NCBI RefSeq assembly: GCF_008087345.1
Contig: NZ_VHIB01000014.1
Location: 62,001 to 126,000, forward strand
DNA: 64,000 bases
Direction of reading: 5' to 3'
Source of the DNA: Nocardioides caldifontis
GTDB taxonomy: Bacteria; Actinomycetota; Actinomycetes; Propionibacteriales; Nocardioidaceae
The position numbers and the translations under genes are program-made. The stretch's first letter is position 1; each line of letters opens with the position of its first letter. Below are positions 1 to 64,000 of this stretch, piece after piece. The notes beneath the pieces are model-generated. The model saw only the letters and a program-made list of their open reading frames with translations, had not been told where the DNA came from and did not search any database.

Positions 1-648
1 GAGCCCGCCGCCCCACACGCTGATGCCGAGCAGGTGCGCCATCTGAGCGTTCACCGCGACGTCGTGATTGAGGTCCCCGGCGGCATGTCCGGTGGTCGCC
101 AGCGGCCACAGCGCCACCACGGACACGACGGCCAGCACAGCGGTGGTCGTCAGGTTCCGCGTGAACATGGTGCCGATAGCGGTGACCGCGGCGAGGGTGG
201 AGCTGAGCAGCATCACGCGCCCTAGCTCGACGTCGGTGAGGAAACTGCCTAGATACTGCATGCCGCCCGGAGCAAGCGGATCGACACCGGCGACGTCGCC
301 GTAGGTGAACACCACGTTGGCGAGTCCACTCCACACCCACAACGATCCGGCAACCGAAGCGACGGCGAGGCCGCGTGCCCGCGTGCCTGTAACCAGGCGC
401 CGAGTGTCGTGACTGCTGGGCGGCAGCACCGTGGCGGTAAGGGTCAGGGCTCCAACAGTCAGTGCGGCGCTAAGGTCGCGGATCGCTCGCGAAATCGGCA
501 ACCCGTACCGCACCGCGTTCCCGGGATCGCTGAGTCCTGTCTCGGCCGGGGGAGCGAGGGCACCGTTCCACCGCAGCAGCAGGACCGCAAGCAGAGGCAC
601 GCCGAGTATCAGCGCGACCGCGTAGAGTCGCGGGAGCACCGTCTTCAC
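1..648 (-). CDS. copD: CopD-family copper resistance membrane protein (N-terminal part, cut by window edge)
   Basis: The reading frame opens with GTG at 648, overlapping the copC stop by four bases (GTGA), and runs open for 216 codons to the window edge, so the C-terminal part is missing. The translation is very hydrophobic, with several membrane segments, including one near residues 8-24 and others in the second half, and ends in a His/Asp-containing stretch (TTGHAAGDLNHDVAVNAQ) typical of CopD-like domains. CopD-family proteins are inner-membrane partners of CopC in copper handling. In Actinobacteria they are often fused to a CtaG-like domain, which cannot be checked here. Translational coupling to copC supports the call. 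Confidence 0.8.
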   Translation of the reverse strand, partial: MKTVLPRLYAVALILGVPLLAVLLLRWNGALAPPAETGLSDPGNAVRYGLPISRAIRDLSAALTVGALTLTATVLPPSSHDTRRLVTGTRARGLAVASVAGSLWVWSGLANVVFTYGDVAGVDPLAPGGMQYLGSFLTDVELGRVMLLSSTLAAVTAIGTMFTRNLTTTAVLAVVSVVALWPLATTGHAAGDLNHDVAVNAQMAHLLGISVWGGGL

Positions 649-1280
649 GGCTCGCGCCGCGCCGACCGGTTCCGCTGCGCCGCGAGGAAGAGGACCACGA
701 CCGCGGCGGGTATCAAGATCAGAGCGCCCACCAAACCCCACAACGAGTCGCTGTTCTCTCCGCTGGCGGACTCACCTGGGGCTGAAGATGGCTGGTCGGC
801 CGACCTGGTCGCCGCATCCGGTGACGGCGTCGAACTTGGTGTCGGTGACGGGGAGGAAGGGCTACGGGTTCCGGCGGTGAACTCGACCGTCCCGGTGACG
901 GGGTGCCCGTCGGCCGACACCACGCGGTATCCGACCACCCAGGCCGTCCGTTCTTCCTCCGCGGCGCCGTCCGGGACTGTCCCAACGACTTGTTGGCCAG
1001 TGACCGCGGTGTCCAACCTCACCGGTTCGTCCTCGCCAATCGTGAGGGAGACCTGAGCGAACTCGGGAGAGATGTTCTCCGTGAAGGTGAGCTGGATCGT
1101 CGTGGGAACCCCCTTCACGCGGGCACCGTCGGCCGGCGCCGAGCTCTCCAAGCCCGTGTGCGCCGACGCTGGCGCCACGCAGAGGGCGACCAACGCGAAA
1201 CCAGTGGCTGCGATAGTCACGAGCGTTGACGTGAGCCGAGCGAAGCGGCGGCGGCCCCAAGGCCGCAGGGCTACCCTCAT
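645..1280 (-). CDS. copC: CopC-domain copper-binding secreted/membrane-anchored protein
   Basis: The protein has 211 residues from ATG 1280. Order: an Arg-rich signal peptide, the cleavage-like motif APASAHTGL (a mature N-terminal His is a Cu(II) ligand in CopC proteins), a CopC beta-barrel core with EFAQVSL and SADGHPVTGTV (the Asp/His of the copper site), a Ser/Pro-rich linker, a C-terminal membrane helix and a basic tail. This is the usual actinobacterial YcnJ/CopC layout. The start overlaps the upstream small membrane gene (ATGA), and the stop overlaps copD. A longer frame exists upstream, but it runs through the preceding gene and lacks a signal peptide. Role: binds copper outside the membrane and passes it to CopD. 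Confidence 0.9.
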   Translation of the reverse strand: MRVALRPWGRRRFARLTSTLVTIAATGFALVALCVAPASAHTGLESSAPADGARVKGVPTTIQLTFTENISPEFAQVSLTIGEDEPVRLDTAVTGQQVVGTVPDGAAEEERTAWVVGYRVVSADGHPVTGTVEFTAGTRSPSSPSPTPSSTPSPDAATRSADQPSSAPGESASGENSDSLWGLVGALILIPAAVVVLFLAAQRNRSARREP

Positions 1281-1627
1281 GACCGGATCTCGCCGATCAG
1301 CCATGTCCCTGCGATGAGGAGACTGATGAGAAGTGCGACCACCGCGCCGAAGACGAGGGGCAACCAAGAGCCGCTCTCCGTGTGCTCGCCCTCGTCCGTG
1401 ACGCCGTTCTCGACGTCGGTCTGGGCAGCGACTCTATCGATGTCCCGAGCCACCTCGCCGTCCGCATCCCCCACCGTATCCGCGGCGGCGTACCTGGAAG
1501 CGTCAACCTGCTGCTCGCCGTGCGCTCTTGTGACTTTGTCAGGGGCAACGTGCGGCGGCTCTTCGACGGGCACCGCCGTCTCCGGGAGCGGGTGGCTGCG
1601 TGCGGACGCAGGGTTCTCCGCCATGGC
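1277..1627 (-). CDS. Small single-pass membrane protein preceding copC
   Basis: This 116-residue protein has an acidic, low-complexity N-terminal 85 residues and one C-terminal membrane helix (LPLVFGAVVALLISLLIAGTW). I chose ATG 1627 because the frame upstream of it is shadow sequence crossing the blaI promoter. It overlaps copC by four bases and is probably the first gene of the operon. A homologous protein of the same plan lies at 28061-28330, also next to copC sequence. No function is known to me; the repeated linkage suggests a CopC/CopD accessory protein. Confidence 0.7.
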   Translation of the reverse strand, partial: AMAENPASARSHPLPETAVPVEEPPHVAPDKVTRAHGEQQVDASRYAAADTVGDADGEVARDIDRVAAQTDVENGVTDEGEHTESGSWLPLVFGAVVALLISLLIAGTWLIGEIRS

Positions 1628-1739
1628 GTTCCTCCTTGGACGACCTGCCGCTGGCCCCTGCGAGAAGTTCCTTGGCGCGAGCTCAGCTTCAATGTGAATG
1701 AGACGATGGCGCTCCGATCGACGGCGCGCCGGGAGCAAT

Positions 1740-1758
1740 CTACTATGTGGGATAGAAC
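1740..1758. promoter_or_regulatory. Candidate BlaI operator, site 1 (divergent promoter)
   Basis: CTACTATGTGGGATAGAAC is an imperfect dyad with 7-bp arms and a 5-bp spacer. It lies 36 bp before the blaI start and 113 bp before the small membrane gene of the copC operon. BlaI/MecI proteins bind short dyads in their own promoters. The same 7+5+7 plan recurs at 3155, 15124 and 28452. Confidence 0.55.
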
Positions 1759-1793
1759 AATCACACGCGGAGTCCGGCGCCGAGGAGGAGCTG

Positions 1794-2168
1794 TTGCGGA
1801 GTCTGGGAGCGCTAGAGGGTGAGATCATGCGGTGCCTGTGGTCCGCGCCGACTTCACGATCCGTTCGTGAGGTCCTCGAGGAGCTGGATCGAGACAAGCC
1901 CCTGGCCTACACCACGGTCATGACCGTGCTGGAGAACCTTCACCGCAAGGGTTTCGTCAGGCGTGAGAAGGCTGGCCGCGCTTTCCGCTATACCTCGACG
2001 GTCACCCGCGAGCAGCACACCGCCGAGTTGATGGGCGGTGTGCTCGCTGGAACGGACGACCCAGGAGCTGCACTTCTGCACTTCGTGCGGCGCATGTCGC
2101 CCGAGGAGCAGAGCGAGTTGCGTGCTGCACTCGAGCGCCTGGGCGAGTCGGGGGGCATAGAGCCGTGA
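1794..2168 (+). CDS. blaI: BlaI/MecI-family transcriptional repressor
   Basis: The protein has 124 residues from TTG 1794, chosen for the GAGGAGG ribosome-binding site seven bases upstream and the normal family length (about 120-130). The winged-helix part (LEGEIMRCLW; AYTTVMTVLENLHRKGFVRR) and the C-terminal dimer helix are both present. BlaI repressors bind promoter dyads as dimers and are cleaved after an M56 membrane sensor is activated. Its stop overlaps the M56 gene (GTGA), the classical pairing. Candidate operators sit in its own promoter and upstream of the thioredoxin/cytochrome-c gene set, suggesting those as targets rather than a beta-lactamase. Confidence 0.88.
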   Translation: MRSLGALEGEIMRCLWSAPTSRSVREVLEELDRDKPLAYTTVMTVLENLHRKGFVRREKAGRAFRYTSTVTREQHTAELMGGVLAGTDDPGAALLHFVRRMSPEEQSELRAALERLGESGGIEP

Positions 2169-3106
2169 TCGCAGCTTCGTTCTTGGCGCTGTTCGTCGTC
2201 ATGGCAATCCTCGGGGGGCGGCTGCTCGACCGTGCTACGTGGCCGACAAGGGCGCCGGCTTTGGGAATCCTCGCCTGGCAGGCTCTGACTGCGGCGGTAG
2301 CGCTTGCAGTGGTACTGACGGGTGTGTCATTGGCTCTCCCGGAGCTCCATCTCAGCGGCAACGTCAGCCAGATGCTGCGGACCTGCCTGATCGAACTGCA
2401 GCACCGATACAGCACGCCGGTTGGCTCAATGCTCGGCGTCGCCGGAGCCTGCCTAGCGCTGGGGGTTTCCGCGCGCCTCCTCCACGCCTGGACGGCGACC
2501 ACGCTTGCCGCAGGTCGACAGCGCCGGCGCCATCTCATCGGCCTGGGGCTCATCGCCGACAGCACTTCGCCCGACGCGGTCGCCTTCGTGGACCATGAGG
2601 AGCCACTGGTGTACTGCCTGCCCGGGCGTAGGCGCAGAGTCGTCGTCACCAGTGGCGCGAAGCGTCTTCTGACTCAACGCCAACTCCGGGGCGTCCTCGC
2701 GCATGAGAGGGTGCATTTGAGAGCGCGTCACCATCTGGCGATCGTTGCCTCGACGGCGTTGAGTCAGGCGTTCTTCGGGCTCGGCGTGTTCCGTACCGCG
2801 GCCGAACGAGTCGTCGAGCTGGTCGAGATGCACGCCGATGACGCCGTGTCAGGGTCGCAGCGTCGTGATCTGGCCTCGGCGCTGTTGAGGCTCTCTGGTG
2901 CGGCTGCCCCCGCGGGCGCGCTCGGTGTCGGCGGCGCTACTGCCGTCGCTCGGATCATTCGTCTGTCTCAACCCCGCGCCCCCCTGCCTTCACAGGCCCG
3001 ATGGCCGATCCTGGCCCTGACGCTCGCGACTGTGGTGATCCCAGTTCTGCTTGCGGTACTGCCGGCTGGCATGGCGGTTGCTGAACACTGCTGCGTAGTC
3101 GCCTGA
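2165..3106 (+). CDS. M56-family membrane metallopeptidase (BlaR1/MecR1-like sensor)
   Basis: The 313-residue protein starts at GTG 2165 inside the blaI stop. It has N-terminal membrane helices and a zinc-peptidase motif, AHERVHLRARHH (HExxH), near residue 180, followed by further hydrophobic segments at the C-terminus. There is no penicillin-binding sensor domain after the last helix, as in the short actinobacterial M56 proteins. By family analogy it cleaves the BlaI repressor in response to an envelope signal. The signal is unknown; the surrounding genes suggest copper or thiol/redox stress. Confidence 0.85.
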   Translation: MIAASFLALFVVMAILGGRLLDRATWPTRAPALGILAWQALTAAVALAVVLTGVSLALPELHLSGNVSQMLRTCLIELQHRYSTPVGSMLGVAGACLALGVSARLLHAWTATTLAAGRQRRRHLIGLGLIADSTSPDAVAFVDHEEPLVYCLPGRRRRVVVTSGAKRLLTQRQLRGVLAHERVHLRARHHLAIVASTALSQAFFGLGVFRTAAERVVELVEMHADDAVSGSQRRDLASALLRLSGAAAPAGALGVGGATAVARIIRLSQPRAPLPSQARWPILALTLATVVIPVLLAVLPAGMAVAEHCCVVA

Positions 3107-3154
3107 CCCGCTGTCCGCCACCGATCGCAGCCTCGGTGCAGAGCGGCGCGTCAA

Positions 3155-3173
3155 CTACTATGCCGTATCGTAG
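3155..3173. promoter_or_regulatory. Candidate BlaI operator, site 2
   Basis: CTACTATGCCGTATCGTAG is an almost perfect dyad (one mismatched pair) with 7-bp arms and a 5-bp spacer, sharing its left arm exactly with site 1. It lies about 100 bp upstream of the TlpA-like start and would control the run of genes from 3276 to about 8195. It is the best-conserved of the four sites. Confidence 0.6.
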
Positions 3174-3275
3174 GTGTCGGCCTCGAACCACGTCCGGCGC
3201 CCGTCTCGAGCAGCCGGTGCACACACGTCCGCATCTGGTCCGGGTCTGGCAGAAACCATGGGAGGAGGATTGAGC

Positions 3276-3989
3276 ATGCCCGGTGGTCCCAATGCCGCGG
3301 AGTCCGATCCACCTCAGCCACGACCTCGGGAAGCCGCAGCCCTCCGAATCCAGCGGCCGTGGTACCGGCGCACGTGGAAGCACGTCGTCACGGTGCTGGT
3401 GTGCAGCGCCCTCGTGGGCCTGATGGCGGGAAAGCTGTACTTGCAGGCGGCCAAAGGAGATGAGTCGGGCATCGCGGCACCTAGCGACACCGCCGGGCAA
3501 GGCCGCGGGGGTGTCGTGGCGGAGTACCCACCGACGCAGCGAGGCGGCAGCGTGGTGGTGGGCGGAACGACCCTGCAGGGAGGCCAAATCTCCACCGATA
3601 AGATGCGCGGCGATGTGGTGGTGGTGAACGTATGGGGGTCGTGGTGCGCTCCCTGCCGAACTGAGGCGCCGATTCTGGCCGACGCCAGCCGCCGTTACCA
3701 ACCCCGAGGAGTCTCCTTCCTAGGCATCAACGTGCGTGACAATGAGGCAGCGGCGAAGGCATTCGAGGACCGCTACTCGATCCGCTACCCAAGCATCGCC
3801 GATTTCGACGGTCGCACCTTGTTAAGCCTCAACGACTATGTTCCTGCCAGCGCCGTCCCGGTGACGGTCATCCTGGACCGCGACGGCCGAGTCGCCGCCC
3901 GAGTGCTCGGCGAACTGCGGCGCGCCACCCTCGACGCGTTGCTCGACACGGTGATCGCCGAACCAGCGAGAGACCTTTCCACCAGCTGA
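3276..3989 (+). CDS. TlpA/ResA-family membrane-anchored thioredoxin
   Basis: The protein has 237 residues from ATG 3276, preceded by GGGAGGAGG. It has one N-terminal membrane anchor (VVTVLVCSALVGLMAGKLY, about residues 37-55) and an extracytoplasmic thioredoxin fold with the redox motif WCAPC near residue 125. The cis-Pro loop region is ASAVPVTVILDRDG. ResA/TlpA/CcmG proteins reduce apocytochrome c cysteines before haem attachment. The downstream ResB and CcsB genes complete a system II cytochrome c biogenesis set. A GTG at 3174 would lengthen it but overlaps the candidate operator and has no signal feature. Confidence 0.9.
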   Translation: MPGGPNAAESDPPQPRPREAAALRIQRPWYRRTWKHVVTVLVCSALVGLMAGKLYLQAAKGDESGIAAPSDTAGQGRGGVVAEYPPTQRGGSVVVGGTTLQGGQISTDKMRGDVVVVNVWGSWCAPCRTEAPILADASRRYQPRGVSFLGINVRDNEAAAKAFEDRYSIRYPSIADFDGRTLLSLNDYVPASAVPVTVILDRDGRVAARVLGELRRATLDALLDTVIAEPARDLSTS

Positions 3990-4015
3990 CCGCCCGACCG
4001 AGGAGATACACAGGC

Positions 4016-4651
4016 ATGGCGAAACGACCTGAGGCCCAGGACCGACGCGCCCGGGCCGCCGCGTTACAGGCGGAGCACAGGCGCGACGAACGCCGCCGCA
4101 CAGTGTTGATCGTCGGCGCATGCGCCGCCGTCGCGGTCGTGATCATCGGAATGGCAGTCATCGCGCTGCTGAACCAGCAGCGGGAACGAGACGAGATTGA
4201 TGCCGCAGCCTCGGAGTCGATCGAAGGAGTCGAGCAGTTCACGGACCTGTCCCGCAACCACGTCGAGACCGCCGTCGACTATCCACAGACGCCCTCAGTC
4301 GGAGGGGACCACAGCTCGGTGTGGGTGAACTGCGGTACGTACACGTCCGCCATCGACCCGATGCAGGCGACACACTCTCTCGAGCACGGGGCAGTGTGGA
4401 TCGGCTACGACCCGAGCCTCGAAGCGGCAGAGGTCGAGAAGCTCGTCGGGATCGCCGAGGCGAACAACTACGTTCTGCTGAGCCCGGTCGAGGACGTACC
4501 GGCGCCGGTGACCGTCAGCGCCTGGGGCAACCAGCTGCAACTGGAAAGCCCCGACGACCCGCGGCTCGAAGTCTTCGTGCAGAAGTACCAGCAGGGAGAA
4601 CAGACGCCGGAGCCCGGCGCCCCCTGCACCGGCGGCAGCGGCGGCATGTGA
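4016..4651 (+). CDS. DUF3105 single-pass membrane protein
   Basis: This 211-residue protein starts at ATG 4016. A charged cytoplasmic N-terminus leads to one membrane helix (about residues 30-54) and an extracytoplasmic DUF3105 domain with VNCGTYTSAIDP and THSLEHGAVWIGYDP. Its biochemical function is not established. In Actinobacteria the family is repeatedly found beside DUF305 proteins and copper or redox genes, as here. It overlaps the DUF305 gene by one base (ATGTGATGG), so the two are probably translated together. Confidence 0.85.
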   Translation: MAKRPEAQDRRARAAALQAEHRRDERRRTVLIVGACAAVAVVIIGMAVIALLNQQRERDEIDAAASESIEGVEQFTDLSRNHVETAVDYPQTPSVGGDHSSVWVNCGTYTSAIDPMQATHSLEHGAVWIGYDPSLEAAEVEKLVGIAEANNYVLLSPVEDVPAPVTVSAWGNQLQLESPDDPRLEVFVQKYQQGEQTPEPGAPCTGGSGGM

Positions 4652-5469
4652 TGGCGAAAACGCGCGCGACTGGCGCCACCGCAGCGGCGCCGGACGCTTC
4701 GGACAAGGAGGCAGAACCGGTCGCGGCGCTTCCGAGATCGCGGATGATAGCGGTCGCCGCTGCCCTCACTGCTGCCGCAGTCGCGCTCGGCGCAGGCGTC
4801 TTCATCGGGATCGCCAGCCACGGCGGCGATTCCAACGCCACGGGCATGGCGGAGCCCGGTTCGCTGGACGTCGGCTTCGCGCGCGACATGCGCGACCACC
4901 ACGCCCAGGCGGTGGAGATGTCGGTCATGGTGCGGGACGCGACCGAGGACCCGGAAGTCCGGACCTTGGCGTTGGACGTGCTGCTCACCCAGCAGCAGCA
5001 ACTCGGCCAGATGTATGGGTGGCTCGCCACGTGGGACGAGCCGCAGGTCGGCTCGGAGCCACCCATGGCTTGGATGACCGATGATGCGGCTGCATCCGCC
5101 AATACGGCCGCCCAAGGCGACGTCGCCTCAAGCGAAGGCGACACGCCCGGCATGGAGGGCATGGAGCACGGTTCTGAGGCGGACGCCGAAACCGAAGGAT
5201 CCGAGGACGTCTCGATGCCCGGGATGGCCACCGCGGCGCAACTGCAGGAGCTCGACCGGTCACGCGGGGTCCGGGCGGAGCGGCTGTACCTGCAGCTGAT
5301 GATCCCGCATCACCGGGCCGGCGTCGCAATGGCAGAGTACGCCGCGGCAAACGCCTCCCAACCTCAGGTACGGCGACTCGCGCAGAGCATCGTCGAAGCG
5401 CAGACCTCGGAACTGAAGGTGTTGCAGTCGATGCTCGACGCCCGCGGTGGACCCGTGCCCGGGGTTTGA
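4651..5469 (+). CDS. DUF305-domain membrane-anchored protein
   Basis: The protein has 272 residues from ATG 4651. One N-terminal membrane helix (about 32-54) is followed by two DUF305 halves. The first has FARDMRDHHAQAVEMS, and the second has LMIPHHRAGVAMAEYA, separated by an acidic, Met/His-containing stretch (GMEGMEHGSE). DUF305 proteins are ferritin-like helical bundles with conserved His and Met residues, often linked to copper or other metals. It sits between DUF3105 and resB in one transcription run. A second DUF305 lipoprotein lies at 54684-55298. Confidence 0.87.
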   Translation: MAKTRATGATAAAPDASDKEAEPVAALPRSRMIAVAAALTAAAVALGAGVFIGIASHGGDSNATGMAEPGSLDVGFARDMRDHHAQAVEMSVMVRDATEDPEVRTLALDVLLTQQQQLGQMYGWLATWDEPQVGSEPPMAWMTDDAAASANTAAQGDVASSEGDTPGMEGMEHGSEADAETEGSEDVSMPGMATAAQLQELDRSRGVRAERLYLQLMIPHHRAGVAMAEYAAANASQPQVRRLAQSIVEAQTSELKVLQSMLDARGGPVPGV

Positions 5470-5491
5470 TCGGCATGCTTCGGAGCTTCCA

Positions 5492-7171
5492 GTGACGAAC
5501 ACCCAACGTCCGGTCACCAGCGGACCGGACCGCAACACCAGTGAGTCGAGCATCGACGGCTGGGGCGCTGCCGGAGGGGCTCCGATCACCACTGGGGTTG
5601 CGCCGCCGCGTGGGGGGTGGGCCTGGAGTCGTTGGGCCTGGCGATCGCTAACCTCGATGCGGACAGCCGTGATCCTCCTGGGCCTACTGGCGCTTGCTGC
5701 TGTGCCCGGCTCGCTGCTGCCTCAACGGAATGTTGCCAGCGACCCGAACGCCGTACTTCAGTTCACTCAGGACAACCCGACGTTGGCGCCGTGGTTGGAC
5801 AGGCTGGGGCTATTCGAGGTGTACGCCTCGCCGTGGTTCGCCGCCATCTACATCCTTCTGCTGGTGTCGATGACCGGCTGCGTCATCCCCCGCTGCCTCC
5901 GCCTCTGGCGAGCGGTACGGGCCGACCCGCCTCCGGCGCCGAGCAGCTTCGTGCGCCTCTCCGAACGTCGAGAGGTGCACGCGGCGCAGTGCCCCTCTGA
6001 GGCACTCCGTGCGATCGCCGCTGATCTGAAGAGCCGGGGATTCCGGGTCCGTACCACCGGCGGCGAGGTGAGGGCCGAACGCGGGTACGCCCGAGAGCTC
6101 GGCAACCTGCTGTTCCACCTCTCTCTCCTCGTGCTCCTGGCCGGCATCGCGCTGGGGCGGCTGTTCGGCTTCGAGGGCCGCGTCGCGCTTGTCGAGGGAG
6201 CCGGGTTCTCGAACGTAGTGTCGCAATACGACGAGTTCTCCCCGCGCGCGCTCACCGACGTTGAGGGGTTGGAGCCGTTCTCCTTCACGCTGAATGATTT
6301 CGAGGCCAGCTTCGAGACCGCAGATGAGAAACGGGGGGAGCCGCGCCAGTTCCGGGCCGAGCTCGAGTACCGCCCGGACGACGGCTCCACATCGAAAGCA
6401 GTCGAGGTGGAGCCGAACCACCCGCTCGATGTCAACGAGACGAAGGTGTTCCTGACCGGTCATGGGTACGCCCCCAAGGTTACGGTCCGCGATGGTCGCG
6501 GGGATGTCGTTTTCACCGGCCCGGTGATCTTCCTGCCCAACGATGCCAGCTACGCCTCCGACGGCGTCGTCAAGGCTCCGGATGCACGGCCGACCGAGCT
6601 GGGCTTCGAAGGTTTCTTCCTCCCGACCGCCGCCGTCGGCGACCGGGGTCCGTACTCAGCCTTCCCGGACGCGCTGAACCCACAGCTCTTCCTCACCGCC
6701 TTCACCGGTGACCTCGGCATGTCGGACGGCCCACCGCAGTCGGTGTACACCCTGGTCAAAGACGACCTACAGCAGGTCCGCGCCGACGGCCGTCCGTTTG
6801 CAAAGGCACTGTCGGTCGGCGACACGATGCGGCTGCCCAACGGAGAAGGGTCATTGACCTTCGACGGCGTCGCCCGGTTCGCGAACTTCCAGATCGCGTA
6901 CGACCCGGGCAAGGAGGTCTCGCTCGTCGCCGCGGCACTGCTGCTGCTCGGAGTGACGACGTCCCTGCTGATCCGACGTCGACGAGTCTGGGTGCGCGTG
7001 GTGGCGTCCGGCCCCGACGGGACGCGCCTCGAAGCCGGCGCGCTGCCTCTGACCCGGAGGGGCGGCATAACGGGGGAGATCGATGCGGTGCTCACCGCTG
7101 TCAGTGATGAACGCGAGAAGTCGTCGGACCGGCCTGACACCGAGCGAGCCGCTGGCCCCGAGAAGGAGTGA
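5492..7171 (+). CDS. resB: ResB-family cytochrome c biogenesis protein
   Basis: The protein has 559 residues from GTG 5492; an upstream GTG at 5447 lies inside the DUF305 gene. It has membrane helices at about residues 54-76, 111-132 and 205-226, a large extracytoplasmic domain, a last helix near 483-502 and an acidic tail. This is the ResB/Ccs1 layout. ResB and CcsB form the system II haem-lyase that attaches haem to c-type cytochromes. It is followed four bases later by ccsB, and the TlpA-like thioredoxin lies upstream in the same run. Confidence 0.9.
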   Translation: MTNTQRPVTSGPDRNTSESSIDGWGAAGGAPITTGVAPPRGGWAWSRWAWRSLTSMRTAVILLGLLALAAVPGSLLPQRNVASDPNAVLQFTQDNPTLAPWLDRLGLFEVYASPWFAAIYILLLVSMTGCVIPRCLRLWRAVRADPPPAPSSFVRLSERREVHAAQCPSEALRAIAADLKSRGFRVRTTGGEVRAERGYARELGNLLFHLSLLVLLAGIALGRLFGFEGRVALVEGAGFSNVVSQYDEFSPRALTDVEGLEPFSFTLNDFEASFETADEKRGEPRQFRAELEYRPDDGSTSKAVEVEPNHPLDVNETKVFLTGHGYAPKVTVRDGRGDVVFTGPVIFLPNDASYASDGVVKAPDARPTELGFEGFFLPTAAVGDRGPYSAFPDALNPQLFLTAFTGDLGMSDGPPQSVYTLVKDDLQQVRADGRPFAKALSVGDTMRLPNGEGSLTFDGVARFANFQIAYDPGKEVSLVAAALLLLGVTTSLLIRRRRVWVRVVASGPDGTRLEAGALPLTRRGGITGEIDAVLTAVSDEREKSSDRPDTERAAGPEKE

Positions 7172-7175
7172 TCAC

Positions 7176-8195
7176 GTGACCCTGCCGTCGATGGAGACGC
7201 TGGCGCAGCTGAGCGACAACCTTGTGTACTCCGCCATCGCGGTGTACGCGCTGGCCATGCTCGCGTACGCCGCCTTGAGCGCACGCCGACCCGAGGCGCA
7301 CCGCCAGCAACCGGCCGCAGCGCCCGCGGTCGAGGCCACGATCGGGGCGCGTGCCGACCCTGGCAGCCGCCGCTCCGTCGGAGCTCCTGGAGAGGAGGCT
7401 CGCGATGCGACCGGACCCGCGCCGCACACTGATGCCTCCGTGAACGCCGTGGACCGGCTCAGCGCGATCGCCGCTGCCTTGACGATCCTCGGATTCCTGC
7501 TTCACCTCAGTGGCGTGGTCGCCCGAGGCTTCGCTGCGGGGCGGGCGCCGTGGGGCAACATGTACGAGTTCGCGGTGGTCGCGGCGCTCGCCGCGGCGGC
7601 GGCATTCCTTGTGTTTCTGCGCCGGGAACCCGTCCGCGCCCTTGGTGTGTGGATCACCGCCATCGTCGTGCTCACCCTCGGGCTGTCCGTCACCGTGCTT
7701 TACACCCCGGCCGGTGCGCTGGTGCCCGTCCTGAACTCGTACTGGCTGGTGATCCACGTTGCCGCGGCCATCACGGCCGGCGGCGTCTTCACCATCGGTG
7801 CGGTCGCCATCTTGCTATACCGCCTTCGACTTCGAGCCGAACGCCGAGGCCCCGCCCACACTGGATATGCCGGCCGCCTGCCGGCCGCCAGCACGCTGAA
7901 CCGGGTGGCACACACTGCCAACCTTTTTGCGTTCCCCATCTGGACCTTCGCAGTGATCGCGGGCGCCATATGGGCCGAGAATTCCTGGGGACGGTATTGG
8001 GGTTGGGACCCGAAGGAGACATGGGCGTTCATCACCTGGGTGTTGTACGCCGCATACCTCCATGCTGAAGCGACGGCGGGATGGCGGGGCACCAAGGCTT
8101 CGTGGTTCGCACTGCTGGGGTACGCCGCCTTCGTGTTCAACTTTTTCGGCGTGAACATGTGGATCTCCGGGCTGCACTCCTACGCCGGCATCTGA
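7176..8195 (+). CDS. ccsB: CcsB/CcsA-family cytochrome c biogenesis (haem-lyase) protein
   Basis: The protein has 339 residues from GTG 7176, with AAGGAG seven bases upstream. It is polytopic, with the tryptophan-rich haem-binding signature WGRYWGWDPKETWAF near residues 270-284. Conserved His residues include the one in YWLVIHVA and the C-terminal SGLHSYAGI. A low-complexity cytoplasmic loop lies at residues 35-90. With ResB it exports haem and ligates it to CxxCH apocytochromes. No c-type cytochrome gene is seen in the window, so the set either duplicates a housekeeping system or serves a cytochrome elsewhere. Confidence 0.92.
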   Translation: MTLPSMETLAQLSDNLVYSAIAVYALAMLAYAALSARRPEAHRQQPAAAPAVEATIGARADPGSRRSVGAPGEEARDATGPAPHTDASVNAVDRLSAIAAALTILGFLLHLSGVVARGFAAGRAPWGNMYEFAVVAALAAAAAFLVFLRREPVRALGVWITAIVVLTLGLSVTVLYTPAGALVPVLNSYWLVIHVAAAITAGGVFTIGAVAILLYRLRLRAERRGPAHTGYAGRLPAASTLNRVAHTANLFAFPIWTFAVIAGAIWAENSWGRYWGWDPKETWAFITWVLYAAYLHAEATAGWRGTKASWFALLGYAAFVFNFFGVNMWISGLHSYAGI

Positions 8196-8209
8196 CCCAG
8201 ACGACGCTG

Positions 8210-9103
8210 ATGATGAGAAGACTTTCAGCCGCACAGCATCGAGTACCCGCGGCCCCCGGCAGGGCGCGGCAACCAGCGCACAAGGGGATTCGCCGACGCC
8301 GGCCGGGCACCCCCGGCACCGTTGCAGCGTTGGCCACGGTGTTGGGCTCCATGGCGCTCACCGGCGCGGTGCTAGTCACGACTGTGGTGCTGCAGGCCGG
8401 GCAGGCAGCCCATCCCGGTGCGTCACTGGAGATCGCCCATGCCCTTTTCGGCGCCTCTGACGTCGCAGCGCAGCCGCAGACGTCGGCCCCTCGAGGCGGC
8501 GATGCCCTCGACGGCTTTGCGCGGGAGCGATACCAGCGGGCGAAGCGGATGCAGGCCGAGCGCATGGCGGCGATGACGCGCCCGAGCCGGGACAACGACC
8601 GCCGCTCCGACCCCGGCACGCGGCGTGAGGACGGCCGCCGTACGCAGGGGTCGGCGCCGCCCCCGTGGTTGCAAGAGTGCATGCAGCGGAGCTCGGATCG
8701 TGCCCAGTGGCACAGCAACGGCCAGATTCCGTCCAGCGAGCTGTGTGCGCTTCCGGAATCCGGCCATCTGCTGCACGGCGACGCCGCGGCGGGATGGTGG
8801 CGGCTCAACGTCGCCTTCACTCGTCGGTTCGGCGCCGGGGTCTGCATCACCGACTCCTACCGCAGCTACGGGGCACAGGCGTCGGTGTACGCCTCCAAAC
8901 CCGGACTCGCGGCCGCACCGGGCACCAGCAACCACGGTTGGGGAGTCGCGATGGACTGGTGCGGCGGCGTGGAGTCCTACACCTCGCCGCAGCACCAGTG
9001 GCTGGCCCGCAACGGCGCCCGGTTCGGCTGGGTGAACCCCGGCTGGGCGCAGGCCGGCGGGTCGCGGCCTGAGCCGTGGCACTGGGAGTACGACAGCCGA
9101 TGA
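8210..9103 (+). CDS. M15-family D-alanyl-D-alanine carboxypeptidase (VanY-like)
   Basis: The protein has 297 residues from ATG 8210 (the next codon is also ATG). It has one N-terminal membrane helix (about 40-65), an Arg-rich linker and a C-terminal M15 zinc-peptidase domain. The metal motif is SNHGWGVAMD (SxHxxGxAxD) near residues 243-252, with the second His in EPWHWEY at the end. Such enzymes trim terminal D-Ala from peptidoglycan stems outside the membrane. The gene follows ccsB by 14 bases and overlaps lnt by four bases (ATGA). Confidence 0.87.
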   Translation: MMRRLSAAQHRVPAAPGRARQPAHKGIRRRRPGTPGTVAALATVLGSMALTGAVLVTTVVLQAGQAAHPGASLEIAHALFGASDVAAQPQTSAPRGGDALDGFARERYQRAKRMQAERMAAMTRPSRDNDRRSDPGTRREDGRRTQGSAPPPWLQECMQRSSDRAQWHSNGQIPSSELCALPESGHLLHGDAAAGWWRLNVAFTRRFGAGVCITDSYRSYGAQASVYASKPGLAAAPGTSNHGWGVAMDWCGGVESYTSPQHQWLARNGARFGWVNPGWAQAGGSRPEPWHWEYDSR

Positions 9104-10818
9104 CCCGGTACGCCCCCGACGGAAATGCCGGCGCGGATGCTGCCGACGCGAGGGCTGCCGACGCCACGACCGCGACCTCCCGTTCCCGTGGGCACGGGAG
9201 GTCGCTGCTGCGCCGGACGCCGGCAACGGGTGTGCTGGCTCGGGTGGTGCTCGCGGTCGCCGCAGGGTTCGCGCTGTACCTGACGTTCGAGCCGCACGGG
9301 CTGTGGTCACTGGGCCCGATCGGGCTCGCCACCCTGTTCGGGGTGCTGCACGGCCGCTCGGCGCGAGCTGGGTTCGGGTACGGGTTGCTCTTCGGGCTGG
9401 GCATGATGCTGCCGCTGCTGTGGTGGGCCGGGGAGTTCGTCGGCCCCGTCGGGTCGCTCCCGCTCGGCACCCTGCAGGCGCTGCTGGTCGCCCCGGTGAC
9501 CGCCGGCATCGCGGTTGTCTCCCGGTGCCGGGCTGCGCCGGTTTGGGCTGCGGCGTTGTGGGTGGCCGGTGAGACGTTGCGGTCGCTGGTGCCGTTCGGT
9601 GGGTTCCCGTGGGCGAAGGTGGCGTTCGGGCAGGTCGACGGCGTCTTGCTGCCGTTGGCCGCGGTCGGCGGCACCCCGCTGGTCGGCTTCGCGGTCGCGT
9701 TGTGCGGGTTCAGCCTCATCATGCTGATGCGAACCGTGTGGCGGTCGCGGCGGCCGGGCGGCGCCCGACACACCGTCGCCGTTGCGGCGTTGGTGGCCGG
9801 CGTCCTGGTTCCGCTGGGGGCTGGGGTGGCGGCGGGCGCACTGGTGAGCACCTCGCCGCAGGACGGCACCGTCACCGTGGCTGCGGTGCAGGGCAACGTG
9901 CCACGCGCCGGGCTGGAGTTCAACGCCGAACGGCGTGCGGTGCTCGACAACCACGTCCGCGAGACGCTGAGGCTCGCCGGCGACGTTGACGCCGGCCGGG
10001 TTCCGACTCCGGATCTGGTGCTGTGGCCGGAGAACTCCTCCGACATCGACCCTTACGCCAACGCTGACGCCTACGCCCAGATCGAGAGGGCCAGCGACGC
10101 GGTCGGGGTTCCGGTGCTGGTCGGTGCCGTCGTCGGCGGCGACGGGCCGGCGCCCCGCAACACCGTGCTGCAGTGGGACCCCGCGGCAGGGCCGGTCGCG
10201 GAGTACGCGAAACGCCGGCTGCAGCCCTTCGGGGAGACGATGCCGATGCGGGACTTCTTCCGCCTGTTCACCGATCAGGTCGACGAAGCCGGCCGCTTCA
10301 CGTCCGGCACCGAGGCCACGGTGTTCGACATCGCGGCCGGGGACTCCGGCTCGGTCAGGGTGGCGATCACGCTGTGCTACGAGGTGATCTTCGACAGCAC
10401 CGTACGGGACTCCATCCTTGGCGGCGCGAACCTTCTCACGGTGCCCAGCAACAACGCTACGTTCGGCTACACCGACATGACTCACCAGCAGCTGGCCATC
10501 GACCGGTTCCGAGCCGTGGAGCACAGCCGGTCGGTCGTGGTGCCCACCACGAGCGGCGTCAGCGCGATCATCAACCCCGACGGGAACGTCGTCGCCTCCA
10601 GCGGCATGTTCGAGCCGGCGACCCTGGTCGCGAGGGTGCCGCTGCGCTCCGAGCTCACGGTCGCCGACCGACTCGGGCCCGTCCCCGAGGGGCTGCTGAC
10701 GCTGGCCGGGGTCACCGCCCTGGCAGGAGCCGTCATCCCATGGTCGGCGACGCGGACGGCGATGACGCCAGCGTGGGGCGGGGCGTGGGTCAGGGCGTGG
10801 GGGAGCAGGCGTGGATGA
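9100..10818 (+). CDS. lnt: Apolipoprotein N-acyltransferase
   Basis: The protein has 572 residues from ATG 9100, overlapping the upstream peptidase stop. Six or more N-terminal membrane helices precede a nitrilase-fold domain. The catalytic Glu-Lys-Cys triad is visible as the Lys of YAKRRLQPFGE, the Cys of ITLCYEVIF and the preceding active-site Glu residues (WPENSSD region and FGE). A final membrane helix lies near 525-545. Lnt adds the third acyl chain to lipoproteins. Its presence among metal genes parallels lspA at 24269, and lipoprotein-type metal proteins are encoded nearby. Confidence 0.9.
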   Translation: MTRYAPDGNAGADAADARAADATTATSRSRGHGRSLLRRTPATGVLARVVLAVAAGFALYLTFEPHGLWSLGPIGLATLFGVLHGRSARAGFGYGLLFGLGMMLPLLWWAGEFVGPVGSLPLGTLQALLVAPVTAGIAVVSRCRAAPVWAAALWVAGETLRSLVPFGGFPWAKVAFGQVDGVLLPLAAVGGTPLVGFAVALCGFSLIMLMRTVWRSRRPGGARHTVAVAALVAGVLVPLGAGVAAGALVSTSPQDGTVTVAAVQGNVPRAGLEFNAERRAVLDNHVRETLRLAGDVDAGRVPTPDLVLWPENSSDIDPYANADAYAQIERASDAVGVPVLVGAVVGGDGPAPRNTVLQWDPAAGPVAEYAKRRLQPFGETMPMRDFFRLFTDQVDEAGRFTSGTEATVFDIAAGDSGSVRVAITLCYEVIFDSTVRDSILGGANLLTVPSNNATFGYTDMTHQQLAIDRFRAVEHSRSVVVPTTSGVSAIINPDGNVVASSGMFEPATLVARVPLRSELTVADRLGPVPEGLLTLAGVTALAGAVIPWSATRTAMTPAWGGAWVRAWGSRRG

Positions 10819-10865
10819 GCAGGGCGCCGGCATGGAACGCGGACCCGATCGGCGACGGCCCCGAG

Positions 10866-11234
10866 TCACTCCGCGGCTTGGGTGGAACCCAGCCGCATGT
10901 GCTCGGTGTGGTAGATCGCCTGGTCGATCAGCTCCGCGACGTGGTCGTCGAAGAGGCGGTATTGCACGTGTCGACCTTCTCTTCGCGCCTCCACCAGGCC
11001 GAGGTTGCGCAGCACCCGAAGCTGCTGACTCACCGCCGACTGCTCCATCGCGACCGCCTGAACGAGCTCACCGACGGTCGCCGGCCCCTCGCACAGCGTC
11101 GCCAGCAGCATCAGTCGGCTCGGCGTGGCCAGTGCCTGCAGCGTCGTCGCGACCGCCTTGGCCTGCGACGCATCGAGCTCGTGGCGGTGGCCGGCCGCAG
11201 CCGCTCGGTGTCCCATGCCACACATCCTAGCCAC
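10866..11234 (-). CDS. ArsR/SmtB-family metal-sensing repressor (CzrA/NmtR type)
   Basis: The protein is up to 122 residues long. Possible starts are GTG 11234, ATG 11225 and ATG 11216; the operator lies directly upstream, so a near-leaderless start is likely. The winged HTH reads MEQSAVSQQLRVLRNLGLVEARREGRHVQYRL. The C-terminal alpha-5 helix keeps a full DxH-x10-HxxH site (DDH ... HTEH), the Zn/Co/Ni-sensing arrangement of CzrA and NmtR. There are no Cys pairs at alpha-3, so an As, Cd or Pb sensor is unlikely. It should repress the divergent methyltransferase-CDF exporter operon and release when Zn or Co binds. Confidence 0.88.
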   Translation of the reverse strand: MARMCGMGHRAAAAGHRHELDASQAKAVATTLQALATPSRLMLLATLCEGPATVGELVQAVAMEQSAVSQQLRVLRNLGLVEARREGRHVQYRLFDDHVAELIDQAIYHTEHMRLGSTQAAE

Positions 11235-11239
11235 ACTTG

Positions 11240-11257
11240 CATGAACACGTATTCATG
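11240..11257. promoter_or_regulatory. ArsR/SmtB-type operator dyad
   Basis: CATGAACACGTATTCATG has perfect 6-bp arms around a 6-bp spacer and contains the TGAA-N6-TTCA core known for SmtB/CzrA-type repressors. It lies between the divergent sensor gene (start about 11234) and the methyltransferase-exporter operon (start 11321), where it could control both. Confidence 0.75.
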
Positions 11258-11320
11258 TGGTGTGCTGTCGGGGTGTCGGTGCGGGAGACGCACCCGAGGC
11301 GAAGGAGAAGGAGCAGGGTC

Positions 11321-11998
11321 ATGACGGTCGCAGCGCTGGTGTTGTTCGGGTTCTACCTCGGGGTCGGGTTCGTGCTGCGCACCCTCCTGCAGTGGCGCCG
11401 TACCGGTGACAGCGGGTTCCGGGGTATCTCCGGACGTCCCGGCTCCGCGCCCTGGTGGGCCGGCGTGCTGTTCGTCGTGGCTCTGGTGGCCGGTGTCGCC
11501 GGCCCGGTCGCCGCGCTGCTGGGCCTGGACGCGCTGCCCTACCTGCAGACGGACCGGTTGCAGATCATCGGGACGGTGGTCGCGGTCGCCGGGCTCGCCG
11601 GCACCTTCATCACCCAGCTCGACATGGGCACGAGCTGGCGGATCGGGGTCGACGACGCCGAAAAGACCGAGCTGGTCACGGGTGGCGCCTTCGCGGTGGT
11701 GCGCAACCCGATCTTCACCGCGATGGCGGCCACCGGCGCCGGGCTGGCGCTGATGGTGCCCAACGTCGTCGCCGTCGGCGGGTTCGTGCTGCTGCTCGTG
11801 GCGTTGCAGCTGCAGGTCAGGGTCGTCGAGGAGCCGTACCTTCGCCTCACCCACGGTGCGGACTACGTTCGATATGCCAGAACGACGGGCCGGTTCCTGC
11901 CCGGTATCGGCCGCTACCGCGTCTCCACTGTCGCGTCCGGTCTGGGCGAAGCGGCTGGCACGAAGGTGATCGAGCACTCGAAGAACGGAGCCCGGTGA
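11321..11998 (+). CDS. Isoprenylcysteine carboxyl methyltransferase (ICMT)-family membrane protein
   Basis: The protein has 225 residues from ATG 11321, with AAGGAG upstream. It has several membrane helices and the family C-terminal motif: VRNPIFTAMAATGAGLAL, then EEPYLRLTHGADYVRYA and FLPGIG. The fold binds S-adenosylmethionine; bacterial members have mostly unknown substrates and no prenylated-protein partner. It overlaps the CDF exporter start by one base (GTGATG), so it is co-translated with a Zn/Co exporter under a metal sensor. The metal link is clear from context; the reaction is not. Confidence 0.82.
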   Translation: MTVAALVLFGFYLGVGFVLRTLLQWRRTGDSGFRGISGRPGSAPWWAGVLFVVALVAGVAGPVAALLGLDALPYLQTDRLQIIGTVVAVAGLAGTFITQLDMGTSWRIGVDDAEKTELVTGGAFAVVRNPIFTAMAATGAGLALMVPNVVAVGGFVLLLVALQLQVRVVEEPYLRLTHGADYVRYARTTGRFLPGIGRYRVSTVASGLGEAAGTKVIEHSKNGAR

Positions 11999-12948
11999 TG
12001 GGTGCGGGACACGGACACGGACACGGCGCGGACCAGGGCCGGGGAGCGAACTCAGACGGAGTCGGCGGTCACGCCGGTGGCCGCCACCGATGGCGGCTCG
12101 CTGCCGCCTTTGTTCTGATCGCTGGGTTCTTCGGGGTCGAGTTGGCCTACGGGCTGCTCACCGGGTCGCTGGCGCTCCTTTCGGACGCCGGTCACATGGC
12201 CGCCGACGTGGTGGCCCTCGGTGCGGCGCTAGTGGCGACGAAGGTTGCGACACGCCGGGACACCACCGGCCGCCGCACCTACGGTTCCTACCGGGCGGAG
12301 GTCTTCGCCTCCGGCCTCGCGGCGCTGCTCATGCTCGGTGCGGCGACGTACGTGGTGATCGAGGCGATCGGCCGGCTCGGCGAAGACGTCATGGTCGAGA
12401 CCGGCCCGATGCTCGTCGTGGGCGCCCTCGGGCTGGTGGTGAACGTGATCGCGATGCTGCTCCTGCGCGGCGGCGCCGCCGAAAGCCTGAACGTCAAGGG
12501 TGCCTACCTCGAGGTGGTCGCCGACACCGCGGGCTCGGTCGGCGTGCTGCTAGCCGGGTGGCTGGTCGCCGCAACCGGCGACGGCTACTGGGACACCGTG
12601 GTAGCCCTCGCCATCGGTGCCTACATCGCCGTGCGGGCGCTGATCCTGGGCGGCGAAGTGCTCGCCGTGCTCGGCCAGCACGCCCCGGCCGGAATTGACG
12701 TCGACCAAGTACAGAGCGATCTTGGGGCGCTCGACGGCGTCTCAGAGGTCCACGACCTGCACCTTTGGACGCTCACCTCAGGGATGCACGTTGCGACCGC
12801 GCACCTGGTCACCCCGGCGACCTCGACGACTCCGGCGGTGCTGGAGGCGGCGCGCACCATGCTGAAGCAGCGACACGGGATCGCGCACGCCACTCTGCAG
12901 GTGGAGACCTCACAGCACGCCGACGACTGCCGCGACACCGACTGGTAG
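11998..12948 (+). CDS. Cation diffusion facilitator (CzcD/ZitB-like) metal exporter
   Basis: The protein has 316 residues from ATG 11998. It has a His-rich N-terminus (GHGHGHG), six membrane helices and a C-terminal cytoplasmic domain (VSEVHDLHLWTL). The transport site in helix 2 is intact (SDAGHMAADV, HxxxD). In helix 5 the usual HxxxD reads EVVAD, with Glu in place of His, which may change metal preference. CDF proteins export Zn, Co, Cd or Ni by proton antiport. It is regulated with the ICMT-like gene by the adjacent ArsR protein. Confidence 0.9.
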   Translation: MGAGHGHGHGADQGRGANSDGVGGHAGGRHRWRLAAAFVLIAGFFGVELAYGLLTGSLALLSDAGHMAADVVALGAALVATKVATRRDTTGRRTYGSYRAEVFASGLAALLMLGAATYVVIEAIGRLGEDVMVETGPMLVVGALGLVVNVIAMLLLRGGAAESLNVKGAYLEVVADTAGSVGVLLAGWLVAATGDGYWDTVVALAIGAYIAVRALILGGEVLAVLGQHAPAGIDVDQVQSDLGALDGVSEVHDLHLWTLTSGMHVATAHLVTPATSTTPAVLEAARTMLKQRHGIAHATLQVETSQHADDCRDTDW

Positions 12949-13004
12949 GAGGGGCGTCTCCAAGGAAATCTGTTCACCGCACTCCTTGGCCCGACGGCTA
13001 CCCC

Positions 13005-14318
13005 GCCACAAGGCAGAAGAGCAGGAATGTGTCGAGAGCAACGATGAGGCCAGCCACGCACCCAGCAGCGACGGTCGTCGCCTTCCGGTTACCCACGGAC
13101 CCATGAGCCGCCGCTGCGCGGTCAGCCACACGAGGGGTGCACGTGCGAACGGGATCCCGAAAGAGAGCACGACCTGCGACCACACCAGTGCCATGGTCGG
13201 ATCAGCGCCCAGCGGAAGGATGACAAGCACGGGGGCCATGGCGATCGCTCGGCGCAGAGTCGCACCGGGACGTGCATGCGAAGGAAGCCGGCCATGACAA
13301 CCTGGCCCGCGTGATTGCCGACGGCCGAGGCTGCCACACCGGAGACCAACCGAGCCATCGCAAAGAGCCGAGCTGAGTGTCCAGACCTCTATGCACCCTC
13401 GTGAAGGGACTGTTTTCCGCTGAATCGGTTCGAGGAGGACAACTGGGCGGCGATGACGAGCATCGTGGCGTTGACGATGCCGGCTATCCCATCGCGAGAG
13501 CTACGTCGAGGCGCTGTGCGCGGAATAGCCGTCGGCGGATCATCTTGCCGACCCCGATCATCGCGGCGGGAGCCGCTTCAAGGTCGCCGCCCGATTCTGG
13601 GTGAGAGTAGCGGCCAGGAGTCAGCGCGGAGTACACGGAGATGACGTGCGGCATCACAGTTGCGCCCAGGATGCCCGTTGCAAGTAGCGTGCTGTCGGTT
13701 CCTGCGAACCCCGGCACCATGCCGGTCGCCAGCGAACCGGCATCGGCTCCTGACGCACGAGGGTGTAGGCGAAGCCAAGACCAATGACAGCAAGCAAGCC
13801 CGCAATGATCGCCTCGAACGGCCCGGTATCCCCGGGACTGCGCGGCGAGGTTCAAGTAGGCGACGATCGCCGTGAGGGCCTCTCGGATAGGCAGCGGCAC
13901 TCCGAACAGCAGGTTCAGCGCGATGGCGCCTCCTACAACCTCGGCGAGGTCGGTGGCGACTGCCGCCGCTTCGGCTTGGAGCCACAAGCCCCAAACGACC
14001 GGCCGAGGAAGCCGTTCGCGGCAGAGAGTCGCCAGATCCCGACTGGTCGCCGCACCGAGCTTGGCGGTAAGCGCTTGGATGAGCATTGCCATGAGATTCG
14101 CTGCCAGGATCACCCAGAGCAGTGGGTATCCATAACTGGCGCCGGCCGAGAAGTCGGTCGCGAATGCCTGGGTCGACGTACGCAATCGCCGCGATGAAGG
14201 CCGGACCTAACAGCGGCCACGTCTGACGCCATGACCGCCGGCCACCGTTCCCTCCCGGGAGCAGGCGCTGCTGCAGCCGCTGACGGCGTGGCGCGGTGCC
14301 TGGGGCCGCCATGTGCAT
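13005..14318 (-). pseudogene. mntH: Frameshifted Nramp/MntH manganese transporter relic
   Basis: Pieces of one Nramp protein appear in order on the minus strand but in changing frames. The N-terminus is LLGPAFIAAIAYVDPG (about 14230-14190), followed by FATDFSAGASYGYPLLWVI up to NLAAQSRGY (14165-13850). The middle piece is LLATGILGATVMPHVISVYS (about 13690-13620), then IAGIVNATMLVIAAQL (13500-13440). The C-terminal pieces are SGVAASAVGNHAGQVVMAGFL and MALVWSQVVLSFGIPFA (13350-13130), ending with a final membrane helix near 13005. At least four frame changes break it, so no functional transporter is made. Functional Nramp proteins import Mn(II) or Fe(II) with protons. Confidence 0.85.
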
Positions 14319-14553
14319 CGGTCTCTCCCAGGTGTCTGGATGGCTCTATAGAACCGCCGGTGGTGGCAACGAAGCCCGTACGGCACCCAATGGATCGAGG
14401 AGGTGCCCCTTGAGCGTCACTCGCCCGCCACCGCAGCGTCACGGGTTCACGCGTGGGGCGTCACCACACTGCACGTGGAGTCACCCTCGCAGACGCGTCG
14501 CAGCAAATACGGCTCGCCCGAGTCGGTCACACTTGGGCTCGCCGACTGATTTC

Positions 14554-15084
14554 CTACCGCCCCGACCATGGCGCGAGGAGCATCTCAGCCTGCATCTGTT
14601 GTCTTACCTGCAGTGCAACCAGTGCTGCGACGAGCAGCAGGACCATCACCGCCGCGCGTCGCCGCGTCCACGCAATCGACACCGTGGCCCATCGGCCGAC
14701 CAGCATTCCAACAGCGGCGCGTACCGACGCCAGTGCCGCAGCAAGCACCGCCAGGATCCCCGCGGGGTTGTACCGCCATGCTGCAGAGAGATCGCCGCGA
14801 GCGGTGTAGTAGGCGGCACGAGTGCCCCCGCAAAGGGGATCCACGATGCCGACCTCGTGCCACGGCCCGTGCAGGTTCACTACGGGCACGCCGGCGGACA
14901 TTAAGGCGACCGTTGCTGCCGCTCCGAGCAAGCCTACGATCGTGATCGGCAGGCACAGGTCACGTGGTGACCACCAAAGGCGGAGCAGCGGAGCAGCGGA
15001 TGCTCGCGCAGGTGAGCTGACCTGCGTCGAGGCCGCAGCCGGGGAGGCCGAGTGTGCAGTGCCCCCGATGTCGCGCCTTCCCAT
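14554..15084 (-). CDS. DUF2752-like membrane protein
   Basis: The protein is up to 176 residues long, with three or four predicted membrane helices. The signature DPLCGGTRAAYYTARGD followed by AWRYNPAGI matches the DUF2752 pattern (a Cys-Gly-containing loop, then RGD/NP). The first 30 residues are low-complexity and the true start could be internal. The family is common in Actinobacteria and has no known function. A BlaI-type dyad lies 40 bp upstream, suggesting shared control with the left-end modules. Confidence 0.72.
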   Translation of the reverse strand: MGRRDIGGTAHSASPAAASTQVSSPARASAAPLLRLWWSPRDLCLPITIVGLLGAAATVALMSAGVPVVNLHGPWHEVGIVDPLCGGTRAAYYTARGDLSAAWRYNPAGILAVLAAALASVRAAVGMLVGRWATVSIAWTRRRAAVMVLLLVAALVALQVRQQMQAEMLLAPWSGR

Positions 15085-15123
15085 CTAGCCTCCGATCGGC
15101 GATCGACCGGCCCGTGGACCGGT

Positions 15124-15142
15124 TTACTAGCCGTCATCGTAG
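15124..15142. promoter_or_regulatory. Candidate BlaI operator, site 3
   Basis: TTACTAGCCGTCATCGTAG keeps the 7+5+7 plan; its right arm ATCGTAG is identical to that of site 2, and the next three bases (GTG) also match. It lies 40 bp before the DUF2752-like gene. Apart from this site I see nothing in 15085-15361. Confidence 0.5.
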
Positions 15143-15361
15143 GTGCGGCTGCGGTCCCGACCGATCGCCGCGCTGAGCGCTTCGGCGAAACCCCGTCGGA
15201 TCTGGGCGTCATTGCGTGAAGATGTCAAGAACCGGCGAGGCAGCGGCTTGCTGATCAGCTTGAGACCGGTTCGGCAGCAAGTTGTGTCTCCATGGGTAGT
15301 TGTCCCGTAGGGCGTCCTTGCCGACCGAGCACCTGGCCCACTCACCCCGCGTCCGGTGCGC

Positions 15362-15571
15362 CTACGCGAGGTCGAGGTCCGCCTTCTCCTCGGCCGAGTG
15401 CGCGGACCGGTGACCCCACGGGAACACCCACCGGAACAGGCTCAGCCCGGGCCGGTGGCACCAGCAGCCCTTCGCGCAGCCGCACCGCATCATGCCGAAG
15501 TGCTCGGCGACCCGGTTCCCGGCCGCCATAAGCACGTAGCCGGCGACGAGCAGTAGAAAGATCCGCTTCAC
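15362..15571 (-). CDS. Small Cys-rich membrane protein
   Basis: The protein has 69 residues from GTG 15571, which overlaps the preceding gene's stop (GTGA). One N-terminal membrane helix (FLLLVAGYVLMAAGNRV) is followed by RCGCAKGCWCHRPG, a four-Cys cluster that could bind a metal. I recognise no family. Coupling to a thioredoxin-fold protein suggests a redox or metal role. Confidence 0.6.
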   Translation of the reverse strand: MKRIFLLLVAGYVLMAAGNRVAEHFGMMRCGCAKGCWCHRPGLSLFRWVFPWGHRSAHSAEEKADLDLA

Positions 15572-15867
15572 GAGAGCACCTCCAGGAGCAGCGCGGTGTG
15601 GGGGGACCCGCTCAACCCGCTGGGCGTGGCGTAGACCCGGCATGTCAACTCCACGATCTCGTCGCCGGTCGCGAACGGATGCGTCCCGTCGATCCGGATG
15701 GTGGGCGACTCGAGGAACGCGAGTTCCTCGGCCTGCTCGGGAGTCTCGACCAGGCGCCGCGAGACCACGACGTCGGCGCCGCCGAGTTCGGCCAGCGCCT
15801 GACTAAGCCGGTCGTCGGCGACCTGCCAGTGGGGGCAGCCGCCGAAGTACAACAGCTCGACTCGCAC
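15568..15867 (-). CDS. Thioredoxin-fold protein of the DF-type (seleno)protein family
   Basis: The protein has 99 residues from GTG 15867, chosen because GGAGGGAG precedes it and because family members begin with this VELLYF strand. The active-site region is YFGGCPHWQVA, with a single Cys (CPHW), and the cis-Pro loop is FLESPTIRIDG. The C-terminal GLSGSPH stretch is also typical. Such proteins are short thioredoxin-like enzymes seen next to mercury and metal genes; their substrate is unknown. The gene is coupled to the Cys-rich membrane protein downstream. Confidence 0.72.
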   Translation of the reverse strand: MRVELLYFGGCPHWQVADDRLSQALAELGGADVVVSRRLVETPEQAEELAFLESPTIRIDGTHPFATGDEIVELTCRVYATPSGLSGSPHTALLLEVLS

Positions 15868-16093
15868 CACCGGCTCCCTCCTGCACTGGGACTGGTCTTC
15901 CTCCAACTCTGTCATGTACGGCGCCGGGCGCTGGTGCCGCTGAGGGCGACAGTGCCGGAACTACGGCACACGTCAGACCCGACGCTCCTTGGTCACAACC
16001 CCAACACCAAACACGCGGGGGCTTGGGGTGGCGACTTCAGATCAGACCGTGGGATCAGCCCGCCGATCCATCTGTCACACCTTGCCGCCGGAC

Positions 16094-17764
16094 TCAGCGA
16101 TATGAGTTTCGCCGACGACGGGCTGTGGCAAGTAGTTCATCGACGCTGGCGAGCTTCACGCGTGGTCGGCCCTCGGCGAGTCCGCCGTCCCGCTCGCGCC
16201 GCTCGATCGCTGCAAGTCCTCGGGAGTCGACGGTCTGGGGGACGCGGCGGTGGACCAGGCGGTCGAAGGCTCGAGCACCCTGGCAGGGGCTTCTGAGTCG
16301 TCCGTCGATCGCGTCGGCGATGAGTGTGCCGACTGTTTCGTGTGCGTCACTGCGGTTGGTGCCGATGCCTCCTGAGGGCCCGCGCTTCGCCCATCCGACA
16401 ACGTAGGTGCCAACGTGGTCGAGCACGCGGCCGCGATCGTGCGGCAGGGTGGCGCTGCGCTCGTCGAAGGGCAGTCCGGGAAGGGGTGCGCCTCGGTAGC
16501 CGATCGCCCGCGCCACCATGCCGGTGCGGAGGTCCGTGTGGACCTGACCCGTGGCGACCCGGATGGCCTCGACCTCGCCGTCGCCCAGGAGCGCGGTCGG
16601 GGCACTATGGAACCGAAGCACGATGCGCCGTCCCGGTTCCGGCGGCTTGCTCCAGTCGATGCGGCTGTGAGGTACGTCGAGAAGCAGCGCCGCTTTGTCT
16701 CGTGGGCCAGCTGAGCGGACGGCGTCGGAGACTGCTGGGTCGTGGTCGTCCAGCACTAGCTCCACGCCCGCGAACTGCTTGAGGCCGAGCAGTTCCGGCG
16801 ACGTGTAGGCGGCCTCCGTGGGTCCGCGCCGACCGAGAAGCACTACCTCGCGGACGTTGCTCCTGCGCAGCGCAGCCAGGGCGTGATCGGCGATGTCGGT
16901 GGTTGCAAGCTCCGTGGGATCTGAGAGCAGGATCCGGGCGACATCGAGTGCCACATTGCCGTTGCCAACGATCACGGCGCGCTCCGAGGACAAGTCGAAG
17001 TCGTCGTCGGCCGCGTCCGGATGACCGTTGTACCAGGCAACGAAGCGGCGGGCTGAGATGCTTCCCTTCAGATGCTCGCCGTCGATCCCGAGCCATCGGT
17101 CTTCCGTGGCGCCGACCGCGTAGATCACCGCGTCGTGATGTTCCGCCAGTTCCTCATGAGTGACGTCTCGACCGATCTCGAGGTTGAGATACAGCCGTGT
17201 CCGGGGGTGGTCATGCAGGCGTCGAAAGGTCTCTCCAACGCCTCTGGTGGAGGGGTGGTCAGGAGCGACCCCGTAGCGGACCAAGCCGCCGGCGACAGGT
17301 AGGCGGTCGACCAGTGTCACCTCGGCGTTGGTGTTGAGCAACAGGTCTTGGGTCGCGTACATGCCGGCCGGTCCCGTGCCGACGACCGCTACCCGTGGGG
17401 CGCGGAAGTCGGGCGGCAGGATCCGGTCGAACACCGGTGGGTCCCAATGATGCAGATTGGGCCCCGCGTCTGCGGCACTTGATGCGCGTTCCTCCGCCCC
17501 CGAGTCGGTGGGGTTCTCGTAGTACGCCGCGTTGATGTCGGCGTAAACCTGATCGGAGCCAGTCAACTGCTGAATCGGGAAGATGGCTTCGACGGGACAC
17601 GCGTCGGCGCAGGCCCCGCAGTCGATGCACGTCTTCGGGTCGATGTAGAGCATCTCGCTCTCCGCGAACTCACGCTCCTCCGGCGTGGGATGGATGCAGT
17701 TCACGGGGCAGACGGAAACGCACGTAGCGTCGTTGCAGCAGTTCTGGGTGATGGCGAAGGCCAT
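16094..17764 (-). CDS. fprB: Ferredoxin--NADP reductase with fused 2[4Fe-4S] ferredoxin (FprB type)
   Basis: The protein has 556 residues. The N-terminal ferredoxin domain carries two clusters (CCNDATCVSVCPVNCIHP and CIDCGACADACPVEAIF, residues 9-60). It is followed by an adrenodoxin-reductase-like flavoprotein: FAD motif VAVVGTGPAGMYA near residue 125, NADP motif VIVGNGNVALDVARIL, and the C-terminal GWAKRGPSGGIGTNR. This is the actinobacterial FprB plan. It supplies electrons from NADPH to ferredoxins or directly to oxygenases. The AurF-like diiron gene ends 15 bases upstream, so the two are probably co-transcribed reductase and oxygenase. Confidence 0.93.
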   Translation of the reverse strand: MAFAITQNCCNDATCVSVCPVNCIHPTPEEREFAESEMLYIDPKTCIDCGACADACPVEAIFPIQQLTGSDQVYADINAAYYENPTDSGAEERASSAADAGPNLHHWDPPVFDRILPPDFRAPRVAVVGTGPAGMYATQDLLLNTNAEVTLVDRLPVAGGLVRYGVAPDHPSTRGVGETFRRLHDHPRTRLYLNLEIGRDVTHEELAEHHDAVIYAVGATEDRWLGIDGEHLKGSISARRFVAWYNGHPDAADDDFDLSSERAVIVGNGNVALDVARILLSDPTELATTDIADHALAALRRSNVREVVLLGRRGPTEAAYTSPELLGLKQFAGVELVLDDHDPAVSDAVRSAGPRDKAALLLDVPHSRIDWSKPPEPGRRIVLRFHSAPTALLGDGEVEAIRVATGQVHTDLRTGMVARAIGYRGAPLPGLPFDERSATLPHDRGRVLDHVGTYVVGWAKRGPSGGIGTNRSDAHETVGTLIADAIDGRLRSPCQGARAFDRLVHRRVPQTVDSRGLAAIERRERDGGLAEGRPRVKLASVDELLATARRRRNSYR

Positions 17765-17779
17765 GATGTCGAGCCTGTC

Positions 17780-18685
17780 TCAGATAAGGTTTGCGCGCCG
17801 GTAGATCCGCATGGCTGGCTTGGTGAGCAGGCCGACCTCGGCGAGGAAGTCCATGAGCCCCGAACAGCTCGAGCGGAGCATTGCCTTGTAGTGCTCATTG
17901 TCCCGGGCCTCGCGGGCGGCTCGTTCGGGGTCGAGCCCGGCGTTCTCATACACCTTCGGGTTGACCATGCTCGTCACGATGAAGTACGACACGATTGCGA
18001 CGATGAGCGCGTCGACGGCGCGGCGGGTGCGCCCGGCTCCAGCGAGTCGCTGACGAACCTCGTCGCGGGCGAATGCCATGTGCCGGGACTCGTCGACGAC
18101 GTGAATGTTGTTGATCGTACGGACGAAGGGCGCGACTCGGTCGTCGCGCATCCAGTCTCGCTGCATGACGTCCAGGACTTCTTCCGCGACCAGGATGGCG
18201 GCGTAGGCAGTCTCACCGTAGGCGAGAGTCTTGAACGCTCGTCCGAGCTCGACGACGGTTCGGCTGGGCCGGTACGCGGGGGCGCCGAGTTTGGATGCTC
18301 CGCGCGCGAACATGACCGAATGGCGGCACTCGTCGGCGACCTCGGTGAGTGCCCACTGAAACTCAGGCGACGTCGGGTCCTTGGTGTAAATGTCCCGCAG
18401 CACCATCTGCTGAAGGATCATCTCGAACCAAATGCCCGTACTCGCGACGGACGCCGCTTCCTGCCGGGTGAGGGCAGCGCGCTGGTGCTCGCTCATCTCC
18501 GCCCAGCAGCTCGTTCCGAAGAGGGTGCTCCACTCCGGGCTCGCCCCGTGGTCAGCGTGATCGAGCGGGCTGTCCCAATCCACTTCGGTCATGGGGTCGA
18601 GCGAGAGCTGCTCGGTCGAGTGCAGCAGCCGTTGGGCGACGTTTGCGCTGGCCTCGGTCATCAGCTCGTCTCCAAAACGTGACAT
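17780..18685 (-). CDS. AurF-like diiron N-oxygenase family protein
   Basis: The protein has 301 residues. Diiron ligand motifs are visible: ADECRHSVMF near residue 118, AEEVLDVMQRD near 165 and VVDESRHMAFARDE near 195 (ExxxH-type pairs). These match the AurF/DUF455-like p-aminobenzoate N-oxygenase family, which oxidises aryl amines using a four-helix diiron centre. No biosynthetic genes surround it, so the substrate is unknown; detoxification is possible. The fprB gene directly downstream probably provides electrons. The 277-bp gap upstream (18686-18962) is shared with the divergent transglutaminase gene and shows no operator I can support. Confidence 0.83.
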   Translation of the reverse strand: MSRFGDELMTEASANVAQRLLHSTEQLSLDPMTEVDWDSPLDHADHGASPEWSTLFGTSCWAEMSEHQRAALTRQEAASVASTGIWFEMILQQMVLRDIYTKDPTSPEFQWALTEVADECRHSVMFARGASKLGAPAYRPSRTVVELGRAFKTLAYGETAYAAILVAEEVLDVMQRDWMRDDRVAPFVRTINNIHVVDESRHMAFARDEVRQRLAGAGRTRRAVDALIVAIVSYFIVTSMVNPKVYENAGLDPERAAREARDNEHYKAMLRSSCSGLMDFLAEVGLLTKPAMRIYRRANLI

Positions 18686-18962
18686 CGTGAATGTGACATC
18701 AGAGATGGTACATAGATAGTGGCACGGTGTCGATGAGGTTGTCAGCTCCGATCGGGCATGCTCGATCGCTCCGCGACGGCGGGGGAGGCGCGGGCTTTGT
18801 AGCAGTTACGAACCGGACCACATCACGCACCGGCGTCGAGGTCGCGCCGCGACTCGCCCTTCCGTTCGTGCATGTCGGGCGGTGATCCGGGGCGTCACGT
18901 ATCCGTGAACCAGGACCATGCTCACCTCTGGCGTGCTTCGTTTCACCTGCGAAGATGCGAGT

Positions 18963-21362
18963 ATGAGGTCCAGCGCCCGCCGACCCTCTTCGTCAGCTGT
19001 GGCAACCGCACTGCTGGCCGCCGGAGCAACCTTTTTCACCTTGCTTGCGTGGGACGGCCTTTCGGACGACGCGAGTGGCTACCTGGTGCCGCTGTTCTTC
19101 ATTTGCCTTAGCGTCGGGGCCATGGGGCTGGCGCTTCGGGCGCTGCGCCTACCGCGGCCGCTGGTCCCCTTGACCGAGCTCTTGATTATCGGGTTGGTTC
19201 TGCACTGGTGGTGGGCCTCAGAGTTCGCACTCGCAGGCCTCGTCCCGACAGGAGACTCGGCCGGGGCCGCGTTCGAGGTGCTCAGGCGCTCGGCCGAGGC
19301 CACCGAGCGCTACGCCGCGCCGGTTCCCGCCCGCGAAACCGGGTTCGCTCCGATCATGGTGGCCGCCGGCGCCGCGGTCGCTGTCTCCGTCGACACGCTA
19401 GCTTGCACATTCAGGCGGGTTCCGCTGGCGGGCCTACCGCTCCTCGCCGCTTTCACCGTGCCCGTGGCAATACTCGGCGGCGTCTCCTGGGTGACGTTTG
19501 GACTTGCTGCCAGCTGCTTCCTCCTCCTGATGGCTGCGGAGCAGGTCGACGTCATCGGCAACTGGAGCGAGCCCCTCGCCGGGGCCAGGGGCACAGCGCA
19601 AACCAGTGCGCAATCTCGGCCACCGCGACTGCGAGCCCAGTGGAGCAATGCCAGCCGCATCGGCCTTCTCGGCATCGGTGTCGCCGTCGCCGCTCCCGTG
19701 CTTCTGCCGTTCGGTGATGGAATCCTGGGCCAGAGCCTCGAGCCGCGTATCGCCGGCGCCGGGGGCGGTGTTCGGCTACAGAACCCGTTGGTAGACATAA
19801 AACGGGATCTCACCCGCGGTGCCGACACGCCTCTCGTAGTCGTGCGCACCGATGATCCAGACCCCACCTATCTCCGACTCAGCGTGCTCGATGAGTTCGA
19901 CGGGATGACTTGGCGACCTTCCGAGCGCGACCTCCCCTCCGAGAACCAGGCGATCGGTGACGTGCCGCCCCCTGAAGGGCTCGAGGCGGCGACGCCACGG
20001 CGGGAGTTCAGCTGGAGTATCGAGGTGCTCGAAGCGTTCGACACCGCGTGGCTGCCGACGCCGTACCCGTACACCGAAGTCACCGTCGACGGTGATTGGC
20101 GCTACGACCTCGAGACCATGGATTTGACCAGTCCTGGGGGAGAAATGAGTGGCGCCGGTGTCCAGTACGACGTTGTCGGACTGGAGCCGTCGCCGGATCA
20201 GCAGGCGCTCGTCGCCGCGGCGCCCGCGCCGCTCAGCATCCGGTCCTCGAACACTGTGGTCCCGGACTCGTTCCCAGCAAAGTTCGAGGAGCTGGCCGAG
20301 GAGGTCACCGCGAGCGCGGACAGCTCGTTCGAGCGCGCAGTGATGCTCCAGAACTGGTTCCGTGAAGACGGCGGGTTCACGTACTCCCTCGACCGCGAGG
20401 AAGGCAATGGCATCGAACAGCTTGAGCTGTTCCTCGGCACCGGCCCCGGGAGCCGCGTCGGCTACTGCGAACAGTTCGCATCCGCCATGGCGACGATGGC
20501 GCGCAGCCTCAATATCCCGGCGCGGGTCGCTGTGGGCTTCCTCGAGCCACAACTCGTCGATGACACGTACGTGTACAGCGCCCACGACCTTCACGCCTGG
20601 CCCGAGCTGTACTTCGACGGAGTGGGGTGGCTGCGCTTCGAGCCGACGCCGCCACAACGCGCAAGCCAAGTGCCCGAGTACACAGCCGGAGCCGTCCCGG
20701 CGCCGCTAGCGGGACCGACGCCAAATGAGGCGCCGAGCGAGGCAGTGCCGTCGCCGCAACCGGCGCCGAATGAGTCACCGGCCCTCGACCAGGGAGTAGT
20801 CACCGAGCCGGCGATGCCGGCCTGGGCACGCTGGACGGGTTGGATTGGAGGCGCTGCGGCTGTCACGTTGCTTGCGTGTCTGCCTCGTGCGGTGCGCGGA
20901 TGGCTGCGCCGCCGGCGGCTGGACGAGGACGGTGGCGGCGGAGTCGAGGCGGCATGGAGCGAGGTCCGCGCGACAGCGGTGGACTTGGGACACGGCTGGG
21001 ATGACGGCGCCACCCTGCGCCGTCGGGCCCACGACCTCGCTCCAAATGTCGGAGCGTCGGACAATGGGGGCCCACTCCTAGCGTTGGAGTCGCTCGTGCT
21101 GCTCGTCGAGCGAGCGCGGTACTCTCGAAGTGGCCTGGACGCAGTACGTTCACGTGAGACGCGTAGGTTGGCACGCACGGTGACCGATGCAATGGTCGCC
21201 GCTGCGCGACCGCGTCAGCGGACACGGGCCACCTGGCTGCCGTCCTCGCTTTGGCGAGGCCGCCGACCAATGCACCGGTCTGTGACGACTGCCGAGTCCA
21301 CCGCGAACAGACCGGAAGCGCTGCTGGCGCGTCAAGGGCAGAGCGAACGCGTGTCCCTGTAA
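18963..21362 (+). CDS. TgpA-like membrane transglutaminase (DUF3488 + transglutaminase core + DUF4129)
   Basis: The protein has 799 residues from ATG 18963. Six or so N-terminal membrane helices (DUF3488) are followed by a transglutaminase-like core with the catalytic Cys in RVGYCEQFASAMA (near residue 502) and His in SAHDLHAWPELYFDG (near 544). A Pro-rich linker, one more helix and a cytoplasmic DUF4129-like tail complete it. Such proteins usually sit in an operon with a MoxR ATPase and a DUF58 protein; neither is present here, so the gene is isolated. The cross-linking or peptidase substrate is unknown. Confidence 0.87.
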   Translation: MRSSARRPSSSAVATALLAAGATFFTLLAWDGLSDDASGYLVPLFFICLSVGAMGLALRALRLPRPLVPLTELLIIGLVLHWWWASEFALAGLVPTGDSAGAAFEVLRRSAEATERYAAPVPARETGFAPIMVAAGAAVAVSVDTLACTFRRVPLAGLPLLAAFTVPVAILGGVSWVTFGLAASCFLLLMAAEQVDVIGNWSEPLAGARGTAQTSAQSRPPRLRAQWSNASRIGLLGIGVAVAAPVLLPFGDGILGQSLEPRIAGAGGGVRLQNPLVDIKRDLTRGADTPLVVVRTDDPDPTYLRLSVLDEFDGMTWRPSERDLPSENQAIGDVPPPEGLEAATPRREFSWSIEVLEAFDTAWLPTPYPYTEVTVDGDWRYDLETMDLTSPGGEMSGAGVQYDVVGLEPSPDQQALVAAAPAPLSIRSSNTVVPDSFPAKFEELAEEVTASADSSFERAVMLQNWFREDGGFTYSLDREEGNGIEQLELFLGTGPGSRVGYCEQFASAMATMARSLNIPARVAVGFLEPQLVDDTYVYSAHDLHAWPELYFDGVGWLRFEPTPPQRASQVPEYTAGAVPAPLAGPTPNEAPSEAVPSPQPAPNESPALDQGVVTEPAMPAWARWTGWIGGAAAVTLLACLPRAVRGWLRRRRLDEDGGGGVEAAWSEVRATAVDLGHGWDDGATLRRRAHDLAPNVGASDNGGPLLALESLVLLVERARYSRSGLDAVRSRETRRLARTVTDAMVAAARPRQRTRATWLPSSLWRGRRPMHRSVTTAESTANRPEALLARQGQSERVSL

Positions 21363-21437
21363 GGGGCGGGAGCTCTCGGCGTAGCAAAGGGTCAGCTCAG
21401 CACCGACCGTGCGCCCGCGGCACCAGTCGCGTTGACG

Positions 21438-21884
21438 TCACTGTGTCACGAAGTTGGTGAAGTACACGGCCATGACCTCGCCCTCGTACTCCTCGATCAG
21501 CTCCTTTTGCAGCTCCTTCTTCAGCTTGGCCCGGGATTCCTTGTCGGCGAGCTCTTCAAGGTCCCTGCCCGAGAAGAGTGCGATAAGGCTATCGAGGGCT
21601 TTGCCGCCGTCCGGCTCTTCCGCGACGGCGTCGGTGAGCTGCAACGCCACACCGACCTTCAGATAGCGCCCCTCGGCCAGATTCACCTGGATCGGCTCTA
21701 GCGTCATGACCTCGCCGGGTACGGGTTCCTTCTCTGGAACCGGCCTGAGGAGGAACCAGTACGCGCCACCCGCCATCGCGACGAGCAGGGCGGCCACGAT
21801 GATGAGCTTCTTCTTGCTGCCCTTGGCCGGGGCCTGGGCCGGGGTAGAGCTTGAGGCCTGCGCGCTGAGTTGGGTGGTCGCCAC
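21438..21884 (-). CDS. fliL: FliL-family flagellar basal body-associated protein
   Basis: The protein has 148 residues from GTG 21884, with GAGAAGGA upstream. It has an N-terminal low-complexity stretch, one membrane helix (KKLIIVAALLVAMAGGAYWFLL) and an extracytoplasmic FliL domain ending in YFTNFVTQ, the family's usual C-terminus. FliL stabilises stators around the flagellar motor. No other flagellar gene lies in the window, so it is an orphan copy, or its cluster lies elsewhere. The FliL fold also resembles stomatin domains, so a non-flagellar role is possible. Confidence 0.85.
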   Translation of the reverse strand: MATTQLSAQASSSTPAQAPAKGSKKKLIIVAALLVAMAGGAYWFLLRPVPEKEPVPGEVMTLEPIQVNLAEGRYLKVGVALQLTDAVAEEPDGGKALDSLIALFSGRDLEELADKESRAKLKKELQKELIEEYEGEVMAVYFTNFVTQ

Positions 21885-22132
21885 GGGTCCTTCTCGATTC
21901 GTTGCGCGGCCGCCGTGTTGCGGCCGAGTGCTGTCGGCCAATGCCATCGGCCGGACTGAGCCCGACTTGAGCCGCCTGTCGTTCAAGGTTCCCGGACAGA
22001 TGGAATCGGCCTGCGTGGAATGCCGACGGGCGAGTGGTCGTGACCCCTCAATCGGGACCTGTCCCGGTCCGATACCGATCACAGCGCGAACACGAACTCA
22101 GACGCTCGCGGTACGCAGAAGAAGGGGCGCCC

Positions 22133-23389
22133 ATGGTGCTGGTCATGTCCGTGACAAACAGTCGGCGGCGTGTCGCCACGCTTGTCATGGGAGCACTGAT
22201 CAGCATGCTTCTCCCGGTTTCCTTGGCTGACGCTGCGGACCTTGAGGACCGCCAACGGGAGCTCAACGGCCAAATCGACCGAGCAGGGCGCCACCTCGAC
22301 CAGTCGACCGCGGAGTGGCTGGAGGCAATCGGCGCTATGGAGCGCGCCGAGGACGAGTTGGCCGCCGCACACCAGCGGCTTGCTGAAGCGCAGACGGCGG
22401 TCGCTACTGCGCGCGCGCTCCATGAGCCGATCGAGGCGAAGCTGCGGTCCGCAGAAGGCGCCTCCGGTGAGGCCGAAGCACTTGTCAGTCGCGCCCAGCA
22501 AGAGATCGATGAGGAGATGGCAGTCTTGCGCGCCGCGGTCATCGACTCCGTTCAGGGTGCCAGTCCGTCGGTGATGGCGCTCGGCGCATTGCTCAACTCA
22601 CAGACCCCAGAAGACATCACACGCCAGTCGGGTGCCTCGCAGGCCTTTGCCGATGCACAGCTTGCGTCGGTGCAGCGCCTCGAGGCGGCGCGGACCGTGC
22701 TTCAGGTGCAGGAACAACGGCTGGCAGAAGCTGAGGCTCGCGTCGCGGAACAGGAAATCGCCGCCCGCAAAGTCGTGCTCGAGCAGACTGAGCTACTGCG
22801 ACGTGCCAAGAAGGCGGAGGCGGAGGTTGCCGACCTCACTGAGACCCTCAAGGCAAAGCGCGTCGCGGCGGCCCGAGCCAAGGCGCGGGACTCCGCACTC
22901 CTGCAGGACCTTGAGCGCGAACGCAACCGTGTTGCGCAGCTACTGTTTCCCGGAGGCGGCGACGGGGCAGCCGCTGGCGCCTTCCCCGCGGACTCAGGTC
23001 CCATGATGCGGCCGGTTGACGGGTCGGTCACTTCCCCCTTCGGGATGCGCATGCACCCCATCTACAAGGAGTGGAAACTCCACGACGGCACCGACATGGC
23101 GGCGGCCTGCGGGACGCCGGTCCGGGCGGCATCGGGCGGTCGGATCCTCGAGGCCTACTTCCACAGCGCCTATGGCAACCGAATCATCATGGACAACGGC
23201 AACCAGGGTGGCGTCGGAGTAGGAACCACCTACAACCACCTCAGTGAGTTCGCGGTATCAAAGGGCCAATGGGTGCAGCGCGGCGACGTGATCGGGTACG
23301 CCGGAACGACAGGCGCGTCCACCGGGTGTCACCTCCATTTCATGGTTCTGAAAGACGGCACTCCCGTCGACCCCATGGGCTGGGTCTGA
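22133..23389 (+). CDS. Secreted M23-family peptidase with coiled-coil (EnvC/NlpD-like)
   Basis: The protein has 418 residues from ATG 22133, with AAGAAGGGG upstream. A signal peptide (about residues 1-35) is followed by a long Ala/Glu/Arg coiled coil (35-270) and a C-terminal LytM domain with the zinc motifs HDGTDMAAACGTPV and CHLHF. The domain has both metal-site motifs, so it is probably an active peptidoglycan endopeptidase rather than a degenerate activator. It is divergent from fliL; the 248-bp gap between them shows no clear site. Confidence 0.9.
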   Translation: MVLVMSVTNSRRRVATLVMGALISMLLPVSLADAADLEDRQRELNGQIDRAGRHLDQSTAEWLEAIGAMERAEDELAAAHQRLAEAQTAVATARALHEPIEAKLRSAEGASGEAEALVSRAQQEIDEEMAVLRAAVIDSVQGASPSVMALGALLNSQTPEDITRQSGASQAFADAQLASVQRLEAARTVLQVQEQRLAEAEARVAEQEIAARKVVLEQTELLRRAKKAEAEVADLTETLKAKRVAAARAKARDSALLQDLERERNRVAQLLFPGGGDGAAAGAFPADSGPMMRPVDGSVTSPFGMRMHPIYKEWKLHDGTDMAAACGTPVRAASGGRILEAYFHSAYGNRIIMDNGNQGGVGVGTTYNHLSEFAVSKGQWVQRGDVIGYAGTTGASTGCHLHFMVLKDGTPVDPMGWV

Positions 23390-23528
23390 AACGACGCGGC
23401 TTCCGCCGGCGGCCAAGCACACCTTGGCGACACCGCAACGGCGGCCGAGACGTCCATCCCAGCCGAGCTCGAACGGGTGAAGCTTCGATTCGCTTAGTCT
23501 GCGCCGGGTCGCCGGACTCACTCCGAAG

Positions 23529-24125
23529 TCACAAGCCGAACGCGCCGCCCTCGATCAAGATGACAAGGCCGAGCACGATGAGGACGAGTGGGAACAAGAT
23601 GTGCTCCCACCGCTCGAGCACGTCTGCGATCGGCTTGCGGGTGGCCACGAACTTCGCGGCGAGGACCAGGACGAGGACCAGGGCCAGGAATACCACGCAG
23701 TAGGCCACGAGTGCCCCGGTGCCGACGGCGAGGAAGACCGGCACGTAGACCCCGATGTTGTCTCCGCCGTTAGCGAAGGTGACCGCGGCTACCGCCAGGG
23801 CACTGATGGGCCTGTCGGCGAGGCTGTCGTCGTCATCGTCCCCGTTTCGCCAGACCTGCCAGCCCGCGTAGACACCTAAGAGTAGTGGTATTAGGCCGAA
23901 GTACGGGATGGCTTCGTCGGGAAGGAACAGTCCCGCGCCGAAGGTCACCGCGACGGATGCCAGCAGGATGCCACCGAATCCGAGGTACTGCCCGACGATG
24001 ATTCTGGTGGTGGTACCTCGTTGCCCGGTTCCGCGTGCGAAGAACAGGGACAGGACGATGATGTCGTCGATGTTGGTGACCAGGAACAGGCCCATCGCCT
24101 GAAACGTGGAGCTGATCATGTCCAT
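23529..24125 (-). CDS. cadD: CadD-family cadmium resistance transporter
   Basis: The protein has 198 residues with five or six membrane helices. It begins with TNIDDIIVLSLFF, has a second half-repeat in FANGGDNIGVYVPVF, and carries an Asp-rich cytoplasmic loop (NGDDDDDS). The paired Asn-Asp-Asp/Asp-Asn motifs are the signature of the CadD/LysE-like superfamily, which exports Cd(II). Start could be ATG 24125 or ATG 24119. It lies beside the CmtR-cadmium ATPase operon, consistent with cadmium resistance, but has its own promoter region. Confidence 0.88.
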   Translation of the reverse strand: MDMISSTFQAMGLFLVTNIDDIIVLSLFFARGTGQRGTTTRIIVGQYLGFGGILLASVAVTFGAGLFLPDEAIPYFGLIPLLLGVYAGWQVWRNGDDDDDSLADRPISALAVAAVTFANGGDNIGVYVPVFLAVGTGALVAYCVVFLALVLVLVLAAKFVATRKPIADVLERWEHILFPLVLIVLGLVILIEGGAFGL

Positions 24126-24268
24126 GTCTCCTTGTGGGTGTCGCGCGCTGGGGCGTCTCGTCTCGCGAGAGCACCCCGCTGCCTTCGCCGTCCACGACCT
24201 TCGTGACCGGGTGACGCTGGGCGGAGCCTGGGAGTCAGCGCAGCGAGGGGGGCGCTATCGAATGCCTG

Positions 24269-24804
24269 TCACAGCCCGGTGATGGTCGGGGCGCCCGTAT
24301 TGTCTTTCACAGACTCCGCCGTGCTCGTGACGCGTTCTCGGCGGGCATGCAGCAGGGCGATCACGAAGCATCCGGTGACCAGGAAGGTGTCGGCGAAGTT
24401 GAAGGTGGGCCACCAGCCGGTGTGCAGGTAGTCGGTGACCACGCCGTCGCGGGCGCGGTCGACCACATTGGCGACCGCGCCGCCGATCACGGCGCCGCCG
24501 GCGATCCGCTCGACCCACCCCGCTTGGGGTGCCCGGTGCCAGGCATAGACGGCGAACGCGACGGAGATCGTCGCGGTGACCGCCACGATCCACCCGGCGG
24601 GCAGCTTGTCGCCCATGCTGAAGGCGACGCCCGGGTTGTAGGCCAGTTGCAGCTGGATCAGGCCGAGGTCGAGCGGCGAGTCGGCCAGCCGGGCCTCGGA
24701 GACGGCCTTGGCGGCCAGGTCCACCGCAGCCACCGTCGCGGCCGCCAGCAGCACTGCGACGCGCCCGGCTCTCGGTCGCGTCGGGGCCTGGCTCAAACCG
24801 GCGG

Positions 24805-24808
<4 letters not shown>
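24269..24808 (-). CDS. lspA: Signal peptidase II (prolipoprotein signal peptidase)
   Basis: The protein has 179 residues with four membrane helices. The two catalytic Asp regions are present: NVVDRARDGVVTDYLH and TFNFADTFLV. LspA cleaves lipoprotein signal peptides before the lipid-modified Cys. Its GTG start overlaps the ATPase stop by four bases, so it is the third gene of the metal-sensor/ATPase/lspA operon. Linkage of lspA to Cd/Pb/Zn ATPases is known from other Gram-positive and pbr-type metal operons; the reason is not settled. Confidence 0.93.
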
Positions 24809-26771
<1,963 letters not shown>

Positions 26772-26775
<4 letters not shown>

Positions 26776-27170
26776 GGTGCTACTTCCTCCGTCATGGTGG
26801 GAATGGTCTCGGTCCGAGGGCCCGTGGTATCCGATGGGCCGTAGCGGGGGCAGATCTCCACGGCCTCGCCGGTCAGGCCCAAGAGCTGCTCGGCCGCCGC
26901 GAGGAGGTCCATCAGCTCGGGGTGGGCGATGGAGTAGAACATCTGCCGACCTTCGGGTCGGCCGACGACCAAGCCGCAGTCGCGCAGGCAGGCCAGATGC
27001 CCCGAGACGGTGCCTTGGGCCAGGCCGAGCGTGTTGGTCAGGTCCACCACTCGGCGCTCGCCATGCGCGAGCTGGTGCACGATCGCCAGCCGGTTCCGGT
27101 CCGCAAGTCCGTGAAACAGTGCCGCGCCGCGCCGCAGCGCCGGGTCTGCATTGGCCGTTGTCATTGGCAT
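26772..27170 (-). CDS. cmtR: CmtR-type ArsR-family Cd/Pb sensor
   Basis: The protein has 132 residues from ATG 27170 (ATG 27164 is also possible). The HTH is GTVSGHLACLRDCGLVVGRPEGRQMFYS; its Cys-x3-Cys (CLRDC) in the recognition helix and a further Cys in EICPRYG near the C-terminus match the three Cd/Pb ligands of mycobacterial CmtR. It therefore should sense Cd(II) or Pb(II) and repress its own operon with the downstream ATPase and lspA. It differs from the alpha-5-type sensor at 10866, so the island has two different metal inputs. Confidence 0.9.
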
Positions 27171-27176
27171 ACCCCG

Positions 27177-27206
27177 ATGATAACGGCCAACCGGATAATC
27201 GCCCAA
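27177..27206 (-). promoter_or_regulatory. Candidate promoter of the cmtR-cadA-lspA operon
   Basis: On the minus strand TTGGGC (27206-27201) and TTATCA (27182-27177) are 17 bp apart, a fair -35/-10 pair. A transcript from it would start close to the cmtR ATG, so the message may be nearly leaderless. Two GATAA copies 16 bp apart overlap it and could be the sensor's site, but I see no clear dyad. Confidence 0.4.
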
Positions 27207-27506
27207 CCCCCGCTGACAGCGGACGACGTTGAGGAGAGTCTCACCTTTAGCATCCGGCCATGGACCCCGGTCGGCACGGCCTCTTCCCCACGCAACGGCG
27301 GCGGCAATCGGTGGCAGCGAGGACCAGAGCATCGATCGTGACCGCAGCTCCCAGGTCGCACAGCGCACGCGCGGTCGGAAGCCCGTACCGAATCAACGCC
27401 CGGTATTGGTGAACGCCGGCTCTGGTGCCGCAGCAAGCGACCGTTCGCGGAGCACTGCGAGCAACCGGCGCGCCGACGACCAACGCGGCGCCGTGCCGGC
27501 GGCCGA
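27207..27506. other. Non-coding stretch between cmtR promoter and copC relic
   Basis: About 300 bases with no gene, repeat or convincing regulatory structure. The open frames here are shadows without family likeness. Confidence 0.4.
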
Positions 27507-28033
27507 TCACCGGACTCCCCGTCGCCGTCGCCCGTCGCCTCGGCACTCTTGATCATGGCGAGGAGCTCCCCGCTCGCCGTCGGCCGCGAATAGCACCGCT
27601 GCTGCAGTCACAAGCAACGCCGCGGCCGCCATCCCCGCAATCGCGACCGTCCCGGTGATCGGGTGGCCGTCGGCCGAGACCACCCGATACCCCACCTCCC
27701 AACTGACCCTCTCGCTGTCGGCGCTGGAAGCCGGGGTGGGACAAGCGCGTCACAGTCGGTCCGACGCCCGACGTCTACAAGGGCCGCGGCGGCTCCTCGC
27801 CCCGGGTCAGCGAGACCTGCGCGAACTCAGCGGATGTACTCGGTAAACCACGGCCGCAGCTCGCCGGGTGCCTCCAGAAGCCGGCGGCCAGAACGCCCGC
27901 GAGCACCACGACCACGGCGAACCTCGCCATGACCGACAGGGCGGGCGACCACGCGTGCCGCATGAACGCGGTCGGCGCCGGCGCCCCGAGGCCACGAGAG
28001 CCCGGCTCCCGCGCCCGGCGCGGTGCCCAGCAC
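27507..28033 (-). pseudogene. copC: Decayed copC relic of a second copper module
   Basis: Minus-strand pieces match the intact CopC at 645-1280. A signal-like start (ARFAVVVVLAGVLAAGFW) lies near 27930 and EFAQVSLTRGEEPP near 27815. The core VGYRVVSADGHPITGTV lies near 27690-27650, followed by a hydrophobic C-terminal stretch. The segments lie in different frames and part of the N-terminal core is missing. It follows a copy of the small membrane gene (28061-28330), the same order as at the left end. Confidence 0.78.
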
Positions 28034-28060
28034 GGCGGTAGGAGGGGTGGTCGGAGCGGA

Positions 28061-28330
28061 TCAGAGCAGCCACGACAGACCGATCCCGATCACGATGAGG
28101 ACCCCCACGGTCAGGGCGATCACCAGCGGAACCCACGAGCCGGCCGCCAGCCCGGCTGGGGCATCACCGACGTCCTCGCTCCCACCGGGAGCCTCGTCAG
28201 TCGGGTCATCAGCTCGGTCGTCGGTCCGGTCGTCGGACGGTGATTGCTCGTTCTGAAGGCGGGTCGGCTCGTCCTTGGATGTCGTCGTACGCACCACCGG
28301 AAGCGAGTCGTCTTGGTACTTGGCCACCAC
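28061..28330 (-). CDS. Small single-pass membrane protein (homologue of the one at 1277-1627)
   Basis: The protein has about 89 residues from GTG 28330 or GTG 28327, with GAAAGGGTGGAG upstream. It has an acidic Asp/Thr/Glu-rich N-terminus and one C-terminal helix (WVPLVIALTVGVLIVIGIGLSW). It shares layout and the SWLPLV/SWVPLV boundary with the protein before the intact copC. The frame is unbroken although its copC neighbour is a relic, so it may still be expressed. Confidence 0.6.
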   Translation of the reverse strand: MVAKYQDDSLPVVRTTTSKDEPTRLQNEQSPSDDRTDDRADDPTDEAPGGSEDVGDAPAGLAAGSWVPLVIALTVGVLIVIGIGLSWLL

Positions 28331-28451
28331 ACTCCACCCTTTCCTCGACGACGACCTGTAGGCCCAGTGAGTCCCGCAGGTGCGGCACAACCCGGGCAGC
28401 GCAAGCGGCGCCCGCTTAGGCGGGCACCATGGAACACCGCCGGACACCAAC

Positions 28452-28470
28452 TTACTATCCCGCTTAGGAG
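28452..28470. promoter_or_regulatory. Candidate BlaI operator, site 4 (degenerate)
   Basis: TTACTATCCCGCTTAGGAG fits the 7+5+7 plan with a good left arm and a poorer right arm. It lies about 120 bp upstream of the small membrane gene, nearly the same distance as site 1 from its homologue (113 bp). Confidence 0.4.
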
Positions 28471-28549
28471 TAGGTTGCGGGCGGTGCCCGAGCGCGCGTC
28501 AAGCACGCGTGCGCAGCAAGACGGGAGGGCGCGCGGCAGGGTCGGCTGC

Positions 28550-28975
28550 GCCCGGCCGTCGCCGGTGTTCGTCGCGACCTCCACCCTGGCCGGCATGGAC
28601 ATGTCGCGCTCGATCGCGATCGGTTCCGCGGTCGCGGTCGCCGCCGTAGCCGCTTTCGGCCTGGGCACCCGGTGCTTGCTGCCGGACGAGCCGCTTGACA
28701 GGTCCTACCAGGGCTCGCCGGGCGCTCCGTGGCGGTGGTCATCGTGCCTGTGTCCGGGGAGACCCGGGAGTGTTTCCAACCAAGAGCTCTGAGTGGACGC
28801 CACGTACGCGGCGCTCTCTGCCGGGTCCGTGGCCGTGGGTCGCCGGCTCCTTGGGGACGTGTACGCGCTGAGCTGTTGCGAACCAGGCTGGCAGAGCGGA
28901 CCGACCCCCGATTGCGCCCGGACTTCGCCACTACGCCCGCGGGTTGGCAGACGCGGCCAAGGGTGTGTCGGCAGC
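28550..28975 (+). pseudogene. DUF3159 protein relic
   Basis: The DNA and its translated pieces match the intact DUF3159 gene at 62381-63088. VFVATSTLAGMDMSRSIAIG corresponds to LFVATSALAGTVVSRPTAIG, and WVDATYAALSAGSVAVGR matches WVDAAYAALFAASVAVGR. A stop codon near 28791 and frame changes break it, and the 5' quarter and 3' end are missing or unrecognisable. Confidence 0.75.
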
Positions 28976-29438
28976 CAATCCCAGAATCGCACGAGGCCGG
29001 GGGAGGTTGCTCATCGAGCACCAGGAGCGTCGTTTAGCGTGCAGGCACTGGTGCGGCGCAGAGCGCGTTCAGCAGGGCAAAGTGCCCACGTTCGGTGGAC
29101 GCCCGCTGAGATGTCCCGATGTGAGCGCCGAATTTCTCCGAGCCTCTGGTGCGCTCTCACATTGGCTCGTCGTGTCTGAGACCGGGGACCACTTGGCCCT
29201 CATCCTTCGGAGGCGCTGTGGTGCTCGAGCGCGATCGTTTTGGTCGATGCGTCAGCGGGCATGACGATCGACACGACGAGGGCCGCACAGGAGAGTACCG
29301 GTCGCATCTACGATCCAGGGCAGAACCCCAACCCGCATCTGGAGTCGCAAGTCTTGTGAATGCCACGGGCCGGTGCGCAGCAGACATCGCGATTGGTGCC
29401 AACTTCGGTGAGCAACTCACACCACTACAGGAGCGAGG
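28976..29438. other. Gene-free stretch before the methyltransferase
   Basis: Some 460 bases without a supported gene. Short open frames exist on both strands but show no domain likeness. It presumably holds the promoter for the gene at 29439; I see no clear hexamers. Confidence 0.35.
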
Positions 29439-30395
29439 GTGACCAACCGCAGGTACGGCGAGATCCTGGCCTGGCTGGAGACCGAGCCGGGAATCGACGA
29501 GCTGATCGAGCGGTTCCCAGGGGAGTGGCAAAGCCTGCGTTCGGAGGCCGCCGCGCAAGGAAGATCCGGCGGCGAAGGTTTGCGCGAGTACATTCACAAC
29601 TCGCTCAAGCCGGTCCGCCCAACGCGTGGCCATGCGCCTCCCCAGCACGTCCTCGTCGCACAGGAGGTGCGTCGGCGGATGCTCCTCGAGATCCTGAGGC
29701 AGGAGAATCTCAGAGCCGAGACCGGACGTGCCAGCGGAACTCTCCGCTTCAACCGCATGAACGCTTGGATCCTTCAACGCCTCTTTTTCGAGGAAGGGCT
29801 CCGGCGGAAGCCTGTATCGATGGCGGCCTATCGACTTCTGTGGCCGCTGACTCCGCAGCGCTCCCTGTTGCTGCCCCTGGTACGTCGTCAGGGGATCTAT
29901 TGCTTCTACAGCCGCCCGTTCCTCGCGGGTCTCGATCGGATCATTGGCGGCCGAAAGTGTCTCGAGATCGGCGCAGGCGACGGAACCCTCGCTCGTCTTC
30001 TCCGTGCTCGGGGGGTCGAAGTAACGGCAACCGACGACTTCAGCTGGTCTGCACATGTGGATTTCGACGCGACGCTTGTCGACCGACTCGACGCCCGAAG
30101 GGCACTTCGCCGTCACGCCCCAGAGGTGGTGATATGTTCGTGGCCCCCTGCCAGAAATGATTTCGAGCGGCACGTCTTCGAGACGGATTCCGTACAATCG
30201 TTCGTCGTCATCACAAGTAGCGCAGACGCTGACGCCAGCGACTGGCAGGCGTATCAGAATCAGAGTGACTTCGTCATGCGTTTCGACCGGCGCATGTCAA
30301 GGCTGGTGCTTCCAAACGGCCGCAACCGTGTGTACATCTTCACGCGCAGGCAGCCCGAAGCTGGGCACGAGAAATTGCCTGGTCCGAGTTCGTGA
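29439..30395 (+). CDS. Class I SAM-dependent methyltransferase-like protein
   Basis: The protein has 318 residues from GTG 29439, with GAGCGAGG upstream. The central motif KCLEIGAGDGTLARLLRARG (about residues 172-191) is motif I of class I methyltransferases, followed by VEVTATDDFSW (acidic end of beta-2). The helical N-terminal 150 residues are of unknown type. The substrate is unknown. It stands alone between a relic region and a hairpin terminator, with somewhat lower GC than the genes to its right. Confidence 0.72.
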   Translation: MTNRRYGEILAWLETEPGIDELIERFPGEWQSLRSEAAAQGRSGGEGLREYIHNSLKPVRPTRGHAPPQHVLVAQEVRRRMLLEILRQENLRAETGRASGTLRFNRMNAWILQRLFFEEGLRRKPVSMAAYRLLWPLTPQRSLLLPLVRRQGIYCFYSRPFLAGLDRIIGGRKCLEIGAGDGTLARLLRARGVEVTATDDFSWSAHVDFDATLVDRLDARRALRRHAPEVVICSWPPARNDFERHVFETDSVQSFVVITSSADADASDWQAYQNQSDFVMRFDRRMSRLVLPNGRNRVYIFTRRQPEAGHEKLPGPSS

Positions 30396-30605
30396 CCGTC
30401 TCCAGAACTCTTGGAACGTGCGCTGGGGGCGATGCCGCGGCCGGCGCCTCCGACCGGCGCAGGCCAGTTGTGCGGACCGGAAGGACGCCGAACCGTGGTG
30501 CCGCTTCGCCTGCCTCGGAAAAGCCGCCACTCGCCACCGTGGGCACCATGACGTGCGCCGACGACCTCACGAGTCGCTCCCCATCACGGCGCAGGCCGCA
30601 GACAC

Positions 30606-30640
30606 CGCCGCCAGCCCCGTCACTCCTGGGGCTGGCGGCG
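30606..30640. terminator. Hairpin terminator between converging genes
   Basis: CGCCGCCAGCCCC and its exact complement form a 13-bp stem around a 9-base loop. It lies between the methyltransferase and MMPL genes, which converge, so it may act in both directions. There is no T-run, as is usual in high-GC genomes. Confidence 0.65.
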
Positions 30641-30741
30641 TGCCTTCCGGAGGCGCCACCACACGTGCGCCGACGGCCTGAGATCAACATGCTGGTGCAT
30701 CGGCAGCGACCCAAATAGAGGTCAGTCCTCAGTCCCTTCGA

Positions 30742-32970
30742 TCATCGGTGCGCCCCTCCGGTGAGCCCGGCGTGGTGGTAGTGGCCGATGGCCGGGCCCC
30801 CGGCGAGCGGCTCGGTTGAGCGGCCGTTGTCCGGCTCGGCATCGTCGTGAGGGTCGAGGTCGACTGCCGGCATCCACCGCTTCAGCCACCGGGGAAGCCA
30901 CCAGGCGCGGTCGCCGAGCAGCGCCATCGCGGCGGGAACGAGCACCATGCGGCCGAGGGTGACGTCGAGCAGCACCGCGATCGACAGACCCACACCGAAG
31001 AGCTTGGTGGTGGCGTCGGTGGCGAGGATGAAGGCGGCGAAGATCGCGATCATGATGACCGCGGCGCTGGTGATGATGCGTCCGGTGGCGCCGACTCCTT
31101 CCAGGACGGCGCGGTGGGCGTCGTGATGGCGCTGGTACTGCTCGCGGACGCGGCTGAGGAGGAAGACCTCGTAGTCCATCGAGAGGCCGAACAGGATCGC
31201 GAACATCAGCATCGGCGCCAAGGGCATGATCGGCATCTCGCTGTGGACGCCGATGAGGTCGGCGGCCCAGCCCCACTGGAAGATCGCGACCACGACGCCG
31301 TAGGAGGCGCCGATGGCGAGCAGGTTCAGCACCGCAGCCTTTACCGGCACCAGGATCGAGCGGAACACCATGGCCAGCAGCAGGAACGAGAGCCCGATGA
31401 CCACGGCGAGGAACAACGGCATCCGGTCCGCCAGCCTGGTGGAGACGTCGACGGTGAGCGCGGTGCCGCCGGTGACGAAGGCCGTCACCTCGTGCTCATT
31501 GGTCAGGTCGGGCAACGTCCGGTCGCGCAGCTGGTCCAGCAGGAGGGCGGTGTCCTCGTCCTGGGGTGAGGTGGTCGGGGTCAGGGTGAGCACGGCGAGG
31601 TCGCCTGCGTCGTTGAGGACGGGGGCGGAGACCGCCGCGACCCCGGGAAGTGCGGCGGTGGTCGCCCGGACGTTGTCGGCAACCGTCGCGGGGACCGGCT
31701 GGTCGTCGCCGTCGAGGACGACGAGCAGGGGACCGTTGGTGCCGGGACCGTAGGCGTCGGCGATGAGATCGTAGGCCTGCCGGGTGGTGGCGTGCTCGGG
31801 GTCGTTGCCGGCGTCAGGGAACGCGAGCCGCATCGAGAGAGCCGGCACCGCGAGGGTGACCAGGATCGCGGCGGCAGCGAGCCCGAAGACCACCGGCCGG
31901 GCGACGACGGCGCGCACCCACCGGACCGTGACGCCTTCGCGGGTCGTGTGACGCCCCAGCAGCGGGACCTTGAGGCTGTTCACCCGGGTCTTGAGGATGC
32001 CTAGCAGCGCCGGGAGCAGCGTCAGCGCGGCGAGCATCGTGACCGCGACCATGATCGCCGCGCCCCAGCCCATCATGGCGAGCATCGGGATGCCCGAGAC
32101 CTGGACGCCGGCGATGGCCAGGACGACGGTGCTGCCGGCGAACAGCACCGAGAGCCCAGCGGTGGCGTTGGCCCGGCCGATCGCGTCCGGCACGCCCATG
32201 CCGGCCTCGAGGTTCTGCCGGTGCCGGCTGAGGATGAACAGCGCGTAGTCGATGCCGACGCCCAAGCCGAGCATCAGTCCGATGACGTTCGCGATCTCGG
32301 GGACGGGAAAGGCGCCGGCGAGGACGCCCAGGACGCTGGTGCCAATCAGGGTGGCGAGCAGGGTGACGCCGATCGGGAGGCTCATCGCGACCAGCGAACC
32401 GAACACGACGACGAGGACGACGACGGCGATCAGGAGGCCGAGGGTTTCGCTGCCCTCCTCTTCGGTGGCGGTGGCGTAGCCGAGGGCGCCGTCGTACTCG
32501 ACCTGGACGCCGGCCTCACGCAGCGGCGCCACCGCGTCGTCGGCGGCTTCCAGCGCCTCGGCGCCGGTCGTCTCGGTGTCGTACCCGATGGTCGCGATCG
32601 CCGTGGTCCCGTCCTCGCTGAGGGTGGGTCCACGTGGGTCGAACGGGTTGGTGACCGAGACGACGTGCGGCCCGTCGGCCAGCGCCGCGACGGCCGTCTC
32701 GATGGCGTTGCGCACCGGTGGGCGGTCCAGGCCGCGGTCGTCGTGGAGGACGACGTTGGAGGTGTACAGGGTCTGCTGGGGGAACCGGTCTTTCAGCAGG
32801 TCGGCGCCGACTTGGGACTCGGCACCGGGGAGGCGGAAGGTGTCGTCGGTGTCGCCACCGATCGCGGAGTTGGCGGCCAGCGCGATCAGGGCGGCGGCCA
32901 ACCAGAGGGCGAGGACCCGCCACGGGTGGCGCCCGGCGCCACGTCCGATGCGGTACAGCAGTGCAGACAT
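30742..32970 (-). CDS. MMPL-family RND transporter
   Basis: The protein has 742 residues with 12 predicted membrane helices in two six-helix halves. Each half has a large extracytoplasmic loop after helix 1 or 7. Family motifs include GLGVGIDYALFILSRHRQ (half 1) and LFGLSMDYEVFLLSRVREQY (half 2), with the proton-relay Asp-Tyr pairs intact. MMPL proteins export lipids or drugs using the proton gradient. It is followed upstream on the same strand by two membrane-anchored hydrolases, possibly acting on the same lipid-like substrate. Confidence 0.93.
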   Translation of the reverse strand: MSALLYRIGRGAGRHPWRVLALWLAAALIALAANSAIGGDTDDTFRLPGAESQVGADLLKDRFPQQTLYTSNVVLHDDRGLDRPPVRNAIETAVAALADGPHVVSVTNPFDPRGPTLSEDGTTAIATIGYDTETTGAEALEAADDAVAPLREAGVQVEYDGALGYATATEEEGSETLGLLIAVVVLVVVFGSLVAMSLPIGVTLLATLIGTSVLGVLAGAFPVPEIANVIGLMLGLGVGIDYALFILSRHRQNLEAGMGVPDAIGRANATAGLSVLFAGSTVVLAIAGVQVSGIPMLAMMGWGAAIMVAVTMLAALTLLPALLGILKTRVNSLKVPLLGRHTTREGVTVRWVRAVVARPVVFGLAAAAILVTLAVPALSMRLAFPDAGNDPEHATTRQAYDLIADAYGPGTNGPLLVVLDGDDQPVPATVADNVRATTAALPGVAAVSAPVLNDAGDLAVLTLTPTTSPQDEDTALLLDQLRDRTLPDLTNEHEVTAFVTGGTALTVDVSTRLADRMPLFLAVVIGLSFLLLAMVFRSILVPVKAAVLNLLAIGASYGVVVAIFQWGWAADLIGVHSEMPIMPLAPMLMFAILFGLSMDYEVFLLSRVREQYQRHHDAHRAVLEGVGATGRIITSAAVIMIAIFAAFILATDATTKLFGVGLSIAVLLDVTLGRMVLVPAAMALLGDRAWWLPRWLKRWMPAVDLDPHDDAEPDNGRSTEPLAGGPAIGHYHHAGLTGGAHR

Positions 32971-33059
32971 GTCGTGCTCCTTCGGGTGAGTGATTCATCT
33001 GTGGTGGTGCTTCTTGTGCGGTCGTGCGGTCTTGCAGGGGTGTGCAGGGTGGCGGCTGC

Positions 33060-34316
33060 TCACCCGGCCGGGCTGGGAGCGGGCAGGAGGGCGCCGTCGA
33101 AGTGGGTCAGGACCCGCCGGGTGTACTCGGTGGGCCGTTCGGCGAGTCCGGCGGTGTGGGCGGTGTCGGGGAGTGGCCACAGGGTGGTGGTAGGTCCTCC
33201 GGCGTGGGCGTACCTGGCGTTGAGGGCGAGCTCCTGCTCGATCGAGCCGCCGGCGATCAGCAGCACCGGGCGGGGTGCGATGGCGGTGGCGGCGTGGGTG
33301 AGCGGTGGCTGTGCGTGCTCGCCGGTGAGCGCTCGGGCGGTGGCGTACATCGGCAACAACGAGAGCGCGGTCAGTGCGCCGTCGGGCCGGTCGGCGAACC
33401 CCTGTGCGGTTGCGCCGTCGGCGACGACGGCGTCGACGCGGGGGTCGTGGGCGGCGACCTCGAGGGCGACGTCCGCGCCGGTGGAGAGTCCCAGGAGCCC
33501 GATGCCGTTCTCGACGTCGGGGCGGGCCGCGAGGTAGTCCAGGGCGGCGTCGACGTCCGGTCCCCAGGTCCAGCCCCACCCGTTGGGGACGCCATCGCTG
33601 GCGCCGGTGCCCCGGGCGTCGTAGACCAGGACGCCGTAGCCGTTGTCGGCGAGCATCCGGGCGTGGGCGTCCACGGCCGGGTGGTCGCCTCGCGCGGTGC
33701 TGAGCAGCACGACGGCCGCGCCGTTCGCCGACGGGTGGTACCAGGCGGCGAGCCGGACGTCGTCGGTCGTGTGCAGCTCGACCCGACCGAACGAGATTGC
33801 GGGCGGCGGGGCCGGCGCTCGACGCGGGAGGTGGACCTGCACCGTGCCGACCGCGACCGGGACCAGAACAGTGAGGCTCACCGTCGCCGCGGCCAGGGCG
33901 GTGACCCCGTGCCGGACGACGCGTGCGGCGCGACCGCCCGCTGAGCGAGGGCGCCGCACGAGTGCTGCGGCCGCAAGCACCAGGAGCCCGACGCCGCCGA
34001 GCAGCATCCCGGTGCCGGTCACGTCGGCCCCGTCGACGTGGGTCTGCGTCGCGTGCAGCAGATGGGTCGCGCCGTGCGCGGACGCGACGGTTCCCAGGAT
34101 GGAGGCGACCAGCGAGGACAGCCATGGCCGCCTGCTGCGGAACGCCGCGGTGCCGAGAGCGACGAGCCCGACCAGCACCGCCGAGCTCGCGACGCGGGGC
34201 TGCCACCCGACACCGGCCGGAACCCGGAGCAGCGCCTCGTCGACGACATGCACCAGCACCAGCACCGCTGCGACCGTGAACCCGGTGAAGGCGGTGGGGA
34301 CGGTGCGGGCGGTCAT
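33060..34316 (-). CDS. Membrane-anchored alpha/beta hydrolase
   Basis: The protein has 418 residues from ATG 34316. Four N-terminal membrane helices (to about residue 165) precede an alpha/beta-hydrolase domain with the strand VVLLSTARGDHP, the family motif VYDARGTGASDG and the nucleophile elbow GLLGLSTGADVALE (Ser near residue 280). The C-terminal His is probably in LPDTAHTAGL. The substrate is unknown. It lies between MMPL and a second hydrolase with similar topology, all on the minus strand. Confidence 0.82.
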   Translation of the reverse strand: MTARTVPTAFTGFTVAAVLVLVHVVDEALLRVPAGVGWQPRVASSAVLVGLVALGTAAFRSRRPWLSSLVASILGTVASAHGATHLLHATQTHVDGADVTGTGMLLGGVGLLVLAAAALVRRPRSAGGRAARVVRHGVTALAAATVSLTVLVPVAVGTVQVHLPRRAPAPPPAISFGRVELHTTDDVRLAAWYHPSANGAAVVLLSTARGDHPAVDAHARMLADNGYGVLVYDARGTGASDGVPNGWGWTWGPDVDAALDYLAARPDVENGIGLLGLSTGADVALEVAAHDPRVDAVVADGATAQGFADRPDGALTALSLLPMYATARALTGEHAQPPLTHAATAIAPRPVLLIAGGSIEQELALNARYAHAGGPTTTLWPLPDTAHTAGLAERPTEYTRRVLTHFDGALLPAPSPAG

Positions 34317-34333
34317 CGGACGCTCCTGTCGTC

Positions 34334-35734
34334 TCAGCGGGAGGTGAGCGGGGTCCCGGTGCGGACCGAGGAGATGACCTCGGTGATCGCGCGGACCGAC
34401 GCGGCGGCGGGGTCGACGTCCTCGAGCAGCCCTTCGTGGCTGGAGTCGACAGTGCTGTGGATCGCGTTCGGTGACAGCGCGGCGAGCGCGTCCTGGGCGG
34501 CGACCCACCCTTCGGTGTTCGTGCTGGTCGCGGACGCGGTCAACACGGCAAGCGGCCGGTCACCGAACGTGCTGAGCGCCTGGGCCTGGGAGAACACCTC
34601 GGGGATGACCGAGACCTCGTCGCGCTGGTTCCGGTACGCCTTCGGCGCCGACGACAGCGCGTCGACGATCTCGGCGTCCGCAGCCGGCAGGTGGGAGGTT
34701 CCAGGGGCTAGCTGCCCCAGGCCCAGCCGGCTCAGGGTCGGCAGCAGCGAGAACGCGCGGCACATCATGGCGTACTGGCCGGAGAAGGCGGGCATCCGGG
34801 CGAACTGGTCCGGGCTCGAGCTGTCCAGCAGCACCAGACCGGCCACCTGCTCGGGGTACTGGGCGGCGTAGGTCATCGCGTACGTTCCGCCGGTGGAGTG
34901 CCCGACCAGCACGTACGGGCCGCGCTCACCGGCCTCAGCCAGCAGGGTGTGCAGCTCTTCAGCCGACTGGACGCCGTCCCGGGGACTCGCAGCCTCCTCG
35001 CTCCAGCCCTGTCCGGCGCGGTCGTAGGCGCAGACCCGGGTGGTCGTCGCCACGGGGCCGGTGATCCGTGCCCAGGACGCCGAGGACCCGCCAAGCCCGT
35101 TGGAGAGCACCACGGTGGGGGAGCCCTCGCCGTAGCAGTCCAGGTGCAGCCGGTGACCGCCGACGTCGTACAACGTCCCCGGGGCGGCGGCCAGCTCGTT
35201 GGTGGTGCCCGCGACGTTGTTGTAGCTGGCGCCGATCGAGGCAAGGGCCAGCACCGCAAGCACGGAGGTGAGCACCCAGCGCGCCTTCCTGGTCACCGAG
35301 CGGCGCATCTGGACGACCATCCACACCGTCAGCGCGAGCATGAGCGGCGGCCAGACCCAGTTCAGCGCGGTCATCGTCTGCCCACCGGGGGAGAAGGCCA
35401 CCAGCGCGGCGCCCGTGGCCCCCATCGCGACCGCCGGGACGGCCGCCCACCGCTGCGGCTGCCCGGTGCGGCGCACAGTGAGAGTGGCCAGCAGCGTCCA
35501 ACCCAGGCCGAACCCGAGCAGCAGCGCCCCCGTGATGGTGGCCTCCGTGCCGCCTGCGAACACGACGAGTGCGAGCAGCAGCGCGGCGGCGGCGCCGGCG
35601 ACGATCGAGGCGACGATGGTGCGCCCAGCCGAGCGCCGCTGTCCGGTGGCCGGGGTCGTCCGAGGTGTGCCTGGCCCGTCAGGGGTGTGGGCTGGGTCGT
35701 GCGGGTGGCTGGTCGGTTGGGTCTGGGCGCTCAT
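34334..35734 (-). CDS. Membrane-anchored alpha/beta hydrolase
   Basis: The protein has 466 residues. Four or five N-terminal membrane helices are followed by a hydrolase domain with VVLSNGLGGSSASWARI (oxyanion region), the motif CAYDRAGQGWSE and the nucleophile elbow YVLVGHSTGGTYAMTYA. The catalytic His is probably in VDSSHEGLLED. It is a clear paralogue of the protein at 43223-44653, sharing topology and motifs along the whole length. No substrate can be inferred beyond an ester or amide. Confidence 0.85.
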   Translation of the reverse strand: MSAQTQPTSHPHDPAHTPDGPGTPRTTPATGQRRSAGRTIVASIVAGAAAALLLALVVFAGGTEATITGALLLGFGLGWTLLATLTVRRTGQPQRWAAVPAVAMGATGAALVAFSPGGQTMTALNWVWPPLMLALTVWMVVQMRRSVTRKARWVLTSVLAVLALASIGASYNNVAGTTNELAAAPGTLYDVGGHRLHLDCYGEGSPTVVLSNGLGGSSASWARITGPVATTTRVCAYDRAGQGWSEEAASPRDGVQSAEELHTLLAEAGERGPYVLVGHSTGGTYAMTYAAQYPEQVAGLVLLDSSSPDQFARMPAFSGQYAMMCRAFSLLPTLSRLGLGQLAPGTSHLPAADAEIVDALSSAPKAYRNQRDEVSVIPEVFSQAQALSTFGDRPLAVLTASATSTNTEGWVAAQDALAALSPNAIHSTVDSSHEGLLEDVDPAAASVRAITEVISSVRTGTPLTSR

Positions 35735-35804
35735 CGCGTCTCCTTGATCGGTTGGTTTGCTTGGCCTGTCGAGCGTGGACGCAGACGGCGGTCCTCCACG
35801 CCGG

Positions 35805-35990
35805 TCAGATGGCCGGGATCGCGTCGGAGAAGACGGTCACAACATGGGCTCTGCGTTCGGACCCAGAGCGGAACATTTGCGAGAAGTCGCCGGCGTAGTA
35901 GCCGTTGTGCGGGTGCCGGATCCGGTTGGTGTAGCTGCCGGACTCTTCTTCGATGAACCGTGAGGCCGCCATCTCGAACACTTCCTTCAT
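35805..35990 (-). CDS. Small unrecognised ORF preceded by a SARP-type repeat
   Basis: The frame encodes 61 residues from ATG 35990, or 55 from ATG 35972. It is charged, without membrane or signal features, and uses lower-GC codons than its neighbours. I recognise no family. It could be spurious or the end of a lost gene. The reason to keep it is the direct-repeat box 78 bp upstream on the same strand (36068-36085), shared with other genes of this region. Confidence 0.35.
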   Translation of the reverse strand: MKEVFEMAASRFIEEESGSYTNRIRHPHNGYYAGDFSQMFRSGSERRAHVVTVFSDAIPAI

Positions 35991-36067
35991 CTACTTCTTG
36001 TCGGTTGGTCCGGAGGCTCCGGGCCGCTGGGTGATGACCTCACGCTCAGCCAGCGGCCTTGCCCCGC

Positions 36068-36085
36068 CCTGTCCAGCCGCTGTCC
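36068..36085 (-). promoter_or_regulatory. Direct-repeat box E (SARP type)
   Basis: On the minus strand: GGACAGC, four bases, GGACAGG; the second heptamer has one mismatch. It points at the small ORF starting at 35990. A single extra GGACAGC lies at 36102-36108 on the plus strand. Confidence 0.5.
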
Positions 36086-36251
36086 ACCCCGGCCAGGGGT
36101 CGGACAGCGGCGTCGCGACACTTGCCGGCCAGCACCTGGCGGCCCACCCGCATGACGCGACGGCGAGTGCTGCTGCCACCCGGGCAACCGAAACCAGGTG
36201 CGACCGAAGTCGGCCTGACGTCAGTCAGGGAGGAGCTGCATCGCTGGGGCC

Positions 36252-36284
36252 GGACAGCGTGCGGACAGCACGGCCGCGCAGCCT
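36252..36284 (+). promoter_or_regulatory. Direct-repeat box C with -10-like hexamer, before the first HMA gene
   Basis: GGACAGC at 36252 and 36263 (11-bp period), then nine bases, then CAGCCT (36279-36284) as a possible -10. The HMA-like gene starts 43 bases further. The layout is the same as boxes A and B. Confidence 0.6.
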
Positions 36285-36326
36285 GAAGCGCATCAGAGCC
36301 GAAGAAGTGCCGAAAGCGAGCCCGTC

Positions 36327-36605
36327 ATGCGTCAGCTCAACCTGTTCGTCGACGGCATGAGCCGCCGCCGCTGCGTGCGCGAAGTGACCGCGCGGCTCCG
36401 CGACGTCGCCGGGGTGGAAACGGTCACCGCCGACCCGAGCGACTGCATGGTCCGACTCTCCGGCTCCATGCGGCTCGCCGACGTGGTGGCCGCGTTCACC
36501 GGCACCACCTACCGACCCGAGTTGAAGTTCGCCACCGACAACGCGAGCGGCGACACCGACGACGACGACAGCGGTAGGACAGCGGTTGGCAAGTCATTGC
36601 CCTGA
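36327..36605 (+). CDS. HMA-like (CopZ-type) protein lacking the first metal Cys
   Basis: The protein has 92 residues. The ferredoxin-like HMA fold is recognisable (QLNLFVDGMSRRRCVREVTA, then VAGVETVTADPSDCMVRL), but the metal loop reads GMSRRRC. The paralogue at 50691 has DMGCRRC, so the first Cys of CxxC has become Arg here. The tail is acidic (GDTDDDDSGR). It may bind metal differently or have lost binding. It is preceded by SARP-type box C, and box F lies inside its 3' end. Confidence 0.72.
   Translation: MRQLNLFVDGMSRRRCVREVTARLRDVAGVETVTADPSDCMVRLSGSMRLADVVAAFTGTTYRPELKFATDNASGDTDDDDSGRTAVGKSLP
36566..36598 (+). promoter_or_regulatory. Direct-repeat box F before the DHA2 transporter
   Basis: CGACAGC at 36566 and GGACAGC at 36577 (11-bp period; one mismatch in the first), followed after nine bases by GTCATT. 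It lies inside the end of the HMA-like gene and 60 bp before the transporter start, so it could be an internal promoter. Confidence 0.45.
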
Positions 36606-36657
36606 GGTTGGCCGCCCAGCCGACGAAGGCTGGGTCGTCACCACAGAAGGGCACTTC

Positions 36658-38118
36658 ATGTCTACAACGCATCCCACCGAAGAAACCCGAAGGAGCCGCC
36701 GCTGGCTTGCTCTCGGGGTCATCGCCGCAGCGCAGTTCATGGTCATCATGGACACCTCCATCATCGGTGTCGCGCTGCCGAAGATGCAGCACGACCTCGG
36801 GTTCACCCCCCAGGGGCTCTCCTGGGTGTTCAACGCCTACGTCGTCGCGTTCGGCGGGCTGCTGCTGCTCGGCGGTCGGCTCTCGGACCTGTTCGGCGCC
36901 CGCCGCATCTTCACCCTGGGGTGGGTCATCCTGGCCGCCGGGTCGCTGATGGCGGGGTTCGCCGGAAACGTCCCCGTCGAGCTCGCCGGCCGCGCCGTCC
37001 AGGGCGCCGGGTCTGCACTGATCGCACCGGCCGCGCTGACGCTGCTGTTCATGTGCTTCGGGTCCTCGCCGAAGGAGCTCACACGAGCGTTGGCGCTGTA
37101 CGGCGCCGCCGCACCCGCTGGAGGTACGGCCGGGGTGTTCCTCGGCGGCCTGCTCACTGAGTACGCCTCGTGGCCATGGGTGTTCTTCGTCAACGTGCCC
37201 CTGGCCGTCATCGTGCTTGGCGTGACCCGTGCGGTGCTCCCCGCCGGAATGACGCGCCACGGTCACCTGAGCCTCACCAGCGCCGCCACCGTCACCACTG
37301 GGCTCGCCGCGGTGGTGTTCGCCGTGGTGCGCGCCCCGCAGGCCGGCTGGACCTCCGCGGCGACCCTGGCCGCCGGGCTCGGCGGGCTGGCGCTGCTCGG
37401 GATCTTCGTTGCTCTGCAGGCACGGCTGCGGGAGCCGCTGATGCGGCTCGGCATCTTCACCGCACCGAACCTTGCCGCCGCCAACGCCGCCCAGTTCCTG
37501 CTCGGGGCGGCGTGGATCCCGATGTTCTTCTTCCTCAACCTGTACCTGCAGCAGGTCCTCGGACTGGGCGCCTTCGCCAGCGGCGCGGCGCTGCTGCCGC
37601 TGACAGTCACCATCATGGTCGGCATGATCGGTGCCGCCCCGCGCCTCATCGCTCGCTTCGGCCCCAAGACGATGACGGTCACCGGGCACGCGACCTTGGC
37701 CGGCGGCCTGCTCTGGTTGTCGCTCATCCGCCCGGACGGCAGTTTCAGCGTCGACGTGCTGCCCGCCAGCCTGCTCGCCGCGGCCGGCATGGCGATGGCG
37801 TTCATCCCCTCCCTCGGGACGGCGCTGTCCTCGGCCGCCCCCGAGGAGGGCGGTCTCGCCTCGGGCATCGTGAGCACCAACTACCAGGTCGGCTCCGCGC
37901 TCGGGCTGGCCGCGATGACCGCACTTGCGGCCGCGTTCGGCGCCGACCAAGCCGGGAACACCGTCGCTCTCACTGACGGGTTCTCCGCCGGGCTGCTCGG
38001 CGCCGCCGGGATCGCCGCCGCCGGCGCTGTCCTGTCCTCGGTGTGGCTGCGGACCCCGCCGCAGCCCGACGAGCAGTCGCCCGACGCGACCGGGGAGCCG
38101 GAGCACGCCGCAGCCTGA
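36658..38118 (+). CDS. DHA2-family (EmrB/QacA-type) MFS drug exporter
   Basis: The protein has 486 residues from ATG 36658, with AGAAGGG upstream. Fourteen membrane helices are likely. Family motifs include MVIMDTSIIGVALPKMQHDL in helix 1, GGRLSDLFGARRIF (motif A) and the helix-5 antiporter motif GAAAPAGGTAGVFLGG. Members export drugs, dyes or antibiotics by proton antiport. It follows the HMA-like gene and precedes the SARP regulator; two strong hairpins follow its stop. Confidence 0.9.
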   Translation: MSTTHPTEETRRSRRWLALGVIAAAQFMVIMDTSIIGVALPKMQHDLGFTPQGLSWVFNAYVVAFGGLLLLGGRLSDLFGARRIFTLGWVILAAGSLMAGFAGNVPVELAGRAVQGAGSALIAPAALTLLFMCFGSSPKELTRALALYGAAAPAGGTAGVFLGGLLTEYASWPWVFFVNVPLAVIVLGVTRAVLPAGMTRHGHLSLTSAATVTTGLAAVVFAVVRAPQAGWTSAATLAAGLGGLALLGIFVALQARLREPLMRLGIFTAPNLAAANAAQFLLGAAWIPMFFFLNLYLQQVLGLGAFASGAALLPLTVTIMVGMIGAAPRLIARFGPKTMTVTGHATLAGGLLWLSLIRPDGSFSVDVLPASLLAAAGMAMAFIPSLGTALSSAAPEEGGLASGIVSTNYQVGSALGLAAMTALAAAFGADQAGNTVALTDGFSAGLLGAAGIAAAGAVLSSVWLRTPPQPDEQSPDATGEPEHAAA

Positions 38119-38123
38119 GCCTC

Positions 38124-38153
38124 GTGGGGGTCGGCAACGGCGCCGGCCCCCAC
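38124..38153 (+). terminator. Hairpin terminator after the DHA2 transporter
   Basis: GTGGGGGTCGGC pairs with GCCGGCCCCCAC (12 bp, one G-U pair) around a six-base loop, starting five bases after the stop codon. Confidence 0.7.
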
Positions 38154-38170
38154 ACGCCGCCGCAGACACA

Positions 38171-38204
38171 CCGCCGGCCCGCCCACCCGTGGGCGGGCCG
38201 GCGG
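38171..38204. terminator. Second strong hairpin before the SARP regulator
   Basis: A perfect 15-bp stem (CCGCCGGCCCGCCCA with its complement) around a CCCG loop. Two hairpins in a row insulate the large regulator gene at 38387 from upstream transcription. Confidence 0.65.
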
Positions 38205-38386
38205 CGTGACGGACTCCCCGGCCTTCGTCAGCAACCCGATTTCGTCGGTCCGGCAGGCGGCACCGACATGTTTGTGACTGCAGTCCCGGGATCGTGGGCC
38301 ATACGATGGCGCGGCGTAGACGTCTGGGCATTGCTCCACGAGCTGGCCCCGGAGCACGATGAAGTCGACCTGCGGATGGGACTGCC

Positions 38387-41300
38387 GTGAACGACGTGCG
38401 ATACGGGCTGCTTGGGCCGATGGAGGTCACCGTCGGTGGCTCGCCGGTCAAGCTGCCCGGCACCGCGGAACGAGCTCTGCTCGCCCAGCTGCTGCTCAAC
38501 CCCGGGCGCACCATCCCGGCCACGATGCTCGTCGACCGGTTGTGGTCGGAGTCCACGCTGCCGGTCGACCCGATGAACGCGCTGCAGATCCGGGTCTCTA
38601 AGCTCCGCCGGGCGCTGAAGGCGATCGACGTGGGTGACGTCGTCACCCGCGAAGGTGTCGGGTACCGCGCCACCATCGACCCCTCGTCGGTCGACGCCGT
38701 GGCCTTCGCCGAGCAGGTCCGGGAGGCACGGGCCGCCGCCGCGAACGCCGCCGACAACGGCGGGATACACCCGATGCATATGCAGGCCTACGACGAGGCA
38801 CTCGCGTTGTGGCGCGGTGAGCCGCTCAGCGACTTCGTCACCGAGCAGTGGGCCACCGCCGAAGCCGCCCGGCTCACCGAGCTTCGTCTCTCGGCGTTGA
38901 CCGAACGCGCGCAGGTGGCGCTTGCGTTGGGGCGGCACCTGGAAGTGATCGGTGACCTCGAACCTCTGGTCACCCAGGACCCGACGTTGGAGTCGCTCGC
39001 GGGGCTGCTGATGTTGGCGCTGTACCGCAGCGGCCGGCAGGCCGATGCCCTAGACGTGTACACCCGCACCCGGGAGGTTCTCGACGAGTCCCTGGGTCTG
39101 GAGCCGTCGGTGTCGTTGCGGTCACTGCACGAACGGGTGCTGCGTCAAGATGCCACCCTCGGTGGTCAGCACGACGTCGCACCTGCGCAGACCACGACCG
39201 GCGGCCCGGCCTCGAGCACCCTCGGCGCCGCGACCACCCCCGCCGCGCCCGCGACCATCACGGCACCCGGGCCACCGGCTCAACCCGGGGGGCCGTCCAC
39301 CTCGTCTCCCACTGGTGCGGCCAGTGTCCCTTCCAGCGCTCCGGCGGCGGTCCCCCCCTCGATGCCAGGGCACCGGCCGCGCGGCGCGGAGGACCGGACG
39401 GCGTCGACGAACCTGCCCACCGTGCTCCGGCCGCTGATCGGCCGCGATGAGCTGCTGGACTCCATCGCCGAGCTCCTCGACGGTGTGCGGCTGCTGTCGC
39501 TGATCGGGCCGGGGGGCGCCGGGAAGACGTCGTTGGCGCTCGCCACCGTCGTCCGCGCCGCCGGCACCTACCCCGACGGCGCGTACGGGGTCCGGTTGGC
39601 GTCGGTCAACACCGGCGAGCAGGTGCCGGTCGCGGTCGCCGACGCGGTGGGCATGCCGATGGACGGGGCCGCCGCGATCCGCGACCTCCGGGACCGGCTG
39701 ATCGCCTACCTGAGCCGGCGGCGCATGCTGCTGCTGTTCGACAACTGCGAGCACGTCGTCGACGCCGCGGCAGCGCTGATCGAGGACATCCTCAGCCGCT
39801 GCCCCGACGTCACCGTGATGGCGACCAGCCGCGAAGCGCTCGCCATTCCCGACGAGGTGCAAGTGACCGTGGGCCCGTTGGAAACCCCGCCGGCACAGAC
39901 CCGGCCCGAGCGGGTGCTCGGCTACCCGGCGGCGCAGCTGTTGGCCGAACGGGCCCGCGCGGTCCGGCCCGGACTGGTGTTCGACGTCTCCGACCTTGCT
40001 GCGATCGGGGACATCACGCGCGCCCTCGACGGCATCCCGCTGGCCCTCGAGCTCGCCGCCGCCCGGGTTTCCTCGATGTCGCCGACCGAGGTGTCGCAGC
40101 GGCTCGCCGATCGGTTCGCGCTGCTCACCACCGGGGCGCGTACCGCCGAGGCGCGGCAGCAGACCCTGCGCGCCGCGGTCGACTGGAGCTACCAGCTGCT
40201 GCGCGAGACCGAGCAACAGGTCTTCGACCGGCTCTCCATCTTCCAAGGGGGATGGACGCTGATGTCGGCCGAGGCCGTCGTTGGTGACGAGGCGTCGCGG
40301 CCCGGTGAGGTCCTGGACACCATCGGTCGGCTGGTCGAGCGGTCGATGCTGGTGGTTGAACCGGGCCCCACCACCCGGTACCGGATGCTGGAGACGTTGC
40401 GCCAGTACGCCGCCGAACGGCTCGCCACGTCCGGCCAGGTCAGCGAGGTGGCGCGTCGGCACGCCAACTACTTCCGCGACGTCGTCGCACGCGCCGAGGT
40501 CGCACTCCGGGGCCACGAGCAACGCCAGACGCTGCGGATGCTGCGCGAGGAACAACCGAACATCCACGCCGCCCTGGCGTTCTTCAGCGGACCCGACGGG
40601 GACCGGGACGCGGCGCTGACGATGGCCGGCTCCCTCGGGATGTTCTGGCACCTCGGCCGCCACCTCGAAGGACGGCAGGTGCTGTCCCGGCTGGTGACCG
40701 GGGGAGGCGGCTCACCCGCCGCGCGCGCTCTGGCGCTGCAGGCGGTGTCCATCGTCGAACGGCCCCGCGGGTGCCTGGCCCATCCCAGTCCTCGGTGCGC
40801 CGAGACCGCGGCCGAGAGCCTGAGCCTGTTCGAGGAGCTGGGCGACGACTGGCACGCCGCCCTGTCCCGTGTCCTCCTCGCGGTCGAGGGAGTCACCGGA
40901 GCCGAGCCGGACCGGTCCCGGAGCCTGCTGGCCGCGGCGGAGGAGCAGTTCCGCCGCGATGGAGACCCGTGGGGCCCGGCGGTAATCGGGTTCATCCGCA
41001 TGGAGACCGCGATGAAGGCCGGCGACGTCGATACCGCCGTCCGCCTGAGCCGGACCACGACCGCCGCGTTCCGCCAGCTCGATGACCCGTGGGGACTCTC
41101 CGCCACCCTGTACCACCTGGGGTGGGGGCTGCGGCAGGTCGGCCGGTTCGACGAAGCGGCCCGCGCTCTGGAGGAGGCGATCGACGTCGCCCGAGGTGCG
41201 GGGTTGTGGAACACCGTGCAGTGGGCGTTGGCCGATCTCGGCATCGAGAAGGTGCACCTGGGTGAGCTCGACGCCGCCCAACGCCTCTTCGACGAGGCCG

Positions 41301-41740
41301 CCGCCGCCTCCGTCGAGGTTGGTGACGGCGCTGGGGAGGTCCTCGCCGGATACGGCTACGGCCTCCTTGCTCACGTCGGCCGGGACTGGGCGGCAGCACG
41401 TCGCTACTACGCCGCCGCGGTGGATGGGTTCCACGGTCTGGCGACCCCGGTGATGGAAGGGGTGGCGCTGAACGGGGTGGCGCGTTGCGACGAAGCCGAC
41501 GGTGACCTGGAGGCTGCGACCGCCGGCTACGAGCAGGCACTGGAGATCGGTCGGCGGACCGGGGAGCCGGCCGTGACGGCCTCGGCCCTCGAGGGGCTCG
41601 CCCAGATCGCCGCCGCCCGGGGCGACCGGCCTCGGGGCGTGGAACTGCTGTCTGGGGCGACCGACATCCGGACGCGATCCCACCGGCCGGCACCGCCGCA
41701 CGAACGCCGCGACGTGGACGCTGTCGCCGGCACTGTCTGA
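38387..41740 (+). CDS. AfsR-like SARP regulator (OmpR-type DNA-binding, BTAD, NB-ARC, TPR)
   Basis: The protein has 1117 residues from GTG 38387. The N-terminal winged-helix SARP domain (RYGLLGPMEVTVGGSPVKLP to SKLRRALKA, about 1-85) is followed by the bacterial transcriptional activation domain (about 90-245). A Pro/Ala linker leads to an NTPase with the P-loop LIGPGGAGKTSLALA (near 373) and Walker B LLLFDNCEHV (near 447). A C-terminal half of TPR-like helices completes it. SARP activators bind heptamer direct repeats with 4-bp spacers overlapping the -35 region. Boxes of exactly that form occur near metal genes on both sides, making this the prime candidate for their control. Confidence 0.9.
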   Translation: MNDVRYGLLGPMEVTVGGSPVKLPGTAERALLAQLLLNPGRTIPATMLVDRLWSESTLPVDPMNALQIRVSKLRRALKAIDVGDVVTREGVGYRATIDPSSVDAVAFAEQVREARAAAANAADNGGIHPMHMQAYDEALALWRGEPLSDFVTEQWATAEAARLTELRLSALTERAQVALALGRHLEVIGDLEPLVTQDPTLESLAGLLMLALYRSGRQADALDVYTRTREVLDESLGLEPSVSLRSLHERVLRQDATLGGQHDVAPAQTTTGGPASSTLGAATTPAAPATITAPGPPAQPGGPSTSSPTGAASVPSSAPAAVPPSMPGHRPRGAEDRTASTNLPTVLRPLIGRDELLDSIAELLDGVRLLSLIGPGGAGKTSLALATVVRAAGTYPDGAYGVRLASVNTGEQVPVAVADAVGMPMDGAAAIRDLRDRLIAYLSRRRMLLLFDNCEHVVDAAAALIEDILSRCPDVTVMATSREALAIPDEVQVTVGPLETPPAQTRPERVLGYPAAQLLAERARAVRPGLVFDVSDLAAIGDITRALDGIPLALELAAARVSSMSPTEVSQRLADRFALLTTGARTAEARQQTLRAAVDWSYQLLRETEQQVFDRLSIFQGGWTLMSAEAVVGDEASRPGEVLDTIGRLVERSMLVVEPGPTTRYRMLETLRQYAAERLATSGQVSEVARRHANYFRDVVARAEVALRGHEQRQTLRMLREEQPNIHAALAFFSGPDGDRDAALTMAGSLGMFWHLGRHLEGRQVLSRLVTGGGGSPAARALALQAVSIVERPRGCLAHPSPRCAETAAESLSLFEELGDDWHAALSRVLLAVEGVTGAEPDRSRSLLAAAEEQFRRDGDPWGPAVIGFIRMETAMKAGDVDTAVRLSRTTTAAFRQLDDPWGLSATLYHLGWGLRQVGRFDEAARALEEAIDVARGAGLWNTVQWALADLGIEKVHLGELDAAQRLFDEAAAASVEVGDGAGEVLAGYGYGLLAHVGRDWAAARRYYAAAVDGFHGLATPVMEGVALNGVARCDEADGDLEAATAGYEQALEIGRRTGEPAVTASALEGLAQIAAARGDRPRGVELLSGATDIRTRSHRPAPPHERRDVDAVAGTV

Positions 41741-41845
41741 CCGCCATGTGCGGGCGCACTGGCTCGATCGGCGGGGCCATGACTGGGTGTGTCCGTACTC
41801 GGCGGCCGGGCGTCGGAGAGCTACCTTCACCGGATCTGGCTCCCT

Positions 41846-41985
41846 CAGTGGGAGCTCATCGACGCGGCGACCGACGCCGTGAATCACGACATCGACTGGA
41901 CCTTCCGGCGACCACCCGATGCACCATCCGTTCCGCATCCATGCTGCTGGCCGCTTCCTGATCCTCAGCCGTGATGGGGTGATCG
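41846..41985 (+). pseudogene. Relic of a multicopper oxidase C-terminus
   Basis: About 140 bases match the multicopper oxidase gene around 50250-50420 closely. TDAVNHDIDW is followed directly by the DNA for the DHPMHHPFHIH region and AAGRFLILSRDGVI, with the ~47 bases between them deleted. The deletion shifts the frame, so the fragment cannot encode a functional domain. The rest of 41741-42065 shows nothing else. Confidence 0.75.
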
Positions 41986-42065
41986 GGTGTTTCGGTGAGC
42001 TGGGCGGGGTGCGTTGATGGACGCTTCTCCCGGTTGACGTGCACGCCGGGCAGGGAGGTCGTCGC

Positions 42066-43088
42066 TCACACGCGGATGGCGACTTTGCCGCGGATCTCTC
42101 CTTCCTCCAGGAGCCGCATCGCGTCGCGTGCCTGGTCGAGCGGGTAGGTGCGGTCGAGGGTGGGGGTGAGCTGGCCTGTCTCGATGAGCCGGGTGAGGTG
42201 CTCGTAGTCAGCGCCGCGTTCAAGGGCCAGGAACAGCACAAGGCGTTGGCCGAGGAACGGTGAGAGGAGTGCGCCGCGTAGTTGCCGGCTCATGCCGGTG
42301 ACGTTGCCGGCGCGCTCGCCGCCGACGAACACGACCGTCCCCTTCGGGGTCAGCGCCCGGCGCAGGCGACGGATGGGCGGGTTGCCGGCGATGTCCAGGA
42401 TGACGTCGTACCGGCGGGTGCCGTCGGCCCAGTCGCGCGTCGTGTAGTCCAGCACGTGATGCGCGCCGAGTCCGGTGACGTAGGCGAGCTTAGCGCTGCT
42501 GCACACGCCGGTCACCTCCGCGCCCGACGTGCGGGCGAGCTGGACGGCGTAGCTGCCGACCCCGCCGGAGGCGCCGGTGACCAGCACCGACTGGCCAGGC
42601 TGGACCTTGGCGCGGGTTAGCGCCTGGTGTGCGGTGCCAGCCGAGATCGGCACCACGGCCGCTTCGGCAAAGCTCACGTTGGCTGGCTTGGGTGCGAGCT
42701 TGTCGGGGGTGGTGACGGCGTACTCGGCGAACGCGCCCGGCGCCACGCCGTACACCTCATCGCCCGGGGAGAACCGGGGCACCCCGGCGCCCACGTCGAC
42801 GACGGTGCCCGCGACGTCACGGCCGGGCACCGGATTCCTCGGACGGCGGACGCCGAACCCGAGCCGCGCCGCATAGGGCTTGCCGGTCATCAAGTGTTCG
42901 GTGCCGCGGTCGAGGCCCGCCGCGTGCACCCGGATCAGAATCTGGTCGTCGCCGACGGTTGGCCTGGGCACCTGAGCGAGCCGGAGAACCTCCGCGTGGC
43001 CGTATCGATCTTGGGTGATGGCTCGCATCGTGCGCCGGTCCGTGCCGGTCGCGGCGCCGGGGCCGACGGGTGGGTTCCCGGCGCTCAT
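42066..43088 (-). CDS. Zinc-independent MDR-family NAD(P)-dependent oxidoreductase (quinone reductase-like)
   Basis: The protein has 340 residues from ATG 43088, chosen for GGAG upstream; ATG 43028 is possible, giving the usual MRAITQDRYG start. The GroES-like N-terminal half has GRDVAGTVVDVGAGV, and the cofactor motif is VLVTGASGGVGSYAVQLA. The zinc-binding Cys cluster of alcohol dehydrogenases is absent, so it is a quinone oxidoreductase/enoyl-reductase type enzyme. It follows the third hydrolase on the same strand; the substrate is unknown. Confidence 0.87.
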   Translation of the reverse strand: MSAGNPPVGPGAATGTDRRTMRAITQDRYGHAEVLRLAQVPRPTVGDDQILIRVHAAGLDRGTEHLMTGKPYAARLGFGVRRPRNPVPGRDVAGTVVDVGAGVPRFSPGDEVYGVAPGAFAEYAVTTPDKLAPKPANVSFAEAAVVPISAGTAHQALTRAKVQPGQSVLVTGASGGVGSYAVQLARTSGAEVTGVCSSAKLAYVTGLGAHHVLDYTTRDWADGTRRYDVILDIAGNPPIRRLRRALTPKGTVVFVGGERAGNVTGMSRQLRGALLSPFLGQRLVLFLALERGADYEHLTRLIETGQLTPTLDRTYPLDQARDAMRLLEEGEIRGKVAIRV

Positions 43089-43222
43089 CGTCGCGCTCCG
43101 CATCGGATCCCGGTGGTGATGACGATGTCCGGTGCGGCGACGTTGCTGCGTGCGTTCATGAGGAACTCCCTCCTGGTGGTGGTTCGGTTCTCAGACTCGG
43201 TCGCCGGTCCGGGGTGCGGTGA

Positions 43223-44653
43223 TTACGTTCCTCGGCCGTCGGTGTTCAGCTGCTGGCCGGTACGGACGGAGGTGACGACGTCGCGGACGGCTTGGGTGAC
43301 GTGGGCGGCATACTGCTCCTCGTCCTCGAGCCCTTGATGGGTGGCGCCCTCGACGACCTCGTGCACGCTGTTGGTCGACAACGTGGCCGACTCCTCCTGG
43401 TCGGTGAACCATGACGGCGGGTGCCCCTCCCCGGCGGTGAGCACGAACAGCGGCTTGTCACCGAAGTCGGTCAGCGTGGCGGCTTCCCGGGCCCCGCCGC
43501 CGCGCAGGTACTCCTCGACGACGCTGCGCACGGTGCTCGCCTGCGCGGTGTCGTACTTCAGCATCTCCTCGGAGCGGGGCGGGAGGGTGCCGGGCACCAG
43601 TTCGCCGTACAGCTGCGTCAGCCCGATGCGGGCCGAGAGGGACACCAGGGTGGCGAACCGGCCAACACCGTCATAGGAGCTGTCGTCCTCAGCGGGGATG
43701 ACGGACTTCGCCGGCTCTTGGGAGGCGGTGGAGTCGATGAGGACCAGGCCGGCGACCTCGTCGGGGTAGTGCGCGGCGAAGGTGCGCACGTACAGCCCGC
43801 CGAAGGAGTGCCCCGCCAGCACGTAGGGGGCGGGGACGCCTGCCTCGTGGAGCAGCGCGTGCAGGTCGGTGGCGACCCGGGCGCCGTCCTGAGGGACGCC
43901 GGCGGGTTCGCTTCCCCCGCGGCCGGCGCGGTCGTAGACGCAGACCCGGGTCTGTTTCGCGACGGCGGGGGCGACCCATCCCATGCTCGCCGAAGTGCCG
44001 CCGGCGCCGGGTTCGAGGACGACGGTCGGGGATCCGGAGCCGGTGCAGCTCAGGTGCATCTGGTGTCCGCCGACGTCGATGAGGCGACCGGAGGTCAGAT
44101 AGGGGTTGGTCTCGGTGGCTGAGCTCACCGTCTGCCAGCCACCGCCGACCGCGCACACGGCCAGGATCGTGAACACGGCGTAGAGCTGGACCCGGCCGGC
44201 GCGGCTGCGCATGTCGCGGTGCACGCGGATCACCATCCAGACCGCCAGGGCCTGCAGCACCGGTGGCCAGATCCAGGAGAGCACCTGCCGCATCGGTGAG
44301 CCGAACGCGAGCAGCAGCAACCCGCCGGCTCCCATGAACAGGGCGGGGGCCGCGGCCCAGTGTTGCGGCTGGTCGGTGAACCGGCGGGACAGCAGCCACA
44401 GCAGGGTCCACCCGAGTGCGAACCCGATGAGGACCGCGCCGGTGATCGCCGGTTCGGTGACCGGGATGAACGGCGCGGCGACCAGCAGCATCGCGGCGAG
44501 GACCCCGACCGTCAACGACGCGGCCACGATCCAGCCGAGGCGCCCTCGAGGCGCGGGGCGCGGGTCCGTGGCTGGGTGCTGGTCGGCGGCCGGAGCGGTA
44601 GGGGTCGTCGCCGACAGCACCGGCGAGGACGGGTCTCGGGAGAAGAGAGTCAT
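43223..44653 (-). CDS. Membrane-anchored alpha/beta hydrolase (paralogue of 34334-35734)
   Basis: The protein has 476 residues. Four to five N-terminal membrane helices precede a hydrolase domain with VVLEPGAGGTSASMGWV, CVYDRAGRGGSE and the nucleophile elbow YVLAGHSFGGLYVRTFA; the catalytic His is probably in GATHQGLEDEE. The closely similar layout to the protein at 34334 shows a duplication with divergence. It is divergent from a small winged-helix regulator gene (44782), which may control it together with the oxidoreductase downstream. Confidence 0.85.
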   Translation of the reverse strand: MTLFSRDPSSPVLSATTPTAPAADQHPATDPRPAPRGRLGWIVAASLTVGVLAAMLLVAAPFIPVTEPAITGAVLIGFALGWTLLWLLSRRFTDQPQHWAAAPALFMGAGGLLLLAFGSPMRQVLSWIWPPVLQALAVWMVIRVHRDMRSRAGRVQLYAVFTILAVCAVGGGWQTVSSATETNPYLTSGRLIDVGGHQMHLSCTGSGSPTVVLEPGAGGTSASMGWVAPAVAKQTRVCVYDRAGRGGSEPAGVPQDGARVATDLHALLHEAGVPAPYVLAGHSFGGLYVRTFAAHYPDEVAGLVLIDSTASQEPAKSVIPAEDDSSYDGVGRFATLVSLSARIGLTQLYGELVPGTLPPRSEEMLKYDTAQASTVRSVVEEYLRGGGAREAATLTDFGDKPLFVLTAGEGHPPSWFTDQEESATLSTNSVHEVVEGATHQGLEDEEQYAAHVTQAVRDVVTSVRTGQQLNTDGRGT

Positions 44654-44781
44654 GGCGCGCTTCTTCGCGTTGGCGTGGTGGCGAGCCCCGCCCCCGTGCC
44701 GACCTCGCCTTTCGACATCGGCAGGTCGTGACGGCTGCCACGGCGTACCGGTGACCCACCGAAACTACTACCATCTGATTC

Positions 44782-45120
44782 ATGCAACAACCCGTAGGTA
44801 TTGGGGACTTCAGGTGGCGGTTCCTCACCAACCACGCACATGTCCTGGAGCGCATCGCCGCGGACCCCACGTTGCGGCTGCGGGACATCGCGGCCGACGT
44901 TGGGATCACCGAGCGCGCTGCGGCGTCGATCGTCAACGACCTGGTCGACGCGGGCTACCTGACCAGGACTCGGGTCGGGCGCCGCAACACCTACGTCGTC
45001 CATGACGAGCTCCCGCTGCGGCACCCGCTCCACCGGCACCACACCGTCGGTGAGCTCATCCGGTTCCTCGAGGGACCGGCGAACGAGCCCGCGGCTGGGA
45101 GCAAGGGCAGGAACCAGTGA
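44782..45120 (+). CDS. Winged-helix transcriptional regulator
   Basis: The protein has 112 residues from ATG 44782. The N-terminal MarR/ArsR-like winged HTH reads VLERIAADPTLRLRDIAADV, then ERAAASIVNDLVDAGYLTRT and the wing RVGRRNTYVVHDELPLRHPL. No Cys metal site is seen; several His cluster in the C-terminal RHPLHRHHTVGEL, which may be chance. It is divergent from the hydrolase at 44653 across a 128-bp gap and is its likely regulator. No ribosome-binding site is visible, so it may be leaderless. Confidence 0.75.
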   Translation: MQQPVGIGDFRWRFLTNHAHVLERIAADPTLRLRDIAADVGITERAAASIVNDLVDAGYLTRTRVGRRNTYVVHDELPLRHPLHRHHTVGELIRFLEGPANEPAAGSKGRNQ

Positions 45121-45221
45121 AGGTCGTGCTGGCCGCCGATGCGTGGCCACGGGGTGTTAGCGGTAGCCCGACGTCATGGCGGCCGGGGTGGCAGCATGCA
45201 GGCGTGCGGAGGTGACGCCTG

Positions 45222-45689
45222 ATGGCTGTGCGCAACGAGCGGCACGAGGACCGGGACAACGGCCACAGCGTGGGCAGTGTGCGTGATCTGCGCGGTCCTC
45301 TTCTGGCCGGGTTCGTGGTCGGAGTGCTGCAGGTCTTGTCGCCCTTCGGCTTGTGGTGGCTGACGCCCGCGACCGTGTACGCGATGGGATTGGCGTTCAT
45401 CGCAGCGGTCTACGTCGGGTTCAGCGTGGCCGATGGCCGCCCGCGCGTGATCGCCGTCGAATGCGTCGTGGCCGGAGCCTTCACGGTCGTCGCGGCAGCA
45501 GGAGTCACCGGCTCGGTGTGGATCCTGGTGGCCGGGTTCGCCGGCCACGCGGCCAAGGACTTCTGGCAACACCGGACCCGCTACGTCGACAACACCCGCT
45601 GGTGGCCGCCGTTCTGCGCCGTCGTCGACATCGTCGTGGCGGCCTCGATCGCGGCCGCCCTCCTGACGGGCGCGGGACTGGACGGCTGA
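45222..45689 (+). CDS. Uncharacterised polytopic membrane protein
   Basis: The protein has 155 residues from ATG 45222, with GGAGG nine bases upstream. It has four or five membrane helices and the conserved-looking loop GHAAKDFWQHRTRYVDNTRW followed by WPPFCAVVD. I do not recognise a function. A partial, frame-broken copy lies at 47195-47402. Confidence 0.7.
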   Translation: MAVRNERHEDRDNGHSVGSVRDLRGPLLAGFVVGVLQVLSPFGLWWLTPATVYAMGLAFIAAVYVGFSVADGRPRVIAVECVVAGAFTVVAAAGVTGSVWILVAGFAGHAAKDFWQHRTRYVDNTRWWPPFCAVVDIVVAASIAAALLTGAGLDG

Positions 45690-45735
45690 GCGGTGCGGCC
45701 GCGCCCGGCGGCAAGGATCGAGCCCGGTGGGCGCC

Positions 45736-47121
45736 TCATCGGCGGCTTCGCCGGGCGGCGGCCGCGGGCAGCACCGCAACGGCGATGCTGGCGGTGGCGC
45801 TGAGGGCCAGCAGGGTGGTTGGCCGCCACGGCCAGCCGGTCCCGGCCAGCTCGAGCTGCTCGGTGGGGTACTCGATGGACTTGGCGGTGACCCGCGCGGT
45901 GGTCTGGTCGCTGTGACCGGCCAGATCAGCCAGCATCGCGTCGTAGCTGAACTGGCCCGCCGCCTGCCCACCGTTGGGGAGCTCGACGTTGAGGCCACGC
46001 TCGGCGGCCCACTCCAGCAGCCGCGAGTCGACCTCCTCGATGGAGGCGACGCCAGGCACCACCAGCCGGTCGATCCGGGGGGCGCCGGCGTCGGCGGGGG
46101 CCGCGACCACGCGCAGCCCATGACGTGTGGAAACGGTGGCGGTGGCGGCGATCGGGACCGTGCGGGCGACAAACGAGGCGGAGTAAACCTCGAAGGGGGC
46201 AGCGACCGTCAGCTCGCCGACCCCCTCGACCAGGCCGACACCGACCGTTGGTCGCAACCACGGAAAGACCACCGCCAGCACAAGCGCCAGATCCCGCGGC
46301 GCCCAGCGCTGCGCGGGGATGCCGGTGGGGCCGTGCAGCGACCAGCCCGGGTAGCCGAGCTCCTGGCCGACCCGTTGGGCCTCGTCGGACCCGGCCATCT
46401 GCTCGACCAGCCGCAGGGCGCCGAATACCCCCGAGGTCACTCCGGCGGTGGTGGTGAGGGTGCCGTCATGGACATAGCGCTGGCCGCGGACCCAATCCAC
46501 CTGAGGACGACGCCGCTGCAGGCCGCTGATGGCCGACCAGTGCGCGGTCGCCCGGCGACCATCAAGTAGGCCCGCGGCTGCCAGCAGTCGGCCGCCGTTG
46601 CACACTCCCAGCAAGTGGGCTCCCTGGTCGACCCGGCGGCTGAGCCATTCGCGCAGGGCTGCTTCCCCGTTGCCGTTGGGGGCGGTCACGGCCGGGACCA
46701 CGACCACATCGGGTTCGGGCGCGACGCCCGCGTCGACGTCGTCCAGCGAGTAGTCGGGGACCGCGGCCAGCCCACCCGATAGCATCGCGGTCGGTTGGCT
46801 GGCCGAGACCGCGTAGACGAAGAACCGGGCTGAGCGGGCGAAGACCTCGTAGGGCCCGAGCGCATCGGTGATGACCGACCCGCTCGCCCCCAGCACCACC
46901 GCGACCGCCAGCCGACCCTCCGGAACTGGCCTGGCCGGCGGCCAGCCCTCGGCCGGGGCCAGGGTGGGTGGACGCGGGAACGCCGTCCGCATCGAGGTGA
47001 ACATCCCGGCGGCGGCCGTCCCCGCCACCATCACGCCTGACAGCCCCACGCCGCGCACGCCCCGGGCGAAGCGGCGCAGAGTCACGGGACTCCGGGGGGC
47101 GTCGGAACTTCGATTGGTCAT
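45736..47121 (-). CDS. Membrane-anchored DJ-1/PfpI-like (class I glutamine amidotransferase-fold) protein
   Basis: The protein has 461 residues from ATG 47121, with AAGGGCGG upstream. It has an N-terminal membrane segment and a DJ-1/PfpI domain with the nucleophile Cys in HLLGVCNGGRLLAAAGLLDG (near residue 176) and ATAHW. A second, weaker PfpI-like half follows (VARTVPIAATATVSTRHGLR, LVVPGV), and a C-terminal hydrophobic segment ends it. Tandem PfpI domains occur in AraC-type regulators (FtrA/GlxA), but there is no HTH here. Function unknown; extracytoplasmic location is likely. Confidence 0.75.
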   Translation of the reverse strand: MTNRSSDAPRSPVTLRRFARGVRGVGLSGVMVAGTAAAGMFTSMRTAFPRPPTLAPAEGWPPARPVPEGRLAVAVVLGASGSVITDALGPYEVFARSARFFVYAVSASQPTAMLSGGLAAVPDYSLDDVDAGVAPEPDVVVVPAVTAPNGNGEAALREWLSRRVDQGAHLLGVCNGGRLLAAAGLLDGRRATAHWSAISGLQRRRPQVDWVRGQRYVHDGTLTTTAGVTSGVFGALRLVEQMAGSDEAQRVGQELGYPGWSLHGPTGIPAQRWAPRDLALVLAVVFPWLRPTVGVGLVEGVGELTVAAPFEVYSASFVARTVPIAATATVSTRHGLRVVAAPADAGAPRIDRLVVPGVASIEEVDSRLLEWAAERGLNVELPNGGQAAGQFSYDAMLADLAGHSDQTTARVTAKSIEYPTEQLELAGTGWPWRPTTLLALSATASIAVAVLPAAAARRSRR

Positions 47122-47194
47122 AGCGCCGCCCTTCAGGTCGACAGCCCCCACCTCACTCCGCCCATCATCACGCCTGCTGGAGAGGTTGGAAAGC

Positions 47195-47402
47195 GGGTGG
47201 GCGGAGCGCTCCAGGTCTTGTCTCCCCCGGCTTTGGTGGCTGACAGCCGCGACCGTGTGCGCAGTGGGGCTGGCGTTCATCGCCGCGGTCTACGTCGGGT
47301 TCAGCGTGGCCGGCGTCCGCCCGCGCGTGATCGTCGTTGGGGTGGCGGCGTCTTCGCCGTGGTCGCTGCTGCAGGGGTCACCGACCCGGCGTGGATCCCA
47401 GT
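47195..47402 (+). pseudogene. Relic of the membrane protein gene at 45222
   Basis: About 208 bases match 45318-45530, with AFIAAVYVGFSVA preserved exactly. Frame changes occur before and after, and there is no start or C-terminal half. It lies in the upstream region of the PfpI-like gene, whose promoter must be within or beside it. Confidence 0.72.
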
Positions 47403-47430
47403 GAGAGCGAGACGTGGACTGTTCGTCGGT

Positions 47431-47595
47431 TCAGCGGCTGCGCAGGGACACCAGGCCGGCCGTGTAGTCGACGCGGGCGGCGTAGGCGGCATCGCGGCGC
47501 CGTGACCCGTATCGGCTGAGGGTGCCCCGGGCCGCCGCTGGGATCTGGCGGGTGCGGCTGGTGCGGAACGGACGGGTGTGGGCCTGCGTCGACAT
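47431..47595 (-). CDS. Small basic ORF with strong ribosome-binding site
   Basis: The frame encodes 54 residues from ATG 47595, with GGAGGTCACC directly before the start, the best ribosome-binding site in this part. The product is Arg-rich (pI high), without membrane segments, with a C-terminal half DAAYAARVDYTAGLVSLRSR. No family is recognised. A GGACAGC direct-repeat box lies 74 bp upstream on the same strand, which adds weight to it being expressed. Confidence 0.5.
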   Translation of the reverse strand: MSTQAHTRPFRTSRTRQIPAAARGTLSRYGSRRRDAAYAARVDYTAGLVSLRSR

Positions 47596-47668
47596 GGTGA
47601 CCTCCATCAAGGGCGGGACCGGCGGAGCCGGCGGGTGCAACGAGCGTCACGGCGCCCGCTGGCCGTCG

Positions 47669-47686
47669 GCTGTCCGTCCGCTGTCC
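47669..47686 (-). promoter_or_regulatory. Direct-repeat box D (SARP type)
   Basis: On the minus strand GGACAGC, GGAC, GGACAGC: two exact heptamers with an 11-bp period, pointing at the 54-residue ORF. No good -10 hexamer lies nine bases downstream, unlike boxes A-C. Confidence 0.55.
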
Positions 47687-47796
47687 ACCGGCCTGACTGC
47701 GGCCCCGCCCAACCGCCCAGGCCGTTCTGCCCCCGATGACCCATCTGAGCCCCTCGCGACACCCGCGGACGTGCGCCCGGGTGGCGTTGTGGAGAG

Positions 47797-48564
47797 CTAC
47801 TCGGTGAACGGAGCGAACCGGATCGCGGCCGCGAAGGCCCCCCAACGGTGCAGCAGTTGGGCGCGGCCCTCCGGAACCCGGGCGGCCTCCTGGCGGAACG
47901 CGTCGGTGAATGCGGACTTGAAGCCGGCGCGGGGGTGCTCGCGCACCGTTTCCGTGATGGTGGCCGACGGCAGCTCCCACGACCGCAGCCCGGCGACATC
48001 GAGACCCGCACCGGACGCGAGGAGGTAGGCCACCGGGCCGACGTCGCGGGTGACGCCGGGGGTGTAGTGCATGGTGATGGCGGTCTGCACAGTCTCGGTT
48101 GCCGCGCTCGACAAGCCGACCTGCTCGGCGACCTCGCCCGCGACACGCAGCGAGGTCAAGGTGAAGTCGGCCCGCTCCGGTGGGTCCACCAAGCCGACGT
48201 CGTGCAGCAGCGCGCTAGCGAACAGCAGCTCAGCATCGACGTCGACGCCTTCCAGCTCCCCGAGCGCACGTCCAAAGACGTAGGTGCGGTAGCTGTGGTT
48301 GAGCAGAACCACCGGAAGGACCTCGCGGGCACGCTGCTCCGCAGCGCGGGTGAGCACCGTGGTCGGCGGCGCGAGACGCGCCGGAGGCAGGTGAGCGTGA
48401 CGGCCGGAATGCAGGCCCACGGCCAGCCGGAATCGTCCCGCTGCGTTGGTGAGGTGAGTGCGGGCCAGCGGCAGCATCAGCCCTCGGCGTTCAGCAGGAG
48501 TGAGCCGGCCGCTGCTCCGCTGCACCCAAGCGGCGGACCCGATCGTGACGTCGTCATCCTTCAT
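47797..48564 (-). CDS. HD-domain phosphohydrolase-like protein
   Basis: The protein has 255 residues from ATG 48564, with a poor ribosome-binding site. The HD pattern is present: NHSYRTYVFG (first His), SALLHDVGLVDPPER (His-Asp) and a later TAITMHYTPGV. Such cyanamide hydratase/HD-type proteins hydrolyse phosphate esters or related small molecules. It is divergent from the multicopper oxidase gene across a 238-bp gap. Confidence 0.8.
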   Translation of the reverse strand: MKDDDVTIGSAAWVQRSSGRLTPAERRGLMLPLARTHLTNAAGRFRLAVGLHSGRHAHLPPARLAPPTTVLTRAAEQRAREVLPVVLLNHSYRTYVFGRALGELEGVDVDAELLFASALLHDVGLVDPPERADFTLTSLRVAGEVAEQVGLSSAATETVQTAITMHYTPGVTRDVGPVAYLLASGAGLDVAGLRSWELPSATITETVREHPRAGFKSAFTDAFRQEAARVPEGRAQLLHRWGAFAAAIRFAPFTE

Positions 48565-48712
48565 CTGCGTCTCCTGCCGGAAGTCGGCCGGCTGCGGGCG
48601 GCGACCGTCCGGCACGTCTGCCGGTACCACCGAGTCTGACGTCGCACGCCCGAGGAAGACGCAGGCCGAAGGGCCCCCTGCCCGGCGAAACCCGGCTTCG
48701 CGTTCGTTGTGC

Positions 48713-48731
48713 CCTCACCTTTCGCGTGAGG
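48713..48731. promoter_or_regulatory. Candidate operator dyad between HD and multicopper oxidase genes
   Basis: CCTCAC, seven bases, GTGAGG: perfect 6-bp arms. The right half GCGTGAGGCG recurs at 48756-48765, 32 bp away (three helix turns). It sits 70-90 bp before the oxidase start. The binding protein is unknown. Confidence 0.35.
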
Positions 48732-48802
48732 CGCCGTTGGGCCCTTGTGCAGCGTGCGTGAGGCGGTCTGTGCTGGGTGTCTCTCGTCTGTGGAGGTACG
48801 CC

Positions 48803-50584
48803 ATGGCATCGACCAACGACGTGTTCAGCAGCGACTTGGCCGGCCTGCCCGAGGCCGGCGCGACGGAGCTGGTGCGGCTGCAACCGGGTGACCGTTTCGC
48901 GCTGACGGTGGAACCGGTGGCCAAGCAGGTCGCAGGTAACAGGCTGCGGATGCTGGCGTACAACCGATCCGTGCCCGGGCCCACCCTCTGCGTCCAGGAG
49001 GGAGCCGAGGTGCTGGTCGACATCACCAATCGTGGCGACCTGGAGACCACCGTGCACTGGCACGGGCTGCGCCTGGACAACCGGTACGACGGCACCGACC
49101 TGACCCAGCACCCCGTCGAGGTCGGCGACTCCTACCAGGCCCGGATCACCTTCCCCGACCCTGGCGTGTACTGGTACCACCCCCACATCCGCACCGACTA
49201 CGGCCTGGAGATGGGGCTGTACGGCGGGGTGATCGTCGACCCGCCCGACCCCGACTACTGGCCCGCCTGCCACCGCGACCTGCTGCTCACCTTGGACGAC
49301 CTGTTGGTCGAGGACGGCGCGGTGGCTCCGTTCGACCGCAACGAACCAACTCATGCGGCGATGGGCCGGTTCGGCAACGTCATGCTGATCAACGGCCATG
49401 ACCAGCTGACGCTGACCGCTGCCCCCGGTGAAGTGGTGCGGTTCTACCTGGTGAACACTGCAAACACCCGCGTGTTCAAGGTCGCCGTGCCCGGAGCGCG
49501 GATGAAGCTCGTCGGTGGCGACAGCGGACGCGTCGAGCAAGAGGAACTCGTCGACGACGTCGTGCTCGGGCCCTCGGAACGGGCCGTGGTCGACGTACTG
49601 TTTGCGGACGCCGGGGCGCTGACGCTGGAGCACCGGACTCCGGACCGGACCTTCCCGCTCGCGACCATCACAGTGACCGGCGATCCCGCCCGGCCCGCAC
49701 TTGAGGGAGAGTTCGGGCAGCTGCGGACCAACGAGGAGATGGTCGCGCTACGCGCCCATGTTGAGCCCTACCTCGCCGCTCCCCCGGACAAGACGCTGGT
49801 GCTCACCGCGGTCATGGACTTCGCTCCACCCGAGGGCACCGATGTGGTGCTGTACGGCTGCCCGATGCACCCTGAGGTGGTCAGCCAGACGCCCGGGCAC
49901 TGTCCCAAGTGCGCGATGAAGCTGCTCCCGCTCCAGTTGATCAACCAGGTCACCGGCGACTCCCATAGCGACGGGCCCACCGACAGCCACGACCATCACG
50001 CGGACGGCTCGCACGGCGAGATGCACGGCGAAGCACACGGCGACCCGCATGCCGGTGCACATGGCCACCAGCACGGGGACCACCAGGGGGATGGCTCGGG
50101 GGATGGCCCGGGCGACGGCGATGGGCACGTCCACGGTGACGCCCAGCGGAACGGCCACGGTCACAGCCACGGGGCCGCGGACGGGATCGAGTGGGAAGAC
50201 GACATGGTCGAGGTCAACCGCATCACCACTCAGGCGAACATGCAGTGGAAGATCATCGACACGGCCACGGACGCGGTGAACCACGACATCAACTGGACGC
50301 TCCGAGTCGGGGACCAGGTCAAGATTCGGCTGGTGAACGAGATGGGTGGCGACCACCCGATGCACCACCCGTTCCACATCCACGCCGCCGGCCGCTTCCT
50401 AATCCTCAGCCGGGACGGGGTGATCGAGTCGAACCTGGTGTGGAAGGACACCGTGCTCCTCAGGACGGGGGAGACCGTCGACATCCTGCTCGACGTCACC
50501 AGCCCCGGGCACTGGATGGCTCACTGTCACATCGCCGAGCACCACGAGAACGGGATGATGTTCAACTTCGAGGTCACCGCCTGA
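48803..50584 (+). CDS. Multicopper oxidase with inserted heavy-metal-binding domain and His-rich linker
   Basis: The protein has 593 residues from ATG 48803, with TGGAGG upstream. Cupredoxin domain 1 carries HWHG (88-91) and WYHPHIR (near 125), and domain 2 follows. Inserted between domains 2 and 3 are YGCPMHPEVVSQTPGHCPKC (near 350), a YHS/HMBD-like motif known from CusB and some P-type ATPases, and a Gly/Asp linker with 17 His (about 385-455). Domain 3 ends with HPMHHPFHIH (near 518) and HWMAHCHIAEHHENGMM (near 570), the trinuclear and type 1 copper ligands. There is no obvious signal peptide. It is probably a cuprous oxidase with a built-in metal store. Confidence 0.9.
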   Translation: MASTNDVFSSDLAGLPEAGATELVRLQPGDRFALTVEPVAKQVAGNRLRMLAYNRSVPGPTLCVQEGAEVLVDITNRGDLETTVHWHGLRLDNRYDGTDLTQHPVEVGDSYQARITFPDPGVYWYHPHIRTDYGLEMGLYGGVIVDPPDPDYWPACHRDLLLTLDDLLVEDGAVAPFDRNEPTHAAMGRFGNVMLINGHDQLTLTAAPGEVVRFYLVNTANTRVFKVAVPGARMKLVGGDSGRVEQEELVDDVVLGPSERAVVDVLFADAGALTLEHRTPDRTFPLATITVTGDPARPALEGEFGQLRTNEEMVALRAHVEPYLAAPPDKTLVLTAVMDFAPPEGTDVVLYGCPMHPEVVSQTPGHCPKCAMKLLPLQLINQVTGDSHSDGPTDSHDHHADGSHGEMHGEAHGDPHAGAHGHQHGDHQGDGSGDGPGDGDGHVHGDAQRNGHGHSHGAADGIEWEDDMVEVNRITTQANMQWKIIDTATDAVNHDINWTLRVGDQVKIRLVNEMGGDHPMHHPFHIHAAGRFLILSRDGVIESNLVWKDTVLLRTGETVDILLDVTSPGHWMAHCHIAEHHENGMMFNFEVTA

Positions 50585-50623
50585 CCCCAACGCCGCCGTC
50601 CCCATGCCGGTCTACCGGCGAGC

Positions 50624-50656
50624 GGACAGCGAGTGGACAGCGGCTCGTCGCAGGCT
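50624..50656 (+). promoter_or_regulatory. Direct-repeat box A with -10-like hexamer, before HMA-CzcO genes
   Basis: GGACAGC at 50624 and 50635 (exact, 11-bp period), nine bases, then CAGGCT (50651-50656). The HMA gene starts 35 bases later. It lies after the multicopper oxidase stop, giving the HMA-flavoprotein pair its own promoter. Confidence 0.6.
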
Positions 50657-50690
50657 GCGGGTATCAGCCCGAGCCGCGAAGGAGGCCGCC

Positions 50691-50990
50691 ATGACGGTCC
50701 TGGAATTGTTCGTACCCGACATGGGCTGTCGCCGCTGCGTTCGCGAGGTGACGGCCAGGCTGCGTGATGTCCCCGGCGTGCAGACCGTGACGGTGGACGC
50801 GGCCCGGTCCCACGTCACGCTCACCGGCACGATGACCGCAGCCGACGCCCTGGCCGCCCTCCCCGGCGCCGGCGGCCACTTGACCAGACTCGATGCCGGG
50901 GACGGCGTCGACGGAGCCGCTGCAGCCAGCGCAGCCGCCCGAAGCCGAGCACGGCCCGGCGAGACCGACGCCGAGCAGGCCTACGGATGA
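50691..50990 (+). CDS. HMA-domain metallochaperone-like protein
   Basis: The protein has 99 residues from ATG 50691, with AAGGAGG upstream. The HMA fold has the metal loop DMGCRRCVREVTARLRDVPG (CxxC intact) and an Ala/Arg-rich tail. Such small proteins carry Cu(I) or Zn(II) to exporters or oxidases. It overlaps the CzcO-like gene by four bases (ATGA) and follows the multicopper oxidase. It is the functional-looking paralogue of the Cys-deficient protein at 36327. Confidence 0.85.
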   Translation: MTVLELFVPDMGCRRCVREVTARLRDVPGVQTVTVDAARSHVTLTGTMTAADALAALPGAGGHLTRLDAGDGVDGAAAASAAARSRARPGETDAEQAYG

Positions 50991-52312
50991 CCGACCTGCC
51001 TAGCACCGGCGCGCCCGGTCCGCCGCGACCCACCACCACAGCTCAGTCCCTCGGTGAACACACCCAGCTTCCGCGCAACCTGATCAAGCCGGCCCCGCCC
51101 CACGTCCCAACGCCGCCCCAACTCACACGGAGCCCCACCTTGTACGCCACCCGCCACGCCACGTCCGACACCGAATCCGACGCACCGAGCGACTACGGCC
51201 GGACGGCCGACGCCGGCGACAACACGCTCGACGTCATCGTCATCGGAGCCGGGCAGGCCGGGCTGGCGCTTGCCTGGCACCTGGCCCACCAGGGTCGCCG
51301 GTTCCTGGTCCTGGACGCCGCCCCGGAGCTCGGCCACACCTGGCGCAACCGGTGGGACTCCCTTCGACTGTTCTCCCCGGCGCAGTACGACTCCCTGCCC
51401 GGCATGGCGTTCCCCGCCGCCGCCGACACCTACCCGACCAAGGACCATGTCGCGGACTACCTCGCCGCGTACGCTGCCCGCTTCGAGCTGCCCGTGCTCC
51501 TCGGCACCGCCGTCACCCGGCTCGAGCAGCAGCAAGGCCGGTTCGCCGTGCACACCACCCAGGGCGTGCTGCACGCCCGGCAGGTCGTGGTCGCAACCGG
51601 GCCGTTCCAGCGCCCGGTCGTGCCGACGATGGCCGGTGAGCTGGCCTCCGGGGTGGTGCAGCTGCACAGCGCCGAGTATCGCAACCCCAACCAGATCCCC
51701 CGCGGGCCCGTGGTCGTGGTCGGCGCCGGCAACAGCGGCCTGCAGATCGCCGCTGAGCTCGCCGGCGACCACGAGGTCACCCTGGCCGTCGGCTCCACAG
51801 CCCTCGCCTTGCCGCAACGGCTCCTCGGCCGGGACCTGTTCTGGTGGCTGACCAAGCTGAAGCTGCTCGCCAAGACCGCCGACTCCCGGTTGGCGAAGCG
51901 GATGCAGGCCGGCGGCGACCTGGTCATCGGGTCCTCCCTCAAGGCGGTGCGCCGCCGGGGCGTCTCGATCCGACCCCGGGTCACCGGCACCACGCGGGAC
52001 GGCATGCTTTTCGCCGACGGCCATCGCGAGGCGCCGACCACGGTGATCTGGGCGACCGGGTTCCGGTCCGACTACTCCTGGATCCAGGTCCCCGGTTTGC
52101 TCGCTGACGGGCAGGTGGTGCACCAGCGCGGTGTCACCGGGGTTCCTGGTCTGTACTTCCTCGGCCTGACGTGGCAGCACACCCGCGGTTCCGCGCTGCT
52201 CGGCTTCGTCGAGCACGACGCGGCATGGCTCGCCGCGTTCATGCACCCGAACGCCAGCCGGTCGAGCCACGACACGCCGGCCCAGGCACTCGACCGACTG
52301 GCGTTGCGGTGA
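50987..52312 (+). CDS. CzcO-like FAD-dependent oxidoreductase
   Basis: The protein has 441 residues from ATG 50987. The first 78 residues are low-complexity, so an internal start is possible. The FAD motif is VIVIGAGQAGLALAWHLA, the flavin-monooxygenase-type fingerprint is VQLHSAEYRNP, and the NADPH motif is VVVVGAGNSGLQIAAEL, followed by VIWATGF. CzcO proteins are flavoproteins found in metal-resistance loci (annotated with Co/Zn/Cd or arsenic); substrates are uncertain. It is coupled to the HMA gene. Confidence 0.83.
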   Translation: MTDLPSTGAPGPPRPTTTAQSLGEHTQLPRNLIKPAPPHVPTPPQLTRSPTLYATRHATSDTESDAPSDYGRTADAGDNTLDVIVIGAGQAGLALAWHLAHQGRRFLVLDAAPELGHTWRNRWDSLRLFSPAQYDSLPGMAFPAAADTYPTKDHVADYLAAYAARFELPVLLGTAVTRLEQQQGRFAVHTTQGVLHARQVVVATGPFQRPVVPTMAGELASGVVQLHSAEYRNPNQIPRGPVVVVGAGNSGLQIAAELAGDHEVTLAVGSTALALPQRLLGRDLFWWLTKLKLLAKTADSRLAKRMQAGGDLVIGSSLKAVRRRGVSIRPRVTGTTRDGMLFADGHREAPTTVIWATGFRSDYSWIQVPGLLADGQVVHQRGVTGVPGLYFLGLTWQHTRGSALLGFVEHDAAWLAAFMHPNASRSSHDTPAQALDRLALR

Positions 52313-52418
52313 CCTGGCCCGGCCGACGGGGACGTGAGGCAGCTAAACCCAGAGTGCGTGTCCAGGCGCCCCGGCCCCGCACCTTCCCGGCCGGCTCTCG
52401 GCGGATCAGGATGAGGCC

Positions 52419-53600
52419 ATGACCGTCGCCGTCGTCACCGGGGCCGCCAGCGGCATCGGCCACGCCCTCGCCTCGCAGCTCGCCCGCGAGGGCCACCTCG
52501 TCCACCTCGCCGACGTCACGCCGACTGCCGAGCTCGCCGCCCAGCTTGGCGGTGTGCCGCACCAGGTCGACGTGGCCGACTCACAGGACATGCAACGGCT
52601 CGCCGACAACGCAGCCGACGCCGCGATCGTTTGCCTGAACGCCGGCATCGTCGGACCCACCACCGGCGCTCCCTGGGAAGCCGTCCCCGCCGAATGGGAC
52701 CGGGTCTTGCGCGTGAACCTCGGCGGCGTGGTGAACGGGCTCCGCGCTTTCGTGCCCGGGCTGCTGCAGTACGGTCACCCCGCGCACCTGGTCATCACCG
52801 CCTCCCTCGCCGGTCTCCTCACCTTCCCCGGCGGCGGTGCGTACGCCGCAAGCAAGCACGCGGTCCTCGCCGTCGCCGAGCAGGCCGCACTGGCGCTGGC
52901 CGACACGAACGTCACCGTGACCGTGCTCTGCCCGGCGCTGGTGCGCACCCGCATGTCGGAGATCGGCGACGACCCCGCCGAGGTGGCCGCCGACGCGCTC
53001 GCCGCCGCCCGCGCAGGCCAGTTCCTGGTGACTCCGAGCGGATGGGAAGAGGCCATCCAGCGGCGCACCGACCTCCTGACCACGGGAGGTACGCCGCAGA
53101 TGCCGAGGCCCACGGCCGAACCAGACGTGACCTCCGCGTACGACGTGCCACCCACGCCCGGTGTCCGGCAGATGCGCCTGGTCGTCGAGGCGGCTGAGTA
53201 CGACGAGGCGCTCCGGTTCTACAGGGACGTACTCGGCGCACCGGTGGAACTGCAGATCCACGGCGATCAGGGCGAGAAGGTCACCATCCTCGACGCCGGA
53301 CGGGCCACCCTCGAGCTGTCCAACCCCGAACAGGTCGCGATGATCGACCGGTTCGAGGTCGGCCGTCGGGTGGCGCCGCACCTGAGGGTGGCGTTCGAGG
53401 TTGACGACGTCGACGAAGCAAGTGCACGTGCGAAGGCCGCCGGAGCCACGATGATCGCCGAACCCACTCTCACGCCCTGGCAGTCGCGTAACGCACGGCT
53501 CACAGCCCCAGCCGGTCTCCAGCTCACCCTGTTCGAGGAGCCCGCCGCGGAACCCGACGGTCCCAAGGGCGCGAACACCACGGAAACCCCGCCCGGATGA
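52419..53600 (+). CDS. SDR-VOC fusion protein
   Basis: The protein has 393 residues. The N-terminal short-chain dehydrogenase has the cofactor motif VTGAASGIG (residues 6-14), CLNAGIVG and a Ser/Tyr/Lys site (ITASL, YAASK). It is followed after residue 245 by a VOC (glyoxalase/bleomycin-resistance) domain: MRLVVEAAEYDEALRFYRDV to LTAPAGLQLTLFEE. One uninterrupted frame joins them. VOC domains bind metals and act on or sequester small molecules. The combination is uncommon, and no substrate can be stated. Confidence 0.85.
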   Translation: MTVAVVTGAASGIGHALASQLAREGHLVHLADVTPTAELAAQLGGVPHQVDVADSQDMQRLADNAADAAIVCLNAGIVGPTTGAPWEAVPAEWDRVLRVNLGGVVNGLRAFVPGLLQYGHPAHLVITASLAGLLTFPGGGAYAASKHAVLAVAEQAALALADTNVTVTVLCPALVRTRMSEIGDDPAEVAADALAAARAGQFLVTPSGWEEAIQRRTDLLTTGGTPQMPRPTAEPDVTSAYDVPPTPGVRQMRLVVEAAEYDEALRFYRDVLGAPVELQIHGDQGEKVTILDAGRATLELSNPEQVAMIDRFEVGRRVAPHLRVAFEVDDVDEASARAKAAGATMIAEPTLTPWQSRNARLTAPAGLQLTLFEEPAAEPDGPKGANTTETPPG

Positions 53601-53646
53601 CCGCGACCGCAGCATGTGTGGGGACCGCCTGGCTGCTTGATGCGCG

Positions 53647-54571
53647 TTAGGTGAGGAGGGGGTCCCACTTGCGGCCGTCGTCTTCTGAGCGGTAGATGCC
53701 ACGGTCGGTCGCGACGAGCCACGCCCCCTCATCGACGTCGATCGCGTGCGGGGCCCCGGGCACGTTCGAGGTGCGGTCCCAGCTGCCGCCGCCGTCGGTG
53801 CTGGAGTACACCACCCCACCCGGGTCGACACCGACGAGGAGGTCGGCGGCCGGCCAGTCGATCAGGGCCAGGGGCGGTGCCCCGTCGACCGACTGGGCCG
53901 ACGCACCGAAGGCGTCCAGCACGGTGAGCGTGCCAGTGCTGTTGGTGGCGAGCAGGCGGTGAGGGTCACGGGGGTCGGCGGCGAGGTCAAGAACGTCGTG
54001 ACGGCCAAGGGACTCCCAGCTGCGGCCCCGGTCGGTGGAGGTCAGCAGCCGGCTGCTGGTCGCGTCGTACCCGTACAGCCGCCCTTCGGTGGCCTCGAGG
54101 GAGTGGAAGTCAGCCCTGCCGGTCAGCGACACCGGTCTCCAGGTCTCAGCGGCGTCGGTGGACTCGATCAGCCCCAGGTGGGTGGGTAGGTCTTCGCGCA
54201 GGTCCGGGTGGCCGGAGGCGAGGAAGTGGCCGGGTCGACGACGGTGAATGCCATCGTGTCCTGCCAGCGGTCCGCGACCCGGTGCGGCTCACCGTCCTCA
54301 GCAAGCGAAAGACACCGAAGTGGGAGGCGACGTACACGGTGCCGTCGGCGGGGTCGGTCCCGATGCCGTGCACGTGCCCCAACAGCCCACCCATGCCGGC
54401 ACCTTCCCCGGCATCGGGGTGGGCACCGGTTGCCGTGCCGCCCGATGAGGGGCCACAGCCTGCCATACCCAGCGCGACGGTGGCCGCCACCGCAGCCGCT
54501 GCCCAGCGTCGGGCAACGCGCCGCCCGGAGGAGCGGTGCGGAGGCCTCAGGATTGGGGGGCGGGTGATCAT
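53647..54571 (-). pseudogene. F510_1955-type BNR/sialidase-like lipoprotein, frameshifted
   Basis: From ATG 54571 the frame gives a lipoprotein signal (VALGMAGCGPSSGG), then GHVHGIGTDPADGTVYVASH. Near 54300 the coding continues in another frame (DGEPHRVADRWQDTMAFTVV), and near 54235 it changes again to FLASGHPDLREDLPTHLGLI, joining the C-terminal part (SSTDGGGSWDRTSNVPGAPH) that ends at 53647. Each step is explained by one missing base. The family is a secreted beta-propeller with BNR repeats, seen near copper genes. Two errors or two real mutations are equally possible from one sequence. Confidence 0.75.
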
Positions 54572-54683
54572 GCGGACGAGGTGCTCCTGTCGGCGGGCGT
54601 GGTGGCTAGCGAGGGGCGTCGAAGGCGTGACCGGTGGCCGGTCGCGCCACGCATGGTGCGCTGCCGGCCACCCGGGTCCGGAG

Positions 54684-55298
54684 TCAGGACTGCTCGAGTA
54701 GCTGCTCCATCTGCTCGATCTCGTCGTTCTGGGTCGCGATGATGTCTTTCGCCATCGCGATCGCGTCCGGGTTCTCGCCTTCGGCAACCTCGGACTCCGC
54801 CATTTCGACCGCGCCGCGGTGGTGCTCCACCATCATCTCGAGGAACGTGCGGTCGAACTCCGCCCCGGAAGCGTCCTTGAGCATGGTCATGTCCTCCTCG
54901 GTCATCATGCCGCTCATGTCGGAGCCGGAGTCGCCGTGCCCCATGTCGCCGTGGTCCATCTCACCGGAGGGCGCCTCCTCGCCCCACGCCTCGAGCCAGG
55001 TCGTTAGCTGCTCGATCTCGGGTGCTTGGGCGGCCTCGATGTCGGCGGCGAGCTGCTTCACCCGATCGCTCTCGGCGCGATCTGCCGCGAGCCTCGACAT
55101 TTCGACAGCCTGCGCATGATGCGGCAGCATCCCCTGGGCGAAGGTGACGTCGGCGTCGTTGAACTCCGCGGCCGCGCTCGGGCTGTCCGAGCTATCGGAG
55201 CTCGTGTCGGCGCTGCTGCCGGAGCTGTCGTCTCCGCACGCGGTGAGCGCGAGTAGGGCTGCGGTGAGCAGCGCGATCGGGGTGAGCGACTTGCGCAT
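54684..55298 (-). CDS. DUF305 lipoprotein
   Basis: The protein has 204 residues from ATG 55298. A lipobox (LLALTACGDDSS) places it as a lipid-anchored outer-face protein. A Ser/Asp-rich linker leads to DUF305 with MLPHHAQAVEMSRLAADRA and EMMVEHHRGAVEMAESEV, joined by a Met/His segment (MDHGDMGHGDSGSDMSGMM) that could bind copper. It follows the copper ATPase by 45 bases on the same strand. Relevant to lspA and lnt in this window, which mature lipoproteins. Confidence 0.9.
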   Translation of the reverse strand: MRKSLTPIALLTAALLALTACGDDSSGSSADTSSDSSDSPSAAAEFNDADVTFAQGMLPHHAQAVEMSRLAADRAESDRVKQLAADIEAAQAPEIEQLTTWLEAWGEEAPSGEMDHGDMGHGDSGSDMSGMMTEEDMTMLKDASGAEFDRTFLEMMVEHHRGAVEMAESEVAEGENPDAIAMAKDIIATQNDEIEQMEQLLEQS

Positions 55299-55342
55299 CG
55301 GGTGGACTCCTCGGGCAGGGTTGGGTGCGGTTGCTTGGCTGG

Positions 55343-57838
55343 TCAGGCGGTGGGTTGGAGCGGCCGCGGTGCTGGCTGCGTTTCGGTAGTGGGAGGTGAT
55401 TCGGGGAGGCGGAGCCGTTTGAGGTGCAGGGCGTTCATCGCGACGATGAAGCTCGACCCCGACATCGCAAGCGCCGCGATCTCGGGCCGCAGTGTGAGCC
55501 CGAACGCGGGCTCGAACACGCCGGCCGCGATCGGCAGCGCGGCGGCGTTGTACAGGATGGCCCACCACAGGGACTGCACTTCCTTGGCGCGTGTGCCGCG
55601 GCCGATGGTGAGTGCGGTCGGCACATCGAGTGGGTCCGAGCGCATCAGCACCACATCAGCGGTCTCAATCGCGACGTCGGTACCGGCACCGATCGCGATC
55701 CCGACATCGGCGGTCGCCAACGCCGGAGCGTCGTTGATGCCGTCGCCCACATGGGCGACCCTGCGGCCCTCGCCCTGGAGGCGGCGGATGTGGTGGGCCT
55801 TGTCCTCAGGCAGCACTTCGGCGATCACGGTGTCGATCCCGAGCCGGTCCGCGATGCGTCGCGCGGTCGCCTCGTTGTCGCCGGTCAGCATCACGACCCG
55901 CGCTCCGGCCTCGTGCAGGGCAGCGACGGCGGCGGCGGAGGTGGGGCGGACGGCGTCAGCGATGCCGAGCACCGCGACCGCGCGACCGTCCACCGCAACA
56001 AGCACCGCGGTCCTCCCGCCGGCCGCGAGCTGCTCGCGCCGCTGGGTGAGCGCACCGAGGTCGACACCCTCGGCGTCCATCAGGCGACGGTTCCCGATCG
56101 CGACCCGGTGCCCGTCGACCTCAGCGATCGCGCCGTGGCCGGGGACGTTGCGGAACCCGACCGCGCGCAGGACCTCCACGCCCTCCTCGTCGGCGGCGCG
56201 GGCGACTGCTTGGGCCAGCGGATGCTCGGACTCGCGTTCCACTGCGGCCGCCAACGCCAGCACGCGCTGGATCGCCAGCGCGTCCGGGGTCTTGGCGGTA
56301 ACAACGTCGGTGACCTCGGGCTCACCCTTGGTCAGGGTGCCGGTCTTGTCCATCACGACGACCTCGATGCGCGCGGCGTCCTCGAGTGCGGTGGCGTTCT
56401 TGAACAAGATGCCGCGCTTGGCCCCGAGCCCGGAGCCGACCATGATCGCGGTCGGGGTCGCCAACCCGAGGGCGTCGGGGCAGGTGATCACCACGACCGT
56501 GATCGCGAACAGCAGCGCGGTCGGGACCGATGCGCCGGCCAGCAGCCACACCGCGAACGTCGCGGCGCCACCGATCAAAGCGACGAACACCAGCCAGAAC
56601 GCAGCCTTGTCGGCGAGCTTCTGGCCGGGAGCCTTGGAGTTCTGCGCCTGCTGCACCAGCGCCACGATCTGCGCCAACGCGGTCTCGGAACCGACCTTGG
56701 AGGCCCGCACACGCAGGGTGCCGGTGGTGTTCACCGTGGCCCCGATCACCGCGTCCCCGGGTGCCTTGGGCACCGGCAGCGACTCGCCGGTGACCATCGA
56801 CTCATCCACCTCGGACTCGCCGTCCTCGACGATGCCGTCCACCGCGATCTTCGCGCCGGGGCGGACCAGCAGTAGGTCGCCGACCGTGACGTCGGAGGTG
56901 GGAACCTCGAACGGTTCGCCGTCGCGGAGCACTAGCGCCTTCGGTGGGGCGAGGTCGAGCAGGGTGCGGATCGCGTCGTTCGCGCCGCCGCGGGCCCGCA
57001 TCTCGAACCAGTGGCCCAGCAGCACGAACGCGGTCAGCATCGTGGCGGCCTCGTAGAACACCTCACCGCCACCGGTCAGCGTGATCCCGACCGAGTACAG
57101 CCAGCCGGCCGCGATCGCGACAGCGACCAGCACCATCATGTCCAGCGTCTTCGCACGCAACGCCCTCCAGGCGCCGTCGAAGAAGATCCAGCCGGAGTAG
57201 AACACCACCGGCAACGACAGGAGGAGAGCGAAAACGTCGTCACGCAGCCCGAACGGGGTCGCGACGGTGAACCCGAACATATCGCGCCCCATCGGGGAGA
57301 ACAACATGATCGGTAGCGACAGCAACGCGGCGACCACGAACCGGTTCCGCATGTCGGCGACCATCTCGGCCATCGACATCGAACCGTGCCCGCCGTGCCC
57401 CATGGCGTCGTGCGGCGACATCGCCGGCCCCACATCGTGGACAGCCCCGTGACCCTCATCGTGCGCCATGTCGTGAGCCGTGTCGTGCCTGGCGGCGATC
57501 GGGTCGGCCATCGGGTCGCAGAGGTGGTTGGGGACCGAGGCGCCGTTGCAGTGGTACCCGCAGTCACGAACCCAGTCGGCCAGCTTCGCGACGGTGGTGG
57601 TGGCTGGGTCGTACGTCACCGTCGCGGTCTGCGCGACCGGGTTTGCCGCGACAGCGAGCACGCCGGGGCGGCGGGACAGGACGGCCTCGGCGACGTTCGT
57701 GCTGGTCGCCCAGTGCAGACCACCGACCTCGAGCACCGCGGTCGCTGACTGCCCTTTCTGGCCGCCGGTCTGCTGGCCGGTCTGCTGGCCGACCAGGTGC
57801 TCGCGCTTCTGCTCGTGCTGGGGGTGGTGTTGATTCAT
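55343..57838 (-). CDS. Copper-type P1B ATPase with CPD transmembrane motif
   Basis: The protein has 831 residues. The N-terminal HMA-like domain lacks CxxC (GLHWATS) and is followed by a His/Met-rich segment ([25 protein letters not shown]). The ATPase core has TGES, DKTGTLT, SEHPLA, TGDNE and [10 protein letters not shown]. The helix-6 metal motif reads [13 protein letters not shown], with Asp where CPC (CopA) or CPH (CopB) is normal. The His-rich N-terminus and overall layout are closest to CopB-like exporters. It lies between copZ and the DUF305 gene and is probably copper-induced. Confidence 0.9.
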
Positions 57839-58000
57839 GGTGCTGCCCTCCTCACGATGGCGCGGTGTGGGCGGTGTGCAGGCGGTGGATGAGGCGATCG
57901 GTGGCGGCAGTCGCGGAGTTGATCTGGTGGTCTGTGGGTGGGGGAGGGACGCCCGTCGGGGGTGTCGGACGCCCCTCCGCTCAGGGGTGCCAGCCCGAAG

Positions 58001-58234
58001 TCAGGCCAGCTGGTAGTCGCCGGCCTCCTCGAGCGCGGTCGCGACGAGATCATCACTCAACGCCTCGGTGCCGGTGACCTTGACCGTCGAGGTGCCGTCG
58101 GCAACCAGGTCGACGCTGACGTCGACCACTCCGGGGAGCTGCTTCAGCTCCTCGGTGACGGCGCCGGCGCAGTGGCCGCACGTCATCCCGGTCACCTGAA
58201 ACGCCTGAACGTGTTGGCTGGCCTGCTCGGTCAC
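58001..58234 (-). CDS. copZ: CopZ-like copper chaperone
   Basis: The protein has 77 residues from GTG 58234, with AGGGAG upstream. The HMA domain has the canonical loop VTGMTCGHCAGAVTEEL. It delivers Cu(I) to the ATPase encoded downstream. The longer upstream frame crosses the promoter region and is not used. Upstream lie a CsoR-like dyad and an 11-bp direct repeat, so copper and two-component control are both likely. Confidence 0.92.
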   Translation of the reverse strand: MTEQASQHVQAFQVTGMTCGHCAGAVTEELKQLPGVVDVSVDLVADGTSTVKVTGTEALSDDLVATALEEAGDYQLA

Positions 58235-58392
58235 GTCGTTCTCCCTATCCAAGTCGAGTTCAAGGTTGAGGGTTCGGACCGTTCGGCGAGGAGCGGAGTT
58301 CGGCATGCGTGACGGGCTGCCCATACCCGGCTGCGTGGCCCTCACCGCTCTGCCCTTCCGTGTCCGCCGGAACCTGTCCTACGCCTTCACCG

Positions 58393-58407
58393 TACCCCCC
58401 TGGGGTA
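58393..58407. promoter_or_regulatory. CsoR-like copper operator before copZ
   Basis: TACCCC, three bases, GGGGTA: a perfect dyad of the TACCC/GGGTA type bound by CsoR repressors. It lies about 160 bp before copZ. No csoR gene is visible in the window, so a distant one would be needed. Confidence 0.6.
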
Positions 58408-58429
58408 TGAGGACCATGACGCGGGCGAT

Positions 58430-58451
58430 GTCTTCATGGAACCTTCATGAA
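58430..58451. promoter_or_regulatory. Direct repeat R1 (response-regulator type) before copZ
   Basis: GTCTTCATGGA and ACCTTCATGAA are adjacent 11-base units sharing CTTCATG at 58432 and 58443. Tandem 11-bp repeats are the usual sites of OmpR/PhoB-family regulators. The related repeat R2 precedes the response-regulator gene at 60571. Confidence 0.5.
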
Positions 58452-58477
58452 CATGGTCCTGCTGGGATGTTGGGGGA

Positions 58478-59740
58478 TCAGCCGCGCGTCGAGGGAGTCG
58501 TGGAGGCTGGCAGCCGCATTGTGAACGTCGCACCGTGACCGGGGCCGTCGCTGGCCACCGTGATGATGCCGTCGTGGGCCTCGACGAGCGCTCGGGTGAT
58601 CGCGAGCCCGATGCCGGCGCCGCCGTGGCCGCGGTCGCGGGCGGTGTCGACCCGGTAGAACCGGTCGAACAGGTGCGGCAGGTGTTCGGCCGCGATCCCG
58701 TCGCCGGTGTCGGTCACCGAGTACTGCACCCAGGTGGTGTCGCCGGCGTGCATGGGCTGGCAGGTCACGGTCACGGTGCCGCCCGGGGGAGTGTGCGCGA
58801 GCGCGTTGTCGAGCAGGTTGGTCAGTACCTGCGCCAGCCGGTCGGCGTCGCCGACGACAGCGGCTGCGGTCAGGTCGGTGCGGAGTTCGACGCCCTTGCC
58901 GGCGTACCTGCTCTCGAGGGCAGTGGCGGCCGACCGGGTGACGTCGGCGGCGTCGAGGCGCCGGAACTGTAGCTCGAGGTTGCCTTCCTCGGCGCGAGAG
59001 ACCGCAGAGACGTCCTCGGCGAGCCTGCGCAGCCGTCCGGTGCTGGCTCGCAGCACCGCCAACGTGTCGGCGTCGAGTTCGCGGACACCGTCCTCGATCG
59101 CCTCCAGATGCGCCTCGACGGTGGCTAGTGGGGTGCGCATCTCGTGCGCGAGGTCGGCCAGCATCCGCCGTCGTGTCGTCTCCACCGTCTCCAGCCGGCT
59201 GGCGAGCGTGTTGTAGCTGCCGGCCAGGGTCTCGAACTCCGCGCCGATGCCGGGCGCAGGAACCCGGGTGTCGAACCGGCCGGCGGCGATCTCAGCGGCC
59301 GCGTCGGTCACGGTGCCGATGGAGCGCTGGACCCGGCGGCTGAAGTACCACGACACCGCCAGGGCCGCGGCGACCGAGGCCAGCAGCGCCACCGCGACCG
59401 AGATCAGCAGCGCGGACCCGAACGCCTCCTCGATATGCGCCACCTCGGTCGGGGTGTGGAAGTCGCCGGCCTCCGCCAGATGGTCATGGAACAGTCCCGG
59501 GCCGACCACGGAGGCCACCACCCAGGTGGTGACGGCGCCGGCACCGAGCACCAGGGCCTGAGCGACCATCAGCCGGACCGCGAACCCAGCCGGTCTGCGC
59601 ACCGCCGGCGACGGCGACGACGCTGCGCCGCGCAGGCTGCCGCGGGACGCACCGGATGGGCTGTCGGACACGGTGCCGTGCTGGGTGCTGTGAGGGGTGC
59701 TGTGAGGGGTGCTGTGCGGGGAGCCGCTGGAGGTGGTCAT
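58478..59740 (-). CDS. Sensor histidine kinase (BaeS/CusS-like)
   Basis: The protein has 420 residues. Order: a low-complexity N-terminus with PHST repeats, two membrane helices (about 55-75 and 108-130) flanking a short sensor loop with HDHLAEAGDFH, a HAMP domain, HisKA with LADLAHEMRTPLATVEAHL, and HATPase with NLLDNALAHT, DTGDGI and GAGIGLAI. The His-containing external loop could see metal. It overlaps the response-regulator stop by four bases. With its partner it probably controls copZ and its own operon. Confidence 0.9.
   Translation of the reverse strand: MTTSSGSPHSTPHSTPHSTQHGTVSDSPSGASRGSLRGAASSPSPAVRRPAGFAVRLMVAQALVLGAGAVTTWVVASVVGPGLFHDHLAEAGDFHTPTEVAHIEEAFGSALLISVAVALLASVAAALAVSWYFSRRVQRSIGTVTDAAAEIAAGRFDTRVPAPGIGAEFETLAGSYNTLASRLETVETTRRRMLADLAHEMRTPLATVEAHLEAIEDGVRELDADTLAVLRASTGRLRRLAEDVSAVSRAEEGNLELQFRRLDAADVTRSAATALESRYAGKGVELRTDLTAAAVVGDADRLAQVLTNLLDNALAHTPPGGTVTVTCQPMHAGDTTWVQYSVTDTGDGIAAEHLPHLFDRFYRVDTARDRGHGGAGIGLAITRALVEAHDGIITVASDGPGHGATFTMRLPASTTPSTRG
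59685..59720. repeat. 12-bp tandem repeat in the kinase N-terminus
   Basis: Three copies of GTGCTGTGAGGG (third with one mismatch), with a degenerate fourth just before. They encode PHST units on the minus strand. Repeat number may vary between strains. Confidence 0.7.
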
Positions 59741-60510
59741 GAGCCGGTGCCCATCCGGTATCCGACGCCCCGTACGGTGCGGATGAATCGGGGCTGGTTC
59801 GCGTCGTCGCCGAGCTTGCGGCGTAAGTGCCCGATGTGCACGTCGACCAGGTGCTCGTCGCCCACCCAGGTGGGCCCCCAGACTGTCTCGATGAGCTGGC
59901 TGCGGCTGAACGCCATCTGAGGCCGAGTCGACAGGGTGGCGAGCAGGTCGAACTCGGTGCGAGTCAACGCGACCGGCTCACCGTCGCACCACACGTCGCG
60001 GCCGACAGGGTCGATGGTCAGCGCTCCGAAGGTGCGGTGCTGCTCGGACCCGTCCGCGTCCTCCGAAGCCGGGCGAGGGGTCGTGCGGGGGCGGCGCAGC
60101 ATCGCCTGGATGCGGGCGACGAGCTCTCGGGGGCTGAACGGCTTGGTGATGTAGTCGTCGGCGCCTACCGAGAGCCCGATGAGGGTGTCGACCTCCTCGC
60201 TGCGGGCGGTGAGCATCACCACGTAGCAGTCGCTGAAGGCCCGCAGCTGCCGGCACACCTCGACCCCGTCGAGCCCGGGGAGCCCCAGGTCAAGCACCAC
60301 CACGTCCGGGTCCACCTCGCGAGCAGTGCCGACCGCTCGGGCGCCGTCGTGGCTCAGGGTCACCTCGAACCCAGCCCGTTCCAGATAGCTGCCGACGAGC
60401 GTGGCCAGCGGCACCTCGTCTTCCACGACCATGGCGCGCCGCAGTGGCACACCAGTAGGGCGGCCCGCACCGGTGGCTGTGGCGGCGTTCGCGGGACGGG
60501 TCTGTGCCAT
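59737..60510 (-). CDS. OmpR/PhoB-family response regulator
   Basis: The protein has 257 residues. The receiver domain has EDEVPLA (acidic pair), the phosphorylated Asp in VVVLDLGLPG, LTAR and ITKPFSPREL (Lys). The DNA-binding winged helix contains TRTEFDLLATLS and VHIGHLRRKLGDDANQPRFI with VRGVGYRM at the end. The gene is first in the operon with the kinase. An 11-bp direct-repeat triplet lies 60 bp upstream, matching R1 before copZ, which suggests autoregulation and copper-gene control. Confidence 0.92.
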   Translation of the reverse strand: MAQTRPANAATATGAGRPTGVPLRRAMVVEDEVPLATLVGSYLERAGFEVTLSHDGARAVGTAREVDPDVVVLDLGLPGLDGVEVCRQLRAFSDCYVVMLTARSEEVDTLIGLSVGADDYITKPFSPRELVARIQAMLRRPRTTPRPASEDADGSEQHRTFGALTIDPVGRDVWCDGEPVALTRTEFDLLATLSTRPQMAFSRSQLIETVWGPTWVGDEHLVDVHIGHLRRKLGDDANQPRFIRTVRGVGYRMGTGS

Positions 60511-60570
60511 GACCTACATCGTCGCAGCCGCGGCCCGTTCCGCTGGCGGCTGACCGGTGGGACGCTGAAA

Positions 60571-60599
60571 ATCTTGAGCGGATCTTCATACGATCTCCA
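60571..60599. promoter_or_regulatory. Direct-repeat triplet R2 upstream of the response regulator
   Basis: ATCTTGA (60571), ATCTTCA (60582) and ATCTCCA (60593) recur at exactly 11-bp intervals. The units resemble those at 58430-58451 (consensus [AG][TC]CTTCA). The site lies between the response-regulator gene (minus) and the small membrane gene at 60669 (plus). Confidence 0.55.
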
Positions 60600-60668
60600 C
60601 GCTGCAGCCCAGGTGCATGGCCGACGTTGGGGCGCACCGCGTCGGGCAGAACGAAGGGGAGGCCGCTA

Positions 60669-60956
60669 GTGGGCGGCTGGCACGACCATGGCCCCGGCTG
60701 GAGTGGCTGGCTGCTGATGACGATGACGATGTTCGCGTTCTGGGGCCTGGTGTTCCTCGGTGTGGTGGCGCTGTTCCGCACCGGCACCGGGCACGGCGGC
60801 CTAGTGCGGGGTGGGCATCTGTCTCGGACTCGGGCTAGGGTCCGGGATTTGGTGGGGGACTCGTCAAGATCCATGAACCGTCGACGAACCGTGGACGGAG
60901 AACCAGAGGAGAGGGCCGCACCGCGTGCCGAAGCACCGCACCGAGGACACCCATGA
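60669..60956 (+). CDS. Small single-pass membrane protein (SHOCT-protein-like N-terminus)
   Basis: The protein has 95 residues from GTG 60669, with AGGGGAGG upstream. The N-terminus GGWHDHGPGWSGWLLMTMTM and following helix (FAFWGLVFLGVVALF) are typical of short actinobacterial membrane proteins that end in a SHOCT domain. No SHOCT motif is visible; the C-terminal half is Arg-rich and overlaps the next gene by 32 bases in another frame. It may be a truncated family member. The WHDHGPGW start could bind copper. Confidence 0.55.
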   Translation: MGGWHDHGPGWSGWLLMTMTMFAFWGLVFLGVVALFRTGTGHGGLVRGGHLSRTRARVRDLVGDSSRSMNRRRTVDGEPEERAAPRAEAPHRGHP

Positions 60957-61755
60957 GCCCCGCCCACGCACCGGAACTCGACCGGACCGGCCCCGGCCGC
61001 GCCACCGCAAACCGGCCCGAGCGCTAGGAAGGTTCGTCCCGCTGGTCGCGGCCGGCGTCGTGCTTGCCAGTGGCGGCGCGTTGGCCGCCGAGCTCGGCGA
61101 CTCGGCGACCAGCGACCCGGCCCACGCGTTGGGCGCCGCGTCCGGCGGCAACGTCCTGACCGCTGCCGAGCTCGACGCTGCCCGGCAAGAGCAGCTCTCC
61201 CGTGGCGGCGGCCGACGGGTCCTCGAGGTGGAGCAGCGCGACGCTCGCATGGTGGCCCGACTCGAGGCGCGCGCCGAGCGGCTGCAGGCCCGGCGGGAAC
61301 GGGAGCGGAAGCGGCGGGCCGCGGAACGGGAGCGGCGCCAGGCACTCGCCGAGGCCCGCGCCTGGCGGCCCCCGCTGACCGGATACGACATCACCGCCAC
61401 CTTCGGGCAGTCCAGCTCACTGTGGTCCACGGTGCACACCGGGGTGGATCTCGCCGCACCATCGGGGATGCCGGTCACCTCGACCGCGCCAGGCACCGTC
61501 ACCTTCGCCGGGTACGACGGCGCCTACGGGTACAAGGTCGTCGTCGAACACGAGAACGGCACCGCGACCTGGTACGCGCACCTCGCCTCGCTCAGCGTCA
61601 ACGTCGGCGAGGTCGTCAGCCACCACACCGTCGTCGGCCCGGTCGGCTCCACCGGGAACGTCACCGGCCCACACCTGCACCTCGAGGTCCGACCCACCGG
61701 CGGTGAACCGGTCGACCCCGTGGCGGCGCTCGCCGGGCAAGGCGTGCACCTGTAG
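60925..61755 (+). CDS. M23-family peptidase with membrane anchor and Arg-rich coiled coil
   Basis: The protein has 276 residues from GTG 60925. A basic N-terminus leads to one membrane helix (about 35-55), an Arg/Glu coiled coil (85-140) and a LytM domain with VHTGVDLAAPSG and GPHLHLEVRP. Both zinc motifs are intact, so it is probably an active peptidoglycan hydrolase. It overlaps the small membrane gene upstream. It differs from the 22133 peptidase in having no long coiled coil or secretory cleavage site. Confidence 0.85.
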   Translation: MPKHRTEDTHEPRPRTGTRPDRPRPRHRKPARALGRFVPLVAAGVVLASGGALAAELGDSATSDPAHALGAASGGNVLTAAELDAARQEQLSRGGGRRVLEVEQRDARMVARLEARAERLQARRERERKRRAAERERRQALAEARAWRPPLTGYDITATFGQSSSLWSTVHTGVDLAAPSGMPVTSTAPGTVTFAGYDGAYGYKVVVEHENGTATWYAHLASLSVNVGEVVSHHTVVGPVGSTGNVTGPHLHLEVRPTGGEPVDPVAALAGQGVHL

Positions 61756-61839
61756 CCGACTAACCCCTTCGCCCGGGGGGGCCGTCGGGGCGCCACGGCA
61801 TCGAGCGCGGCGCAGAACCAGGGGCTCGAACGGCGGCGT

Positions 61840-62247
61840 TTAGCCGATCTGCTCGAGCAGCCGGTTGCACGCCTGCTCGCAGCGCCGGCAGGCCTCGGCG
61901 CAGATCCGGCAGTGCTCGTGCATCTCCGCGTGCCCCGCGCACTCGTCGCCGCACGCCTTGCATGCCTGCGCGCACGCGGTGAGCATCGCCCGGGTCAGGT
62001 TCGCGTCGTAGGCGGTGTGCCGCGACAGCACCCGCCCTGAGGTGCCGCAGATGTCGGCGCAGTCCAGGTCGGTGCGGATGCACTTGCGGAGCTCGGCGAC
62101 CATCTCCTCGCTCAGGCATGCGTCGGCGCACGCGGTGCACGCCTGCGCGCACTGGAAGCACGCCGCGATGCACTCGGCGAGTGCGTCCTTGTCGAGGTCG
62201 ATCTGTCCGGCATGCGCCTCCAGCATGGCGCCGATGTGGTGAGTCAT
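61840..62247 (-). CDS. Four-helix-bundle copper storage protein (Csp/DUF326 type)
   Basis: The protein has 135 residues from ATG 62247, with GGGAGGAGC upstream. It contains 18 Cys, spaced as C-x3-C and C-x2-C along helices (ECIAACFQCAQACTACADAC; TACAQACKACGDEC; HCRICAEACRRCEQAC). This is the pattern of cytosolic copper storage proteins that hold many Cu(I) ions in a four-helix bundle. No signal peptide is present, so a cytosolic Csp3-like store is likely. A TACCCC half-site lies just upstream on the plus strand. Confidence 0.92.
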   Translation of the reverse strand: MTHHIGAMLEAHAGQIDLDKDALAECIAACFQCAQACTACADACLSEEMVAELRKCIRTDLDCADICGTSGRVLSRHTAYDANLTRAMLTACAQACKACGDECAGHAEMHEHCRICAEACRRCEQACNRLLEQIG

Positions 62248-62341
62248 GCTCCTCCCATACCCCTGCTCGGCCACGCGGAGACAGACGGACACCGACCGGA
62301 CTCCGGGCAGATATGGGGGTGGGTGACGCCGGCAAGCGGGT

Positions 62342-62374
62342 GGACAGCAGTCGGACAGCGGGCCGCCGCAATCT
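62342..62374 (+). promoter_or_regulatory. Direct-repeat box B with -10-like hexamer, before DUF3159 gene
   Basis: GGACAGC at 62342 and 62353 (exact, 11-bp period), nine bases, then CAATCT (62369-62374). The ATG of the DUF3159 gene is seven bases further, so the transcript would be leaderless if this promoter is used. Confidence 0.6.
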
Positions 62375-62380
62375 CACCGC

Positions 62381-63088
62381 ATGTCCCAGATCACCTCACC
62401 CGCAGCCACGGCCGCTGACAGGTCTCTCGAGATCCCGTCCTTCTTCGGCCCCAACCTCCATCCCGCGGTCGCCCGCCTGGTCGGTGGCCGACGCGGCATG
62501 GTCGACGGCGCCCTCCCGCCGGCGCTGTTCGTCGCGACCTCCGCCCTGGCTGGCACCGTCGTGTCCCGTCCGACCGCGATCGGTACCGCCGTCGCGGTCG
62601 CTGCCGGCACCGCTGTCGGCCTGGGCATCTGGCGCCTGCTGCAACGGCAACCGCTCAAGCAGGTCGTGCGTGGCTTCGTCGGGCTCACCGTGGCGGTGGT
62701 CTTCGTCCTGCTGTCTGGGGAGGCGCGGGCGTTCTTCCTGCCCGGCCTTTGGGTGGATGCCGCCTACGCGGCGCTCTTCGCCGCCTCGGTTGCCGTAGGT
62801 CGACCGCTCGCCGGCGTGGTGTACGCGGCGCTGTTCCAGACCGGTCCCGCTTGGAGGCTGGACCGGCGGCTGCGCCGGGTCTTCGCTGCGGCGTCCCTGG
62901 GCTGGTCGGCGGTCTACGCCGTGCGGGCCGGCACCCAGTGGGTGCTGTACCGCGAGGACGCCCCGGTGCTGATGGCGATCGCCAAGGTCTCCCTCGGCTG
63001 GCCGCTCACCGTCGTCGCCGTCGCCGCCACCCTCGCCGTTGTCCGCAGAGCCGTCCGCACGCGCCCAACGGACGCCGCTGCGTCCTGA
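62381..63088 (+). CDS. DUF3159 membrane protein
   Basis: The protein has 235 residues from ATG 62381. Six membrane helices are likely, with the family-like segments GGRRGMVDGALPPALFVAT, LSGEARAFFLPGLWVDAAYA and LYREDAPVLMAIAKVSLGWP. Function unknown. A decayed copy lies at 28550-28975 next to copC relics, so the family has twice been placed with copper genes here. The next gene, a His-loop MFS transporter, starts 64 bases downstream on the same strand. Confidence 0.85.
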   Translation: MSQITSPAATAADRSLEIPSFFGPNLHPAVARLVGGRRGMVDGALPPALFVATSALAGTVVSRPTAIGTAVAVAAGTAVGLGIWRLLQRQPLKQVVRGFVGLTVAVVFVLLSGEARAFFLPGLWVDAAYAALFAASVAVGRPLAGVVYAALFQTGPAWRLDRRLRRVFAAASLGWSAVYAVRAGTQWVLYREDAPVLMAIAKVSLGWPLTVVAVAATLAVVRRAVRTRPTDAAAS

Positions 63089-63151
63089 CCCGCAGCCCCT
63101 CAGCACCAGCTTCTCAACCACGAATCACCAACGACCACAAAGGAGAGAACG

Positions 63152-64000
63152 ATGAAACGACTACCTCTGGCCATCTGGGCGATGGTCGTCGGAGCCTTCG
63201 CGATGGGCGCCGACGAGTTCATCGTCGCCGGCGTCGTCCGCGAGATCGCCGATGCCCTCGACATCTCGATCGGCGCCGTCGGCCACCTCGAGAGCGTCTA
63301 CGCGCTCGGCGTGGCGATCGGCGCCCCCGTCTTCACCGCGATCGGCCTGCGGTTGGGCCGCCGCTCGATGCTGTTCACCACGGTGCTGGTGTTCCTTGCC
63401 GGCAACGTCCTGTCCGCGCTCGCGCCGACGTATGAGTGGGTGATGGCCGGCCGGATCGTGTCGGCCACCGCGCACGGCGCTTTCCTCGGCATCGCGGCCG
63501 TGCTCGCCGCCGAGCTCGTCGAGCCGGCCCGCAAAGGCCGGGCGATCGCGGTGGTGTTCTCCGGACTCACCGCCAGCACCGTGCTGGGGGCACCGATCGG
63601 CTCCGCGGTCGGGCAGGCACTCGGCTGGCGCTACACCTTCTGGACGCTGGTGGTGCTCGGCGGAGTGGCCCTGCTGGGCCTGGTCGCCACCCTGCCCAGG
63701 GACCGGCGGGCCGCTCACGGCCACGGAGAAGCCCACGACCACGGCCATGGCCACGAGCACATCCAGCAGCCCACTGAAGCGCACGCCCACGGGCACGAAC
63801 ACGGGCACGGCGCTGAGCACGACCACGCCCAGGGCGAGCACGGCCACGGACACGAGGCGGACACCGAAGGGCTCGACGCGCATGCGCTGGCCCACCTCGG
63901 CGGCGCCGGCCACGGCCCCACGATGCGCGAACAGGTGCAGGCGCTCCGGCGGCCTACGGTCTGGGGAGCGCTGCTGGTCACCCTCCTCGGCTACGGCGGA
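63152..64000 (+). CDS. DHA1-type MFS transporter with His-rich central loop (C-terminus beyond window)
   Basis: The first 283 residues are present, from ATG 63152 with AAGGAGAG upstream. Six N-terminal helices carry AMGADEFIVAGVV in helix 1 and GLRLGRRSM (motif A). After helix 6 (about residue 185) comes a loop of some 70 residues with 20 His, mostly as HGH, HEH and HDH, before TMREQVQALRRPTVWGALLV opens the second half. Ordinary members of this AraJ/YdhP-like family have a short loop there. A His-rich loop at the inner face suggests metal sensing or transport (Cu, Zn or Ni). It is probably co-transcribed with the DUF3159 gene. Confidence 0.85.
   Translation, partial: MKRLPLAIWAMVVGAFAMGADEFIVAGVVREIADALDISIGAVGHLESVYALGVAIGAPVFTAIGLRLGRRSMLFTTVLVFLAGNVLSALAPTYEWVMAGRIVSATAHGAFLGIAAVLAAELVEPARKGRAIAVVFSGLTASTVLGAPIGSAVGQALGWRYTFWTLVVLGGVALLGLVATLPRDRRAAHGHGEAHDHGHGHEHIQQPTEAHAHGHEHGHGAEHDHAQGEHGHGHEADTEGLDAHALAHLGGAGHGPTMREQVQALRRPTVWGALLVTLLGYGG

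Follow-up and report, generated by a model that had tools for sequence, protein, structure and literature searches.

SARPs are known above all for activating antibiotic clusters, and the pathway-specific members DnrI, ActII-ORF4 and PimR act through heptamer repeats upstream of their target promoters, with three repeats at some sites and 4-bp spacers between the repeats of PimR (PMC10972967, in part). The afsS promoter of Streptomyces coelicolor carries two 11-bp direct repeats over a poor -35 element, together with a weak -10, and at SARP promoters the 3' repeat lies 8 bp from the -10 (PMC10936776, in part). In structure, EmbR of Mycobacterium tuberculosis is very close to the SARPs (PMC10936776, in part), and it has been studied as a virulence regulator (PMC9239209, in part). 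The sequence-only reading that preceded this analysis assigned SARPs to antibiotic pathways, which describes the best-known members, but the family is not confined there: since EmbR has the SARP fold, the fold also serves outside antibiotic synthesis, and control of an antibiotic cluster is a usual rather than a defining SARP trait. Copper and other metal resistance genes are usually controlled by CopR/CusR-type two-component systems or by CsoR, ArsR and MerR sensors, all of which belong to regulator classes other than SARP. Among the titles and abstract openings listed for this subject in one open-access library, we found none describing a SARP that controls metal genes.

The window analysed here, a 64,000-nucleotide stretch of the Nocardioides caldifontis genome, encodes a large SARP (gene 38387; genes are named by their start positions) among metal-binding and exporter genes preceded by heptamer repeats (Table 1). 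We propose, with a probability of about 0.86, that these repeats are the operators of a 38387 SARP regulon, in which the protein would activate its own operon and four further units of the window.

Table 1 Coordinates of the regulator, repeat boxes and associated genes in the window
Feature	Coordinates	Strand	Remarks
Small conserved ORF 35990	35805..35990	-	No Pfam match; precedes two hydrolase genes and an MMPL transporter gene
Box GGACAGC-N4-GGACAGG-N4-GGCAAGG, 9 bp, GAGCGT (36047-36042)	36042..36085	-	Putative promoter of ORF 35990
Exact box, 9 bp, CAGCCT (36279-36284)	36252..36284	+	Putative promoter of HMA-like 36327
HMA-like small protein	36327..36605	+	58% identical to 50691 HMA protein
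Box CGACAGC-N4-GGACAGC-N4-GGCAAGT, 9 bp, GAGGTT	36566..36609	+	Putative DHA2-SARP promoter; hexamer one base off SANNST
DHA2-family MFS exporter	36658..38118	+	Pfam MFS_1 3.5e-46
Large SARP (AfsR-like)	38387..41740	+	Proposed box reader; Trans_reg_C 26-94, BTAD 102-252, STAND/NOD ATPase region, TPR sensor
SARP sensor stretch H755-x3-H759, C796-x2-H799-x4-C804	40649..40798	+	Conserved in aligned orthologues
Small ORF 47595 behind triple box	47431..47595	-	GGAGGT precedes ATG 47595
Triple box GGACAGC-N4-GGACAGC-N4-GGCCAGC, 9 bp, GACGCT (47648-47643)	47643..47686	-	Putative promoter of ORF 47595
Exact box, 9 bp, CAGGCT (50651-50656)	50624..50656	+	Putative promoter, HMA 50691-ArsO/CzcO-like
HMA metal-binding protein	50691..50990	+	CRRC intact; Pfam HMA 1.4e-11
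ArsO/CzcO-like flavoprotein	50987..52312	+	Overlaps HMA stop codon; NCBIfam ArsO 249 bits, cut-off 425
SDR-glyoxalase fusion	52419..53600	+	Downstream of HMA-flavoprotein pair
Box GGCAAGC-N4-GGACAGC-N4-GGACAGC, 9 bp, CAATCT (62369-62374)	62331..62374	+	Precedes 62381
DUF3159 protein	62381..63088	+	MFS transporter gene next (from ~63152), extends past window end

The regulator and its closest described relatives

The 38387 protein has the arrangement that defines SARPs, an OmpR-type winged helix followed by a BTAD domain (Pfam Trans_reg_C, 3.5e-09; BTAD, 1.8e-39), and its best sequence matches in the PDB are EmbR (2fez, 7.1e-33) and AfsR (8hvr, 5.2e-32; phmmer). It is of the large SARP/STAND type, with a NOD ATPase region and TPRs behind the SARP domain: the Walker-A sequence GPGGAGKTS is present, TPR_12 scores above its Pfam cut-off and the ATPase families score below theirs. 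The sensor is modelled as a helical repeat array, and PDB fold matches to this model include LGN, Rap/NprR and the STAND-TPR protein 6mfv. It is nevertheless distinct from AfsR proper, scoring 206 bits against the NCBIfam equivalog NF053617, whose cut-off is 1430.

AfsR is likewise a large SARP with NOD and TPR regions (PMC10936776, in part), and the -10 of afsS, CACTGT, fits the [CG]ANN[CG]T pattern of the window boxes. The heptamers differ, however (GGACAGC here, TTCAGC at the afsS -35), as do the base-contacting residues: by our own reading, T88 and R92 of AfsR align with I68 and K72 of 38387. The proposed targets of the 38387 SARP are detoxification genes, unlike those of AfsR, and whereas DnrI, ActII-ORF4 and PimR act on antibiotic clusters, no antibiotic biosynthesis genes were found among the recognised targets of the boxes, 12 of 55 boxes having no recognised target gene. 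EmbR shares the SARP fold but has an FHA domain where 38387 has NOD and TPR regions. The recognition helix, NAL[HQ][ILV]RVSKLRR, is kept in 16 aligned SARPs and at six loci of other families.

Repeat boxes and putative promoters

All four exact GGACAGC-N4-GGACAGC pairs listed by the sequence-only reading lie where it placed them (36252, +; 47669-47686, -; 50624, +; 62342, +), as do its two pairs with one mismatch (36068-36085, -; 36566, +), and a third repeat, GGCCAGC, was found at 47658. Its placement of CANNCT exactly nine bases past the second heptamer is correct for 36252, 50624 and 62342, although the hexamer consensus is better given as [CG]ANN[CG]T. The weaker boxes carry a degenerate third repeat in register (GGCAAGG, GGCAAGT or GGCCAGC), with the hexamer 9 bp past that repeat; the 36566 hexamer, GAGGTT, fails even the broader consensus. 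The boxes are direct heptamer repeats in an 11-bp register, for which co-occurrence with the regulator suggests an operator role, and the 9 bp from heptamer end to hexamer is close to the ~8 bp between 3' repeat and -10 of SARP promoters, the promoters here being putative and read from sequence. At 62381, the hexamer is separated from the start codon by six bases, so the mRNA may be leaderless.

The window holds 9 heptamer pairs with at most two mismatches, against 1.57 expected, and none of 100 shuffles reached 9. Of the 5 exact pairs in the 4.81-Mb genome, 4 lie inside the window, as do 7 of the 10 pairs with at most one mismatch; the four genome-wide sites that combine a box with N9 and SANNST (at most one mismatch) all fall in the window, so the motif is not scattered at random through the genome. 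In 18 related loci we counted 13 exact pairs (0.0 expected), every one with [CG]ANN[CG]T 9 bp past the last heptamer, either after two repeats (offset 9; 11 pairs) or after a degenerate third (offset 20; 2 pairs). Allowing one mismatch gave 43 pairs, with neighbouring pairs within one triple box counted separately, against 0.7 expected, and the hexamer stood at offset 9 in 22 and at offset 20 in 18.

The boxed genes of the window encode two HMA-type proteins, exporters, an ArsO/CzcO-like flavoprotein, hydrolases and small ORFs without assigned function. Gene 36327 had been called an HMA gene; no Pfam match was found for its product, and the name stands as HMA-like through identity to the 50691 HMA protein (Table 1). 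The 36327 protein has lost the first cysteine of the CxxC motif (CRRC), which is kept in the 50691 copy and in seven relatives caught by a pattern scan. The best NCBIfam match of the 36658 exporter is efflux_EmrB (DHA2), at 189.5 bits under a cut-off of 230.2. The name CzcO for the 50987 flavoprotein is that of the sequence-only reading.

Co-occurrence of the regulator and the boxes

Among 341 genomes of the same family, 20 have a match to the SARP sensor. A box with hexamer (at most one mismatch) was found in 14 of these 20 and in 9 of the 321 others (Fisher p = 1e-14), and the HMA partner is present in 19 of the 20 and in none of the 321. In relatives that keep the regulator, boxes precede orthologues of genes of the window, including those of the HMA and DHA2 genes (the 36566 box itself is outside the set of 55 boxes), and homologues of ORF 35990 carry a box at five loci (L032, L035, L050, L051 and L077); together with the clustering of the motif, this supports the SARP regulon reading, which thereby withstands two of the three refuting conditions named by the sequence-only reading. 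At L075/L146 and L145 the SARP has DUF3159 and CzcO-like genes as neighbours. Boxes unlinked to the SARP were also found, ahead of an MFS-like gene and of an alpha/beta-hydrolase-like gene. Outside the family, a pair (at most one mismatch) with the hexamer occurs at least once at each of six SARP loci, which come from four other families; these loci hold 6 exact pairs, with the hexamer at offset 9 or 20 in 5.

No box with at most one mismatch was found in 6 of the 20 SARP genomes, and in a seventh (G325) the sole match lies far from its SARP. All seven fall in the more divergent group (SARP ~51-53% identical), in which the DHA2 box ends in CAGGTT. A tblastn search of PLSDB for a plasmid-borne SARP returned 65 records, all below 60% identity (33-38% for the best 20 of the 65); within the limits set, no match was obtained with a sensor fragment or with the L157 SARP.

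Alternative explanations

Exact pairs are also met singly in genomes that lack the SARP, as they would be if the pairs reflected chance or GC composition, but outside SARP loci the hexamer stands at offset 9 in only 1 of 14 exact pairs and at offset 20 in 0 of 14. With the shuffles, the counts from the 18 loci and the fixed hexamer distance there, this leaves chance a negligible probability, and we reject it. A more specific alternative is that the reader of the boxes is the OmpR-type response regulator at 59737-60510. This regulator contains a Trans_reg_C DNA-binding domain and is encoded within the copper block, adjoining its kinase and copper genes. OmpR-type regulators also recognise 11-bp direct repeats. 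Linkage of such a gene to the SARP locus was seen in G000, in G128 (on the SARP contig, ~6 kb from the sensor match) and in L154 (74% identity, with DHA2 and SARP 5-10 kb away), and in a SARP-less genome (L016/L052) one exact pair stands in front of an OmpR-type regulator gene. We nevertheless consider this reading most unlikely because the response regulator is not present wherever the boxes are: an orthologue (E <= 1e-70) occurs in only 7 of the 20 SARP genomes, and nine SARP genomes have boxes without it (G055, G090, G171, G175, G189, G207, G209, G234 and G301), which largely refutes it as the general reader. Moreover, no box was found in a search of its own block (53647-61755), where a different 11-bp repeat, TTCATGG-N4-TTCATGA, lies upstream of copZ. 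It is also very unlikely that another BTAD/SARP protein of the genome reads the boxes and that 38387 is a mere neighbour. A search of the genome with the SARP gave 16 matched segments, itself included, of which eight others span the DNA-binding and BTAD regions at 35-44% identity and could bind similar DNA; however, all four comparable paralogues have other recognition helices, and the box accompanies the 38387-type SARP over the 341 genomes and in other families.

A further interpretation, which is a variant within the SARP-regulon explanation and not its exclusion, is that the regulon responds mainly to drugs or xenobiotics (electrophiles), with the DHA2 exporter in the lead and the metal genes riding along in a metal-rich island. 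Exporters, hydrolases, an SDR-glyoxalase and a flavoprotein account for many of the targets; the window is generally rich in metal genes; the 36327 copy has lost a metal-binding cysteine; and on a Streptomyces anulatus plasmid an AfsR-like SARP follows an oxidoreductase gene and an MFS gene, and 0 of the 14 features listed there are metal genes. In several relatives, however, a box is placed immediately ahead of a gene for a Cu-type P-type ATPase or CopZ, and at the most distant loci (L156-L158) the SARP is accompanied by a P-type ATPase gene and an ArsO/CzcO-like one; we regard the variant as possible but less probable than not. The earlier description of a metal-resistance regulon fits the boxed HMA genes, but is too narrow for the exporters, flavoprotein and hydrolases that are boxed as well, and does not extend to the unboxed copper block. 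A metal signal is our guess from gene content.

Proposed regulation and its implications

In the SARP-regulon reading, the 38387 protein would bind GGACAGC-type heptamers, two or three per box and in an 11-bp register, and recruit RNA polymerase to the weak [CG]ANN[CG]T -10 exactly 9 bp past the last heptamer. It would activate its own operon (HMA-like protein, DHA2 exporter and SARP) and four other units, namely ORF 35990 and the genes that follow it, ORF 47595, the HMA 50691-ArsO/CzcO-like pair and the DUF3159-MFS pair. Such a regulon would resemble a response to thiophilic metals and xenobiotics, which in some relatives would include Cu-type P-type ATPases and CopZ. What the sequences show directly is the boxes, their constant spacing from the -10-like hexamer, the genes that they precede and their association with this regulator; binding, activation and autoregulation by the SARP, as well as the inducing signal, are what we infer from this arrangement.

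If correct, metal and detoxification responses would gain an ATP-switched STAND regulator, in a SARP clade with its own operator that spans several actinobacterial families and is tied to metal-binding, Cu-ATPase and exporter genes; a SARP gene would then not necessarily flag a biosynthetic cluster. Because targets can be predicted in each genome from the box and the -10 rule, what large SARPs sense could be tested directly on a small, defined regulon.

A possible metal-responsive sensor

The Cys/His-containing sensor stretch (Table 1) lies in the most conserved block of the SARP's C-terminal half, and residues 755-760 and 793-800 within it have low confidence in the AlphaFold model. The stretch raises the tentative and, in our view, rather improbable idea that, in the clade pairing it with HMA and DHA2, the SARP is a metal-responsive STAND switch, which would constitute a metalloregulator class unlike CsoR, ArsR, MerR or CopR. 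AfsR is known to be autoinhibited. A thiophilic metal bound at the TPR sensor, perhaps delivered by the HMA protein, might order the poorly predicted loops and relieve autoinhibition of the AfsR type, so that the boxes fire.

The aligned orthologues retain the motif, as do two of the three closer loci from other families; it is absent from the genome's paralogues (one aligns a single H at 799) and from the Streptomyces anulatus relative. We give the idea a low standing because the most distant box-bearing SARPs (L156-L158) lack H755, H759, C796 and C804; L154 has D at 759. We caution against reading the pattern as an enrichment of invariant Cys and His as such, which we do not claim: between residues 640 and 1080, invariant positions make up 5 of 11 His and 2 of 3 Cys, and the invariance of all residues is 16-48%, depending on the region. 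The conserved set also includes H910, as well as C1034 in 14 of 15.

Box clustering and promoter geometry

The sequence-only reading had placed four exact and two one-mismatch pairs of GGACAGC heptamers, each with a 4-bp spacer (the box; 11-bp register), before genes that the AfsR-like SARP of the window would activate, and all six were recovered. Pairs with at most two mismatches occur nine times in the window against 1.57 expected, a number reached in none of 100 shuffles. Genome-wide (4,806,234 bases, 33 contigs) the motif is clustered, not scattered: the window holds four of the five exact pairs, seven of the ten pairs with at most one mismatch and all four places where such a box is followed, after nine bases, by the -10-like hexamer SANNST ([CG]ANN[CG]T).

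Geometry was counted in 18 loci (364,979 bases), namely 30-64 kb of the window and 17 surroundings of the SARP or its partner HMA gene (encoding a small metal-binding-type protein) in relatives, with duplicate contigs collapsed to one copy (L032=L049, L035=L048, L033=L088), L087, whose 12.9-kb contig has the HMA gene right at its start, left out, and the later-fetched L142 and L144 outside the count. In two loci (L050, L076) the SARP lies beyond the fetched stretch, yet is present elsewhere in the genome. Exact pairs number 13 (0.0 expected), pairs with at most one mismatch 43 (0.7) and pairs with at most two 91 (10.2). The hexamer starts nine bases past the second heptamer in 11 of the 13 exact pairs and 20 bases on in the other two, that is, nine past a third, degenerate, in-register heptamer, which is often GGCAAGC-like. 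Among the 43, with neighbouring pairs of one triple box scored apart, it stands at offset 9 in 22, at 20 in 18 and at each other offset from 0 to 39 in at most two; of the 14 exact pairs that lie away from SARP loci, one has it at 9 and none at 20.

Since the hexamer rule was read off the same 18 loci before being counted there, an out-of-sample test matters, and six loci from other families, fetched after the rule was set, provide one. Of 394 genomes of the class scanned, seven have the SARP sensor, six of them outside the family, and each of these six loci has one or more pairs (at most one mismatch) with the hexamer. Their six exact pairs have it at offset 9 in two, at 20 in three and at neither in one; L154 has no exact pair and one qualifying box only. 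In the most distant three (L156-L158; SARP 37-46% identical), the neighbours are an ArsO/CzcO-like gene and a P-type ATPase gene, with the boxes between them.

This arrangement is the SARP promoter layout. As PMC10936776 describes it, the 3' repeat of SARP sites lies 8 bp from the -10 and the distance between repeats is 11 or 22 bp; at the afsS promoter two 11-bp repeats at -40 to -19 accompany a poor -35 (TTCAGC) and a suboptimal -10 (CACTGT). Three-repeat sites are known for DnrI, ActII-ORF4 and PimR (PMC10972967). With the hexamer here counted from -12 to -7, the two heptamers span -39 to -33 and -28 to -22.

Co-occurrence of box and regulator

The SARP sensor part was found in 20 of 341 Nocardioidaceae genomes, always with at least 65% identity (E <= 1e-8), and the HMA partner in 19, all within those 20 (E <= 1e-10). 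Box plus hexamer (at most one mismatch) occurs in 23 genomes: the SARP is present in 14 of these (of 20 SARP genomes in all) and absent from 9 (of 321; Fisher p = 1.1e-14). Of 12 exact places, 11 are in SARP genomes. The sole exception (L053) lies in G025, where the SARP sensor was not found. Six SARP genomes (G240, G248, G261, G284, G326, G335) gave no match at this threshold; together with G325, one of the 14, whose sole match lies far from its SARP, they belong to the divergent group (SARP 51-53% identical). The G325 box precedes an MFS-like gene, and in G175 a box on contig 29 lies about 230 bp before an alpha/beta-hydrolase-like gene, with the SARP on contig 34 (gene names from reading of the translations, no family search). 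Such unlinked boxes are what a trans-acting factor would give, although single one-mismatch places can be chance. In a genome without a SARP orthologue (L054), five consecutive GGACAG-type heptamers stand at 11-bp spacing.

Coordinates of boxed units and other features
Feature	Position (strand)	Observation
ORF 35990, small conserved protein, and genes behind	35805-35990 (-)	boxed
HMA-like gene	36327-36605 (+)	boxed
DHA2 exporter-SARP	36658; SARP 38387-41740 (+)	boxed; weak hexamer GAGGTT
ORF 47595	47595	boxed
HMA gene and ArsO/CzcO-like flavoprotein gene	50691	boxed
DUF3159 and MFS genes	box 62342	boxed
Copper block	53647-61755	no box plus hexamer, even at <=3 mismatches
Heavy-metal P-type ATPase	55343-57838 (-)	TCPDALG where copper pumps have CPC
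copZ-like gene	58001-58345 (-)	
Direct repeat upstream of copZ-like gene	58433-58450 (+)	TTCATGG-N4-TTCATGA
OmpR-type response regulator	59737-60510	
CDF cation efflux, cadmium transporter, SPC-type P-type ATPase with ArsR-family gene	11455-27368	left half of window
Box in G325	C1:370092	SARP at C1:4287053
Exact box in G025	L053:9794-9836 (+)	hexamer GACCGT
Heptamer row	L054:7519-7569	
Exact GGACAGC pair	L052:9500 (+)	just upstream of OmpR-type regulator gene
Oxidoreductase-MFS-SARP set, Streptomyces anulatus plasmid NZ_CP109523.1	L119:4468-7212	upstream ACCGAGA-ACGG-ACCGAGA, 11-bp register

Genes behind the boxes and a rival reader

Sorted by nearest recognised downstream gene, 55 boxes (at most two mismatches, with hexamer), some of which will be chance, precede HMA (12), DHA2 (11), ORF-35990 family (6), alpha/beta hydrolase (4), CopZ (4), P-type ATPase (3), ORF 47595 (1) and DUF3159 (1) genes; 12 have no recognised gene, and for one the gene was labelled multicopper oxidase (MCO) through a shared HMBD match although it encodes a YHS/HMBD P-type ATPase (L032). 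No box in L080, L082 or L085 (of the 18 loci) meets the rule; the DHA2 box there ends CAGGTT. The gene of the small conserved protein, which matches no Pfam family, has a box in six of the 18 loci, homologues included, and frequently runs divergently from HMA. In G209 (L075/L146) and G207 (L145) the SARP has DUF3159 and CzcO-like genes as neighbours, which links the distant 62342 box to this regulon. Metal-resistance genes are one part of the targets: in the window the HMA genes are boxed and the copper block is not, and exporter, hydrolase and DUF3159 units are boxed too. The 36327 HMA copy reads SRRRC where the 50691 copy and seven relatives' copies keep CRRC (pattern scan), and so has lost a metal-binding cysteine. 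The 15 P-type ATPases found in relatives all have ACPCALGL and either a GMTCxxC or a CPIC (HMBD) head, features of the copper type, and some, not all, are boxed. The window's heavy-metal P-type ATPase at 55343-57838, with CxxC nowhere in the protein despite an HMA-type domain, is an unusual variant.

The boxes might instead be read by the OmpR-type response regulator. In the window it stands close to the SARP locus, as do its orthologues in G128 and L154; as a general reader we reject it, since an orthologue (E <= 1e-70) occurs in just 7 of the 20 SARP genomes. The repeat before the copZ-like gene is a candidate box of this response regulator. The exact pair in L052, from a genome without the SARP, may reflect autoregulation by another family.

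The regulator and its proposed action

By domains and operator layout the regulator is a SARP, of a kind already known. Its recognition helix, NAL[HQ][ILV]RVSKLRR, is common to 16 aligned SARPs and the six other-family loci and differs in the genome's four comparable paralogues. Where AfsR contacts bases with T88 and R92 (PMC10936776), alignments place I68 and K72, in keeping with another heptamer. Conserved sensor residues are H755, H759, C796, H799, C804 and H910; C1034 is kept in 14 of 15 orthologues. The first five fall within residues 740-830, where conservation of the C-terminal half is highest (48% invariant). These residues invite the hypothesis of metal binding; distant loci are without most of this motif, and the structure model (mean pLDDT 79) has low confidence at residues 755-760, 793-800 and the N-terminal end.

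In AfsR, NOD and TPR parts restrain the SARP domain in vitro and ATP binding relieves this (PMC10936776). By analogy, the NOD and TPR parts would hold the SARP domain back at rest until it is released by some signal. The heptamers would then be occupied by two or three adjacent protomers, which would dock sigma region 4 at the poor -35. HMA, DHA2 and SARP probably form a single unit under autoregulation.

What appears new is a SARP clade, spanning five families, with its own box and with metal-binding, exporter and detoxification genes as targets; open-access literature, mostly without subscription papers, yielded no report of one. EmbR already shows the fold at work beyond antibiotics, which makes this less surprising. 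The Streptomyces anulatus plasmid set may be a further efflux unit under SARP control, with a heptamer other than GGACAGC.
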